A stretch of 42,834 bases of DNA from a virus. Below, one piece after another: positions 1-42,834 of the stretch (its first letter is position 1; every line of letters starts with the position of its first letter). The stretch is from positions 1-42,834 of IMG/VR virus record IMGVR_UViG_3300010430_000136. One strand, written 5' to 3'. The notes beneath the pieces are model-generated. The model was not told the DNA's origin. It made no database searches and saw only the letters and a program-made list of their open reading frames with translations. The translations under genes were made by a program, and so were the position numbers.

Positions 1-965
1 AGCATAGATGGAATATAGTAATGAGCCGTTGCTGGTGTTGTGAAAGTAGATCCTTCTTCTGTACCTAACCAGTTTAAAGCTTTATCATAAATAGCAATAC
101 TAAAAGCATGAGAAACGATATACTCGGTACTTGGTTCAATTTCTCTTCTATTAAAGTAAATATAATTCGAATCATTTACAATTGTACCAGTATTATCAAT
201 ATAGCTCCCATGAACTCTTCTGGAATTCTTATTAAAGATATTCTCACCAATAATACGAATTCTTGGATTAACTGTTCCTTGAGTTCCTTTTACAAAAGAA
301 TGACATTTATCCGATAATTCAGCCTGTATACGTCTAACCGCAAGTGTTCCTACTTCTGAATTAGAATTAACTCTCGCTCTGATAACAACTTTAACCTGAT
401 ATGTGTTAGATGGTGCTATCAGATTCTCAAATATCATCCTATCTTCTTTCGTCGGAGTAAAGGCTGAACTATATTGAGAATCTAAAGTTATATTATCTAT
501 ATCTTTAAAGATTACTATAAGTTGACCATAGACATCTCCGGTTACCGCCATATCAGCACTAATAGATATTGGCTCATTAGCTTTAAATGGAACGTTTTGA
601 TAAATATCAATATATGTACCAACGCTTGTATCGGTTAATTCTATTGTTTGTAATAAAGAATTAGCATCTACAGCTACTGTACCAATAGTACTATATTTAT
701 CGACAAGGAAGTCATCAACAACTCCATCTCCATTACTATCAACATCCATCATTGGATTTTTCATTAAGTTCTGTGTAACTTCACCCGACAAGGTAATATC
801 AATACTTTGAGGATACTCTAATGTAGATAATGTGGTTTTTATCGGATTAAAAGTATCTATAGTTATTAATTCCGGGATATCAGGATTTTTCACATTGTTC
901 TCATATTCCTCATTTAAAACAATTAAGGGTCTATGGGAACTTGGCATAATATCTGTTGATCTCAT
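1..965 (-). CDS. Tail-fibre/virion surface protein (C-terminus outside window)
   Basis: An open frame of 321 codons runs off the left edge of the window, so only the N-terminal part is seen. The ATG at 965 has an AGGAGG site about 9 bases upstream. The protein is rich in Thr, Asn, Ile and Ser with beta-strand-like alternation and has no membrane segment, as expected for a tail fibre or baseplate appendage. Residues 74-84 form a DxDxNxDGxxD loop, the pattern of EF-hand/dockerin-type calcium sites. It starts 17 bases after the 792-aa gene and is probably in the same late unit (promoter near 3386-3397). Function is inferred from composition and neighbours, not from a recognised family. Confidence 0.6.
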   Translation of the reverse strand, partial: MRSTDIMPSSHRPLIVLNEEYENNVKNPDIPELITIDTFNPIKTTLSTLEYPQSIDITLSGEVTQNLMKNPMMDVDSNGDGVVDDFLVDKYSTIGTVAVDANSLLQTIELTDTSVGTYIDIYQNVPFKANEPISISADMAVTGDVYGQLIVIFKDIDNITLDSQYSSAFTPTKEDRMIFENLIAPSNTYQVKVVIRARVNSNSEVGTLAVRRIQAELSDKCHSFVKGTQGTVNPRIRIIGENIFNKNSRRVHGSYIDNTGTIVNDSNYIYFNRREIEPSTEYIVSHAFSIAIYDKALNWLGTEEGSTFTTPATAHYYIPSM

Positions 966-982
966 ATTATACTACCTCCTTT

Positions 983-3361
983 CTAAATTATTATCCAATC
1001 ACCATACTCAGGATAATCATTAGTATAAGTGAAAGTTCTTTCTTCTGTTGATTGTAATTGTCCATCTTCATTATAATTCTTACGAGTAACCTTTTGTGCT
1101 CTATCAGAACTATCAAAATTACTCATAGTTAACTCCGTACGAATATAACCACTAGGTCTGATATATTGAATAATCTCAGGTACTATTTTATAAGTTCCTG
1201 TATGCCAGGCAGTAACAGTTCTACTACCACGTTCATTTAATAATGCTTCTACATCTTCATTCATGTGATCTATACTTAAAGATCCACTAGCAATTTGTGT
1301 ACCAGAAATTAATGCATTAGCTTGAACCAATCTACCTAACTTCTTAGATCTTCTATAAATTTTATGAGTATCAAAAGCGTCAGATGGATCTTCTGAAGGT
1401 AATGACATACCTAATAAATCTATAGTTCCGTTTAATTCATAATCAACATCTCTAATTAATGTAGATCCAAGATATATTAAATCAAACCCATCTATCATAG
1501 AATCATATTTATCTGTAGTTAGCATAGGAATAGATGTGAGTGGACCTCCAGTATCATTCGTGTAAACATAATCTTTATCTTGTACACGAAGACCATTGAA
1601 GTCTGCATTATTTGTTTCTACATGAATGACAGTAATATCATTACCAATAGACCAATTCATATCTTCGTTCTTTATAATCTTTTCACTTGGCACATCTATA
1701 GTAAAATGATCCGTTAATACCCACGTCAATGTGTTATATATAAGAAGAACTAAATCGCCCTCCATATATGAATCAACTGATTCAAAAGGTAAATCTGTAT
1801 CATTTTCTATTGTATAGATATTTGAATGAATTTTTACTCCAGCTGAACTAGATCCACTTCCTGAATTAGAAGTAGGTGCTCCTCCAGCAGATTCACTCAA
1901 TACTGATAGATATTCCATTATCTTAGATAAGAATCCTGAAGTATATATTGGAACGATATAATCAAATTCTAATCCTGGAAGATCAGCTCCTGTGATAGCT
2001 CCTAGTACAGAGTATGTTGTACCTGAATTTGCTCCAGTGATTTTCTTTGATGTTCCATCAATACCAAAAGAATCTGGATCATAAGTGGTTAAATTAGATT
2101 CTCCGGTTGTTGTTACTTCTAATATCTCTGATAATAATGAATCATCCGCAACAACTAACACTTCACCAGAACCATCTGCAATAACATCTTCCACTTCCAC
2201 AATATTAATTGCTTTAATAGTATCTGTTTGATTAAACGTTGGAAACTTTGCAGAAGTTTTAACGCTATATCTTTTAGATGAAGACATAACTTCTTTTAGT
2301 CTTACAGGTAAATCTAAATCAGATCCTAACTCTACTATTAAATAAAGATGATTATCAGCGCCTTTAAAAATTTGATCCCTATTTAAGATCTCATCTTTAT
2401 TGCCCTCGATTGTATTGATATAATAATTATCAACAGCATAATCATTTATATCTCCAATATTCTCAGCAATCTTATAAACATCATTATTTACTAATGCTTC
2501 CTTAGAAACACTATTTACTTCCGTCATCTTTATATTTCTCTGAATTACTCCCCCAACAAAATCATATTCATCAGAAAGATTCGGAGTTCCATAAAGAGCT
2601 TCTGGTATTTTCATTACATGAAGATTATCCCCACCAACATTATTAATAACTATAGCAGTATCAATAACATCTTTCGTTTTAGGACGAATCTTTAATGATA
2701 GAAATGGACCCGTATTAATATCTGTAGAAATATCAATATTTGTTCCCAAACCAACAGTATGTAATAATTGAGTACTTAATACCTGTTGGGTTGTCATATT
2801 ATATAAATCTCTACCAATACTAGCTCCACTGGTTAATGTCCATCCACCAAAAGTATCTCCTGTATTCACATATATAGCGGTAAAACCATTATCATCTGTA
2901 TCATGGAAAGATACATATAAATAATCACCTTTCTTATATAATCGGAAAATACCTCCAGTTGAATTAGGAACTAATGTATAATAATCTGAAGCATTACTAA
3001 CTTCTACTAATAGTAAAGAATTATCAACCATAGCATCATATATATCAGTATATGTGGGATCTGAAACCAGACCTAATTCTGATATATTATCATAAACACG
3101 AGTAGAGCCTATTATATCTGCCGTAAGGATATCATTATCGATATCATATTTGTTTGTAATAAGATTTGTATTACCAATAGGTAATTCATTTGGTTTGAAA
3201 TAAGTGCCGTCTGGTCTACGTATAACCATTATCCCAGTAGGGTAGTGTATTCCTATTTCACTTAAACCTAAAACAGGGTTGTCTGGATCATCAATTTCCC
3301 TTAATCTGTAAGAGAAGATACCAGATATAGCTAATAAGAGTTGTTCTTGTGTAAGAGACAT
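983..3361 (-). CDS. Large virion structural protein, probably tail fibre or baseplate
   Basis: 792 aa. The ATG at 3361 follows a perfect AAGGAGG. It is a beta-rich, Asp/Asn/Thr-rich protein with no membrane segments, interrupted around residues 495-510 by a Gly/Ser linker, which suggests two separately folded parts. Near residues 625-640 is a segment of the type LIYLGSTLIRDVDYEL, like the short 'NG...DY' modules common in phage tail-fibre proteins; a similar segment occurs in the 1262-aa protein at 4672-8460. A late-type promoter word lies about 25-35 bases upstream. It is divergent from the endolysin gene. Structural role is inferred; the exact part of the tail cannot be told. Confidence 0.6.
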   Translation of the reverse strand: MSLTQEQLLLAISGIFSYRLREIDDPDNPVLGLSEIGIHYPTGIMVIRRPDGTYFKPNELPIGNTNLITNKYDIDNDILTADIIGSTRVYDNISELGLVSDPTYTDIYDAMVDNSLLLVEVSNASDYYTLVPNSTGGIFRLYKKGDYLYVSFHDTDDNGFTAIYVNTGDTFGGWTLTSGASIGRDLYNMTTQQVLSTQLLHTVGLGTNIDISTDINTGPFLSLKIRPKTKDVIDTAIVINNVGGDNLHVMKIPEALYGTPNLSDEYDFVGGVIQRNIKMTEVNSVSKEALVNNDVYKIAENIGDINDYAVDNYYINTIEGNKDEILNRDQIFKGADNHLYLIVELGSDLDLPVRLKEVMSSSKRYSVKTSAKFPTFNQTDTIKAINIVEVEDVIADGSGEVLVVADDSLLSEILEVTTTGESNLTTYDPDSFGIDGTSKKITGANSGTTYSVLGAITGADLPGLEFDYIVPIYTSGFLSKIMEYLSVLSESAGGAPTSNSGSGSSSAGVKIHSNIYTIENDTDLPFESVDSYMEGDLVLLIYNTLTWVLTDHFTIDVPSEKIIKNEDMNWSIGNDITVIHVETNNADFNGLRVQDKDYVYTNDTGGPLTSIPMLTTDKYDSMIDGFDLIYLGSTLIRDVDYELNGTIDLLGMSLPSEDPSDAFDTHKIYRRSKKLGRLVQANALISGTQIASGSLSIDHMNEDVEALLNERGSRTVTAWHTGTYKIVPEIIQYIRPSGYIRTELTMSNFDSSDRAQKVTRKNYNEDGQLQSTEERTFTYTNDYPEYGDWIII

Positions 3362-3385
3362 AGTAAAAGCTCCTCCTTTCTTTAT

Positions 3386-3397
3386 TAATTTTATGTT
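3386..3397 (-). promoter_or_regulatory. Late-type promoter word for the 792-aa virion gene
   Basis: Reads AACA-TAAAAT-TA on the minus strand, about 5 bases before the AAGGAGG of the gene at 983-3361. Matches (A/G)ACA-N6-TA shared by other virion and lysis genes. Confidence 0.65.
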
Positions 3398-3417
3398 CAG
3401 GCATTAATTAATGTCGG

Positions 3418-3429
3418 AACATTTAAGTA
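3418..3429 (+). promoter_or_regulatory. Late-type promoter word for the endolysin
   Basis: Reads AACA-TTTAAG-TA, 33 bases before the endolysin start. Divergent from the word at 3386-3397. Confidence 0.65.
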
Positions 3430-3462
3430 TATCTTCACCTATTTAAGACCAAGAGGAGGTAA

Positions 3463-4638
3463 ATGATGAAGTTTATAAAAACGTATAATCCTAGTCCATA
3501 TGATGATTCTTTAGAGATTGAGGTGTATGAATTAGAAGGTAAGAACAATCCTGGATATGATCTTATCCAAGTTAATGCTTTGATTATTCATGGTACTGCT
3601 AATGAATCACCTTATGCTGATGGATTAGCTAATGCAACTTATTGGGAAAATATGAATGGATATGGATCTACACAATTTATGGTAGATGCTAAGAGAATCG
3701 CTCAGTTTATAGATCCTTATAAAGTCGCTTATTCCGTAGGAGCTAAAAGATATACATCTATCGGTAATTCATTAAGATGTGGTGGTAAATCTCCTAACTA
3801 CTCTACAATTAATACAGAGATGTGTATGAATGCTGATGGTAATTATTCTATTGTAGAAGAAGGTACTATTAAATTACAAGCATATCTTATGTGGCTAACT
3901 GGCAAAACTAAGAAAGATCTTCTTCAACATTGGCATGTAACAGGTAAAGCTTGTCATAAGTATATGTATGCAGATAAGACTGCTTGGGAAGCTTTCGTTA
4001 ACGAAATAGTCGATTATTATAATAAACACTATCCTGGTGAAGATTATGGTGTTGATAAACGAATTATTCGTGAAGTTCAAATTACATGGGATAAACTTAA
4101 TGTACGTAAAGGACCTAATACTACTTTTAAAGTCATTGGTTCATTTACTAAAGGTCAGATAGTAACAGTTGTATCATATCTCAATGGTTGGTATGAAACT
4201 GATAATAATGAATGGTTCTATGGTTCTGCTGCTAAAGATTTAGGAATTAAACATCCTGAACCATATCAAGAATTCTCGACAGAAGAATATTATTTATCTA
4301 AAGGTAATATTTCTATCTATAAGGAAAATCGTGGAGACTCTGATGTTATAGGTAAAATTGTTTCTGGTCACTCTTTTAGAATTCTTGGAGTGCAGGAAGA
4401 TTGGGGTAAATTAGAACATGGATCTTGGGTTAATCTTGAAGATGTGGAAATGGCTACCAGAGTCCCTATTACTTTATTAGTAAATACTAAAGTTTATAGT
4501 GAACGTAATTTAAATAGTCCTGTGGTTAGATATATCAATGAGGGTGAAGAAACTATTTTGATCATTGATAAATTAGCTGATGGATGGACTCGAGTCTCTG
4601 AAGGCTGGATGTACGAAGATAAATATAAAACAACATAA
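3463..4638 (+). CDS. Endolysin: N-acetylmuramoyl-L-alanine amidase with SH3b repeats
   Basis: 391 aa, cutting the amide bond between muramic acid and the stem peptide of peptidoglycan at the end of infection. Residues about 34-190 form an Amidase_2 (PGRP-like) domain: H43 in IIHGTA, and a second cluster with H156, K162 and C164, spaced as the zinc His, catalytic Lys and zinc Cys of T7 lysozyme-type amidases (H-x5-K-x-C). After it come about three SH3b-like wall-binding modules: residues 200-255 (the clearest, with LNVRKGPN), about 265-325 and about 335-390. There is no signal peptide, so it probably needs a holin. The ribosome site GAGGAGG is only 3 bases from the first ATG and 6 from the second, so translation may start at 3466. 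A late-type promoter word precedes it, and a bidirectional terminator follows. Confidence 0.93.
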   Translation: MMKFIKTYNPSPYDDSLEIEVYELEGKNNPGYDLIQVNALIIHGTANESPYADGLANATYWENMNGYGSTQFMVDAKRIAQFIDPYKVAYSVGAKRYTSIGNSLRCGGKSPNYSTINTEMCMNADGNYSIVEEGTIKLQAYLMWLTGKTKKDLLQHWHVTGKACHKYMYADKTAWEAFVNEIVDYYNKHYPGEDYGVDKRIIREVQITWDKLNVRKGPNTTFKVIGSFTKGQIVTVVSYLNGWYETDNNEWFYGSAAKDLGIKHPEPYQEFSTEEYYLSKGNISIYKENRGDSDVIGKIVSGHSFRILGVQEDWGKLEHGSWVNLEDVEMATRVPITLLVNTKVYSERNLNSPVVRYINEGEETILIIDKLADGWTRVSEGWMYEDKYKTT

Positions 4639-4640
4639 AG

Positions 4641-4667
4641 AATGACCAGGGATATTCCCTGGTCATT
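4641..4667. terminator. Bidirectional terminator, endolysin / 1262-aa gene
   Basis: Perfect 12-bp stem with a 3-base loop between two convergent genes; A-rich on the left and T-rich on the right, so it can work in both directions. Confidence 0.88.
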
Positions 4668-4671
4668 TTAT

Positions 4672-7600
4672 TTAACTCACTTCTACGATATCACCTAAAG
4701 GTATAATATAGCTTACATTATTACCTTCTAATAAAATCCTATCATCAGTTGGTAATGTGTCCGTTAAAGGATCAGTAAAATCTGATGCTAAATATACTTG
4801 AATAGAAACTTCACCATAATCATTTGTGCCATCAGATACTGCTTTAGCTAATACTTCCATTTGATCATCAGCTGTATCAATAAAATCTGCTTTACATGTT
4901 TTGATTATTCTTAGCTCTATACCAGTAAGAGTAAATTGTTCATACGTAGAAAAAATAAACTCATTCATATAAAATTCTAATCCTGGTGTTCCTCCTTGAA
5001 TTACTAAAAGATAATCTGCTCCAGGAATAAATTTACTAAATACAGAACTTTCTGTTTTAAGCAAACGTTGATATTTATTTAAAGTTCCACCACCGGTAAT
5101 AGTGCCAAATATACCAGGTCCTTGTGTATTATCAACAGATAACATACTAAAAGCATCTTTAATTCTTTGTAAATATGCATCAAGATCAGCTTGATCAATA
5201 TTAGGTGGATTATACGTAATCTTATACATAAGCTCCATTAAAATTCGATACATAGCATAGTAGTTTATTTCATTACTACATACATACACAGGATTACTTA
5301 GAGATTGGAATGATCCAATATCAGAATCAGTAATAACATAATCTGCTGGAGAGAATGCTTTTCTATCATTAATAATAGATGACATTACTTGATACAGAGT
5401 ATTATAATAATCACTTCTAGGTCGGATTACTACTATTTCCTCTATAGTGATATTATTAAAAGTAGAATCTAATACAATATGATCTATCCCTAATTGTTTA
5501 GTCTTGACTATATCAATAAAGGGATCCATACGAATACCATTTACATAAACTAAATCTAAGCCATATAAATAGTTAGTTTTTATAATACCTTTAGATATAA
5601 GAGTTTGGTCTAATGATGCTGGATCAATTCTTTCTACTTTAAGATTAGGATTATATTGAATATAAATATCTTCACCTTCTGACATAGTATATTCATTATA
5701 GAAAAATGTGCCGAATAATTCAAATTCTTCCATCTTCATTTGTGTATCAATAAAAGATGAATCGAATTGAAGTCTACTATTATAGAATACCAGAATATCA
5801 TTCTTTATTAAAGAATACATTGGTTCATCTAAATAGAAAGCACTGGAATCATTCATGAAATGAGGTGTTGAGTTATTAAAATACATCTCAAAAGGATATA
5901 GTTTATAATAATCTATATCAGAGATAGTTCCATCATTATCTTCAAGTATTTTAATAATATTGATGAAATAGTTGGTTCCTTTATAATATCCTTCAGGATG
6001 AATACCTCCCACAATATAAGCTGATGATAAATCACCATCATATAGATTAGGTATATATGATCCTCTCGATATTAATGAAGTTAATGCTTGGTCTTCATAG
6101 TAATCTGTATAATAACTATTACCTATAACTACTTGACCTGAAGCTGGTGGTGTATCAACCATAGGGTCTCCAAATAAATCAGCTTTATATATTTTAACAG
6201 AATACACTTTCATATTACTTTCAGTTGAATCCGGATCTGTTGGATAATAAAGCATATATAATTTATCATAACTTCCTGAATTGACAGTAAAACGTATTTC
6301 TGATCTTATGTCATTAAGATATACTTCGGCTAGACTGGGTTTATCATTATTATTAACAGGAATACATCTTATTAAACCGCGACAATTAGTATCTTTTACA
6401 CCATCAACGATAATAACATAGTCGGTATTAAGTTCTACATCAAAGTAATTTAAATCTACAGTATATTTCCAATTAGAAACTACTCCATCAATATCTAAAA
6501 TATTATCAGAGATTTCATTAAAGGTAATATCTGGACCAAAATAATTTGTTTCCCAAGGACTTCTTCTATAAATACCATCCAATATAATATCTGATGACAT
6601 AAGATCTTGGTCATTATTTATTATAGGATGTATATCATTGATAGTATATCCATTTGTTTTTAATATACTAGTTACACTCGTATTCTCAATAGCAGGTTCT
6701 GCTGTAGGATTTATTACTTGGAGAGTAATTATATCAGATGTCATATTATCCGGAACTAATAATAATTTATAGTCATCAGTTATTTTATCAGACATAGTAT
6801 AAGTTACACCTGTAGGTAAGTGTAATTTAAATCCTTTTAAATTAAAATCATGATTATTTACAGAACTATAGTTTATTTGAAACATGTGTAAATTTTTCGA
6901 GGATAATGATCCCGTTACTGTAGATTTATCCTCAATCAATACCTCATCAATATACATTTTACCATCACCAGTAATCTTAAATATATGATTATCTGTATCA
7001 GCTAAGATATTCGTAGTATGACCATTATCTTTATAACCAAAATACCAGTAATTATCATTTATTCCCCAAGCAAATCGTTGATCACCACCATTATCTCTAG
7101 AACCATTCCATCTAGAGCCAGATGTTGTGGGATGATTCCCTTCTATTTCAATCCACCAATCAGGATTATCTTGAGGAGGGGATCCAAGATCGATATACAT
7201 ATTATCTCGACCAAGTATTTCTAATCCTGTAAAATCTGATAGTTTTGTTTTACCATCAACAATTTCTTTATAATCAGTTAAATAATAATCTGTAATATAC
7301 ACAGGATTATATTTAGGTGGACTATTAGGGAAAGATATTTCATTAGCATTTAAGATAAGTGATTGATTATATACTGCGTGGTGTGTAAAAGTTCCTGGTG
7401 TTTCTTTATACTCCTCTTCAGTAAAAGGAACATTTTGTTTTGTTACTACATTATATTTAAGCCAAGGATATTTAATATCTGATATAATAGGTCGCTCTTC
7501 TTTTCTATAGAGGGTTAAATAGTCTAGAAAAAAGATATCTCGAGATAAAACATTCTTCAATAGTATATGATTCGCGACATCACCAGACCAAGGTAATATG

Positions 7601-8460
7601 GTCTGTTTTTCGGATCCATCTATTTCTAGTTTAGGATTAACTTTTAATGATATATTAGCATCATTATTTATATCAGTTAATGTGGTAATAGTATCCATAT
7701 AAGATAATCCTGGTAAATCTGAAGTCACATCAAGTTCTCTGTAAAAGATATAATTCTTTACAGCCACATCATCAGCTAGATTATTATAAGCATGATAAAC
7801 ATGTTCTGTAACTCGGTCGGTTTTAAGATTACTATATGGGGTTGAATCAAATTCTCCAAACAATATCTGATCACTAGCATTCTTACCAAAGATCATTATA
7901 GGCGCTTTATCTTTAGGTATAGTTGTAGGATTTAAGGTATCCTCTCGTAGTAATTTAAATACATTAGAATGAAGAACAAATTTATCTCCAGCAGGATATG
8001 TGTAAGTACCATCTAGATTATCAGTTCCATCTAAAATAACACCCAAGTTAGAAAGCACTAAGTAATCTTCTTCTATAATAGTATCATTGGTTTCCGTAAC
8101 TTTTATATCTAGAGGAAGTAGCATAACGGTAAATTCATTGGTGGTGGGTAATGTCACTTCATCCTGATCTACTAGATATAATCCCTCATCATGAAATACT
8201 AAACATTTAGTCGCAGTATTAAAATGTCTTACAATTACACCCGCTTGATAATTAGTTGCATCATTATAAACATCTAAACCATAATGTGCTACAAAAGTAA
8301 ATCCATTACCACATAATATGTCAGAAGCAAAAGCTTGATATTTTTCGTCAGGTATTGGTAAAGATAAGTGTTTGACATGTAATTGATTTTCATATTTCCT
8401 CCAAGGTATATTATAAAAATCAACAGGTAAAAATATAGGATGGTTTGAATTCTGTATCAT
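4672..8460 (-). CDS. Very large tail/baseplate protein with a LamG-like domain
   Basis: 1262 aa, single-gene transcription unit between a late-type promoter word (8479-8490) and a shared terminator (4641-4667). The ATG at 8460 has an AGGAGG site. Composition (Tyr, Asp, Asn, Ile, Thr; almost no Cys; no membrane segments) and size fit a tail fibre or baseplate protein. Residues about 415-550 look like a concanavalin/laminin-G-type jelly roll: a Trp/Gly-rich stretch with WWIEIEG, then FAWGI and WYFGY, then KMYIDEVLIED. Such domains in phage tails usually bind sugars. A later segment (about residue 1000) repeats the 'LVYVNG' tail-fibre module. Receptor binding is plausible but inferred. Confidence 0.65.
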   Translation of the reverse strand: MIQNSNHPIFLPVDFYNIPWRKYENQLHVKHLSLPIPDEKYQAFASDILCGNGFTFVAHYGLDVYNDATNYQAGVIVRHFNTATKCLVFHDEGLYLVDQDEVTLPTTNEFTVMLLPLDIKVTETNDTIIEEDYLVLSNLGVILDGTDNLDGTYTYPAGDKFVLHSNVFKLLREDTLNPTTIPKDKAPIMIFGKNASDQILFGEFDSTPYSNLKTDRVTEHVYHAYNNLADDVAVKNYIFYRELDVTSDLPGLSYMDTITTLTDINNDANISLKVNPKLEIDGSEKQTILPWSGDVANHILLKNVLSRDIFFLDYLTLYRKEERPIISDIKYPWLKYNVVTKQNVPFTEEEYKETPGTFTHHAVYNQSLILNANEISFPNSPPKYNPVYITDYYLTDYKEIVDGKTKLSDFTGLEILGRDNMYIDLGSPPQDNPDWWIEIEGNHPTTSGSRWNGSRDNGGDQRFAWGINDNYWYFGYKDNGHTTNILADTDNHIFKITGDGKMYIDEVLIEDKSTVTGSLSSKNLHMFQINYSSVNNHDFNLKGFKLHLPTGVTYTMSDKITDDYKLLLVPDNMTSDIITLQVINPTAEPAIENTSVTSILKTNGYTINDIHPIINNDQDLMSSDIILDGIYRRSPWETNYFGPDITFNEISDNILDIDGVVSNWKYTVDLNYFDVELNTDYVIIVDGVKDTNCRGLIRCIPVNNNDKPSLAEVYLNDIRSEIRFTVNSGSYDKLYMLYYPTDPDSTESNMKVYSVKIYKADLFGDPMVDTPPASGQVVIGNSYYTDYYEDQALTSLISRGSYIPNLYDGDLSSAYIVGGIHPEGYYKGTNYFINIIKILEDNDGTISDIDYYKLYPFEMYFNNSTPHFMNDSSAFYLDEPMYSLIKNDILVFYNSRLQFDSSFIDTQMKMEEFELFGTFFYNEYTMSEGEDIYIQYNPNLKVERIDPASLDQTLISKGIIKTNYLYGLDLVYVNGIRMDPFIDIVKTKQLGIDHIVLDSTFNNITIEEIVVIRPRSDYYNTLYQVMSSIINDRKAFSPADYVITDSDIGSFQSLSNPVYVCSNEINYYAMYRILMELMYKITYNPPNIDQADLDAYLQRIKDAFSMLSVDNTQGPGIFGTITGGGTLNKYQRLLKTESSVFSKFIPGADYLLVIQGGTPGLEFYMNEFIFSTYEQFTLTGIELRIIKTCKADFIDTADDQMEVLAKAVSDGTNDYGEVSIQVYLASDFTDPLTDTLPTDDRILLEGNNVSYIIPLGDIVEVS

Positions 8461-8478
8461 TATAAGTTCCTCCTTTTA

Positions 8479-8490
8479 TATGAGAATGTT
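8479..8490 (-). promoter_or_regulatory. Late-type promoter word for the 1262-aa gene
   Basis: Reads AACA-TTCTCA-TA, preceded by GGG and followed within 5 bases by AGGAGG. It sits between the terminator of the previous unit and the gene start. Confidence 0.7.
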
Positions 8491-8511
8491 CCCTGTTTGG
8501 TTAAAACAAAA

Positions 8512-8532
8512 AAAAGAGACGAAGTCTCTTTT
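8512..8532 (-). terminator. Strong intrinsic terminator after the 154-aa gene
   Basis: Minus strand: 9-bp stem AAAAGAGAC with TTC loop followed by eight T. Overlaps the stop codon at 8531-8533. Confidence 0.9.
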
Positions 8533-8995
8533 ATGATTTATCATTTGCTTTTAAAATCAAAAGATTTAAGTACTGAGTAGCAATAGTTGTCACATTAGTC
8601 ATAGCATAATATATAGTCCCATCATTCATCTCTATCTTTGAACGAAGATACAGATTACCAGGAAGGGTTCTATCTATAGTGAGTAATGTGGTATTAGCCC
8701 ATTTACGATAATCTTTCGGTATATTATTTCTCGAAATAATACCTTTCATATATTTATCTTCCATTAAAGCTATTTCTAATTTAATAATCTCTTTAAATTT
8801 CTCTAAAGACTCAAGACCCATATCAACAGTAGATAATCTAATTTCTCCTGACTTTATAGATTTAATACTTGATAAAGGAACATCTATTAACTCAGGACTT
8901 AGATACTCAGATAAATCTTCCAATTTCTTACGAGAAGGTATTCGTACAATAGGCTCTTGCATTTTAAAGAATGATACGAATTGTATATTATACAT
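8531..8995 (-). CDS. Small protein of unknown function, paralogue of upstream neighbour
   Basis: 154 aa, no recognised family. Its ATG overlaps the TAA of the preceding gene (TAATG), so the two are translationally coupled. The C-terminal half resembles that of the neighbour at 8995-9474: both contain G-x-I-x-R-x-N-x-P, then an Arg, then a Tyr and I-E-x-x-D/N-G-x-x-Y-Y, followed by a Leu-rich helix with Thr/Ala. This points to a tandem duplication. A strong terminator overlaps its stop codon. It is the last gene of a group of four after the polyphosphate kinase. It is soluble and of mixed charge. Function cannot be assigned. Confidence 0.75.
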   Translation of the reverse strand: MYNIQFVSFFKMQEPIVRIPSRKKLEDLSEYLSPELIDVPLSSIKSIKSGEIRLSTVDMGLESLEKFKEIIKLEIALMEDKYMKGIISRNNIPKDYRKWANTTLLTIDRTLPGNLYLRSKIEMNDGTIYYAMTNVTTIATQYLNLLILKANDKS

Positions 8996-9474
8996 TATAC
9001 AGCCCTCTCTTCCTGATAAATGTTTAAGATATTGGTTAACACATGACTGGCATAGGTTGTTTTAGATTCATCTAAATAATAAAACTTTCCATCATATGTT
9101 TCTATTTCACAATATAATGAGAATGTTCTAGGTACCTTAGATTTCATTGTTTCTATATCATCTAAAGGTATATTACCTATATCAATAATTTTTGTAGGTA
9201 GATTCTTTCGATGAATCAACCCAGCATCATACCTAATTACATTTAATTCCATCTTCTTTTTAGACAGTTTAACTATATGAGGCATATGATCTATTTGTAC
9301 ATTAAAGATTGAATTTAATATCTTTAAAGATTTAATATCTTGTAAAGACATTGTAAGTATTTCTGGTTCAACCATAAACTCTTCATTAAGTTTATTATGC
9401 CTTGTTGCTAAAGATAATTGGTGATCCGTAATCATCACCGGAATGATTTGTATTTCTAAGTTATTGATTTTCAT
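8995..9474 (-). CDS. Small protein of unknown function, paralogue of downstream neighbour
   Basis: 159 aa when started at the ATG at 9474, which lies 8 bases after a perfect AGGAGG. A longer reading from 9546 is possible in frame but has no such site and would overlap the upstream gene. The last 75 residues share the pattern G-L-I-x-R-x-N-L-P ... R-x-x-x-L-Y ... I-E-x-x-D-G-x-x-Y-Y with the downstream protein. No catalytic motif, signal peptide or membrane helix was seen. Function unknown. Confidence 0.75.
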   Translation of the reverse strand: MKINNLEIQIIPVMITDHQLSLATRHNKLNEEFMVEPEILTMSLQDIKSLKILNSIFNVQIDHMPHIVKLSKKKMELNVIRYDAGLIHRKNLPTKIIDIGNIPLDDIETMKSKVPRTFSLYCEIETYDGKFYYLDESKTTYASHVLTNILNIYQEERAV

Positions 9475-9487
9475 AAATGTATTCCTC

Positions 9488-10003
9488 CTAGTTATTATCA
9501 TTGGGATTATTATAGAAATATATTTCTCCTGTCTGTAATTGTTCAATAGGAATAATATATCCTTTCTCTGGTAAAGAGTCTCTATCTTTGATATTATCCC
9601 AATTATTCAACCAAAGGGTTAATGCTTTTATTAGGTCCACTTTAGTGTATTTATCTTTAGACAATACACCTATAACACAATCAGATACATCAAAATCTAA
9701 CCAGACATAGTAGTACTGATGCTCATCTTCCATTAAAAGAATAAAGTCATCTAGACCATTACAATCGGTTAAATCTACATTATCTTCTTTTAATCTTATA
9801 TTTAAATTCTTTTTGGCTTCTTGAAAATTTTTTGAGTATCTATTTAACATTATGGCATAAAATGGTATTAAATTCTGTCTATGTTTATTTACATAATCAT
9901 ATCCCACATAAACATAACAGGTTCCTACTGGTGGTAAATTTTCACACAATTCTTTTGAAGGAAAGTCTATACTTTCATCAAATAAATCGAATATAGTATC
10001 CAT
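9488..10003 (-). CDS. Hypothetical acidic protein
   Basis: 171 aa, ATG preceded by AAGGAG. It is acidic and Asp/Asn/Tyr-rich, with segments such as YYYVWLDFDVSD and a probable helical C-terminus with WLNNWDN. No family was recognised and no membrane segment was seen. It lies 12 bases after the 101-aa gene and 13 bases before the start of the next, so it belongs to the four-gene run ending at the terminator at 8512-8532. Function unknown. Confidence 0.75.
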   Translation of the reverse strand: MDTIFDLFDESIDFPSKELCENLPPVGTCYVYVGYDYVNKHRQNLIPFYAIMLNRYSKNFQEAKKNLNIRLKEDNVDLTDCNGLDDFILLMEDEHQYYYVWLDFDVSDCVIGVLSKDKYTKVDLIKALTLWLNNWDNIKDRDSLPEKGYIIPIEQLQTGEIYFYNNPNDNN

Positions 10004-10015
10004 TATATTTCTCCT

Positions 10016-10321
10016 TTATGTAGTAATTAAATTAATATCATTAACGATTGATTGAATAGCTCTTACTATATCATCAGAGATACTCTTTTCAGATAAAGGT
10101 AAAACAATGGTATCTACTTCGTATACATCACCAACTTGTTTATCTACGATCTGAATACGTTTACTCCCAATAATAGTATCTTTAATATGTGGTGTGATTG
10201 TTACATTGTCACCATTATTAAAAGCCATCACAATAGTATTTATACCAAAATTCTTATTCTCTGGATCATTTACTAATACCCAAAATCTTTTTCTTAAATT
10301 TATATTCTTTAAACGTCCCAT
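10016..10321 (-). CDS. Hypothetical small protein
   Basis: 101 aa, ATG preceded by TAGGAGG. The N-terminus is basic (KNINLRKRFWVLV) and the remainder is beta-rich, then a short helix. It follows the polyphosphate kinase gene across a hairpin terminator (10344-10365) that leaves only about 22 bases for a leader, so its expression must come from read-through or from a promoter inside the kinase gene. No family was recognised. Confidence 0.75.
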   Translation of the reverse strand: MGRLKNINLRKRFWVLVNDPENKNFGINTIVMAFNNGDNVTITPHIKDTIIGSKRIQIVDKQVGDVYEVDTIVLPLSEKSISDDIVRAIQSIVNDINLITT

Positions 10322-10343
10322 AATATCCTCCTAAAAATAATAT

Positions 10344-10365
10344 AGAGACCCACTATTGGGTCTCT
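10344..10365 (-). terminator. Terminator overlapping the PPK1 stop codon
   Basis: 9-bp stem AGAGACCCA/TGGGTCTCT with a 4-base loop made of the stop region. The T tract behind it is weak (ATATTATTTTT), so read-through to the 101-aa gene is likely. Confidence 0.75.
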
Positions 10366-12317
10366 TTCTTTTTCTTTGCATCTTTAATCAATTTCTTATG
10401 CACATCATATTCAGTAGATGATTTAGTCTTTTTAAAGTTATAATCATCTAAGATCTTATACTTATTACAAGTATCCTTCTTGAAATAATCTAAATGTTTA
10501 ATTATTATTGATTTACATTTAGGATCATTTATGTACATAAGTAGTTCATTACGATTTGATAAATTCCTAGTCATCATATCCGATGAACCTATAAGAACTT
10601 TATCATGTTTATCACCGAAAACATATACTCTCGAATGTTCCAAGTACTGTCCAATGATTGAATATATTTCAATATTCTTTGATAACTTTTTAACTCCTGG
10701 TCTGATAATGCAAGCTCCTCTTACATATAGAGTAATCTTTACTCCGGCTTTAGAAGCTTTGTATAACCAATCAGCAGTATCTTCATCTGTTAAACCATTA
10801 CACTTCATAATTATTTGTGCAGGTTTATTATCTTCCGCTAGTTTTATTTGCTCTTTAATTAAACTAACTATATTCTTACGTAAAGTTTTTGGTGCATGTA
10901 AGAATGATGTAGCTTCAATCTTCTTTGATGAACCTGTTATAGTATTAAAGAATTCAGTAAGTTCTTCACCTATAGTACTATTTCTAGTGAAATATGAATA
11001 ATCAGTATATGATTTAGAATTCACTTCAGAATAATTACCTGTACCAATATGTGAATATATACGTAACTTACTTTTCTCTTTTCTAGTAATTAAACACATC
11101 TTAGCATGTGTCTTAATAGTTTCATCAGAATAGATAATATCAATCCCTGCTTCCCGCATGAGTCTTGATATGTTTAAATTATCTACTTCATTAAAACGAG
11201 CCTTAAGTTCTACCATTACTGTTACAGCTTTACCATTCTCTGCAGCCTCCAAAAGATATTTGATAATCTTTGATTTTCTAGCTACACGATATATGGTCAT
11301 CTTAATTGATATTACATTTGAATCTCTAGCTGCATCTTTTATTAATCTTCCTACAGTATCATCAAATGATTCATAAGGATGATACACTAATTGATCTTCT
11401 TCTTTAATTATATCGAAGATAGATCTATTCTTTGGAAAAGGATTATATCTCTTAAATTTCCTAGGACTATCTATAACATCTAAAGTTTTCATCGGAAAAT
11501 CTTTTAAGTCAGATAATCTAATGAATTTTTCTTTTATGATGATTGTATCATCTGTTAATGATAGATAATTCTTTAAAACTTTTAAAATAGATTTAGGAGC
11601 AGATGAATCTACTTCTAATCTAGTTATCCAAGCTTTATTAATATTTCTAAGAGATTTCTTTACTAAATCTTCGATACCATCACCTTCATCACCAAAGATT
11701 AAATTAAATGATCTTTGAATTGAATAAGTGATATACTTCTTTACTTTATAACCTTTAAAGATATAATCTAAATGATGTCTAATTATATCCTCAATAAAGT
11801 AGATATTTGTATCTTTCTTTATTCTTATAAATCTTTCATCCATTTGAGGTATTACTATATTATGATAATAAACCTCATCATCCTCATCAACTGTTTCAAC
11901 GAAAATACATATCTCATTAGACTTAGGTTCTAGTCTAGTTGAATCATGTACTAACTTTGGTTGCAATGTAGGATAGATATCTTTCTTAAAATAATCTTCT
12001 ATCTTTGATTTCTTTTTCTTTGAGATATTATTGAGATCTCGTATAAGATGATATTCATCATTTAGTTTATCAAAAGCAGTTGAAGCTGATTCATAAACAT
12101 CTAAGATCTCATTACATAAGTCACCTTTAATAGGATCATCTTCATCTAAAGGTTTTATTTTTCTCGGATATCTTGACATACAAAATTCAGTTAAGTTAGA
12201 AAAGGTTACTCCTATAAAGAATAGTTTTTCTCCTAACGGTATATCTTTATTGATTTGATCTAATACTCTCCGATCAAAAGCCATTTCTGAGATATCTCTA
12301 TCCAGAAAATTATTCAT
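10353..12317 (-). CDS. ppk1: Polyphosphate kinase 1 (PPK1), phage-encoded
   Basis: 654 aa, close to the about 690 aa of bacterial enzymes. PPK1 reversibly transfers the gamma phosphate of ATP to inorganic polyphosphate. The four-domain pattern is visible end to end: an N-domain with FIGVTFSNLTEF (matches the FLGIYSNNLDEF region), then the two phospholipase-D-like catalytic domains. The autophosphorylated histidine is H404 in IKTHAKM; the second active-site histidine is H561 in YLEHSRVYVF. They are 157 residues apart, exactly as H435 and H592 are in the E. coli enzyme. YRVARKS, VELKARFNE (metal-site Arg), HIGTGNYSE, YTDYS and VRGACIIRPG are also present. The residue matching E. coli Asn45 seems to be Asp. 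It is downstream of an unknown 196-aa gene under an early-type promoter; a terminator hairpin overlaps its stop codon. Identity is very likely; activity is inferred. Confidence 0.95.
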   Translation of the reverse strand: MNNFLDRDISEMAFDRRVLDQINKDIPLGEKLFFIGVTFSNLTEFCMSRYPRKIKPLDEDDPIKGDLCNEILDVYESASTAFDKLNDEYHLIRDLNNISKKKKSKIEDYFKKDIYPTLQPKLVHDSTRLEPKSNEICIFVETVDEDDEVYYHNIVIPQMDERFIRIKKDTNIYFIEDIIRHHLDYIFKGYKVKKYITYSIQRSFNLIFGDEGDGIEDLVKKSLRNINKAWITRLEVDSSAPKSILKVLKNYLSLTDDTIIIKEKFIRLSDLKDFPMKTLDVIDSPRKFKRYNPFPKNRSIFDIIKEEDQLVYHPYESFDDTVGRLIKDAARDSNVISIKMTIYRVARKSKIIKYLLEAAENGKAVTVMVELKARFNEVDNLNISRLMREAGIDIIYSDETIKTHAKMCLITRKEKSKLRIYSHIGTGNYSEVNSKSYTDYSYFTRNSTIGEELTEFFNTITGSSKKIEATSFLHAPKTLRKNIVSLIKEQIKLAEDNKPAQIIMKCNGLTDEDTADWLYKASKAGVKITLYVRGACIIRPGVKKLSKNIEIYSIIGQYLEHSRVYVFGDKHDKVLIGSSDMMTRNLSNRNELLMYINDPKCKSIIIKHLDYFKKDTCNKYKILDDYNFKKTKSSTEYDVHKKLIKDAKKKKETQ

Positions 12318-12346
12318 AAGTTTATTCCTCCTAAATAATTAATATT

Positions 12347-12937
12347 TTATACTACTACAGTTTCTCTCATACAGATTTTACCATTATCATATTTAACACG
12401 ATGGTTTATTTTCAATTGATTTCTATATGAATCTCTTTTCCTACTAATAACTTCTTTTAAAGAGCCATCAGGATGATAAAACCAAGTGATATATCTAATA
12501 AGATCTTTTCCATCTTTTTCAATAGATACTGTTCTTAATTGGTTTTTATTATTATAATGATAACGAAGTTTTGTTAAACCAAGAGGAGAATCTAAATAGA
12601 TAGATTTAGCTCTAAACCAATCATCTCTATATATTTTAATAAATTCTCCTGTTTGGAATCTATCTCGCATATTAGCAACATGGATCATCCAATTTGTATC
12701 ATACATATTATTTATGGTTTCTTGATCATAATACATAAATTCATCAGCTGATGATCCATATCCAATATACTGATACATTCTTTCAGTATTATCAAATCTA
12801 GCTACACCATATCTGGATTCAGCTCGAATCAATTTACCCTCTTTTCTTTCAATATAAACTCTTTCTAAAATATTATCCATTACAGATTGTAAACATTTAA
12901 TTTCTGTACCCCATGGGGTTGTAATTACTTCATTCAT
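12347..12937 (-). CDS. Unknown protein co-transcribed with polyphosphate kinase
   Basis: 196 aa, ATG after TAAGGAGG. First gene of a two-gene unit whose promoter (12977-12988) is of the early type; PPK1 starts 29 bases after its stop. The middle is rich in Tyr, Asp and Arg; the C-terminal half looks like consecutive beta strands with charged turns, as in antiparallel sheet or MORN-like proteins (YHYNNKNQLRTV, YHPDGSLKEV, VKYDNGKIC), a pattern of 'Y.nG.l..v' repeats. No catalytic motif was recognised. Co-transcription suggests that it acts with PPK1 or polyphosphate, but this is only an inference from position. Confidence 0.78.
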   Translation of the reverse strand: MNEVITTPWGTEIKCLQSVMDNILERVYIERKEGKLIRAESRYGVARFDNTERMYQYIGYGSSADEFMYYDQETINNMYDTNWMIHVANMRDRFQTGEFIKIYRDDWFRAKSIYLDSPLGLTKLRYHYNNKNQLRTVSIEKDGKDLIRYITWFYHPDGSLKEVISRKRDSYRNQLKINHRVKYDNGKICMRETVVV

Positions 12938-12976
12938 AATTTTATTCCTCCTTAAAGTCTTTTATCTTCTATAAAT

Positions 12977-12988
12977 ATAATATATACA
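12977..12988 (-). promoter_or_regulatory. Early-type promoter of the polyphosphate kinase unit
   Basis: TGTATATATTAT on the minus strand, just after the terminator at 13012-13037. A purine lies 8 bases downstream as possible start. A TGTCTCA element stands exactly 12 bases upstream (13001-13007), within a 14-base palindrome (12994-13007). Confidence 0.7.
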
Positions 12989-12993
12989 ACATA

Positions 12994-13007
12994 TGTCTCA
13001 TGAGACA
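12994..13007. repeat. 14-base palindrome upstream of the PPK1 unit promoter
   Basis: TGTCTCATGAGACA, perfectly self-complementary, between a terminator and an early-type promoter box. Half of it (TGTCTCA) recurs at the same distance from the box at 22752-22758. A binding site for a dimeric regulator is plausible. Confidence 0.6.
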
Positions 13008-13011
13008 AAAA

Positions 13012-13037
13012 ATAACCCGACCTAATGGTCGAGTTAT
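13012..13037 (-). terminator. Terminator after the 125-aa membrane protein
   Basis: 11-bp stem with one G-U pair and loop TAAT, followed on the minus strand by TTTTTTG. Overlaps the stop at 13034. Confidence 0.82.
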
Positions 13038-13411
13038 CCTGTGCGTTCATTGTCGTCTTCTTCTTCAAAACTTTCTAAGGTATCATCTATATAATACCCG
13101 AATTTATCATATAGGGTTTTAATCATTTCTGATACACTAGAGTAATTTGATAAGTAGCAAGTTAATTCCTTACCTAATAAACCTAATATAAAAGTTATTA
13201 ATAGGTATACTGAGTCTGGAAATTTCTCTCCAAACATATCTAATAAAACTGCTGTTATTAGTGTAGGTAATATTGATGATAATAAATCTTTTAATACATT
13301 AAACAATGTATCTTTAATATCTTTATTATAATATTGTCTATCCTTAGGTAGAATCTCAGCGACTAATGAACCCATAAAAGATATTATCCATAGACATGTA
13401 TAAGTCAACAT
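13034..13411 (-). CDS. Small integral membrane protein, holin-like
   Basis: 125 aa with three predicted membrane segments (about residues 3-20, 42-60 and 66-86) and a strongly acidic, charged C-terminal tail (FEEEDDNERTG). Size, topology and tail are typical of phage holins, but I cannot place it in a named holin family. It has its own late-type promoter word (13452-13463) and a terminator at its stop codon. It is divergent from another one-helix membrane protein at 13508. A role in timing lysis with the endolysin at 3463 is an inference. Confidence 0.55.
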   Translation of the reverse strand: MLTYTCLWIISFMGSLVAEILPKDRQYYNKDIKDTLFNVLKDLLSSILPTLITAVLLDMFGEKFPDSVYLLITFILGLLGKELTCYLSNYSSVSEMIKTLYDKFGYYIDDTLESFEEEDDNERTG

Positions 13412-13451
13412 AATTAGACCTCCTTCTTTGCTCTTTGTTGATATTATATCT

Positions 13452-13463
13452 TATTATATTGTT
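13452..13463 (-). promoter_or_regulatory. Late-type promoter word for the 125-aa membrane protein
   Basis: Reads AACA-ATATAA-TA on the minus strand, about 40 bases before the start of the gene at 13034-13411. Back to back with a plus-strand word at 13479-13490. Confidence 0.65.
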
Positions 13464-13478
13464 TAAATCTACCTCTGT

Positions 13479-13490
13479 AACAAAATTATA
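13479..13490 (+). promoter_or_regulatory. Late-type promoter word for the 149-aa membrane protein
   Basis: Reads AACA-AAATTA-TA and is followed by ATAAAGGAGG, so the transcript would start almost on the ribosome site. Confidence 0.7.
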
Positions 13491-13507
13491 ATAAAGGAGG
13501 AATAAAA

Positions 13508-13957
13508 ATGGAAAATTTCGTAAATGTATTAATTGTGGTAGGTTTCGTTTGTGTCTTATTTGGTGCTTATGTTTTAGCTAAAAAGACTTTTACAAAGAAA
13601 GAGGGAGAAGATGCTAAAGATATAATGAATAATGTTATGGAAGAAATGTATTCTTTCGTTAACTCTGTTCTAACTATGTCTGATGTATTAATTGTATTCA
13701 CAGCTGAAGCTATAATAGGTTCTAACCTATCTCCAGAAGATTATTCAATTGAAGATGTTATTGAAGATGTTTTAGATAAGCTTATGGAACATCTTATTCT
13801 TAATTCTCTCAAATATCTAGAAGCAAATGTATTAATTGATCGTCTTGGAAAAGATGTTGTCAAGAATGGAATTCGTATAGTTGTAACTAATCTGATTAAT
13901 AAATATTCTGATGATGTAGTTAAAACTGTTACTGATCTCCAAGATAAACTATCATAA
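13508..13957 (+). CDS. Membrane-anchored small protein, LLH-type holin-like
   Basis: 149 aa, ATG after AAAGGAGG. One N-terminal membrane helix (about residues 5-24) is followed by a soluble, acidic, helical domain with segments EDAKDIMNNVMEEMY and GIRIVVTNLINKY. The layout of a single N-terminal helix followed by a charged helical domain resembles phage holins of the LL-H family, though I cannot confirm homology. The late-type promoter word AACA-N6-TA lies directly in front of the ribosome site. A strong bidirectional terminator (13968-13996) separates it from the convergent 427-aa gene. Alternative: a membrane-anchored virion or superinfection protein. Confidence 0.5.
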   Translation: MENFVNVLIVVGFVCVLFGAYVLAKKTFTKKEGEDAKDIMNNVMEEMYSFVNSVLTMSDVLIVFTAEAIIGSNLSPEDYSIEDVIEDVLDKLMEHLILNSLKYLEANVLIDRLGKDVVKNGIRIVVTNLINKYSDDVVKTVTDLQDKLS

Positions 13958-13967
13958 TAATGAAAAG

Positions 13968-13996
13968 AATAACACCGGCTTTATGCCGGTGTTATT
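13968..13996. terminator. Bidirectional terminator between convergent genes
   Basis: Perfect 12-bp GC-rich stem (AATAACACCGGC) with a 5-base loop, A run on one side and T run on the other; separates 149-aa and 427-aa genes. Confidence 0.9.
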
Positions 13997-13997
13997 T

Positions 13998-15281
13998 TTA
14001 ATCTAATTTAAGATCATTAAGATAATCATTCACGTCACCCATATTAATATAAATATGGAAATCATATGTTATTTCTGGATCAAAGATTGAAGGTTTCAAT
14101 TTTGTAGAAGATATCCCTTCATCTAATATAGTTCCATTAGCATAGATATCTACTTTCAATCCACTCTCTAAACCTACATCATTTGGATAAACTGCTTTTA
14201 TAGCATTCTTAATCCATTCCTCATAGTCTACCAAAGTAAAATAATCTAGATACTCATCAACATTATCAAACTGAACTTGTAGTGTTCGAGCTAATATGAA
14301 TCCAGGATATTTATCTGGAGAAGGTTCAGTCTCCTTATATTCAGAAATAAAATAAGGTTCTTCAACCGTCACAGGTTCTATAGTTTCTGTCTCATTGAAA
14401 GATTCTTTTAATTGATTAGCAACTATCTCAGTAATAGTTGAACTGGAAGTGAGGAAATATTTAACTGGTATAGGATATCTAAATCTCATAATATCCGTTA
14501 CTCTATGAGCATCCTCTAATTCTTGATCTCTATTGAAATTCTCTTTTGATGGAATCTGAGATGAATCCACTTGGATATCTATAATTAAATTAGCATAAAA
14601 ATCATAGTTACCATTCACTCTATCTATCCTTGTTATAGGGTGGTTTGAATGAGAGTTCAATAAATCTAAAAATTGATCTGATTTAACATCTAATCCCTCG
14701 GTACGTGCTATATGCTTAATGTAAATGCGAGGTATTTCCGATTTAATCTTTCTTTCAATAGTATATTTAGCATTCTGTCCCATACGTCTAGTATGTACTA
14801 AATGATTATAAGTATTAAGCATTTTTCTATAAGATGATTCTACTATTAATAACTCGAAATCAGAATAGTAGTAATTACTATTAAAAGATATACTTAAATC
14901 ATTGATAGTTAATAAGGGTATAGAATATGATCCTAAAAATGAATTTTGATTAGTATCGTAAATTTGATGGGATGGCATATACTTTGTAGATTGGAAAGAT
15001 TCTGTATCTAATTCAATATCAGTATTTATAAATAAGATGGGTTTATTCTTTATACCTCTTATTGCTCTAACTTTTGTTCTAAACTCATGTTGAGTGTTTT
15101 TCCAAACTGTTCTGAAATAATCATGTGGAAAAAATGTTTTCTTATAATACTCTTCAAAGATAGATAAACTATTACTTAATGTGCAATGTACATTAAATGT
15201 TTTATCTGCTATAACTATATTACCAAATTTGTTAGATTCTTTTTTTAATGGTAGGGGGTATCCCAATATTGTATCTGACAT
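13998..15281 (-). CDS. Probable virion structural protein of unknown type
   Basis: 427 aa. The ATG at 15281 follows GAGAGGTGAT. It is a single-gene unit with a late-type promoter word (15299-15310, GACA variant) and a terminator at its end, which groups it with virion and lysis genes. The sequence is soluble, rich in Tyr/Ser/Asp/Ile, with a mixed alpha-beta centre and a C-terminal third that looks like beta strands with Thr/Pro linkers. No family was recognised. Structural role is inferred only from promoter class, length and composition. Confidence 0.6.
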   Translation of the reverse strand: MSDTILGYPLPLKKESNKFGNIVIADKTFNVHCTLSNSLSIFEEYYKKTFFPHDYFRTVWKNTQHEFRTKVRAIRGIKNKPILFINTDIELDTESFQSTKYMPSHQIYDTNQNSFLGSYSIPLLTINDLSISFNSNYYYSDFELLIVESSYRKMLNTYNHLVHTRRMGQNAKYTIERKIKSEIPRIYIKHIARTEGLDVKSDQFLDLLNSHSNHPITRIDRVNGNYDFYANLIIDIQVDSSQIPSKENFNRDQELEDAHRVTDIMRFRYPIPVKYFLTSSSTITEIVANQLKESFNETETIEPVTVEEPYFISEYKETEPSPDKYPGFILARTLQVQFDNVDEYLDYFTLVDYEEWIKNAIKAVYPNDVGLESGLKVDIYANGTILDEGISSTKLKPSIFDPEITYDFHIYINMGDVNDYLNDLKLD

Positions 15282-15298
15282 TTAATATCACCTCTCTA

Positions 15299-15310
15299 TA
15301 TTGAAATGTC
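15299..15310 (-). promoter_or_regulatory. Late-type promoter word for the 427-aa gene
   Basis: Reads GACA-TTTCAA-TA, 18 bases before the ATG and directly after the terminator at 15333-15350. Confidence 0.68.
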
Positions 15311-15332
15311 CTAATAAATAAAAAAAATAAAA

Positions 15333-15350
15333 AGAGTCCCTAAGGACTCT
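15333..15350 (-). terminator. Terminator at the end of the beta' N-half unit
   Basis: 7-bp stem AGAGTCC with loop of 4, followed on the minus strand by TTTTATTTTTTTTATT. Overlaps the TAG of the 102-aa gene. Confidence 0.85.
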
Positions 15351-15657
15351 AATCAATTATTACTAAAGTATCACATATACCATCTATAAAAACATAACCA
15401 GGGTGAGAATAAGGTATATTATGAAAAGCCATAACATCTTTTATAGCATCCGTGCTTTCTCCTATAACTCTCATATCCCAAGGAAGGTCTTTATTAGCTA
15501 ATACACATAGAGTGGTATATACTGCATTGTCTATATCATCATTACGAGCTATCATTATATCCTCAGTTATAGGATATAAGGAATCATTGAGATATTGAAG
15601 AGACGGATCCGTAAAATATAAAAGAATCCGTCCATCATAACAAATTTTATTCTCCAT
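15349..15657 (-). CDS. Hypothetical small acidic protein overlapping the beta' N-half gene
   Basis: 102 aa. Its ATG lies 11 bases inside the 3' end of the RNA polymerase beta' N-half gene, so it is very likely translated by coupling. It is acidic (many Asp, few Lys), with IDNAVYTTLCVLANKDLPW and a hydrophobic C-terminus ending in LVIID. No family was recognised. The hairpin at 15333-15350 overlaps its TAG and ends the unit. A role as an accessory factor for the polymerase is possible but unsupported beyond the overlap. Confidence 0.72.
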   Translation of the reverse strand: MENKICYDGRILLYFTDPSLQYLNDSLYPITEDIMIARNDDIDNAVYTTLCVLANKDLPWDMRVIGESTDAIKDVMAFHNIPYSHPGYVFIDGICDTLVIID

Positions 15658-17332
15658 CGTAATCTTCTAGATCTAAATCAATAACATCATCACCACTATA
15701 GATATAATCTTCCATAGACTTAGATTTCTCTGAAGCCTCATCATAAATATCTAACCATTCTGTACTATCCTCATTTGGACTAGTATTATCATGACACTCC
15801 ATAATTCTATTATATTTAGCAACATATGGATCTTTAGTATCCCATGTTTTAGTTTCAATAGAATTTATGTGAGTAAGCATTTTAGATATATCATATATTT
15901 CATACAACATGGCCAATTTATCCTTTTTAGGAGCCATACATCTATTGAATCTTCCTGTAGCTTTATCTATAATCATATAGATTGGACAGAAAACTAATTT
16001 AAATAGATTGTGATATGAGTATGGCGAATCTACGGCTAATTTCTGTGCAGTGATTGTTTCTTGATCCCCATCAAAATCGGCATTTTGTAATACTAGAATA
16101 CCATGAGGTAACAACATTGTTTTATTCTTTAAGTTCTTATGACAACCTTTAATTTTCATATAAAGAATTCCACCATATTTAATAGTAGGATTTCTATCAA
16201 TGATTACCCAAGATTCTTGAGTTTTCAAATAGATATTAATGATTGCCAGCATATCTTTATTAATATGATTACGTGATCTCATAAAGAAATCATATGCCTG
16301 AGTAAGATTAATCTTTTTCATTTGCATAATAAATGAAACTAATTCTTCTTCAAATAATTCTAGCATAGTTTGATAAGGTACTATTACTTCATGTAATTTC
16401 AAGAATGGATCTGAAGCAATAACAGCTCTACAAGTATAATCTAATCTTGAAGAACTAATATACTTCTTAAATAATCCTGTCTTTCCTCTTACAGCTAATT
16501 CAAACTCTCCCCATAGTTCTGTAAAACATTCTTGAATCTCTGTAATAATTCTAATCTTAGGTAGATCATTTTCTACATTATCCATTAGAACCATTATCTC
16601 TAAATTATCTGCGAGTTTAACTAGATTTTCATATGTTTTATTAATAGGGAATACTGTCATCTTAGAACCACTTCTTACCAATGGTCTTAGATTTGCAGAA
16701 ATAACAGGTATCTTACTAGTGAATGCTATTGATTTAGGCATTCCAGTTTTATCTGCATATAGTTCATCATAATCATCATACAGAGTCAATAGATTAATAT
16801 CACCACTTACAATAAGCTTACCTGATCTATCTATTGAATGTTTATTCTTATTCTTTAATACGTTTTTGAAATTTTTAACTTCTTTAGACATTGCATTCCA
16901 TCCATGATAAGTTAATACATGATATGGGGCTATATCTATGTAAGCTTCTTTATCCATATTAGCAGCAACAAACTTAACAACACCACCACAGGTAATACAT
17001 ACTTTACCCTCATTAATTGCACCAACAGTACAACCTTTTGGACAAGAGTATTCACGTATATCTGGATTAAACATATCTGGACCAAATTTAGGTGAATGTA
17101 TTCCTCCTGCGGTTTTCTCTTTTTTAGTATTTGTTGAATCAGGATTTGTAATCATAAATGATTCACCTGATGCTAATCTTTGTTTACATCTTTTATCCAA
17201 TGAAATCGGTCGTACTTCAAAAGATGCGGTCTTTCTTCTCGGTCTAAATATAATTTCGTCCGGTTCATACTTAAACTGTTTATAGTTATCTCTATTTATT
17301 TTGTGACCTTCTGGGAAATTTTCTCTATTCAT
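15647..17332 (-). CDS. RNA polymerase beta'-like subunit, N-terminal half
   Basis: 561 aa, carrying the catalytic part of a multisubunit RNA polymerase. Landmarks in order: a zinc ribbon with C97, C101, C112 and C115; RLDYTCRAVI (296-305) followed by LKLHEVIVP and LELF, as in the bacterial 'DYSGRSVI...LELF' region; RNPTIKYGG; and the absolutely conserved NADFDGDQ (417-424), whose Asp419, Asp421 and Asp423 bind the catalytic magnesium. It stops about 140 residues after this loop; the rest of beta' is encoded by the gene at 22787-24031. It is the third gene of a unit starting at an early-type promoter (18315-18326), unlike the C-half and beta, which follow late-type words. Split beta' is typical of phiKZ/AR9-type phages. 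Confidence 0.95.
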   Translation of the reverse strand: MNRENFPEGHKINRDNYKQFKYEPDEIIFRPRRKTASFEVRPISLDKRCKQRLASGESFMITNPDSTNTKKEKTAGGIHSPKFGPDMFNPDIREYSCPKGCTVGAINEGKVCITCGGVVKFVAANMDKEAYIDIAPYHVLTYHGWNAMSKEVKNFKNVLKNKNKHSIDRSGKLIVSGDINLLTLYDDYDELYADKTGMPKSIAFTSKIPVISANLRPLVRSGSKMTVFPINKTYENLVKLADNLEIMVLMDNVENDLPKIRIITEIQECFTELWGEFELAVRGKTGLFKKYISSSRLDYTCRAVIASDPFLKLHEVIVPYQTMLELFEEELVSFIMQMKKINLTQAYDFFMRSRNHINKDMLAIINIYLKTQESWVIIDRNPTIKYGGILYMKIKGCHKNLKNKTMLLPHGILVLQNADFDGDQETITAQKLAVDSPYSYHNLFKLVFCPIYMIIDKATGRFNRCMAPKKDKLAMLYEIYDISKMLTHINSIETKTWDTKDPYVAKYNRIMECHDNTSPNEDSTEWLDIYDEASEKSKSMEDYIYSGDDVIDLDLEDYDGE

Positions 17333-17358
17333 TAAATAGATTCTCCTTCATTGATATT

Positions 17359-18000
17359 TTAGACCTCATTGGGATCTTTAGCTTTTCGAGCTTTCGTAGG
17401 AAACATACTCGATGACATAGGTTGTTTGATGATAGACATAGAAGTAGCTGCCATGATTGAAATATCATTCATTGATGTAGAGGTTTCAATAAGTATTTCT
17501 TCACATATATCGTCAGTTAGTTCAATATTTTCACATGAGGTAATTTTGAAATTAACATGACATGATTTAATATCTTTTTCATCCACATCATAACTAATGT
17601 CAGTATTTAATAATACTTTACCTAAATGCTCCTTTACACAAACTGTAGGATCTTTTACATATGGGATTGATCCAATATGTAAATCTGAGCAACTATATAT
17701 CTCTAAATAAGATCTATCTAGCATAAATATTCTAATTTTGATAGCGGTATTTTTATTATCTTGAAGATACTTCTCTAATTTTTGAAAAGCCTTCATCAAA
17801 ACAAACCCTGAATATTCTCTAAATTTAGTAAATACTCGAGTCTGTTTAATATCTAATTTTTCTAAAAGAAGACATTTTTCAATAATTTCAGCTTCTTTGG
17901 TATAAACTTCTTTAAATCCATCATCTAAATAAAACTTTAATACAGGAATAGGTGTATATGATGGATCGTATTTCTTAAGAGTTTTGATAGTTGTATTCAT
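17359..18000 (-). CDS. Hypothetical protein in the beta' N-half unit
   Basis: 213 aa, ATG after AAAGGAGAATATATCTA. Mixed alpha-beta N-terminal two thirds with basic helices (RIFMLDRSYLEIYS), then an acidic segment (ENIELTDDICEEILIETS) and a Met/Ser-rich C-terminus (MAATSMSIIKQPMSSSMFPTKARKA). No family was recognised. It sits between the small 84-aa gene and the polymerase subunit gene, with 26 bases to the latter, so all are likely made together. Its role is unknown; a transcription-related function is only a guess from position. Confidence 0.75.
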   Translation of the reverse strand: MNTTIKTLKKYDPSYTPIPVLKFYLDDGFKEVYTKEAEIIEKCLLLEKLDIKQTRVFTKFREYSGFVLMKAFQKLEKYLQDNKNTAIKIRIFMLDRSYLEIYSCSDLHIGSIPYVKDPTVCVKEHLGKVLLNTDISYDVDEKDIKSCHVNFKITSCENIELTDDICEEILIETSTSMNDISIMAATSMSIIKQPMSSSMFPTKARKAKDPNEV

Positions 18001-18016
18001 TAGATATATTCTCCTT

Positions 18017-18271
18017 TTAATATTTTAAAGTAGTTTTATAAAGTCTTTCCAAATGAAGTTTATTTGAAATAACTTTATCGTCACTAGTTATAACCTTAAA
18101 GTTTTCAATACCATTCTCTTGTAATATTTTTAAAGCCTTATTACTCATTTCTTTTTTTGATGTATAAGAGAAACTATTGTTACCTCTTTCATCTATAAAC
18201 ATTCGGGGATTCTTTAAATGTAATCCCCCTTCATAACCATCGTGGATTAATATCCAAAAACTATAACCCAT
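18017..18271 (-). CDS. Hypothetical small protein, first gene of the beta' N-half unit
   Basis: 84 aa, ATG after AAAGGAGGAATAAATTT. The start MGYSFWILIHDGYEGG is followed by a Lys-rich helix and a strand-loop-helix ending KTTLKY. It is not a membrane protein. The early-type promoter TGTATATATTAT at 18315-18326 lies about 45 bases upstream, and the following genes are closely spaced. No family was recognised. Confidence 0.72.
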   Translation of the reverse strand: MGYSFWILIHDGYEGGLHLKNPRMFIDERGNNSFSYTSKKEMSNKALKILQENGIENFKVITSDDKVISNKLHLERLYKTTLKY

Positions 18272-18314
18272 AAATTTATTCCTCCTTTTAAATAGTTTAA
18301 TTTATATCAATATT

Positions 18315-18326
18315 ATAATATATACA
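18315..18326 (-). promoter_or_regulatory. Early-type promoter of the beta' N-half unit
   Basis: TGTATATATTAT on the minus strand, 7 bases before an A as possible start, about 45 bases before the 84-aa gene and directly after the cassette terminator. Confidence 0.7.
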
Positions 18327-18337
18327 GGAAAAAATAA

Positions 18338-18354
18338 GAGGGCGAATTGCCCTC
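18338..18354 (-). terminator. Terminator at the end of the early cassette
   Basis: 6-bp GC-rich stem GAGGGC/GCCCTC with a 5-base loop, followed on the minus strand by TTATTTTTT. It sits directly in front of the next early-type promoter. Confidence 0.8.
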
Positions 18355-18372
18355 ATTATTTTAAAGATGATA

Positions 18373-19026
18373 TTATAATGATATCATCTTCTTAATCTTT
18401 TGCCATCCTGTAGTAGGTTTTTCTGGATTTTCTTCAGGTTCTTTATACCGTTGATCATGGACTTTCTTAATAAAATCCCCATCCTCTTCTTTAGGTAAAT
18501 CTCCTGTATAATCAAAGTATTTATTAATTAATGTTTTATGGAAATCAGTAAACAGTTCTAATCCTTCATCATGTCTGATAATATGGTGCAGGAAAGGAAC
18601 TGCGACACCACTAATATCTATTCTTTCAGATATATATTTTATTAGATACATTGATGTCTCTAATGATTCCATATTCTTTATACTTTCATATAGATTCATG
18701 AAAGCTTTATATTGTAAATCATTATCTTTTAAGTTAACTGTTGTTGTTTCGAAATTACATAAAGCCTCACTAATAATCCTCTTAGTACTGATGATACCCA
18801 TACTATTTGATACTTCAATAAGAAGATTAAAAGTAATTATCTCTGGTGTTGACCAAAGTAATTCATATAATACTTTTTCAGTAATTTCTTCAATACTTGG
18901 TCTTATATTAATAGTGGACAGTAAGAATTTCTCTACTTCCTCATAATAAATTCTATCAATATAATCAACAATATGCTGAGAAGTGATAGAATTTAATACT
19001 AGACCTGGTATGTGCTGTGACTTCAT
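18373..19026 (-). CDS. Hypothetical protein, last gene of the ten-gene early cassette
   Basis: 217 aa, ATG after TAAGGAGG. Predicted mostly helical (long Leu/Ile/Glu-rich stretches), acidic, with a basic Lys-rich tail (GWQKIKKMISL) that could contact membrane or nucleic acid. It starts 4 bases after the stop of the preceding gene. A terminator (18338-18354) follows within 35 bases and ends the cassette. No family was recognised. Confidence 0.75.
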   Translation of the reverse strand: MKSQHIPGLVLNSITSQHIVDYIDRIYYEEVEKFLLSTINIRPSIEEITEKVLYELLWSTPEIITFNLLIEVSNSMGIISTKRIISEALCNFETTTVNLKDNDLQYKAFMNLYESIKNMESLETSMYLIKYISERIDISGVAVPFLHHIIRHDEGLELFTDFHKTLINKYFDYTGDLPKEEDGDFIKKVHDQRYKEPEENPEKPTTGWQKIKKMISL

Positions 19027-19030
19027 AATT

Positions 19031-19627
19031 TTATTCCTCCTTAGTATCTAATTCATGTTTTAAATTCATTAATTTTATATTAATATAAGATATTCTAGGT
19101 AGTTTACCTGAGATATTTTCCCAGTTAGAATTTCTATCCTTTGGATCAAAACGAACTCTAGCTATGGATTTAGATATCTGGAAAGATACTATACCCGGTA
19201 TAGTGTATATAACATAATCTTCTTGATCAGAAAAGCACCCTTCTGATATTTCGAAGATATCCTCTGGGAATAATTTTATCCAATCTGCTAAAGTTATATC
19301 TTCCTGAGTCTTCCAAGTTTTCTCAAACTTATAAGCATTACGAATCATATTTTCTACTTGTAGATAATCCATTACTTCAAGACGTTTTGTTTTTATGACA
19401 CCATAGGATGCTTCTGATGGAATATAAGTATTTTGAACGTATCCTTTTGCGGTTTTTATCTGGGTTGGTATAATACCACTAATAATATACCCCTCATCAG
19501 AAATCAGATAACCTATATCTTTTATAACTATATCTACTAAAAATGATGCCTGTTTATTTCTCCATTTAATATAGATATCTTTTATAGTATAATATAATCT
19601 TTTAAAATATAACTTAATTAAAATCAT
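19031..19627 (-). CDS. Hypothetical protein with basic N-terminus
   Basis: 198 aa, ATG after TAGGAGG. The first 30 residues are strongly basic and aromatic (KLYFKRLYYTIKDIYIKWRNK), suggesting membrane-surface or nucleic-acid contact. The rest is a soluble mixed fold with SYGVIKTKRLEVMDYLQVE. It lies 13 bases after the zinc miniprotein gene (19641-19784) and 4 bases before the next gene. No family was recognised. Confidence 0.75.
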   Translation of the reverse strand: MILIKLYFKRLYYTIKDIYIKWRNKQASFLVDIVIKDIGYLISDEGYIISGIIPTQIKTAKGYVQNTYIPSEASYGVIKTKRLEVMDYLQVENMIRNAYKFEKTWKTQEDITLADWIKLFPEDIFEISEGCFSDQEDYVIYTIPGIVSFQISKSIARVRFDPKDRNSNWENISGKLPRISYINIKLMNLKHELDTKEE

Positions 19628-19640
19628 ATTTTTATTCCTC

Positions 19641-19784
19641 CTAGTTTATATCTACATAATTATTCTTCGTACAAAATCCTCGGGTATGATGATCATCGTA
19701 ACAATCATCACAGACCCAACATTTACAATGTGAACAAAAGTTCATAGCTTTATCTCTACATTCTACACATATTTTATCATCCAT
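19641..19784 (-). CDS. B-box-like zinc-finger miniprotein
   Basis: 47 aa, too short for most gene finders. The ATG at 19784 follows TAGGAGATAATATTT and the frame ends TAG at 19641. Eight cysteines and two histidines fill residues 6-38: C6-x2-C9-x7-C17-x2-C20-x-C22-x2-C25-x2-C28-x3-H32-H33-x4-C38. The spacing C-x2-C-x7-C-x2-C-x4-C-x2-C-x3-H is that of a B-box zinc finger, a two-zinc protein-interaction fold best known from eukaryotic TRIM proteins, with relatives in prokaryotes. It sits inside the early cassette. It probably acts as a small protein-binding factor against a host target; this is inference. Confidence 0.75.
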   Translation of the reverse strand: MDDKICVECRDKAMNFCSHCKCWVCDDCYDDHHTRGFCTKNNYVDIN

Positions 19785-19811
19785 AAATATTATCTCCTAA
19801 CAGGATACTCT

Positions 19812-20681
19812 TCAGTAAGATCTCTCATTTCTCCAAAATTCAATTCTCATACGAACTTCTCTAATACCAATTTTATTACTAGAATAATAACTGGCCACTG
19901 AAGGTATCTTTGCAACTAGTTGAGTAGAAGTTATATCTTCTACATCTAAATAACCAAAATAAAAGTCTATAGCTTTTTGACGCATAGACTCTTTATCAAA
20001 TGTTCCTCGTGTAGTCTTTAACAACTCCCAAGGATTAATATTAGGATATACTGAAGAGATGATATCATGTAGAGTTAATTGATTCTTATTATATATCTGC
20101 ATCATTTTCCATCCTTTAAGATCATTTGTTCTTATATCTTTAGCTGTTCTGGGATTAAAATCCATTACAAATAAGGTAAAGTATTTACAAAGATCTTTTA
20201 ATTCATAATCTTTAATCATAGAATGAAAATTATTAGGATATCTATGCAGATAAGACATAACAACTCTCTTATAGACGTCTACTGCATCCGACTCAACATA
20301 GGTAAATTCATTTGTTTTATATATTTCTTTATCAAATAATTCTCTAAACGCAGCTACACTTATTTGTGGATGTAAAGTACTTTCTCTCTTATATGATTTA
20401 TTCTTCTTCTGTGAATAGAAGAACTCATATCCTATACCACCACGATATCTAACAGTTACGAATAGAGTATCTACTTTGTCTGTAACTTCGATTTCTCTAA
20501 TGAACTCTACAGGATGATATCTTTGGACATGTTCTTTAAACTTACCAATAAATGTTTCTAATGTTAAACTAACATCATTAACTTCAGTTCGATATAATAC
20601 ATTCATACCACTTGAATAAGTGGTTTCCTCTAATAATAAACTATCGAACCTTACTACGTCTAACGCTTTTACTTTTTTCAT
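19812..20681 (-). CDS. Hypothetical protein of the early cassette
   Basis: 289 aa, ATG after TAGGAGGAATATAATT, the stock leader of this cassette. It is basic with many aromatic residues, a mixed fold in the first half (strands around residues 60-90, RYRGGIGYEFFYSQ) and helices in the second (LKDLCKYFTLFVMDF, WELLKTTRGTFDKESMRQKAIDFYFGYL). It ends in TGA, so the standard code applies. No catalytic motif or family was recognised. Confidence 0.78.
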   Translation of the reverse strand: MKKVKALDVVRFDSLLLEETTYSSGMNVLYRTEVNDVSLTLETFIGKFKEHVQRYHPVEFIREIEVTDKVDTLFVTVRYRGGIGYEFFYSQKKNKSYKRESTLHPQISVAAFRELFDKEIYKTNEFTYVESDAVDVYKRVVMSYLHRYPNNFHSMIKDYELKDLCKYFTLFVMDFNPRTAKDIRTNDLKGWKMMQIYNKNQLTLHDIISSVYPNINPWELLKTTRGTFDKESMRQKAIDFYFGYLDVEDITSTQLVAKIPSVASYYSSNKIGIREVRMRIEFWRNERSY

Positions 20682-20694
20682 AATTATATTCCTC

Positions 20695-21309
20695 CTAAAT
20701 TAAGTTATTCTTAAAAATAAACCAAATGATATCAGATGTTTCACACTTAGATTCTACTAGTTCATTATATGTGAAAGGTTTATCTTTACTTAAAGTCTCT
20801 AAGAATCTATCTACCCCATCCTCACATGGATTATATGGTTCTATGTGTTCTTTGTAGGTAAGCTTTCTCTTACTAATTTCATCTCTCCACTGAAGTTCAT
20901 CTTTAAATTCTCTAATGAAGTCTTCTGAAAGTTTCTGATATCGATTAATACAAGCCCAATCAATTTTATCTTTAAATTCTCTAATAAAATCTTCTGATAG
21001 TTCTTGACGCATACTAACAACCTGCCAATCAACTTCATCTTTAAATTCTTTAATAAAATCTTCTGTTAGAGTTTGACATTCGCTAATCCATTTCCAAATA
21101 ACGTCATCTTTAAATTCTCTAATAAAATCTTCTGTTAGAGTTTGACATTCGCTAATCCATTTCCAAATAACGTCATCTTTAAATTCTCTAATAAAATCTT
21201 CTGATAGTTCTTGGTATTCACTGATCCATCCCCATTTAACTTCATCTTTAAATTCTTCTCTAATACCTATCACTACATCATCTTTAAATATTAATAAATC
21301 TTTTTTCAT
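20695..21309 (-). CDS. Repeat protein with 23-residue SEDFIREFKD units
   Basis: 204 aa. After about 34 residues come five tandem copies of a 23-residue unit (LSEDFIREFKDDVIWKWISE-type), plus partial units at each end. Each predicts as a pair of short helices, giving a solenoid. The same repeat style occurs, as I recall it, in hypothetical proteins of large phages and giant viruses. Two copies are almost identical at DNA level (69-base period, 21059-21190), pointing to recent duplication and likely length variation. The C-terminal 60 residues are non-repetitive. It is probably a protein-binding scaffold; no enzymatic motif was seen. Same leader AGGAGGAATATAATTATG as its neighbours. Confidence 0.8.
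   Translation of the reverse strand: MKKDLLIFKDDVVIGIREEFKDEVKWGWISEYQELSEDFIREFKDDVIWKWISECQTLTEDFIREFKDDVIWKWISECQTLTEDFIKEFKDEVDWQVVSMRQELSEDFIREFKDKIDWACINRYQKLSEDFIREFKDELQWRDEISKRKLTYKEHIEPYNPCEDGVDRFLETLSKDKPFTYNELVESKCETSDIIWFIFKNNLI
21059..21196 (-). repeat. 69-base tandem DNA repeat inside the repeat-protein gene
   Basis: Two successive 69-base units are nearly identical at the nucleotide level (units beginning near 21059 and 21128), while the other units of the same gene have diverged, suggesting recent duplication of one 23-codon unit. Confidence 0.85.
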
Positions 21310-21336
21310 AATTATATTCCTCCTAGATTGATAATA

Positions 21337-21675
21337 TTATTTGATTAATTCCATATTATTCATAATACCTTTAGTTCTCATAATCGATCTATACACTATA
21401 GTACATAATCGAGATATACTTAATTCATACTCTTCCACCAAGTTCATGTAAGTTGTAGTCTTATATATCTTATTGAAATTTAAGTAATCACACATAATTT
21501 GAAAATCTCTTTCTTTCAAAGTATATTTGTGAGGATCTCTAACAAACTCTAATCTGATTCTTGCTTTATTTTTCATAAAGATGATTAGTTCATCATCAGT
21601 AAAATGCTTACCAGCTTCACTACTAAATAAATATCGTTTACTATCTTTTATAATAATCATAACTTTCTTCTTCAT
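21337..21675 (-). CDS. Hypothetical basic protein
   Basis: 112 aa. The ATG follows GGAGATAAACGT, which overlaps the 3' end of the upstream gene (4-base gap between stop and start), so it is likely coupled. Lys/Arg-rich, with a short strand at the start (KKVMIIIKDSKRYLF) followed by helices (EYELSISRLCTIVYRSIMRTKG). It could be a small nucleic-acid-binding protein, but no known fold was recognised. Confidence 0.75.
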   Translation of the reverse strand: MKKKVMIIIKDSKRYLFSSEAGKHFTDDELIIFMKNKARIRLEFVRDPHKYTLKERDFQIMCDYLNFNKIYKTTTYMNLVEEYELSISRLCTIVYRSIMRTKGIMNNMELIK

Positions 21676-21679
21676 ACGT

Positions 21680-22183
21680 TTATCTCCAGTTTCTCAAGAA
21701 TTCAATAACTTCCTCTTTAGTCCCTATACCTTCGCAGTTAATCATACCTAATTCAATTTGCTCAATAAATAACCAGGCCTCCATATGATTTTCATAATTA
21801 CTAAAAGTAAATGGGGGATTATTATTCCTATTTCTACTTTCAGAATGATATAACCAAGCTTTTAGAGCTACCCGATAATAGATATGCTCATATACTTCCC
21901 AAAGCTCTTTATATTCTTCTCTAACCTTCTCAATAGTAGTTAATCCTTTAGCTAGTTGACCTTCACCTGGTTTACGTTTACTATATAAAGTGTCTCTAAT
22001 AGGTAATCCTAATATCCTTCTGGTATTTGTGTCTTGTTTATTTTGTAAAACTTGGTTTCGAATACGACCACGTTTGGTAAATGGTGGACGGATACCACCA
22101 TAAGCACTTTCACCTTCTACTATATCAAGTTCACGATCACCAATTTTTGATAGTCTGGATAATTTCTTTTCTTTCTTATTCAT
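21680..22183 (-). CDS. Hypothetical basic protein
   Basis: 167 aa when started at the ATG at 22183, directly behind the stock leader TAGGAGGAATATAATT; the longer in-frame start at 22213 has no such site and would overlap the upstream gene. The first 75 residues are Arg/Lys/Gly/Pro-rich and probably disordered (RPPFTKRGRIRNQVLQNKQ), the rest helical with Trp and Tyr (LWEVYEHIYYRVALKAWLY). No family was recognised. The basic disordered start could bind RNA or DNA; this is inference. Confidence 0.75.
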   Translation of the reverse strand: MNKKEKKLSRLSKIGDRELDIVEGESAYGGIRPPFTKRGRIRNQVLQNKQDTNTRRILGLPIRDTLYSKRKPGEGQLAKGLTTIEKVREEYKELWEVYEHIYYRVALKAWLYHSESRNRNNNPPFTFSNYENHMEAWLFIEQIELGMINCEGIGTKEEVIEFLRNWR

Positions 22184-22205
22184 AATTATATTCCTCCTAA
22201 ATAAT

Positions 22206-22376
22206 TTATCCATGAAAGTATCTTAAAAGAATACCTATCAATAATCCATTATAAATAATTATTGGGTATAGATATACTTTAGAATAATTTGTATCATTTA
22301 ATAGTTTAACGTATAGATTTATATTAATTCCGAAATTAATTAATATAGCTAATACTATAATATGTGTGGTATCCAT
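22206..22376 (-). CDS. Two-helix membrane miniprotein
   Basis: 56 aa from the ATG at 22376, with GAGGA about 6 bases upstream inside the end of the preceding gene. A TTG start at 22391 is also in frame but lacks a ribosome site. Two membrane helices (about residues 5-25 and 34-52) are joined by a short polar loop with Asn, Lys and Tyr. Small early membrane proteins of phages often alter the host membrane or block superinfection, but nothing here shows which. No family was recognised. Confidence 0.65.
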   Translation of the reverse strand: MDTTHIIVLAILINFGININLYVKLLNDTNYSKVYLYPIIIYNGLLIGILLRYFHG

Positions 22377-22378
22377 TG

Positions 22379-22546
22379 TTAGTCCTCGCAATCTTTCTTC
22401 TTAGACTTTTCCAATCCTTCTTTATTAATACACCTTATAAATATATCGATATCATTCTTAGATTTATTTAAAAACTCATCAAGTGTTAATGATGTTTGTG
22501 ATGTATTAAACATTCTTAATAATATTCGAGGTAATGTATTATCCAT
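22379..22546 (-). CDS. Hypothetical small protein (55 aa)
   Basis: 55 aa with ATG at 22546 and TAA at 22379, fitting exactly between its neighbours (3 bases after one stop, 2 before the next start). The residues read as a helical protein with a charged Lys-rich end (LEKSKKKDCED) that resembles the GLEKPKKKKKK end of the upstream 43-aa protein: both contain K-E-G-L-E-K, suggesting a shared tail. The ribosome site is weak (AGAAGAAAGGGTTGGG region upstream), so coupling with the upstream gene is likely. Confidence 0.6.
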   Translation of the reverse strand: MDNTLPRILLRMFNTSQTSLTLDEFLNKSKNDIDIFIRCINKEGLEKSKKKDCED

Positions 22547-22549
22547 AAT

Positions 22550-22681
22550 CTATATACCCAACCCTTTCTTCTTTTTCTTCTTAGGTTTTTCTAATCCTTC
22601 TTTCTTACAATATTTCTTACAGTCTTCTTTTTTACATTTAGACCATTTCTTTCCACAATAACATTTATCTTCTTTAGACAT
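22550..22681 (-). CDS. Cys/Lys-rich zinc miniprotein, SEC-C-like
   Basis: 43 aa, the first gene of the early cassette, with ATG at 22681 after TAGGAGGAATAAAATT and TAG at 22550. It holds five cysteines in the order C7-Y-C9-G...C16...C21...C25, inside a Lys-rich chain. The C-x-C-G-K-K-x6-C start resembles the SEC-C zinc motif (CPCGSGKKYKxC) found at the end of SecA and in many small proteins. It is probably a tiny zinc-bound adaptor. The early-type promoter at 22728-22739 is about 45 bases upstream, giving this gene the strongest position in the unit. Confidence 0.65.
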   Translation of the reverse strand: MSKEDKCYCGKKWSKCKKEDCKKYCKKEGLEKPKKKKKKGLGI

Positions 22682-22727
22682 AATTTTATTCCTCCTAGTA
22701 TAATATAAGTTAATTTCTTCTATTATT

Positions 22728-22739
22728 ATAATATATACA
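22728..22739 (-). promoter_or_regulatory. Early-type promoter of the ten-gene cassette
   Basis: TGTATATATTAT on the minus strand. TGTCTCA stands 12 bases upstream (22752-22758), as at the PPK1 unit. It follows the beta' C-half terminator and precedes the 43-aa zinc protein. Confidence 0.7.
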
Positions 22740-22761
22740 CACTATATACTGTGAGACAGAT

Positions 22762-22787
22762 AAACAAGGACCCGAAGGTCCTTGTTT
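22762..22787 (-). terminator. Terminator after the beta' C-half gene
   Basis: 11-bp stem AAACAAGGACC with CGAA loop (TTCG on the minus strand). T run behind it is short. Touches the stop at 22787-22789. Confidence 0.8.
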
Positions 22788-24031
22788 TATTTACTTAAAT
22801 ACATAAACTTCGTTAATTCATCTAATTTGATTTCTCTTAATCTAATCGTACTATCATGGAACTTCTTCATTGAAGCATTTAGCCTTGAATTAGGTATTAC
22901 TGGGAATGTAGCACCTACATGAGTTCGATCTAATCTATATGGCATATCACCATAACAAATATTACAATACTCAGTACCCTTTGTTTCACATAGTCCTGGA
23001 GAACGACGTTTAACTATTTTGCCTAAATAAGATGTAACTGTTTTTGGTGTTAATAATTTAGGTTTACCATTTTCCATAATATATTTATATTTACCTAAAT
23101 CAGTTATATTCTCAGGAGTAACTAGGACTTCAATATATTTCTTCGTGCCACAATCGGATCCTCTTTCATCTAAAGTTAAATCAAGATATAAACTATAATA
23201 TTTCTTAGTAGAATATCCTGATATACCAGTACCTTTACCTTTGGCATACGCACCAGTAACAAAAGAATCATTATTTGCGGAAACATCTTCCTTTGATATA
23301 CCGTCATCATAATTACTTCTTACGATTCTATAACGCTTACCATCTGGATCCGTGTTATCTAATACGGGACCTTTTGAGATAAATGTCGATTTAAAATGAT
23401 TATAAATATCCAAACCACAACCAGATTCATAGAAAGCTAAAGCCGGTGAATCAATCTTCTTCATTTGTTCATAAGCATGATCAGTAATTTGTTTTTCTAA
23501 CTGAGCCATTAAAACAATATTACCATCTTCTAATTCATCAAAATTATCAGTGAATAATTTATCTTTAAGCTTACGAGTAGAAGGTGGTAAAGACATGATA
23601 CTTAGATCAATAGATGGATTAATTATATGTGATAATGGTCCACCGAATAGATATTCGAATCTATCTATGAAAGTAAATACAGGTAAAGGTTTAAGAATTC
23701 CTTCTAGAAGTAAATATGCTATACCATCATATACTTTACCTATTAATTTCTTATCAGCGACTTTGTTAATATAACCAAAACCATCCATATGTTCTATAAG
23801 TAATTTATTGAATATAAAGATACCTATAGTTGTAGTTGAGTTAGGTTTAATATCCTTATACTGTTCTGGTCCAATTGATATGATATCCGATCCATCATAT
23901 CTAGGTGGACCTTTTTTAGTTCGTGAGAATAATTTAATTAATTTACTTCTTGTCAACTTATAATTATCTTCTTCAAATATTTCAAAAAATATCTTTTCAG
24001 CATCTTTTCCTCTAAGATCTCTACCTTTCAT
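22787..24031 (-). CDS. RNA polymerase beta'-like subunit, C-terminal half
   Basis: 414 aa. It carries the part of beta' that follows the catalytic loop: a bridge-helix-side segment with YESGCG (around 201-206); the trigger-loop region (about 255-290, with AKGKGTGISGYSTKKYY, where bacteria have ARKGL..TA.SGYLTR); and the four-cysteine zinc site C294 (in DCGT), C348, C356 and C359 (RSPGLCETKG...CNICYGD, as in bacterial RSVLTC...GVCxxCYG). It complements the N-half at 15647-17332. It is the third gene of a late-type unit after two structural-like proteins (8-base gap), followed by a terminator overlapping its stop. Late co-expression with virion genes suggests it may be part of a packaged (virion) polymerase. 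Confidence 0.94.
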   Translation of the reverse strand: MKGRDLRGKDAEKIFFEIFEEDNYKLTRSKLIKLFSRTKKGPPRYDGSDIISIGPEQYKDIKPNSTTTIGIFIFNKLLIEHMDGFGYINKVADKKLIGKVYDGIAYLLLEGILKPLPVFTFIDRFEYLFGGPLSHIINPSIDLSIMSLPPSTRKLKDKLFTDNFDELEDGNIVLMAQLEKQITDHAYEQMKKIDSPALAFYESGCGLDIYNHFKSTFISKGPVLDNTDPDGKRYRIVRSNYDDGISKEDVSANNDSFVTGAYAKGKGTGISGYSTKKYYSLYLDLTLDERGSDCGTKKYIEVLVTPENITDLGKYKYIMENGKPKLLTPKTVTSYLGKIVKRRSPGLCETKGTEYCNICYGDMPYRLDRTHVGATFPVIPNSRLNASMKKFHDSTIRLREIKLDELTKFMYLSK

Positions 24032-24039
24032 AGTATCAC

Positions 24040-24879
24040 CTACTTAAGTAGATATTGATATCGGTAAGTTGCTGTTGATAAAGCATTTCTAAGTTCAATA
24101 TTATCGGTATTTAAGGTAGTATTACATCTTACATTACGATATTCAATATTAGTATCTGGTAGAGTTACTGGATATCCTGTTACCAAACCTATTGAATTAA
24201 ATCTTGCATTATTCACACTACCTTCACTATCAAGGAAATATTCTCTAACATCTTTATCAGAAATATCTATTTGATATTCAATATAATTAAGGATTTCATC
24301 AGGTGATAATTGATTATGAACATCTGCAGGAACTTCTATACTATTAGCAAATACTGTTTTTATTTCCTTGGCTGTAATTACTTTACCATAATAATAAGCT
24401 TTATTATCTACAACTTTTCTTAAGAAATATTGAGCTCTTTCAGATCCAGTTAAATCCGTCTCAGTATCCATATCAATTACTCGGAAAGGTATTTGATCTG
24501 GTACATTTTTATGATGTATTTCTACAGCTTTAAGAGTATTCCTCGTATCACCAGATCCTCCTGTACCAATAACAAAACCTATAACTTCCTCTTCCTTTAA
24601 GTTAGCTATAGATATATCGATATCTTCTACTGCAGAAACACTTAGATCCTGATCTATTGGTGTTGGTCTAAAATTTGATCTAACATTATTAGCTTTTTCA
24701 ATGAGGAAAGTTCTACCTATTAAAAGTAGTTTATTTTTATAAACCGTATTATGAGTAAACATTGTTTCCCCATCATAGAAAGATTCATGGACAATACCTT
24801 CTTGTCCTATACCGCCTTCATTAGCTAATATTTTATTACCATCATATAATGTATGATCACTTACTATATTTGTTTTCAT
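24040..24879 (-). CDS. Probable virion structural protein
   Basis: 279 aa. The ATG at 24879 follows TAGGAGGTATCACA, 15 bases after the stop of the 717-aa gene. Mixed fold with a Gly-rich centre (GFVIGTGGSGDTRN), then strands and an acidic helical part, and Asn/Thr-rich C-terminal strands. No family was recognised. Its placement in a late-type unit between a large virion-like protein and a polymerase subunit suggests a baseplate or tail role (inference). Confidence 0.6.
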   Translation of the reverse strand: MKTNIVSDHTLYDGNKILANEGGIGQEGIVHESFYDGETMFTHNTVYKNKLLLIGRTFLIEKANNVRSNFRPTPIDQDLSVSAVEDIDISIANLKEEEVIGFVIGTGGSGDTRNTLKAVEIHHKNVPDQIPFRVIDMDTETDLTGSERAQYFLRKVVDNKAYYYGKVITAKEIKTVFANSIEVPADVHNQLSPDEILNYIEYQIDISDKDVREYFLDSEGSVNNARFNSIGLVTGYPVTLPDTNIEYRNVRCNTTLNTDNIELRNALSTATYRYQYLLK

Positions 24880-24893
24880 TGTGATACCTCCTA

Positions 24894-27047
24894 TTATAAT
24901 ATTGTTTTGAGACTATCAGATAAAGTTAATACTTGATCTGTTACTATAAATTCTCTATGGTCTTGTAATGTGTGTTCTATGGTTGTAGTCTCAATAACAC
25001 CATTATTTAATTGCTGATGTACAATATCAAAAACTCTAAGTACCGCGGAATCTTCATTTATTGGGAAATAAATATCTATCTTATCCAATTTAACTTTTGG
25101 TGCTTTAAATCTATCAATAAGATTTTTAAGATGTGTTCTGATAATACTATCATTCATATCAGGTGTATTAATAAATAAGAATTTTAATACATTTGTATCA
25201 AACACACTTTGTAAAGTTTCTAAGATATATAAATATACTGAAGGCAATTCTGTTTCTGTTGTTATATCAAGAATATTAGCTAATGTTGGATCTATATCCA
25301 TTAATAATTCATAATATGTTTCTGCAATAGTTTCATCTGTCTTAGTATAAATATTAGATAGATTCTCTGCTACGAATAAAGAAGTGATTAGATTATCATA
25401 TCCTACATATTCATAATAATCATCTGTATTCTCTTTTAAGGTATGAATTTTATCATAGATTGCCGTATTAGCCACATATAAATTAATAATATCATCTGTA
25501 CTATTATAAGCTACACCTGGCTTCTTCAACATTATTTCTTGAGTAGTTATGGGTAAATTATAAGTATCTATAACAGTTTGTAAAGATTCCTCCATTTGAT
25601 CTAAATCAAACTTATATACTTGACCAATATATGCTGGAGATAGAGGTACGTTCCCATCATATCCATTAACCTTTGCTGCAGTAGCAAGCATGAAAATAAT
25701 ATACGTAAAAATATCTGACGATCCTGTACTACTATGAATATTAGGATATTTCTCTTTATGATAGTCTTTAGTATCTAATAATAGATTTAAGAAATATGAT
25801 AATTCGTAAGATAATTCCGTTACATTATATGCAGCTTCAATAGACATATATTTAGACATATGTACATTGAATTCCCTTTTCTTTAAAGATGTTATATCAC
25901 TATATACCCAAGTTGGGTCATCTTCTGTTAAACTCTCATATGATACCTTTGTAGAATTTTCTAAATCTACATAAGTTTTACTTACATCAACTTTTACAAA
26001 TTCTAAAGAATATTGTGAATCATAATCAATAGAATCATCTCCTAATTTAGGGAATATAGGATTACCATTTATATCTTTAGCATGTGATTTAGTTAAATAA
26101 TATCTATTAGCTACTACATTATTATATCCAAAAAGCTCCGTAATATTAACCAATACAGAATCAGTATGTTGTTTAGATATCAATTTATCGATATTCAATA
26201 CTAACCTCTTTTTATATGTAGTAGGCATATTATGAAAATCCGCATATAATCCATAAGCTTTAAGAATATTATTCATAAAAGTTTCTGAGAATGTTAAAGA
26301 CTGATCTGTTGCTAGAGAATTACGTATAGCTGAAACTAATATCATAATACCTATCATTCCATCATAAACTTCATTAGTTAAGAATAAATCTTTCTTATAA
26401 ATAGAAGCTATATGGAATTTTAATGTTTTATGATATTCAGATCTAAAGATTTCTTCATTCATACTATCTGAAGATGGACCTAATTTTAATATATAGAAAT
26501 TGGGTGTTTGTCTTGCAGTATGAAAATGAATCTTTTCAGGTCCAAGAAAATTAAGATACCCTCTACTAGGATATAATGTTTTTAATTCATCTAACTTATC
26601 ACTAATAGATAGGAGACCTATCTCAGTATCATTTAATTCATGAATAGGGACATCTGTTCTTACCCCCGTTATATCAGTTATATAAATATAAGAGGTGTCT
26701 ACTGTATCAGGTAACCCATATAATTGTCTATAATAATCATTACCTTCTACATAATTATCAAAATATCTTTCTTTTTGTTTTCGATATATTTCATCCCAAT
26801 ATTCCTCAGGAATAGTATATCTATTACTTTGAGCACTAACTACCATAGTATAAGTAGGTAACACTTCTGTTAATATATCTTCATCTAATTGTATAAAATC
26901 AAATGCGACATTATTTAAGAAGGAATAATACTTATCATAAGATTTTAAAGTATTTATATCTTCTTTAGCTGCTGCTAAGTCCTCTCTTTTAACTATTAAA
27001 CTCTTTACCATGCGTTGTATATCATCATACATATTTTGTACAAACAT
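24894..27047 (-). CDS. Large virion structural protein, baseplate-like
   Basis: 717 aa. The ATG at 27047 follows AAAGGAGAGAGGAACTA. It is a Tyr/Asp/Thr/Leu-rich soluble protein, mostly helical, with long amphipathic stretches (residues 1-60, 130-260 and 420-600) and a C-terminal segment of strands. It is the first gene of a late-type unit (promoter word 27076-27087) that also contains the 279-aa protein and the beta' C-half. Size and composition suggest baseplate or tail assembly. No recognised family. Confidence 0.6.
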   Translation of the reverse strand: MFVQNMYDDIQRMVKSLIVKREDLAAAKEDINTLKSYDKYYSFLNNVAFDFIQLDEDILTEVLPTYTMVVSAQSNRYTIPEEYWDEIYRKQKERYFDNYVEGNDYYRQLYGLPDTVDTSYIYITDITGVRTDVPIHELNDTEIGLLSISDKLDELKTLYPSRGYLNFLGPEKIHFHTARQTPNFYILKLGPSSDSMNEEIFRSEYHKTLKFHIASIYKKDLFLTNEVYDGMIGIMILVSAIRNSLATDQSLTFSETFMNNILKAYGLYADFHNMPTTYKKRLVLNIDKLISKQHTDSVLVNITELFGYNNVVANRYYLTKSHAKDINGNPIFPKLGDDSIDYDSQYSLEFVKVDVSKTYVDLENSTKVSYESLTEDDPTWVYSDITSLKKREFNVHMSKYMSIEAAYNVTELSYELSYFLNLLLDTKDYHKEKYPNIHSSTGSSDIFTYIIFMLATAAKVNGYDGNVPLSPAYIGQVYKFDLDQMEESLQTVIDTYNLPITTQEIMLKKPGVAYNSTDDIINLYVANTAIYDKIHTLKENTDDYYEYVGYDNLITSLFVAENLSNIYTKTDETIAETYYELLMDIDPTLANILDITTETELPSVYLYILETLQSVFDTNVLKFLFINTPDMNDSIIRTHLKNLIDRFKAPKVKLDKIDIYFPINEDSAVLRVFDIVHQQLNNGVIETTTIEHTLQDHREFIVTDQVLTLSDSLKTIL

Positions 27048-27067
27048 TAGTTCCTCTCTCCTTTCAG

Positions 27068-27079
27068 AACTATTATATA
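27068..27079 (+). promoter_or_regulatory. Degenerate late-type promoter word for the 209-aa gene
   Basis: Reads AACT-ATTATA-TA on the plus strand, one mismatch from the word. It overlaps the opposing word at 27076-27087, so the pair would form a compact divergent promoter. Confidence 0.35.
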
Positions 27080-27087
27080 TAGTTGTT
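27076..27087 (-). promoter_or_regulatory. Late-type promoter word for the unit ending in the beta' C-half
   Basis: Reads AACA-ACTATA-TA on the minus strand, about 12 bases before the AAAGGAGAG of the 717-aa gene. Confidence 0.68.
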
Positions 27088-27113
27088 TAAATATACTTAG
27101 GAGGTATAATTAT

Positions 27114-27743
27114 ATGGAAAATATTCAAGTAGTTTCAGATGACCAAGATTTCTTCCTTCCTTTATATAAGGATAAGGCTTTCTTCTTTGATGGTCATGGT
27201 TATAAGGCTTATGAATCATTTATAAAAGGTGTAGAAAAAATTGTGCGGGGAGATGAAAGATATATATCTTATATAGCTAAACTTAAATCAGAGGGTTTAG
27301 ATAGATGTGCTATATTGGGAAACCTCTCTGGTGAGAAAGTTGATATTGAAATGCATCATGGTCCAATGTTTGGTTTATTCGATATAGCGGATATTATAAC
27401 ACGAGCACTTTTTAAAAGAGGTGAAGAAAAAATAACCACTTTTTTAGTTGCTGATTATATTCTTATGGAACATGAGAAAGATCATGTACAAATTGTTATG
27501 ATGGCAAAAACTCCCCATAAAGCATTCCATATTAGTCATATGTTTATCCATGCTAAACAATCTTTTGGTAGAGTAGATTTATTTATGGAAGATTGGTTAG
27601 ATGGTATGACATCTGGTCATGGAGCTAAGATCGAGAAATATATTGAATATTGTAAGAAATATAAATCTAGTACAGATAATGGTTTATTTGATACTAATAA
27701 GAAACTTAAATTTAAAAAGTTTCATCAAAAAATCAAAAAATAA
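27114..27743 (+). CDS. Unknown protein with HH motif, distant paralogue of the 239-aa protein
   Basis: 209 aa, ATG after TTAGGAGG. Residues about 72-92 contain VDIEMHHGPMFGLFDIADII, with an HH pair after a strand and a helix that follows, then MEHEKDHVQIVMM and KTPHKAFH. The 239-aa protein at 34349-35068 has the same architecture with the HH in SIEIHHYPLT and a later C-x2-C-H cluster. Together they resemble a HNH-endonuclease-like core, here without the cysteines. The C-terminus is very Lys-rich. It is a single-gene unit on the plus strand with a degenerate late-type word 35-46 bases upstream; a bidirectional terminator follows. Confidence 0.6.
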   Translation: MENIQVVSDDQDFFLPLYKDKAFFFDGHGYKAYESFIKGVEKIVRGDERYISYIAKLKSEGLDRCAILGNLSGEKVDIEMHHGPMFGLFDIADIITRALFKRGEEKITTFLVADYILMEHEKDHVQIVMMAKTPHKAFHISHMFIHAKQSFGRVDLFMEDWLDGMTSGHGAKIEKYIEYCKKYKSSTDNGLFDTNKKLKFKKFHQKIKK

Positions 27744-27748
27744 AAATG

Positions 27749-27766
27749 GGTGCCATTAGGCACCCT
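27749..27766. terminator. Bidirectional terminator between convergent genes
   Basis: 7-bp stem GGGTGCC/GGCACCC with ATTA loop, between the 209-aa gene and the 134-aa gene, A-rich on the left and T-rich on the right. Confidence 0.82.
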
Positions 27767-28160
27767 TCTTTTCTTCTATAATGTACTCAACGTTACCATT
27801 ATATGTCCATGATTTTAGTAATCCTTTAAGATACTCATCCAAAGTGGATCCATAGTAGCCTTCATAATCTTCTATAAATTTATCACCTAATAGAAGATAA
27901 ATTCTTGTTAGAACTATAGCTTGGAAATAAGCTTCTTTAGTTTCTGAAATAGTTGTTATTTTATTTTCATTGTATGATAAATATATAGACATCTGTAACC
28001 TATCTATTAATAGAGTATTCACTTCCTCAAAAGATAGTTTATCTATTATATTTTTAGATTTTATCTTTGATGGAGATTTTGGTTTCATCATATATTGAAA
28101 TATATCACGTATTACAAAAGCTATTATTACTATAATAAATATATTATCTTGACTAATCAT
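27756..28160 (-). CDS. Small membrane-anchored protein
   Basis: 134 aa. One N-terminal membrane helix (about residues 5-24), a Lys/Pro-rich linker, then a soluble helical domain. It overlaps the upstream 92-aa gene by 8 bases and shares a terminator hairpin (27749-27766) with the convergent 209-aa gene. It belongs to a run of three to four small membrane proteins (27756-28798). No family was recognised; role unknown. Confidence 0.65.
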   Translation of the reverse strand: MISQDNIFIIVIIAFVIRDIFQYMMKPKSPSKIKSKNIIDKLSFEEVNTLLIDRLQMSIYLSYNENKITTISETKEAYFQAIVLTRIYLLLGDKFIEDYEGYYGSTLDEYLKGLLKSWTYNGNVEYIIEEKKGA

Positions 28161-28431
28161 TATTCTTCTCCTTTTCTAATAAATGGGTTTCTTTACGTAA
28201 TATACCCAGCATAATTAAAGGTATTGCTATATTACATACAGTCATAATAATTATTATACAACTAATACGCAATTGATCTTCTGTTAGTGATGGGTATAAT
28301 AATAAAAAATTATTATGTAAAAGATGTTTATAAAAAACTAATCCCAAGAGATATTGTCCTGGGATATAGATAAATAGCATGAAGAACATATATGCTATAA
28401 GATATAGAAAATTTTTATTTCTCTCTAACAT
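28153..28431 (-). CDS. Two-helix membrane protein
   Basis: 92 aa with two clear membrane helices (about residues 8-34 and 55-78), a polar loop, and a charged C-terminus (RKETHLLEKEKNND). The ATG overlaps the start of the next gene region, with an AAAAGGGAGAATA site upstream. Part of a membrane-protein run whose stops and starts overlap. Holin-sized, but no holin signature was seen. Role unknown. Confidence 0.68.
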   Translation of the reverse strand: MLERNKNFLYLIAYMFFMLFIYIPGQYLLGLVFYKHLLHNNFLLLYPSLTEDQLRISCIIIIMTVCNIAIPLIMLGILRKETHLLEKEKNND

Positions 28432-28433
28432 AC

Positions 28434-28487
28434 TTATTCTCCCTTTTCCGCTAATAAATAAATCAGTGTTAAAATTAATTTTTTCAT
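28434..28487 (-). CDS. Possible 17-aa hydrophobic peptide
   Basis: 17 aa, starting at ATG 28487 in a TAATG overlap with the stop of the 103-aa gene and ending TAA just before the next gene. The peptide is a Leu/Ile-rich helix with a basic start (MKKLILTLIYLLAEKGE), the form of a minimal membrane peptide. Its own ribosome site is weak (GGATC), but overlap allows coupled re-initiation. Could equally be a by-chance frame. Low confidence. Confidence 0.35.
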   Translation of the reverse strand: MKKLILTLIYLLAEKGE

Positions 28488-28798
28488 TATTTAAGATCCT
28501 TTCCTGTTATACGTAAATAAGCATCTCCATAACCGTTGGAAATATCTATATGGATTAGATAATATAAAGTTAATATACCTACCAACATACTTAAAATAAG
28601 AATGGCTAAGGATATTATAAAAATAGCTAGACCCGTCTCTTTATTAGTATTAGTTAATATCATAATAGCTTTACTTATAGATAAATAAGCAAATATAATA
28701 GAAGATGATAAGGACAGTAAACAGTTGATTATATACTTGATATTATATAAGCGATATCGTGTCTCTTGATCTAGATTCTTTACATTTTTAAATAACAT
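28487..28798 (-). CDS. Two-helix membrane protein
   Basis: 103 aa, ATG after GGAGATCAGAGT. Two long membrane helices (about residues 20-48 and 56-84) with basic N-terminal residues and a C-terminal soluble tail. First gene of the membrane-protein run; it lies 12 bases after the 295-aa gene. No family was recognised; role unknown. Confidence 0.7.
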   Translation of the reverse strand: MLFKNVKNLDQETRYRLYNIKYIINCLLSLSSSIIFAYLSISKAIMILTNTNKETGLAIFIISLAILILSMLVGILTLYYLIHIDISNGYGDAYLRITGKDLK

Positions 28799-28810
28799 AC
28801 TCTGATCTCC

Positions 28811-29698
28811 TTATTTCCTAATAGTACGGACATGGAACGTTAAATACTGATTAATCATAGGTAATACGAAGTATAGGTAATTGAAAGCAATATTGAGATC
28901 TGCCTTCACAGAACTATCATAATGAGGAGATATGAGCACATATTCTCGATCTTCATCCTGAAGTTCAGATTGAATTCTATACTTATTTATATGATTGAAT
29001 TCTTTATAATAGATAAGTGGAAGTTTTCTAGATTTATAGTCTTGTGCGAATTGTTTAAGATATTTTCTTAAACTATCATACCGACCAAGAATAATATAAT
29101 CGAAGCAGTCCATAATGAAGGTACATATACCTTTCATATGATCTTCTACTGTCGAATCATTGATTCCTTTAATATCTAGTCTTTCCTCTCTCTTATTATA
29201 ATAACATTCAAAATTTTCGATTTGATGATATATGTCATAAGTATTCTTTATAACAAAATCAACCCCATCGAATTTCGTATATCGTAATTTTCGACCTATA
29301 ATAAAAATGGCATCATTCTTTATAGAAAGAACTTCATGCTCTTGTATATTATTCATTTCGAAAAATAATTTTCTTATTTGTTTAATATGTTTAGGTATAT
29401 CTTTCTTTAATTTTTTGTTATTAATTTGAAGAATACCTATCATTTCTCTTTGTGATTTTTTATTCATTTTCTCTAAATCGGCTATTACGGATTTAGATAA
29501 TAGTTTATATTTCTTTATCACACTAAATCCAGCAGACTTCATATCATATTCATATATTTTATTGATAACTGAATCTAAGGGTGTTAAATAATTTAACTTC
29601 TCATAAAGAAGACTATGTTTGATTTCAAATGATTTATACAAACTTTTTCCATCAAAGTGTATATCATCTTTAAAATCAAATAAAATTCTTTTAGTCAT
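28811..29698 (-). CDS. Hypothetical basic helical protein
   Basis: 295 aa when started at the ATG at 29698, 7 bases after AAGGAG; the in-frame GTG at 29704 is too close to that site. It is Lys/Tyr/Asp-rich, mostly helical, with a long coiled-coil-like stretch (residues about 60-120). No recognised motif. It stands upstream of the small membrane proteins. Its transcription probably comes from the upstream early unit by read-through of the hairpin at 29736-29761. Function unknown. Confidence 0.7.
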   Translation of the reverse strand: MTKRILFDFKDDIHFDGKSLYKSFEIKHSLLYEKLNYLTPLDSVINKIYEYDMKSAGFSVIKKYKLLSKSVIADLEKMNKKSQREMIGILQINNKKLKKDIPKHIKQIRKLFFEMNNIQEHEVLSIKNDAIFIIGRKLRYTKFDGVDFVIKNTYDIYHQIENFECYYNKREERLDIKGINDSTVEDHMKGICTFIMDCFDYIILGRYDSLRKYLKQFAQDYKSRKLPLIYYKEFNHINKYRIQSELQDEDREYVLISPHYDSSVKADLNIAFNYLYFVLPMINQYLTFHVRTIRK

Positions 29699-29735
29699 AT
29701 ACACTCTCCTTAGTAAAAATAAATTTTAAAGATTA

Positions 29736-29761
29736 TAGGGCAGGCCTCAAGGCCCGCCCTA
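29736..29761. terminator. GC-rich hairpin in the 3' region of the basic protein gene
   Basis: An imperfect stem of ten pairs with one mismatch (AGGGC-GGCC core), loop TCAA. The T run (AATTTTTATA) is on the plus-strand side, where no gene ends, while the expected minus-strand side has only ATAATCTTT. It may be an attenuating hairpin or mRNA 3'-end stabiliser rather than a full terminator. Confidence 0.55.
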
Positions 29762-29873
29762 ATTTTTATAACAAAGTTTATAACTTTCTCCGTCGGTAAC
29801 CTTAAATTGAGTAGTCCATTCATTGTATCATGTACAATAATTAAAATATTCGTAAGGTCCGAGCGAATCAAAG
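29762..29873. other. 3' untranslated region of the basic protein gene
   Basis: Non-coding 112 bases behind the stop at 29874 and before the hairpin. Contains the inverted repeat ATTGTA-TCATG-TACAAT (29822-29838). Unusually long for this compact genome, and of higher GC than other gaps. It may hold an RNA structure or a small RNA, but no known family was recognised. Confidence 0.45.
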
Positions 29874-30860
29874 TTATGCCACTTTATTAGCTTCTGTTAA
29901 TTCTTTTTTGAAGTCATTCCAATGTGAAGTGTTCTCTACTTTATCGAATGAAGTAAGGAACTCTTGGAAGAACTGTCTGTATTCCTTTTCATCTTGAGCA
30001 GTGAATCCACGACGAACTGCAACTAGGTGACAAAGGAATAACATGATGTGTGAAACTTTGTTCTTAGTAAGATCTTTACCTTTCTTACCAAGCTTAAGCT
30101 TAATTCCTAGAGCATTAAGAAGATTCTTTTGTTTACGGAAACTTTTGTACTCTTTTGCGATTTTCTTGTCATTTTTGATAAGATCGAATAGGATAACTAA
30201 GCTATCATCTTTCTTACCTTTCTTGTTCTTCTTATTCAATTTCATTTTCTTCATACGCTTAATAATTTTCTCTGGTACTAAAGCGTTACCAAATAATTCT
30301 GAATAAAGGTACTCAGGGAAATAGAAACGACTTGCTGCTTTGTAAAACTTCTTACCTTTATCACTCATACGAGTTAATTTGATAGCTATTTCACTAAGCT
30401 TAGCTTTACGCTTCTTCTTTTTACCTTTAAAGATTTTAGCTTTCTTCAATTGCTTATAAGATGTAAACTTAAATCCATAAGCTGCATTGAAAGCTGCTGA
30501 AACTGCTTGTTGAATAAACTTACCAATTTTACCTTCTTCAGTTGAAACAAGAATGATAAGTGGTGTCTTTTTACTCTTTGACATTTTCGTAATACGTGCT
30601 AGAGTATTCATTGTAAGAACACAATCATCTCCAGCTTTCATTTTCATTACTCGCTTAACGTGTTTCTTAATAGCTTTCTTTCGACCTACATTACCTTTAG
30701 ACACATCATTAATAAGATCTGCTTTAGGTAAGATAGTGCTAAGATCTTGAATACCTGCCTTCTCAAGTTCTTTAGCTGGTTTTTGATCGATAGAGTAGAT
30801 GTAAACATTACCTACCTTATCTTTAAGTTGCATAGCTTTTTCTGGTGTAGTTATAAGCAT
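29874..30860 (-). CDS. Highly basic Lys-rich protein of unknown function
   Basis: 328 aa with extreme Lys content and clusters such as KGKKKKRKAK (around 145-155) and KMKLNKKNKKGKK (around 210-225). The N-terminal 40 residues look like a strand-helix fold (VGNVYIYSIDQ), and the C-terminal 60 residues are less basic and helical. No family was recognised; composition suggests nucleic-acid binding. Base use also differs from neighbours: it has more GC-rich third positions and almost no rare codons, as in a highly expressed gene. It follows the acidic kinase-like gene in the same unit, 18 bases apart, and a long 3' leader follows. Confidence 0.7.
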   Translation of the reverse strand: MLITTPEKAMQLKDKVGNVYIYSIDQKPAKELEKAGIQDLSTILPKADLINDVSKGNVGRKKAIKKHVKRVMKMKAGDDCVLTMNTLARITKMSKSKKTPLIILVSTEEGKIGKFIQQAVSAAFNAAYGFKFTSYKQLKKAKIFKGKKKKRKAKLSEIAIKLTRMSDKGKKFYKAASRFYFPEYLYSELFGNALVPEKIIKRMKKMKLNKKNKKGKKDDSLVILFDLIKNDKKIAKEYKSFRKQKNLLNALGIKLKLGKKGKDLTKNKVSHIMLFLCHLVAVRRGFTAQDEKEYRQFFQEFLTSFDKVENTSHWNDFKKELTEANKVA

Positions 30861-30878
30861 TTATATTTCCTCCCATTT

Positions 30879-32210
30879 TTAATCTTCAGTAGTAGTTTCT
30901 TCGACAACAAGTTCTTCATATTCTAAGATCTCATCATCTTCTGTTCGTAATACATTAATGATAGATATATTCTGTACAAGATGTGCAACTAATTCATTTA
31001 AGAAATCTGTTCCATCACCTTCCCATTCTCCATCATCTACAATAATACAAGGTTTATCATCTTCATTTGTACCAAAATAAACATCTTTAATAGATGTACC
31101 CAAATCAACTGCATGTGTCAATGACAACATAGCAAAATCATTATCATGGTCTTTGGTTAAGTAAATATTTAGATTTTCTGAATCATCAAAATCCTCTTCG
31201 GGATTATCATCATACTCCTCTTCGTGGTTTTCTGAATCGTCTTCATCTTCATATGAATCATCATACTCACCTTGGGTTTCATCTTCTTCCTCATCCATAA
31301 GAGTATTAATATCTATTGGATCTTGTGGTAGAAAATGTAAAGTTGGTTCTTCTTGAACTTCTTCAAGAGTATCTTCCATCTCTACTTCTTCATGGAAAAT
31401 ATTAAGTGGTTCTTTTTGAGAAACATCGTGTTTCAATTCCTTTAATACTTCTTCTGAAACTCCATGACTTAATCTCATTTTTCTGTAATTTCCCTCCTTC
31501 CTTAATTTTCTTTCGATAGAGATTGGTAAATATTCTTTTCCGCATTTAGTACATATAAGCATATGATAATTCTCATCATATTCTAATGAACCATTACAGA
31601 TTTTAATATCTCCATCTTTAATTTTCTTTGGTCGGTCTTTTTTTGTGGCTTTCTTTTTAAGAATTTTCTTGTCACAATATATTCTTCGACCTTCCAATTG
31701 TACCATATCTGAACCATCTAAAATTTTGATTAGATTATTTTCATCTAATCCATAATTATAAATGTTTTTCAGCGACATATCCACTAGTAACATATCATAC
31801 TCTTCTACTAATGAATCTTGAATGTGCATAACTTCTTCTATGTATTCATGAAAATGTTCTACATCTTTGAAGTTTTTTAATTTTTGTTGAATACTATAGA
31901 CCCCTTGAGGAGCCACATAATACACATTTACATAAGAATGTATTAATTGAGAATACCACATATCCCTAAGTCCATCTAACTGACCAAGATCATCCATGGC
32001 TATCTTATATACTATATCCTTATATTTAGGATGTTTAACAGTAAGTACATTTGTACCAAGCATAATCTCTTCGAAACCATACTCTTTTAAAATTTTCATC
32101 GTTTTCTTAGCTTTTTTGTGGTTATCACTACCACTCCTAATTATGTTCAATTGCATCATAACGAAATTCGCTGGCAATAATGAACGTTCATCTAAAGCTT
32201 TATTAATCAA
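30879..32210 (-). CDS. Kinase-fold-like protein with acidic C-terminal region
   Basis: 443 aa from a TTG start at 32210 (AAGGAGG, 9 bases upstream). The N-terminal 170 residues carry marks of a protein-kinase-like fold: VYKIAMDD with K69, D144...N149 (MLLVDMSLKNIYNYG, like HxDxxxxN) and D165 in IKILDGSD (where kinases have DFG). Gly-rich loop and HRD histidine are not clear, so it may be atypical or inactive. Residues 205-223 form a partial zinc knuckle (C205, C220, C223). From about residue 270 to 350 the chain is extremely acidic. It heads an early-type unit (promoter 32265-32276) followed by the basic protein. Kinase assignment is moderate to low confidence. Confidence 0.5.
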   Translation of the reverse strand: MINKALDERSLLPANFVMMQLNIIRSGSDNHKKAKKTMKILKEYGFEEIMLGTNVLTVKHPKYKDIVYKIAMDDLGQLDGLRDMWYSQLIHSYVNVYYVAPQGVYSIQQKLKNFKDVEHFHEYIEEVMHIQDSLVEEYDMLLVDMSLKNIYNYGLDENNLIKILDGSDMVQLEGRRIYCDKKILKKKATKKDRPKKIKDGDIKICNGSLEYDENYHMLICTKCGKEYLPISIERKLRKEGNYRKMRLSHGVSEEVLKELKHDVSQKEPLNIFHEEVEMEDTLEEVQEEPTLHFLPQDPIDINTLMDEEEDETQGEYDDSYEDEDDSENHEEEYDDNPEEDFDDSENLNIYLTKDHDNDFAMLSLTHAVDLGTSIKDVYFGTNEDDKPCIIVDDGEWEGDGTDFLNELVAHLVQNISIINVLRTEDDEILEYEELVVEETTTED

Positions 32211-32264
32211 ATATATAGTCCTCCTTTTATTATTAATTGTAGTTAATTTCCTTTTATCCCATTT

Positions 32265-32276
32265 ATAATATATACA
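32265..32276 (-). promoter_or_regulatory. Early-type promoter of the kinase-like/basic protein unit
   Basis: TGTATATATTAT on the minus strand, 7 bases before an A, about 55 bases before the TTG start at 32210. Confidence 0.7.
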
Positions 32277-32296
32277 ACTAAAAGATAATCAGAAAT

Positions 32297-33034
32297 TTAA
32301 TAGTATAATCCTCTTTGGAGGTCTGTTTGTGTTACGCCATTCTGTAAACGTTTTGTAGACTTCTTTATTTTCTTTTCTACATCTTTTAAACGTTTCTCAA
32401 TATTCTTAATATGATCAGGAGCATTCTCTAGATTTAACATGTCATCATTCTTGATACATTTACGGAGAGCTTTATTTTCATCTTTGATATCCTCATGTCT
32501 TTTGATAAGTTTATCTGCAAAATCAGATAAGTCTCTCTTAACGAAAATGTTATCACTATAAACAAAACCTTTCTTACGATACTTCTTTATAAGTTTATTT
32601 TGTTTCTTAGCAAACTTTCGTTCAGCTTCATTATATTCTTCTAATGTCTGAGGATCTTCTTTCTTCATATACCTCTTAAAAGCTTTATCTTTCTCTTCAG
32701 AAACTTTCTCACGAAATTCTATATTCTCAGCAATTTCTATATAAGAAGGCATATTAACTAAATGTAAAATATTTTCTCTAAATTGTTTCTTATTATCATC
32801 TGATATATAATGATGATAATGGAAATAGATATATGAGTCTAAATGTTTTACACAGAATTTCAAGAAAGCTTTCTCGTCCTCTATAAGATTTATATAATGC
32901 TTCTTCTTTTTCTTTCCTGATTTATATCTCTTTACTTTTCTTCCTCTAGTCTTATTAATAAACTGAGTATTCTTATTAAATCCTAATTCTTCTTTAATAG
33001 CTGCTAAATGTTCTGCAGTAACTTTTCTAGCCAC
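32297..33034 (-). CDS. Hypothetical Lys-rich coiled-coil protein
   Basis: 245 aa, overlapping the end of the RNase H gene by 8 bases. It is very Lys-rich with long charged helices, especially the last 80 residues (KRHEDIKDENKALRKCIK...KRLKDVEKKIKKSTKRL), which read as coiled coil. The first 45 residues contain a basic patch (RGRKVKRYKSGKKKKKH). Nucleic-acid binding is likely on composition. No family was recognised. Translational coupling to RNase H suggests linked function. Confidence 0.72.
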   Translation of the reverse strand: MARKVTAEHLAAIKEELGFNKNTQFINKTRGRKVKRYKSGKKKKKHYINLIEDEKAFLKFCVKHLDSYIYFHYHHYISDDNKKQFRENILHLVNMPSYIEIAENIEFREKVSEEKDKAFKRYMKKEDPQTLEEYNEAERKFAKKQNKLIKKYRKKGFVYSDNIFVKRDLSDFADKLIKRHEDIKDENKALRKCIKNDDMLNLENAPDHIKNIEKRLKDVEKKIKKSTKRLQNGVTQTDLQRGLYY

Positions 33035-33608
33035 GACATACCTCCCCTGCTAATTTATCAGCTTCTTTATTTCCTAGGATTAAACTTTTGGCTGTATCTT
33101 TATTTATCTTTAATCCTTGTTTTGCAAATTTCTCAATAACTCTATTAACATCTTTAGTTTTCTTTATACTTAAATGTGAGTTAATATGAACATATCTCAC
33201 ATTAGTTCTCAATGAAATAAAGTCTTTATGAATCCTCTTAATAATATCCTGATTCTTATAAGCTTCTTTCTTCTTATCTTTCTTGCGCCAGGTATCTTTA
33301 TAAGGATCGACTTTATCATTTCTAATATTTTTATTAAAGTATTTAATAAATCGCTCTATAGCTTGGATAGAATACTTAGAATCAGATACTATTAATATAT
33401 CTGTATCATAACTATAATTACCAACCTTTTTAAAAGCTATTTCAATACCTCTAAGTTCACCAATATTGTTGGTTCCTTTTTTAGTTGTTTTACTATATTC
33501 ATCTCTAGTTAAATTCTTAGCATCATAGATAATTGCAGCTGATCCAGCTACACTATTATCATGATTTATAGAACCATCTGTAAAAATAATTAATCTTGGA
33601 GCATACAT
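33027..33608 (-). CDS. Ribonuclease HI
   Basis: 193 aa. RNase HI cleaves the RNA strand of RNA-DNA hybrids, for example removing primers or R-loops. The four acidic active-site residues are all present in the standard order: D11 (FTDGS), E51 (NIGELRGIEIA), D76 (IVSDSKYS) and D184 (GNKEADKLA), with VHINSHL before the last. It is longer than E. coli RNase HI (155 aa) by a Lys-rich insertion around residues 95-130. It has a good ribosome site (GGGGGAG) and follows a 16-codon leader frame behind an early-type promoter. It may serve replication of the phage DNA. Confidence 0.92.
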   Translation of the reverse strand: MYAPRLIIFTDGSINHDNSVAGSAAIIYDAKNLTRDEYSKTTKKGTNNIGELRGIEIAFKKVGNYSYDTDILIVSDSKYSIQAIERFIKYFNKNIRNDKVDPYKDTWRKKDKKKEAYKNQDIIKRIHKDFISLRTNVRYVHINSHLSIKKTKDVNRVIEKFAKQGLKINKDTAKSLILGNKEADKLAGEVCRG

Positions 33609-33610
33609 AA

Positions 33611-33661
33611 TTAACTCCCCCTTCGTAATTTCTCTTTATGTTTTTCTAATTGTTTTTTCAT
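33611..33661 (-). CDS. Possible 16-aa leader peptide upstream of RNase H
   Basis: A 16-residue frame (MKKQLEKHKEKLRRGS) with AAGGAG upstream of its ATG at 33661. Its TAA lies 2 bases before the RNase H start and its last codons contain the RNase H ribosome site (GGGGGAG), so it may couple translation of RNase H. It follows the early-type promoter at 33703-33714. Very basic. Could be chance; low confidence. Confidence 0.4.
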   Translation of the reverse strand: MKKQLEKHKEKLRRGS

Positions 33662-33702
33662 AAAATAATTTCTCCTTAAATATTTATAGTCTATACACTA
33701 TT

Positions 33703-33714
33703 ATAATATATCCA
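33703..33714 (-). promoter_or_regulatory. Early-type promoter of the RNase H unit
   Basis: TGGATATATTAT on the minus strand, one change from the common box, between the end of the 191-aa gene and the leader peptide at 33661. Confidence 0.62.
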
Positions 33715-33729
33715 AGAGATAATAATTCA

Positions 33730-34305
33730 TTAATTATCATTTTTATCTGCCCAATAAAGAGGTTTAATTAGATAGTCTTCATTTAAAACAAAGAAAGACT
33801 CTTCACCTTTATTACCATTTATAAACTCCGTATCCCAATAATCATGAGATAAATATTCTATATAGGGTAATATTTTATTATTTCGTAAATCTTGATATAC
33901 ATAATTATTATTATCATATATACCAAGATCAGCTCTACCATCACTAAATAATCTAGCTATAGCTATATGATATCTAGAATATAGAACTAATATATTTTCC
34001 ATATGATTTGGTAATATTGTAAATGTGTTATTTTTTCTTAGGAGTATGTCTATAAAAAGAGGCATACCATAAACAATTTCCATACGTTCATGATAAGATG
34101 ATTTAATATGACTATTCCTATATGGAATTTGCTGAATATATTCACTCTGAATATCTCTAATAATATATAAAGCCATAGGATATAAAGAACTAGAATTTAT
34201 CCAAGGTAATAATTTACTTATCCATAAATTATCATAATAACCTTCTTTTATTTCTAAGAGATTGTAATCTCCCTCTATATTTATTTTTGGTAAATCTTTA
34301 AACAT
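33730..34305 (-). CDS. Hypothetical protein
   Basis: 191 aa, ATG after AAGGAGGGTAATA. Mixed fold, rich in Tyr, Asn, Ile, with WISKLLPWINSSS and a helical centre (GMPLFIDILLRKNN). No membrane segment and no family recognised. It starts about 25 bases after the terminator of the 239-aa gene, so probably depends on read-through. Another early-type promoter lies just after its stop and serves the next gene. Confidence 0.75.
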   Translation of the reverse strand: MFKDLPKINIEGDYNLLEIKEGYYDNLWISKLLPWINSSSLYPMALYIIRDIQSEYIQQIPYRNSHIKSSYHERMEIVYGMPLFIDILLRKNNTFTILPNHMENILVLYSRYHIAIARLFSDGRADLGIYDNNNYVYQDLRNNKILPYIEYLSHDYWDTEFINGNKGEESFFVLNEDYLIKPLYWADKNDN

Positions 34306-34329
34306 TATTACCCTCCTTAACGAAAAGAA

Positions 34330-34350
34330 AACGGATCCAAAGGATCCGTT
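34330..34350 (-). terminator. Terminator after the HNH-like gene
   Basis: 9-bp perfect stem AACGGATCC with a 3-base loop, followed on the minus strand by TTCTTTTC. Overlaps the stop at 34349. Confidence 0.82.
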
Positions 34351-35068
34351 ATTTATACCTATTATAGATATCTTCTACGAGGTTAGCAATTTTACTCATA
34401 CTGATATATTCGACCCCGTCATCTTCAATATATATCCAGTTCTTAACAACTTTCTCATCAATATTATTATCAATAATTTGATAAGCTTCATCTGCTTTAA
34501 AATATGTTTTTAATTTACTTTGTAAATCTTCTGTCATGAATGTACCATATAATTCAAAGAATTTCTCTGGTGAACCATATAAAGCATCCAGCGCAATAAA
34601 ATCATCATTTTCTACAGAAGAGTCATGTTGATGACATGTTGTACAATAAGGATATAACCCTATTAATCCTATATAATGTAACATGATAAGTTCATCTAGA
34701 ATGCTTGTCATTTTTAAACATTCATTCATCTCGATTCTCTTATATATCACAGTATATACAATATCTTCAGCAGTTAGCGGATAATGATGAATCTCAATAG
34801 AAAACCCATCTCCCCACGTGATATTAGGGTGGTTTCCACATAAACCCATTCCACTATGCTCCTTCAAGAATTTATTAAATTGTCGATACTCATAAGATGA
34901 TCTCATTAACTTCTTTATATTCTTAACGAACTTTTTAAGTTTTTTGGAATCATCTTTTATATGATAATCTGACATATGCTCTTGAGGAGATATATCTACT
35001 TTAATTTTGGTAGATCGATTTATAAACTCTGCTGCATTGGGCTTTCGTATTATTTTAGGTTGTCTCAT
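34349..35068 (-). CDS. HNH-like protein with HH and C-x2-CH motifs
   Basis: 239 aa, ATG after TGGAGG. Contains GLCGNHPN around residue 75, SIEIHHYPLTAEDI around residue 90, and PYCTTCHQHD around residue 140: a C-x2-H, then HH, then C-x2-C-H, the usual frame of HNH-type zinc-bound beta-beta-alpha nuclease cores. A second protein in the window (27114-27743) shares the HH segment and surrounding helices, so they are distant paralogues. A late-type promoter word (35096-35107) is upstream, a terminator overlaps the stop. Nuclease activity is inferred; zinc-bound structural role is the alternative. Confidence 0.55.
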   Translation of the reverse strand: MRQPKIIRKPNAAEFINRSTKIKVDISPQEHMSDYHIKDDSKKLKKFVKNIKKLMRSSYEYRQFNKFLKEHSGMGLCGNHPNITWGDGFSIEIHHYPLTAEDIVYTVIYKRIEMNECLKMTSILDELIMLHYIGLIGLYPYCTTCHQHDSSVENDDFIALDALYGSPEKFFELYGTFMTEDLQSKLKTYFKADEAYQIIDNNIDEKVVKNWIYIEDDGVEYISMSKIANLVEDIYNRYK

Positions 35069-35095
35069 TAGATACCTCCATTATAATAAATTAAT

Positions 35096-35107
35096 TACTA
35101 TAATGTT
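35096..35107 (-). promoter_or_regulatory. Late-type promoter word for the HNH-like gene
   Basis: Reads AACA-TTATAG-TA on the minus strand, about 28 bases before the ATG at 35068. Confidence 0.6.
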
Positions 35108-35122
35108 CGATATAAGCTATTT

Positions 35123-35140
35123 ATGATCTAACTAGATCAT
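35123..35140. repeat. 8-bp perfect inverted repeat with 2-base spacer
   Basis: ATGATCTA-AC-TAGATCAT, between the 84-aa gene and the late-type word for the HNH-like gene. Could be an operator for a dimeric regulator or a weak terminator; it has no run of T after it. Confidence 0.5.
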
Positions 35141-35152
35141 TTAAGTTACCGG

Positions 35153-35407
35153 TCAAACATCACACTCTTCTTCAGCTGGTATATAATTGACTATTCGATT
35201 ATCTGATGTAATACCTTTACCAGGACTGGGTGATATATCCTTTTTAAGATCTTTAATGTGGAAAGCTTTAACTTCATTAGTATCCAACATTGATGCCATA
35301 ATTAATGGATATGACTTCATACCTAATGGAGTAATAACTGCAATCACATCATCATCTGTAACCATATGAGTACTATTACTTTTATCGATTTCTGTGAACT
35401 TGTTCAT
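35153..35407 (-). CDS. Hypothetical small protein
   Basis: 84 aa, ATG after TAGGAGGAATTAAT. An N-terminal soluble segment with VIAVITPLGMKSYPLIMASML, possibly one beta-alpha unit, then a Lys/Pro-rich part and an acidic tail (PAEEECDV). No family was recognised. It is the last gene of the unit 36910-35153 and starts 12 bases after the stop of the 184-aa gene. Confidence 0.7.
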   Translation of the reverse strand: MNKFTEIDKSNSTHMVTDDDVIAVITPLGMKSYPLIMASMLDTNEVKAFHIKDLKKDISPSPGKGITSDNRIVNYIPAEEECDV

Positions 35408-35418
35408 ATTAATTCCTC

Positions 35419-35973
35419 CTAAGAATTAAGATACGTATTAACTGCATAATTAAATGGTAATGGTTCGGATTTCATAATAAATTCAGTATTAAGAACTTTC
35501 TTCATAGAATCCTCTAATTTTGTTAAATTATTATATTTAAAATATCTAATTAAATGAATAGGTTCTATTTGGGAATGTTTCTCCCTATAGTTCTTATTTA
35601 AATAAGATATTAACTTAGATCCTGTAGAGTTCTCAGCTGCTACCATTATGCCTGGTGAATAATCCATTTGTTCATCTTTGGTATTGATGGATTCTGATTT
35701 CATGGTAATCTCTACTATATGAGATAATGCTTCAGTTATATAAGCACATGGAACTAGAGTAATATCTCCCGAATCATCATCTTCATAATCTTCTATATCA
35801 GTACCATCTTTATAAAAAATTACAAACTTCTCATTAATTTCTTGATTCATTGATAAAATATTTGAAAAATCTTTCTCTACATATGTACCTAATACTAGAA
35901 TGAAATTATTCTGATAACTAGCTACTCCGAAATTCTCATCAAATAGTTCTTCAGCTGTAGTTAATATATACAT
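35419..35973 (-). CDS. Hypothetical protein
   Basis: 184 aa, ATG after TTAGGAGGATATTT. Alternating strands and helices in the first 100 residues (NFILVLGTYVEKD, KFVIFYKDG), an acidic middle (DIEDYEDDDSGD), and a Lys/Tyr-rich helix (KLISYLNKNYREKHS). No motif was recognised. It starts 10 bases after the 308-aa gene and is probably in the same unit. Confidence 0.75.
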   Translation of the reverse strand: MYILTTAEELFDENFGVASYQNNFILVLGTYVEKDFSNILSMNQEINEKFVIFYKDGTDIEDYEDDDSGDITLVPCAYITEALSHIVEITMKSESINTKDEQMDYSPGIMVAAENSTGSKLISYLNKNYREKHSQIEPIHLIRYFKYNNLTKLEDSMKKVLNTEFIMKSEPLPFNYAVNTYLNS

Positions 35974-35983
35974 AAATATCCTC

Positions 35984-36910
35984 CTAATCTAAATAATATC
36001 TTTCTTTTAAAGTTAATGATAATGTTTGAAGGAATTTATCTATTAAATGATCTTTAAGAACAAATTTCTTTGAAAGATAAATTAAGGATAATATATCACT
36101 AGCCTTAGCATTAAAATAATAAATATTATTAGCAGATTGTACTAATAATAAAGTATGATCTATTTTATTTAATACCGTCTGTATTTTATAAATATCATTG
36201 GTATTAGATAAACCAAAGACAATACTTACTGGGAAAGTTCTGTATAATTCTTGCTCAGTAGGTTCCAATTGAATAGTATTATTCATTGTATCACAGGCTA
36301 CATAATAATATTCTTTCATATACTTATTCATAGAATTAAGTATCTCTGTGTTTTTAATATTATCAGATACAAATAGATTAATATTATTTACTGGAGATAT
36401 CATCTTTTGTATATGTCTAATATCATTCATAAAACTTGATGTTAGTAATGGTTCGATATCTTTTAGAGTTATATCATTAAGATCTTTAAATAATTCTAAT
36501 ATCTCTTTAATGAATATATTAACTTCCTCTTTTAATAGGAAATCATATTCAGCCTTTTCTAAAGTTTGATATTTATTGGTATGGTCTGTATAGATACCAC
36601 TATATTTAGATAGATCTACAGATACTATCATTTTATGATTCGAATGAATTGAATGTAGTTTAATAAATCCTGGATACCAAGTTGATATTAGTGATATGAT
36701 AGATAATCCTTCTGATATAGAAGTAAAGCTTAATGCAACTAAATATTCATTAGGTATATTTAGTAAATATTGTTTCTTTAGAAAATTTTCTGTATACACA
36801 TCTTTATAAGTTATATCCCCATCAATTCTTTCCATTGTAGATATAACAAATAGTTTTAAGTATCTTTCTCTAAAGATATCCTTGTTTAGTATCGTTTTAT
36901 CGATTAACAT
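35984..36910 (-). CDS. Hypothetical protein heading a three-gene unit
   Basis: 308 aa, ATG after AAAGGAGTGTGAAAT. Rich in Ile, Leu, Ser, Asn, largely helical with strands (VALSFTSISEGLSIISLIS; SIVFGLSNTN). No family was recognised and no signal peptide was seen. A candidate late-type word (36936-36947, GACA variant) lies about 25 bases upstream. The gene borders the repeat-rich non-coding region at 36911-37652. Confidence 0.72.
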   Translation of the reverse strand: MLIDKTILNKDIFRERYLKLFVISTMERIDGDITYKDVYTENFLKKQYLLNIPNEYLVALSFTSISEGLSIISLISTWYPGFIKLHSIHSNHKMIVSVDLSKYSGIYTDHTNKYQTLEKAEYDFLLKEEVNIFIKEILELFKDLNDITLKDIEPLLTSSFMNDIRHIQKMISPVNNINLFVSDNIKNTEILNSMNKYMKEYYYVACDTMNNTIQLEPTEQELYRTFPVSIVFGLSNTNDIYKIQTVLNKIDHTLLLVQSANNIYYFNAKASDILSLIYLSKKFVLKDHLIDKFLQTLSLTLKERYYLD

Positions 36911-36935
36911 ATTTCACACTCCTTTGTAGTATAAG

Positions 36936-36947
36936 TATTGTTTTGTC
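36936..36947 (-). promoter_or_regulatory. Candidate late-type promoter word for the 308-aa gene
   Basis: Reads GACA-AAACAA-TA on the minus strand, about 26 bases before the ATG at 36910. Confidence 0.45.
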
Positions 36948-37286
36948 AGATACTTTGTAAATATATAATTAGGATTTCTATAGGAGCTATTATAATAGAA
37001 GAAACTAATTTTTAGATATTGATTATTTATATAATTTCTAAAATAATTGATATTTTTGATTAAAAAAGCTTATCTCGAAAATATACAGATGCAACATATT
37101 CTATAGTATATGTATAGAAATATATACGTTTTTATACTTAATATTAAGAAATGAATGTAATATAATAGTACTTATGTATTATTAAAATATAGTAGTTATA
37201 GCTATTGTATAGTCTTTTTGTAAAAGATGTATTAATAGTAATTTATGTCATGAATATCGAAGTATTTGATAAGTCTAGTATGGCTT

Positions 37287-37314
37287 GTTTCGTGATGTTA
37301 ATTATTATTATATT
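37287..37314 (+). repeat. 28-base direct repeat, copy 1
   Basis: Begins GTTTCGTGATGTTAATTATT; identical to copy 2, 67 bases away from start to start. A weaker match lies near 37580-37605. Confidence 0.85.
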
Positions 37315-37353
37315 TCATCTGACGAAATTCGATATGATAGCTTTAGCTATATC

Positions 37354-37381
37354 GTTTCGTGATGTTAATTATTATTATATT
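37354..37381 (+). repeat. 28-base direct repeat, copy 2
   Basis: Identical to copy 1 at 37287-37314. Its left end also forms the right arm of an inverted repeat (ACGAAA...TTTCGT) with a central ATAGCT-TT-AGCTAT palindrome. Confidence 0.85.
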
Positions 37382-37467
37382 ATGATTAAAATATAATAGT
37401 ATATTAATATTATTGAAAATGATAGATTGTCATATGCTAGAGATAGGGGACAGTGTAAGATTTTTAT

Positions 37468-37487
37468 TTCTGAGCAAATGCTCAGAA
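37468..37487. other. Hairpin 1 of the non-coding region
   Basis: Perfect 9-bp stem TTCTGAGCA/TGCTCAGAA with a 2-base loop; on the plus strand it is followed by TCTTTTATTTG, so it could also end a plus-strand transcript. Confidence 0.7.
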
Positions 37488-37512
37488 TCTTTTATTTGCG
37501 ACAGTCAGAAAA

Positions 37513-37538
37513 TTACTGAGCTAATTAAAGCTCAGTAA
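37513..37538. other. Hairpin 2 of the non-coding region
   Basis: Perfect 10-bp stem TTACTGAGCT/AGCTCAGTAA with a 6-base loop. Shares the CTGAGC/GCTCAG core with hairpin 1, 26 bases away. Confidence 0.7.
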
Positions 37539-37624
37539 AAGGAAAAAGGGAGGGTTTTATTATCACGAACCAACACATTCGAAATAGTTAATTTATTATT
37601 ATTATGTTTACGATTAATAAAGAA

Positions 37625-37649
37625 ATTGGACTCCTTAATGGAGTCCAAT
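37625..37649 (-). terminator. Terminator after the beta subunit gene
   Basis: 10-bp stem ATTGGACTCC with 5-base loop, ends 3 bases before the stop codon on the window scale. Behind it on the minus strand is TTCTTTATT. Confidence 0.85.
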
Positions 37650-37652
37650 ATT

Positions 37653-40600
37653 TTATTTACGAGATAACTCTCTTTTCACAGCTTCACCATATTTCTTAGC
37701 CATATTATTCTGATGATCATAAACAATCTTTCCCCCAGCAGATAATCCGTTGATATCATGTGCCATTCTCTTCACAATTCCAAGAGTAGATACATAAGCA
37801 TCAATCTTAAAACTAGGATCTGATACAGGATATGCCGCAAGGTGATTAGGTACTACATAACTATTAATACCTTTAACAGCAGATGTTAACGTTAATTTAT
37901 CACCACTAGAAACAACGTCCCTATATTGAATAATAAATTCTATAAGAACTTTATCATCTACTTTAACACCTTTAATTCTTCCAGAACTATCCATAGCCGA
38001 AGTACTATCTGGTTCTAAAAGTACATTACCTTTATTAACTAAGTCATACTTCTTAAGAAGTTTCTTACGCTTAGAAGATTTAGATTGAATACTCTTAGCC
38101 ACTTTCTTAATACTATCAGATAGATCTTCTTCTGCAACACCATAGAATATCTTTACACCTACAATCTCTCCAGAAATATCTGTTTTAAAAGATGTATTAG
38201 ATAATTCTTTAAATATTTCTTTTTGTTCTCTATTTATTTTAGACATCTCTGAAGCTACTTCATCTCCAGTATCATCAAATATAATTAAAGGTTGACCAGC
38301 TTTAACTTTATCTCCTATCTTCACCATACTATGTATAGTTGAGAATCGTGATATAATAAGAGTCTTTTCTTTAGATATATCTGAAGAAAGATCATCTGCT
38401 AATTTCTGAGAAATATATTTAGAATCTTCATATGTTTCTCCCGTTGATAAATAAGCTACTCTAGCTAGAACACCTGTGGTAGCAACATGATCTCCTAAAA
38501 TATCTGGACTTTTAATTTGATTAGGATCATATACTAATATATCACCAGACTTAAAAGATTTACCTTCTTTAAGATCAGTTACCTTATTTGAAGTAAAATG
38601 TTTAGCACTATTAGTATGCTTAACTGGTGTATTAGCTAAATCAATATCATCATAAGTACCATCTTTATATTGAACGATCATAATATCATCTGATATTTCA
38701 ATAACTTTACCATCTTGTTTAGCTACTCGAGAAAAAGCATCTGTGATATAAGGAACAACTCTATCCATACCATAACTTAATATATCTGGAGTAGTTCTAA
38801 CTGTAGGTAATATTTGTTTAGCTTGATTAATAGACATAGCAGCACGTGTTGCATCTGATTTTTCATTAGAGAAAACATTAAGCATTTCACCAGGTGTTAA
38901 TAATTCAGTACCCGATAAATTACTAGCGACTTTTTCAGAGTTAACAAATCCACGAGCATCTGTTATATTAGCACCTAAAGCTAAATGACGTTTAACACCA
39001 ACTTCACCTGAAGGAGCTGTAGCACTACCAACAATACCCAACATGGAATCTTCATAAGCTCTACGATCTAAAGTGTATGCCTGATCCACATTTAAACCAA
39101 AAGGACCTTTACCTTTAATTTCCTGATCCATTTCAACAGCAAGAGGCTGATTCATCTTACTATATTCATCTACTAATCTTGAAGATATAATTTCTTTAAT
39201 AACTGCATCTTCAGGTATAGTAAATTTAACTTTATCAGGATTCATACGATATTTACCATATTGTGTAGATAATATTTTATATAGATACACTAAAACAATT
39301 TCATTCTTACGAACCCTACTGTTATGATATTGTACATCACTTATAAAATTATTATCAGCTAATAAATCACTACCGTATAAAACAATCTTAATTATATCTA
39401 AAGGTAAATTTAATTTAAGACTAACTTGTTTGGTTATAGGATCCATAAATAATTGTCTAAAGTTTTCTATAGCCTCAATAAGATTTCGTCTACCAAAAAT
39501 AATATCATAAATATCGATAAAAGTTTCTCTAGAAGAAAACTCCAAGAAAGTATATTCTCTAGTCGGTATACCTTGTAACCCATTTAATAATAATGAATTT
39601 TCATATGGATATAAATCATATAAAAGAACACCGTCAGAGAACTTTAAAGAACCTCTATTTAGTTTATCATGTTTAACTGTAGATTTATTAGGATAGAATT
39701 CATACTTAATTTTAGCTGTATCTAAAATCTCAACTAATCCACCAGGAGCCATAGTACAAGCTAATAAGATAACAGGAATTCTTTCATTCATAATATCTGC
39801 TTCAGAATAGATAAATCTCTTACCCATTGTAATATCAGATAAAGCATCTTCTCCAACAATCTTTTCTAAAAGACCTATGATAAAGTCTGATAGTTGACCG
39901 TATGAGACACCCTTATTATCAATAACAAGATTTTCCTTTGCATCTAGATAATACTTCTTAGATCCTGATTTAGCTAATGGTAGAGGTAATTCATCGATTT
40001 TATCCATCTTATCATTGGAATAAAAACCTATCTCAGTAACAGCTTTAACTAGATCTAAGTATATCGTAGTTGAGTCTATGCGTAATTCAGTAAAAGTTCT
40101 TATTAGTTCATCATATTCAACTGTAGTAAGTATTTGATCTGAACTCTTAGAAGCATCACCACGAATAGCCATGATTTTAGGATTCTTTACATTATTCAAA
40201 TATTTAGTTAATTTAACGATCTTAGGAGAAACTTTCTGACCTGATCGATTAATAAATATTTTATTATAATTAGATCCTAATTGAACAACATCCTCTTTAA
40301 TCTTAGTTATAGGAAAAGCTATCTTTTGATGAGTAATATACTTTACGCTACCATTTAAGAAAAGATATTTCTCTTGATAGAATTTAGGTAGAAGGAATTT
40401 AAGATTATGTCTTTTACGATTACTATCTTCAAAAGTAATAGAATAACGTAATAGACGATTTAACTCTTCTGATACATCCTCTTCTTCTAAATCAGTAATA
40501 GGATACATAGCCGGATCACATTTAGCGAAATGACCTATGATAGCTGCTAAATCATAATCAAAAAGTTCTTCATTATAAGTTTCTGCAAAGTTAGAAGTTC

Positions 40601-41873
40601 TAATTGTTTTAAGATCTTTATTGATTACATTAATAGGTAAGACTTTCTCTTTAATAGGAATAGCTTTAATCTCATCAGGAACATCTTGAAGCTTTAATTG
40701 ACTACCCTCTCTATTAATAATAGTATTACCATATTTTTCTTTAAGCATCTTATTTCTAGCATAAGAATCTCTACTTTGTTTAGATAAAGAAGCTGCGATT
40801 ACATCAGCTATAACAGAAGGATCTTTAGTCTCTTTAATTTTTACTTTAGATAAGTCACCAGATTCATGTATCTTCTTAATAACTAATTCTTCGATCTCTT
40901 CAATTTTATCCTCAGGAATATTATCCTTCTTAAGACCTGAATCAGCTATAATCTTTTCAGTGTGTCTTTTAGCTTCAGATTTTTCCTTTATAAGATACAT
41001 ATCTTTATTGATACTTAAATCTTTTTCATCAGGTGAAACCTTTTCTTGATCAGATTTAGTTAAACAATGTTTCATGAAGTATCTAATATATGATTCCAAA
41101 GTATCATATTTATTCTTTCTTTTAGTATCTCTTCTCATAGATTTTACATTATTAAGATATGTATCCATATTCAGAATCATAACTTCATTATGATTAGTCA
41201 ATAGAATATCCCATCCATCAAAAATAAAAGCATTCTCTATATCTTCAGAAAGATAGTTGTATATGTGAGATATCATATTATTTGATCTAGCATTGAAGGT
41301 ATTGGTATCTCTATACTGATCAAAATCTAACCATAGATGAATCGGTATAATTAACACCTTTCTATATTCAGGACCAAACTTTAGAGATGACTTCTTTAGA
41401 GATTTTTCTAATTCCATAATGATATCATCTTTTTGTAATTTAACCGATCTTTTATCTTTATCATTATTTAACATCTTTTCAAGGATATAGTTTATTTCAA
41501 ATAAACAATTCTTTCCTTTAACAAGATCAGTCTTAGCTCGAGGATTATTAATGATTATATCTATATCATCAAAGTTTTTATTAGTCATTAATGATATATC
41601 GTATAATTTCTTGATATCCTCCTCTTCAATTATATCCCGATGTCTTTTATTAGGATACATTACATAATTTTGGAATTTATCAACAAAGTATTTATTTAAA
41701 TACCTAAAAACAATATCTTGAGTAGTTTTTATATATTTAAACTCTTCTTCAATAGATGGAGCTAAAATTGAAACTAATGTATGTTTCTTATGCTTTCTTG
41801 GATCCTCAAAGAATTGCATTTTACTTGTTTCTCTGTAGAACTCAAAGGGTTCAAATAAATTAAGATTATTCAT
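37653..41873 (-). CDS. RNA polymerase beta-like subunit, undivided
   Basis: 1406 aa, the second-largest subunit type of a phage multisubunit RNA polymerase, here in one chain. The N-terminal about 450 residues are highly charged, with coiled-coil stretches and little similarity to bacteria. The C-terminal 500 residues hold the catalytic side: MDQ (915-917) with KGKGPFGL, the region of the rifampicin pocket; GEVGVKRHLAL, matching TPEGPNIGLINSL; GETYEDS with E1149 and D1150, matching E. coli E813-D814; and GDK-x7-KG with K1326 and K1334, spaced like the catalytic K1065 and K1073. In phiKZ-type phages beta is usually two proteins. A late-type promoter word (41890-41901) precedes it and a strong terminator follows. 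Confidence 0.94.
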   Translation of the reverse strand: MNNLNLFEPFEFYRETSKMQFFEDPRKHKKHTLVSILAPSIEEEFKYIKTTQDIVFRYLNKYFVDKFQNYVMYPNKRHRDIIEEEDIKKLYDISLMTNKNFDDIDIIINNPRAKTDLVKGKNCLFEINYILEKMLNNDKDKRSVKLQKDDIIMELEKSLKKSSLKFGPEYRKVLIIPIHLWLDFDQYRDTNTFNARSNNMISHIYNYLSEDIENAFIFDGWDILLTNHNEVMILNMDTYLNNVKSMRRDTKRKNKYDTLESYIRYFMKHCLTKSDQEKVSPDEKDLSINKDMYLIKEKSEAKRHTEKIIADSGLKKDNIPEDKIEEIEELVIKKIHESGDLSKVKIKETKDPSVIADVIAASLSKQSRDSYARNKMLKEKYGNTIINREGSQLKLQDVPDEIKAIPIKEKVLPINVINKDLKTIRTSNFAETYNEELFDYDLAAIIGHFAKCDPAMYPITDLEEEDVSEELNRLLRYSITFEDSNRKRHNLKFLLPKFYQEKYLFLNGSVKYITHQKIAFPITKIKEDVVQLGSNYNKIFINRSGQKVSPKIVKLTKYLNNVKNPKIMAIRGDASKSSDQILTTVEYDELIRTFTELRIDSTTIYLDLVKAVTEIGFYSNDKMDKIDELPLPLAKSGSKKYYLDAKENLVIDNKGVSYGQLSDFIIGLLEKIVGEDALSDITMGKRFIYSEADIMNERIPVILLACTMAPGGLVEILDTAKIKYEFYPNKSTVKHDKLNRGSLKFSDGVLLYDLYPYENSLLLNGLQGIPTREYTFLEFSSRETFIDIYDIIFGRRNLIEAIENFRQLFMDPITKQVSLKLNLPLDIIKIVLYGSDLLADNNFISDVQYHNSRVRKNEIVLVYLYKILSTQYGKYRMNPDKVKFTIPEDAVIKEIISSRLVDEYSKMNQPLAVEMDQEIKGKGPFGLNVDQAYTLDRRAYEDSMLGIVGSATAPSGEVGVKRHLALGANITDARGFVNSEKVASNLSGTELLTPGEMLNVFSNEKSDATRAAMSINQAKQILPTVRTTPDILSYGMDRVVPYITDAFSRVAKQDGKVIEISDDIMIVQYKDGTYDDIDLANTPVKHTNSAKHFTSNKVTDLKEGKSFKSGDILVYDPNQIKSPDILGDHVATTGVLARVAYLSTGETYEDSKYISQKLADDLSSDISKEKTLIISRFSTIHSMVKIGDKVKAGQPLIIFDDTGDEVASEMSKINREQKEIFKELSNTSFKTDISGEIVGVKIFYGVAEEDLSDSIKKVAKSIQSKSSKRKKLLKKYDLVNKGNVLLEPDSTSAMDSSGRIKGVKVDDKVLIEFIIQYRDVVSSGDKLTLTSAVKGINSYVVPNHLAAYPVSDPSFKIDAYVSTLGIVKRMAHDINGLSAGGKIVYDHQNNMAKKYGEAVKRELSRK

Positions 41874-41889
41874 GTCAACTCTCCTTTCT

Positions 41890-41901
41890 TATAGGATTGT
41901 T
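41890..41901 (-). promoter_or_regulatory. Late-type promoter word for the beta subunit gene
   Basis: Reads AACA-ATCCTA-TA on the minus strand, followed after 3 bases by AAGGAG. This groups the beta gene with virion genes. Confidence 0.68.
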
Positions 41902-41946
41902 AAACATATCATTACGGCACTAAAAGTTATTTTTCACCCCATAGGG

Positions 41947-41958
41947 GACATTTAAATA
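41947..41958 (+). promoter_or_regulatory. Late-type promoter word for the 105-aa gene
   Basis: Reads GACA-TTTAAA-TA with GGG before it, 4 bases before AAAGGAGG. Divergent from the beta promoter. Confidence 0.66.
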
Positions 41959-41978
41959 AGCAAAGGAGGCTATTGGTT

Positions 41979-42296
41979 ATGAGTAAAACTAGATCAATCC
42001 GAGATATGATTGGTAAGAAGAAGGAACGTATCATTAAAACCAATGCAGAGTTTATTGATATCAATAAACCTTTAATGAAAGCATTATTCGGTATTAGCGT
42101 CTGGGGCAAAGAGGCGTATGAAGAAGATGTTATGGAATTGATCATAGGAGACTATGATGATTCAATTGGTGAGGGTAAAAGATTATTCCAAGCTATCTAT
42201 GAAGAAGGTAAAGCTAAATTTGGTAAAAACTTACGAACAAAATCAGGGCGAATTGTAGATCCTGAGGGTCGTATATACTTAATACCTAAAGTGTAA
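41979..42296 (+). CDS. Hypothetical small protein
   Basis: 105 aa from ATG at 41979, 9 bases after AAAGGAGG; the TTG at 41973 is too near that site. Basic, with a Lys/Arg-rich start (TRSIRDMIGKKKERIIK), a helix (EEDVMELIIGDYDDSIGEGKRLFQAIYEEG) and a short basic C-terminal strand segment (GRIVDPEGRIYLIPKV). No family was recognised. A late-type word (GACA-N6-TA) is just upstream; it is divergent from the beta gene. Confidence 0.75.
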   Translation: MSKTRSIRDMIGKKKERIIKTNAEFIDINKPLMKALFGISVWGKEAYEEDVMELIIGDYDDSIGEGKRLFQAIYEEGKAKFGKNLRTKSGRIVDPEGRIYLIPKV

Positions 42297-42308
42297 ATTA
42301 AAATGGCG

Positions 42309-42320
42309 GACAAATAAATA
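42309..42320 (+). promoter_or_regulatory. Late-type promoter word for the last gene
   Basis: Reads GACA-AATAAA-TA, 31 bases before the ATG at 42351, in the gap between two plus-strand genes. Confidence 0.6.
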
Positions 42321-42350
42321 AATAACTATTTATCGAGGAGGTTTACTATC

Positions 42351-42834
42351 ATGAAAGAACTTAAACATAATCAAAACGTACAAGAGGTAATAGCAGAGAT
42401 TCAAGCATCTCTTCCGGCTATTCGTCGAGTGAAAAACAAAGAAACTAACGAATATGAAGAGAAGCCATCAATCAATACTAAGTACAATGAGAAACAATTC
42501 CGTAAATTAGTATTAGCTATCTTATCGGATGAATCTTATGTTGAATCAGAACATTTCGAAAGTCTAGCTAAGAAAGTAACGAAGAATCCTAATAAGTCAT
42601 TACGTAAGGTACTTCATAAGCTTCTTAAAGCTGCAGATGTTAAAAGTGAAGATGAACGTGATCAAATTATCGATTCAGCAGATATCTATGATAATGATCT
42701 AGCAGATCTTATTATTGATACTTATGAAGAAAATGCTCATCTTTATATGAAGTCAGGTAAAACAGTTCGTATGTTGGCCGATAAGCCTATGACTTTATCG
42801 TTATTCTATACTGATCGTAAGAATACAGATAATC
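42351..42834 (+). CDS. Hypothetical protein, C-terminus outside window
   Basis: 161 codons seen, open to the right edge. The ATG at 42351 follows CGAGGAGG at 7-bases spacing and its own late-type word (42309-42320) lies upstream. Charged, helical, with segments NEKQFRKLVLAILSD and KNPNKSLRKVLHKLLKAAD. Codon use is rather regular (many CGT, GCT), consistent with an abundantly made protein. No family was recognised from the visible part. Confidence 0.72.
   Translation, partial: MKELKHNQNVQEVIAEIQASLPAIRRVKNKETNEYEEKPSINTKYNEKQFRKLVLAILSDESYVESEHFESLAKKVTKNPNKSLRKVLHKLLKAADVKSEDERDQIIDSADIYDNDLADLIIDTYEENAHLYMKSGKTVRMLADKPMTLSLFYTDRKNTDN

Follow-up and report, generated by a model that had tools for sequence, protein, structure and literature searches.

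The window, i.e. the whole stretch of DNA analysed here, comprises the 42,834 bases of IMG/VR record IMGVR_UViG_3300010430_000136 and has a G+C content of 28.9 %. For its middle part (12000–24000), a close DNA match to known phages was absent among 50,697 phage records, and a search of the window found neither tRNAs nor Rfam families. Judging by the RNA polymerase subunits that it encodes, the window appears to stem from a relative of the AR9/PBS1-type giant phages. Two further records were used for comparison, i.e. G001 (IMGVR_UViG_3300013947_000019; 259,863 bases, 36.9 % G+C), found via the large RNA polymerase (RNAP) subunit, and G002 (IMGVR_UViG_3300010163_000007; 133,339 bases, 45.5 % G+C), found by scanning viral contigs for the box described below together with a ribosome-binding site. 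The predicted genes relevant here, sorted into units behind a putative early box or a putative late word, are the following:

10353–12317, minus strand: polyphosphate kinase PPK1, early-box unit; four PP_kinase domains (Pfam).
15647–17332, minus strand: non-virion RNAP beta' N-part, 561 aa, early-box unit; Pfam RNA_pol_Rpb1_2, PDB 7s01/7s00, AR9 g270.
22787–24031, minus strand: virion RNAP subunit, 414 aa, late unit; phrog_2962, AR9 g264.
30879–32210, minus strand: 443-aa protein of unknown family, early-box unit; conserved in G001 and G002.
33027–33608, minus strand: RNase H, early-box unit; Pfam RNase_H, E 3e-16.
37653–41873, minus strand: virion RNAP beta subunit, 1406 aa, presumed box reader, behind a late word; phrog_3148, AR9 g189.

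The top PDB matches of the 15647–17332 product were 7s01 and 7s00 (E about 5e-24), which are structures of the AR9 non-virion polymerase, and its AR9 counterpart g270 is labelled as a non-virion RNAP subunit. The AR9 counterparts of the 37653–41873 and 22787–24031 products, g189 and g264, are both labelled as virion RNAP subunits. These two, like a beta' N-part on a separate contig (G008, see below), are predicted virion-type RNAP subunits. A PDB search with both products gave no AR9 chain among the matches, as expected if the non-virion enzyme alone has been solved. The phiR1-37 counterpart of the 37653–41873 product is annotated as a phage structural protein in its own record, and the AR9 polymerase proteins are about 25–35 % identical to those of the window.

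PPK1 is full-length, with orthologues in G001 and G002 at 41–42 % identity, likewise behind early boxes; it also occurs in a few other phage records (about 30–35 % identity), while tblastn gave no counterpart in AR9. The product of 30879–32210 had been called ‘kinase-like’ in the preliminary description, a label that is unsupported, as Pfam and PDB sequence searches yielded no family or structure match.

The same description had noted five near-identical boxes in intergenic gaps of the minus strand, and all five are indeed intergenic, four being exact copies of TGTATATATTAT (12977–12988, 18315–18326, 22728–22739 and 32265–32276) and one reading TGGATATATTAT (33703–33714). With the downstream purine, the elements are:

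12970–12988, minus strand: early box TGTATATATTAT, 6 nt and purine A at 12970 (putative start); heads the 12347–12937/PPK1 unit.
18308–18326, minus strand: early box TGTATATATTAT, 6 nt and G at 18308; heads the 18017/17359/non-virion RNAP beta' N-part unit.
22721–22739, minus strand: early box TGTATATATTAT, 6 nt and A at 22721; heads the ten-gene cassette 22681–18373.
32258–32276, minus strand: early box TGTATATATTAT, 6 nt and G at 32258; heads 30879–32210.
33696–33714, minus strand: early box variant TGGATATATTAT, 6 nt and G at 33696; heads a 16-codon ORF and RNase H.

The core TATATATTATA, present in every exact box, is an A+T-rich, conserved stretch of some 10 nt whose centre lies near −10, taking the putative start as +1 and hence −18/−17 as the two bases adjoining the core. 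A purine had been placed 7–9 bases downstream; its position can now be narrowed to the 7th base after the box, which is A, G, A, G and G in the five cases (spacer and purine ATTTAT-A, AATATT-G, AATAAT-A, AAATGG-G and AATAGT-G). From box to start codon, the putative 5' leaders measure 33, 37, 40 and 48 nt, with 35 nt to the 16-codon ORF before RNase H. This ORF (MKKQLEKHKEKLRRGS, 33661 to about 33611, minus strand) has its own ribosome site. The suggestion that the boxes mostly lie behind terminators stood for three of them, each preceded by a hairpin with a predicted energy between −17 and −22 kcal/mol, but not for those at 32265 and 33703, where the values are about −5 to −6 kcal/mol.

At a G+C content of 29 %, such boxes might be chance words in A+T-rich intergenic DNA, and allowing two mismatches in fact gave no excess in the window (44 matches vs a mean of 52 expected). 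Near-matches are therefore uninformative at this base composition and, since the loosened box loses its signal, we accepted as evidence only exact copies in their context. The exact counts, however, exceed the Markov nulls more than 15-fold, with four exact boxes vs about 0.13–0.25 expected (order 2–4, both strands of the window), and position and strand are uniform. The form TG[TG]ATATATTAT(6N)R was seen five times vs 0.10–0.18 expected under Markov nulls for the window. In a weight matrix built from PBS1, G001 and G002, the four exact boxes ranked first (scores 19.6–16.6); as the shuffle null of this matrix was broad (mean best 15.8, largest 18.7), we relied on counts, location and orthology. 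Two candidates were rejected, i.e. ATATTATA alone as a signal (24 seen vs 28 expected) and an AR9-only matrix, which left the window boxes below the top and scored one intragenic site higher, the low scores being due to a differing prefix (see below). Given that the element is also conserved at orthologous units, including those of the 45 % G+C relative, and that the orthologue and G008 comparisons described below refute it, an origin by chance is hardly credible.

TATATATTATA(5N)R was found at 19 sites in G001, 18 of them intergenic (0.5–0.75 expected), and at 17 sites in G002, 16 of them intergenic (0.1–0.2 expected); a third uncharted relative has 31 copies. Persistence of the core in a genome of 45 % G+C rules out base composition as its cause. 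G002 encodes the same polymerases at 34–40 % identity and was recognised only after box-based retrieval; the two smaller RNAP proteins retrieved no related loci when used as queries. TATATATTATA is common to AR9, PBS1, G001, G002, G008, G007, G024, MarsHill and LPJP1, and the box core is frequent in G024, MarsHill, LPJP1, JD-Fnp1 and PBS1.

G001 and G002 both encode counterparts of four of the five units, at roughly 30–42 % protein identity, and in each case a box stands at the head. For PPK1, the G002 box lies 65 nt upstream, and the G001 box at 170516 stands before small genes leading to PPK1. The non-virion RNAP beta' gene has a box 62 nt upstream in G002 and the variant TATATACTATA two genes upstream in G001. 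Orthologues of 30879–32210 follow a box at 24 nt in G002 and TATATACTATA at 26 nt in G001, and those of RNase H follow boxes at 14 and 22 nt in the two relatives. The units of the non-virion RNAP beta' N-part and of RNase H are box-headed in PBS1/AR9 too. For the remaining unit, the ten-gene cassette 22681–18373, no counterparts were found in the relatives. Neither an exact nor a TATATAYTATA box lies ahead of the virion and virion-RNAP gene counterparts in G001 and G002.

A second word, AACA(6N)T[AG], occurs at 11 intergenic sites in the window, all in sense orientation to the next gene and none antisense only. At isolated gene starts of the window, AACA(6N)TA was found in 8 of 19 cases vs 2 for each control word. 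As in AR9, late words precede virion and virion-RNAP genes. Individual sites in the window are:

3418–3429, plus strand: late word AACATTTAAGTA, ahead of the endolysin-like gene 3463–4638 (endolysin/amidase PHROGs).
8479–8490, minus strand: late word AACATTCTCATA, ahead of 4672–8460.
27076–27087, minus strand: late word AACAACTATATA, ahead of the virion unit 24894–27047/24040/virion RNAP 22787.
35096–35107, minus strand: late word AACATTATAGTA, ahead of 34349–35068.
41890–41901, minus strand: late word AACAATCCTATA, ahead of the virion RNAP beta gene.

The statement that virion-like genes lack the box is correct for the genuine element; a single degenerate look-alike, TATATATAATA (with its purine at 27065), occurs in the gap before the orthologue of AR9 g260 (virion), just past the late word. 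Here, at 27062–27087 of the minus strand, AACAACTATATA overlaps the look-alike ahead of the virion unit. The look-alike could be due to chance or represent a decayed tandem promoter.

The preliminary description had further proposed that the two words divide the window by function, and this division was found again on a contig outside its data. G008 (IMGVR_UViG_3300010430_000057; 53,637 bases) was retrieved because it bears the box. In tetranucleotide composition it lies closer to the window (distance 0.086) than one half of the window does to the other (0.119), its genes are the counterparts of other G001 regions, and its nucleotide similarity to the window is almost wholly confined to the stretches from promoter to ribosome site. 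G008 probably belongs to the phage of the window or to a sister phage. All five boxes on G008 head genes, including a unit with the non-virion RNAP beta' C-part and a helicase, while the counterparts of the portal, virion RNAP beta' and major head genes carry AACA(6N)TA instead of the early box. Among the isolated gene starts of the window and G008, eight have only the early box, 21 only the late word, 16 neither and none both. One early unit on G008 contains an internal late word before SbcC, an arrangement that would resemble the ‘continuously expressed’ class of AR9.

To compare gene classes, AR9 genes marked as virion or virion-RNAP were set against AR9 genes of known non-virion function, and the best-matching genes of the window, G001 and G002 were scored for a box ahead of them or of the unit to which they belong. 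When any one mismatch was permitted, 12/29 non-virion vs 2/26 virion orthologues had a box (P=0.005), and both virion exceptions trace to the single look-alike at 27065, which shares its gap with a perfect late word. With the TATATAYTATA form, which was chosen after seeing the data, the counts were 12/29 vs 0/26 (P=1.4e-4); since orthologues across genomes are not independent, these P values serve as guides. A detectable box was absent for 17 of the 29 non-virion orthologues in these three genomes. In G001 and G002 taken together, all seven non-virion RNAP genes lie in box units, vs none of the seven virion RNAP genes. The element, its spacing and location, the conservation of the units and the classes of the flanking genes are direct observations of the present comparison.

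The closest known system is that of AR9, where early promoters determined by differential RNA-seq read AAATATATATTAT-(6N)-G, are active early and insensitive to chloramphenicol, and function without the host RNAP, and where late promoters read AACA-(6N)-TA/G (PMC5312081). As the preliminary description had noted, the core of the boxes resembles this early consensus, and the match to the measured element extends to the ten-base core and the spacing. Comparison with the AR9 and PBS1 records (KU878088 and MF360957) revealed the same core TATATATTAT, mostly followed by A, the same 6-nt spacer to a purine, often with T at −1, and the same intergenic location before non-virion RNAP and RNase H genes, paired with AACA(6N)TA. 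The late word of AR9, AACA(6N)T followed by A or G before non-early genes, was likewise found in the window and repeated on G008. In contrast, +1 is G in AR9, whereas A is as frequent as G here (window and sister contig mostly A). The AR9 record marks early promoters before g270 (non-virion RNAP beta') and g241 (RNase H), the orthologues of box-headed genes. The one before g270 (KU878088, 227688–227700) is annotated on the wrong strand, apparently a slip, since the consensus reads only on g270's own strand.

Similar architectures are known from phiKZ and phiR1-37, i.e. an A+T-rich element of about 10 nt near −10, with the start 6 nt downstream and the virion RNAP as presumed reader (PMC7598289, PMC4848604). 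Their consensus differs, however, the window core being nearly absent from phiR1-37 (two matches), and the late word of phiKZ is unrelated to that of the window. For the early promoters of the clade of the window, nothing was found in the literature. In the AR9 study (PMC5312081) and a 2020 review (PMC7598289), the virion RNAP was inferred to be the early-promoter reader without purification of the enzyme. Taken together, we consider it very probable that the boxes are early promoters read by the multisubunit virion RNAP of the phage itself; by analogy with AR9, the polymerase, the transcription start and the timing would be those of its early class.

Host RNAP might instead read the boxes early in infection as −10 elements of sigma-A promoters, as TATTAT lies 6–7 nt before the start, i.e. 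at the right distance from the purine, and matches TATAAT at five of six positions; early use of the host polymerase is also common among other phages. Yet the best −35 match at 16–18 nt averages 2.75 of six for the exact boxes of the window and 2.60 on G008, vs 2.59 for random sequence. Slightly raised values in G001 (3.05) and AR9 (3.22) carry little weight in this respect, as the AR9 early promoters are independent of host RNAP (PMC5312081). Moreover, a sigma-70 scan gave no excess of sites and the phage encodes polymerases of its own. With no −35 standing out in the clade and a conserved unit of 11 bases, longer than a −10 hexamer, recognition by host sigma-A alone is unlikely, and we regard this explanation as improbable.

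In our judgement, it is even less probable that the non-virion polymerase starts from the boxes, or a phage regulator binds to them, at some other stage of infection. In favour of this view, knowledge of the boxes is limited to sequence, and in phiKZ the polymerase form serving the middle class is not settled (PMC7598289). Nevertheless, the corresponding AR9 promoters fire early and are insensitive to chloramphenicol (PMC5312081), the late genes of the window already have a word of their own, and the spacing to a purine fits a start site, not an operator.

If the boxes are early promoters of the virion RNAP, this enzyme would enter the cell with the DNA, bind TATATATTATA at about −16 to −6, which TG precedes at −18/−17 in this clade, and start on the purine after six bases. 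The first transcripts would then encode the non-virion RNAP (beta' N-part in the window, beta' C-part on the sister contig) as well as genes for takeover and replication support. Newly made non-virion polymerase would in turn read AACA(6N)TA before the virion, lysis and virion-polymerase genes, so that the next particle would be loaded with the box-reading enzyme. Both halves of this loop lie in the window, with a box before the non-virion RNAP beta' gene and late words before the virion RNAP beta gene and the 22787–24031 unit. In AR9, the late word works only with uracil in the template. No homologue of the AR9 uracil-glycosylase inhibitor or of the deoxyribonucleotidase g151 was found in the window, G001, G002 or G008, all partial pieces, and the inhibitor is small. 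On this reading, the two-polymerase logic of AR9, i.e. virion enzyme to non-virion enzyme to virion-enzyme genes, would extend by sequence alone to an uncultivated clade, with TATATATTATA(5N)R and AACA(6N)TA as usable markers for early and late units, respectively.

The boxes differ from those of AR9 mainly in the prefix. All five window boxes have TG at −18/−17, and on G008 G occupies −17 in five of five and T occupies −18 in four of five boxes, whereas AR9 has AA (A in 17/18 full-core sites at −18 and 15/18 at −17), as does MarsHill. The strict AR9 early consensus, with AAA directly upstream of the core, is therefore absent from the window, which reads (N)TG. T is found at −17 in 11 of 20 G024 boxes, and C at −17 in the three sites read in the Fusobacterium phage JD-Fnp1. 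As the early consensus is said to vary between phages (PMC7598289), the TG prefix limits any claim of identity with AR9, not class membership. This TG pair in place of AA is a modest sequence novelty, the rest extending the known AR9 switch. Considering that the AR9 enzyme is reported to be intolerant of box changes (PMC5312081), one might speculate, albeit with some doubt, that the pair is a clade-specific discriminator read by the virion RNAP of each phage. If true, it would stop related virion polymerases from firing one another's early genes, and mapping the pair onto covarying virion RNAP residues would be feasible. Ten phages sharing one core with clade-specific upstream bases make the specificity of the reader directly testable.

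The window also contains an A+T-rich gap of 740 bases (36911–37652) without a clear gene or Rfam match, which harbours several hairpins and a perfect 28-nt direct repeat (37287–37314 and 37354–37381).
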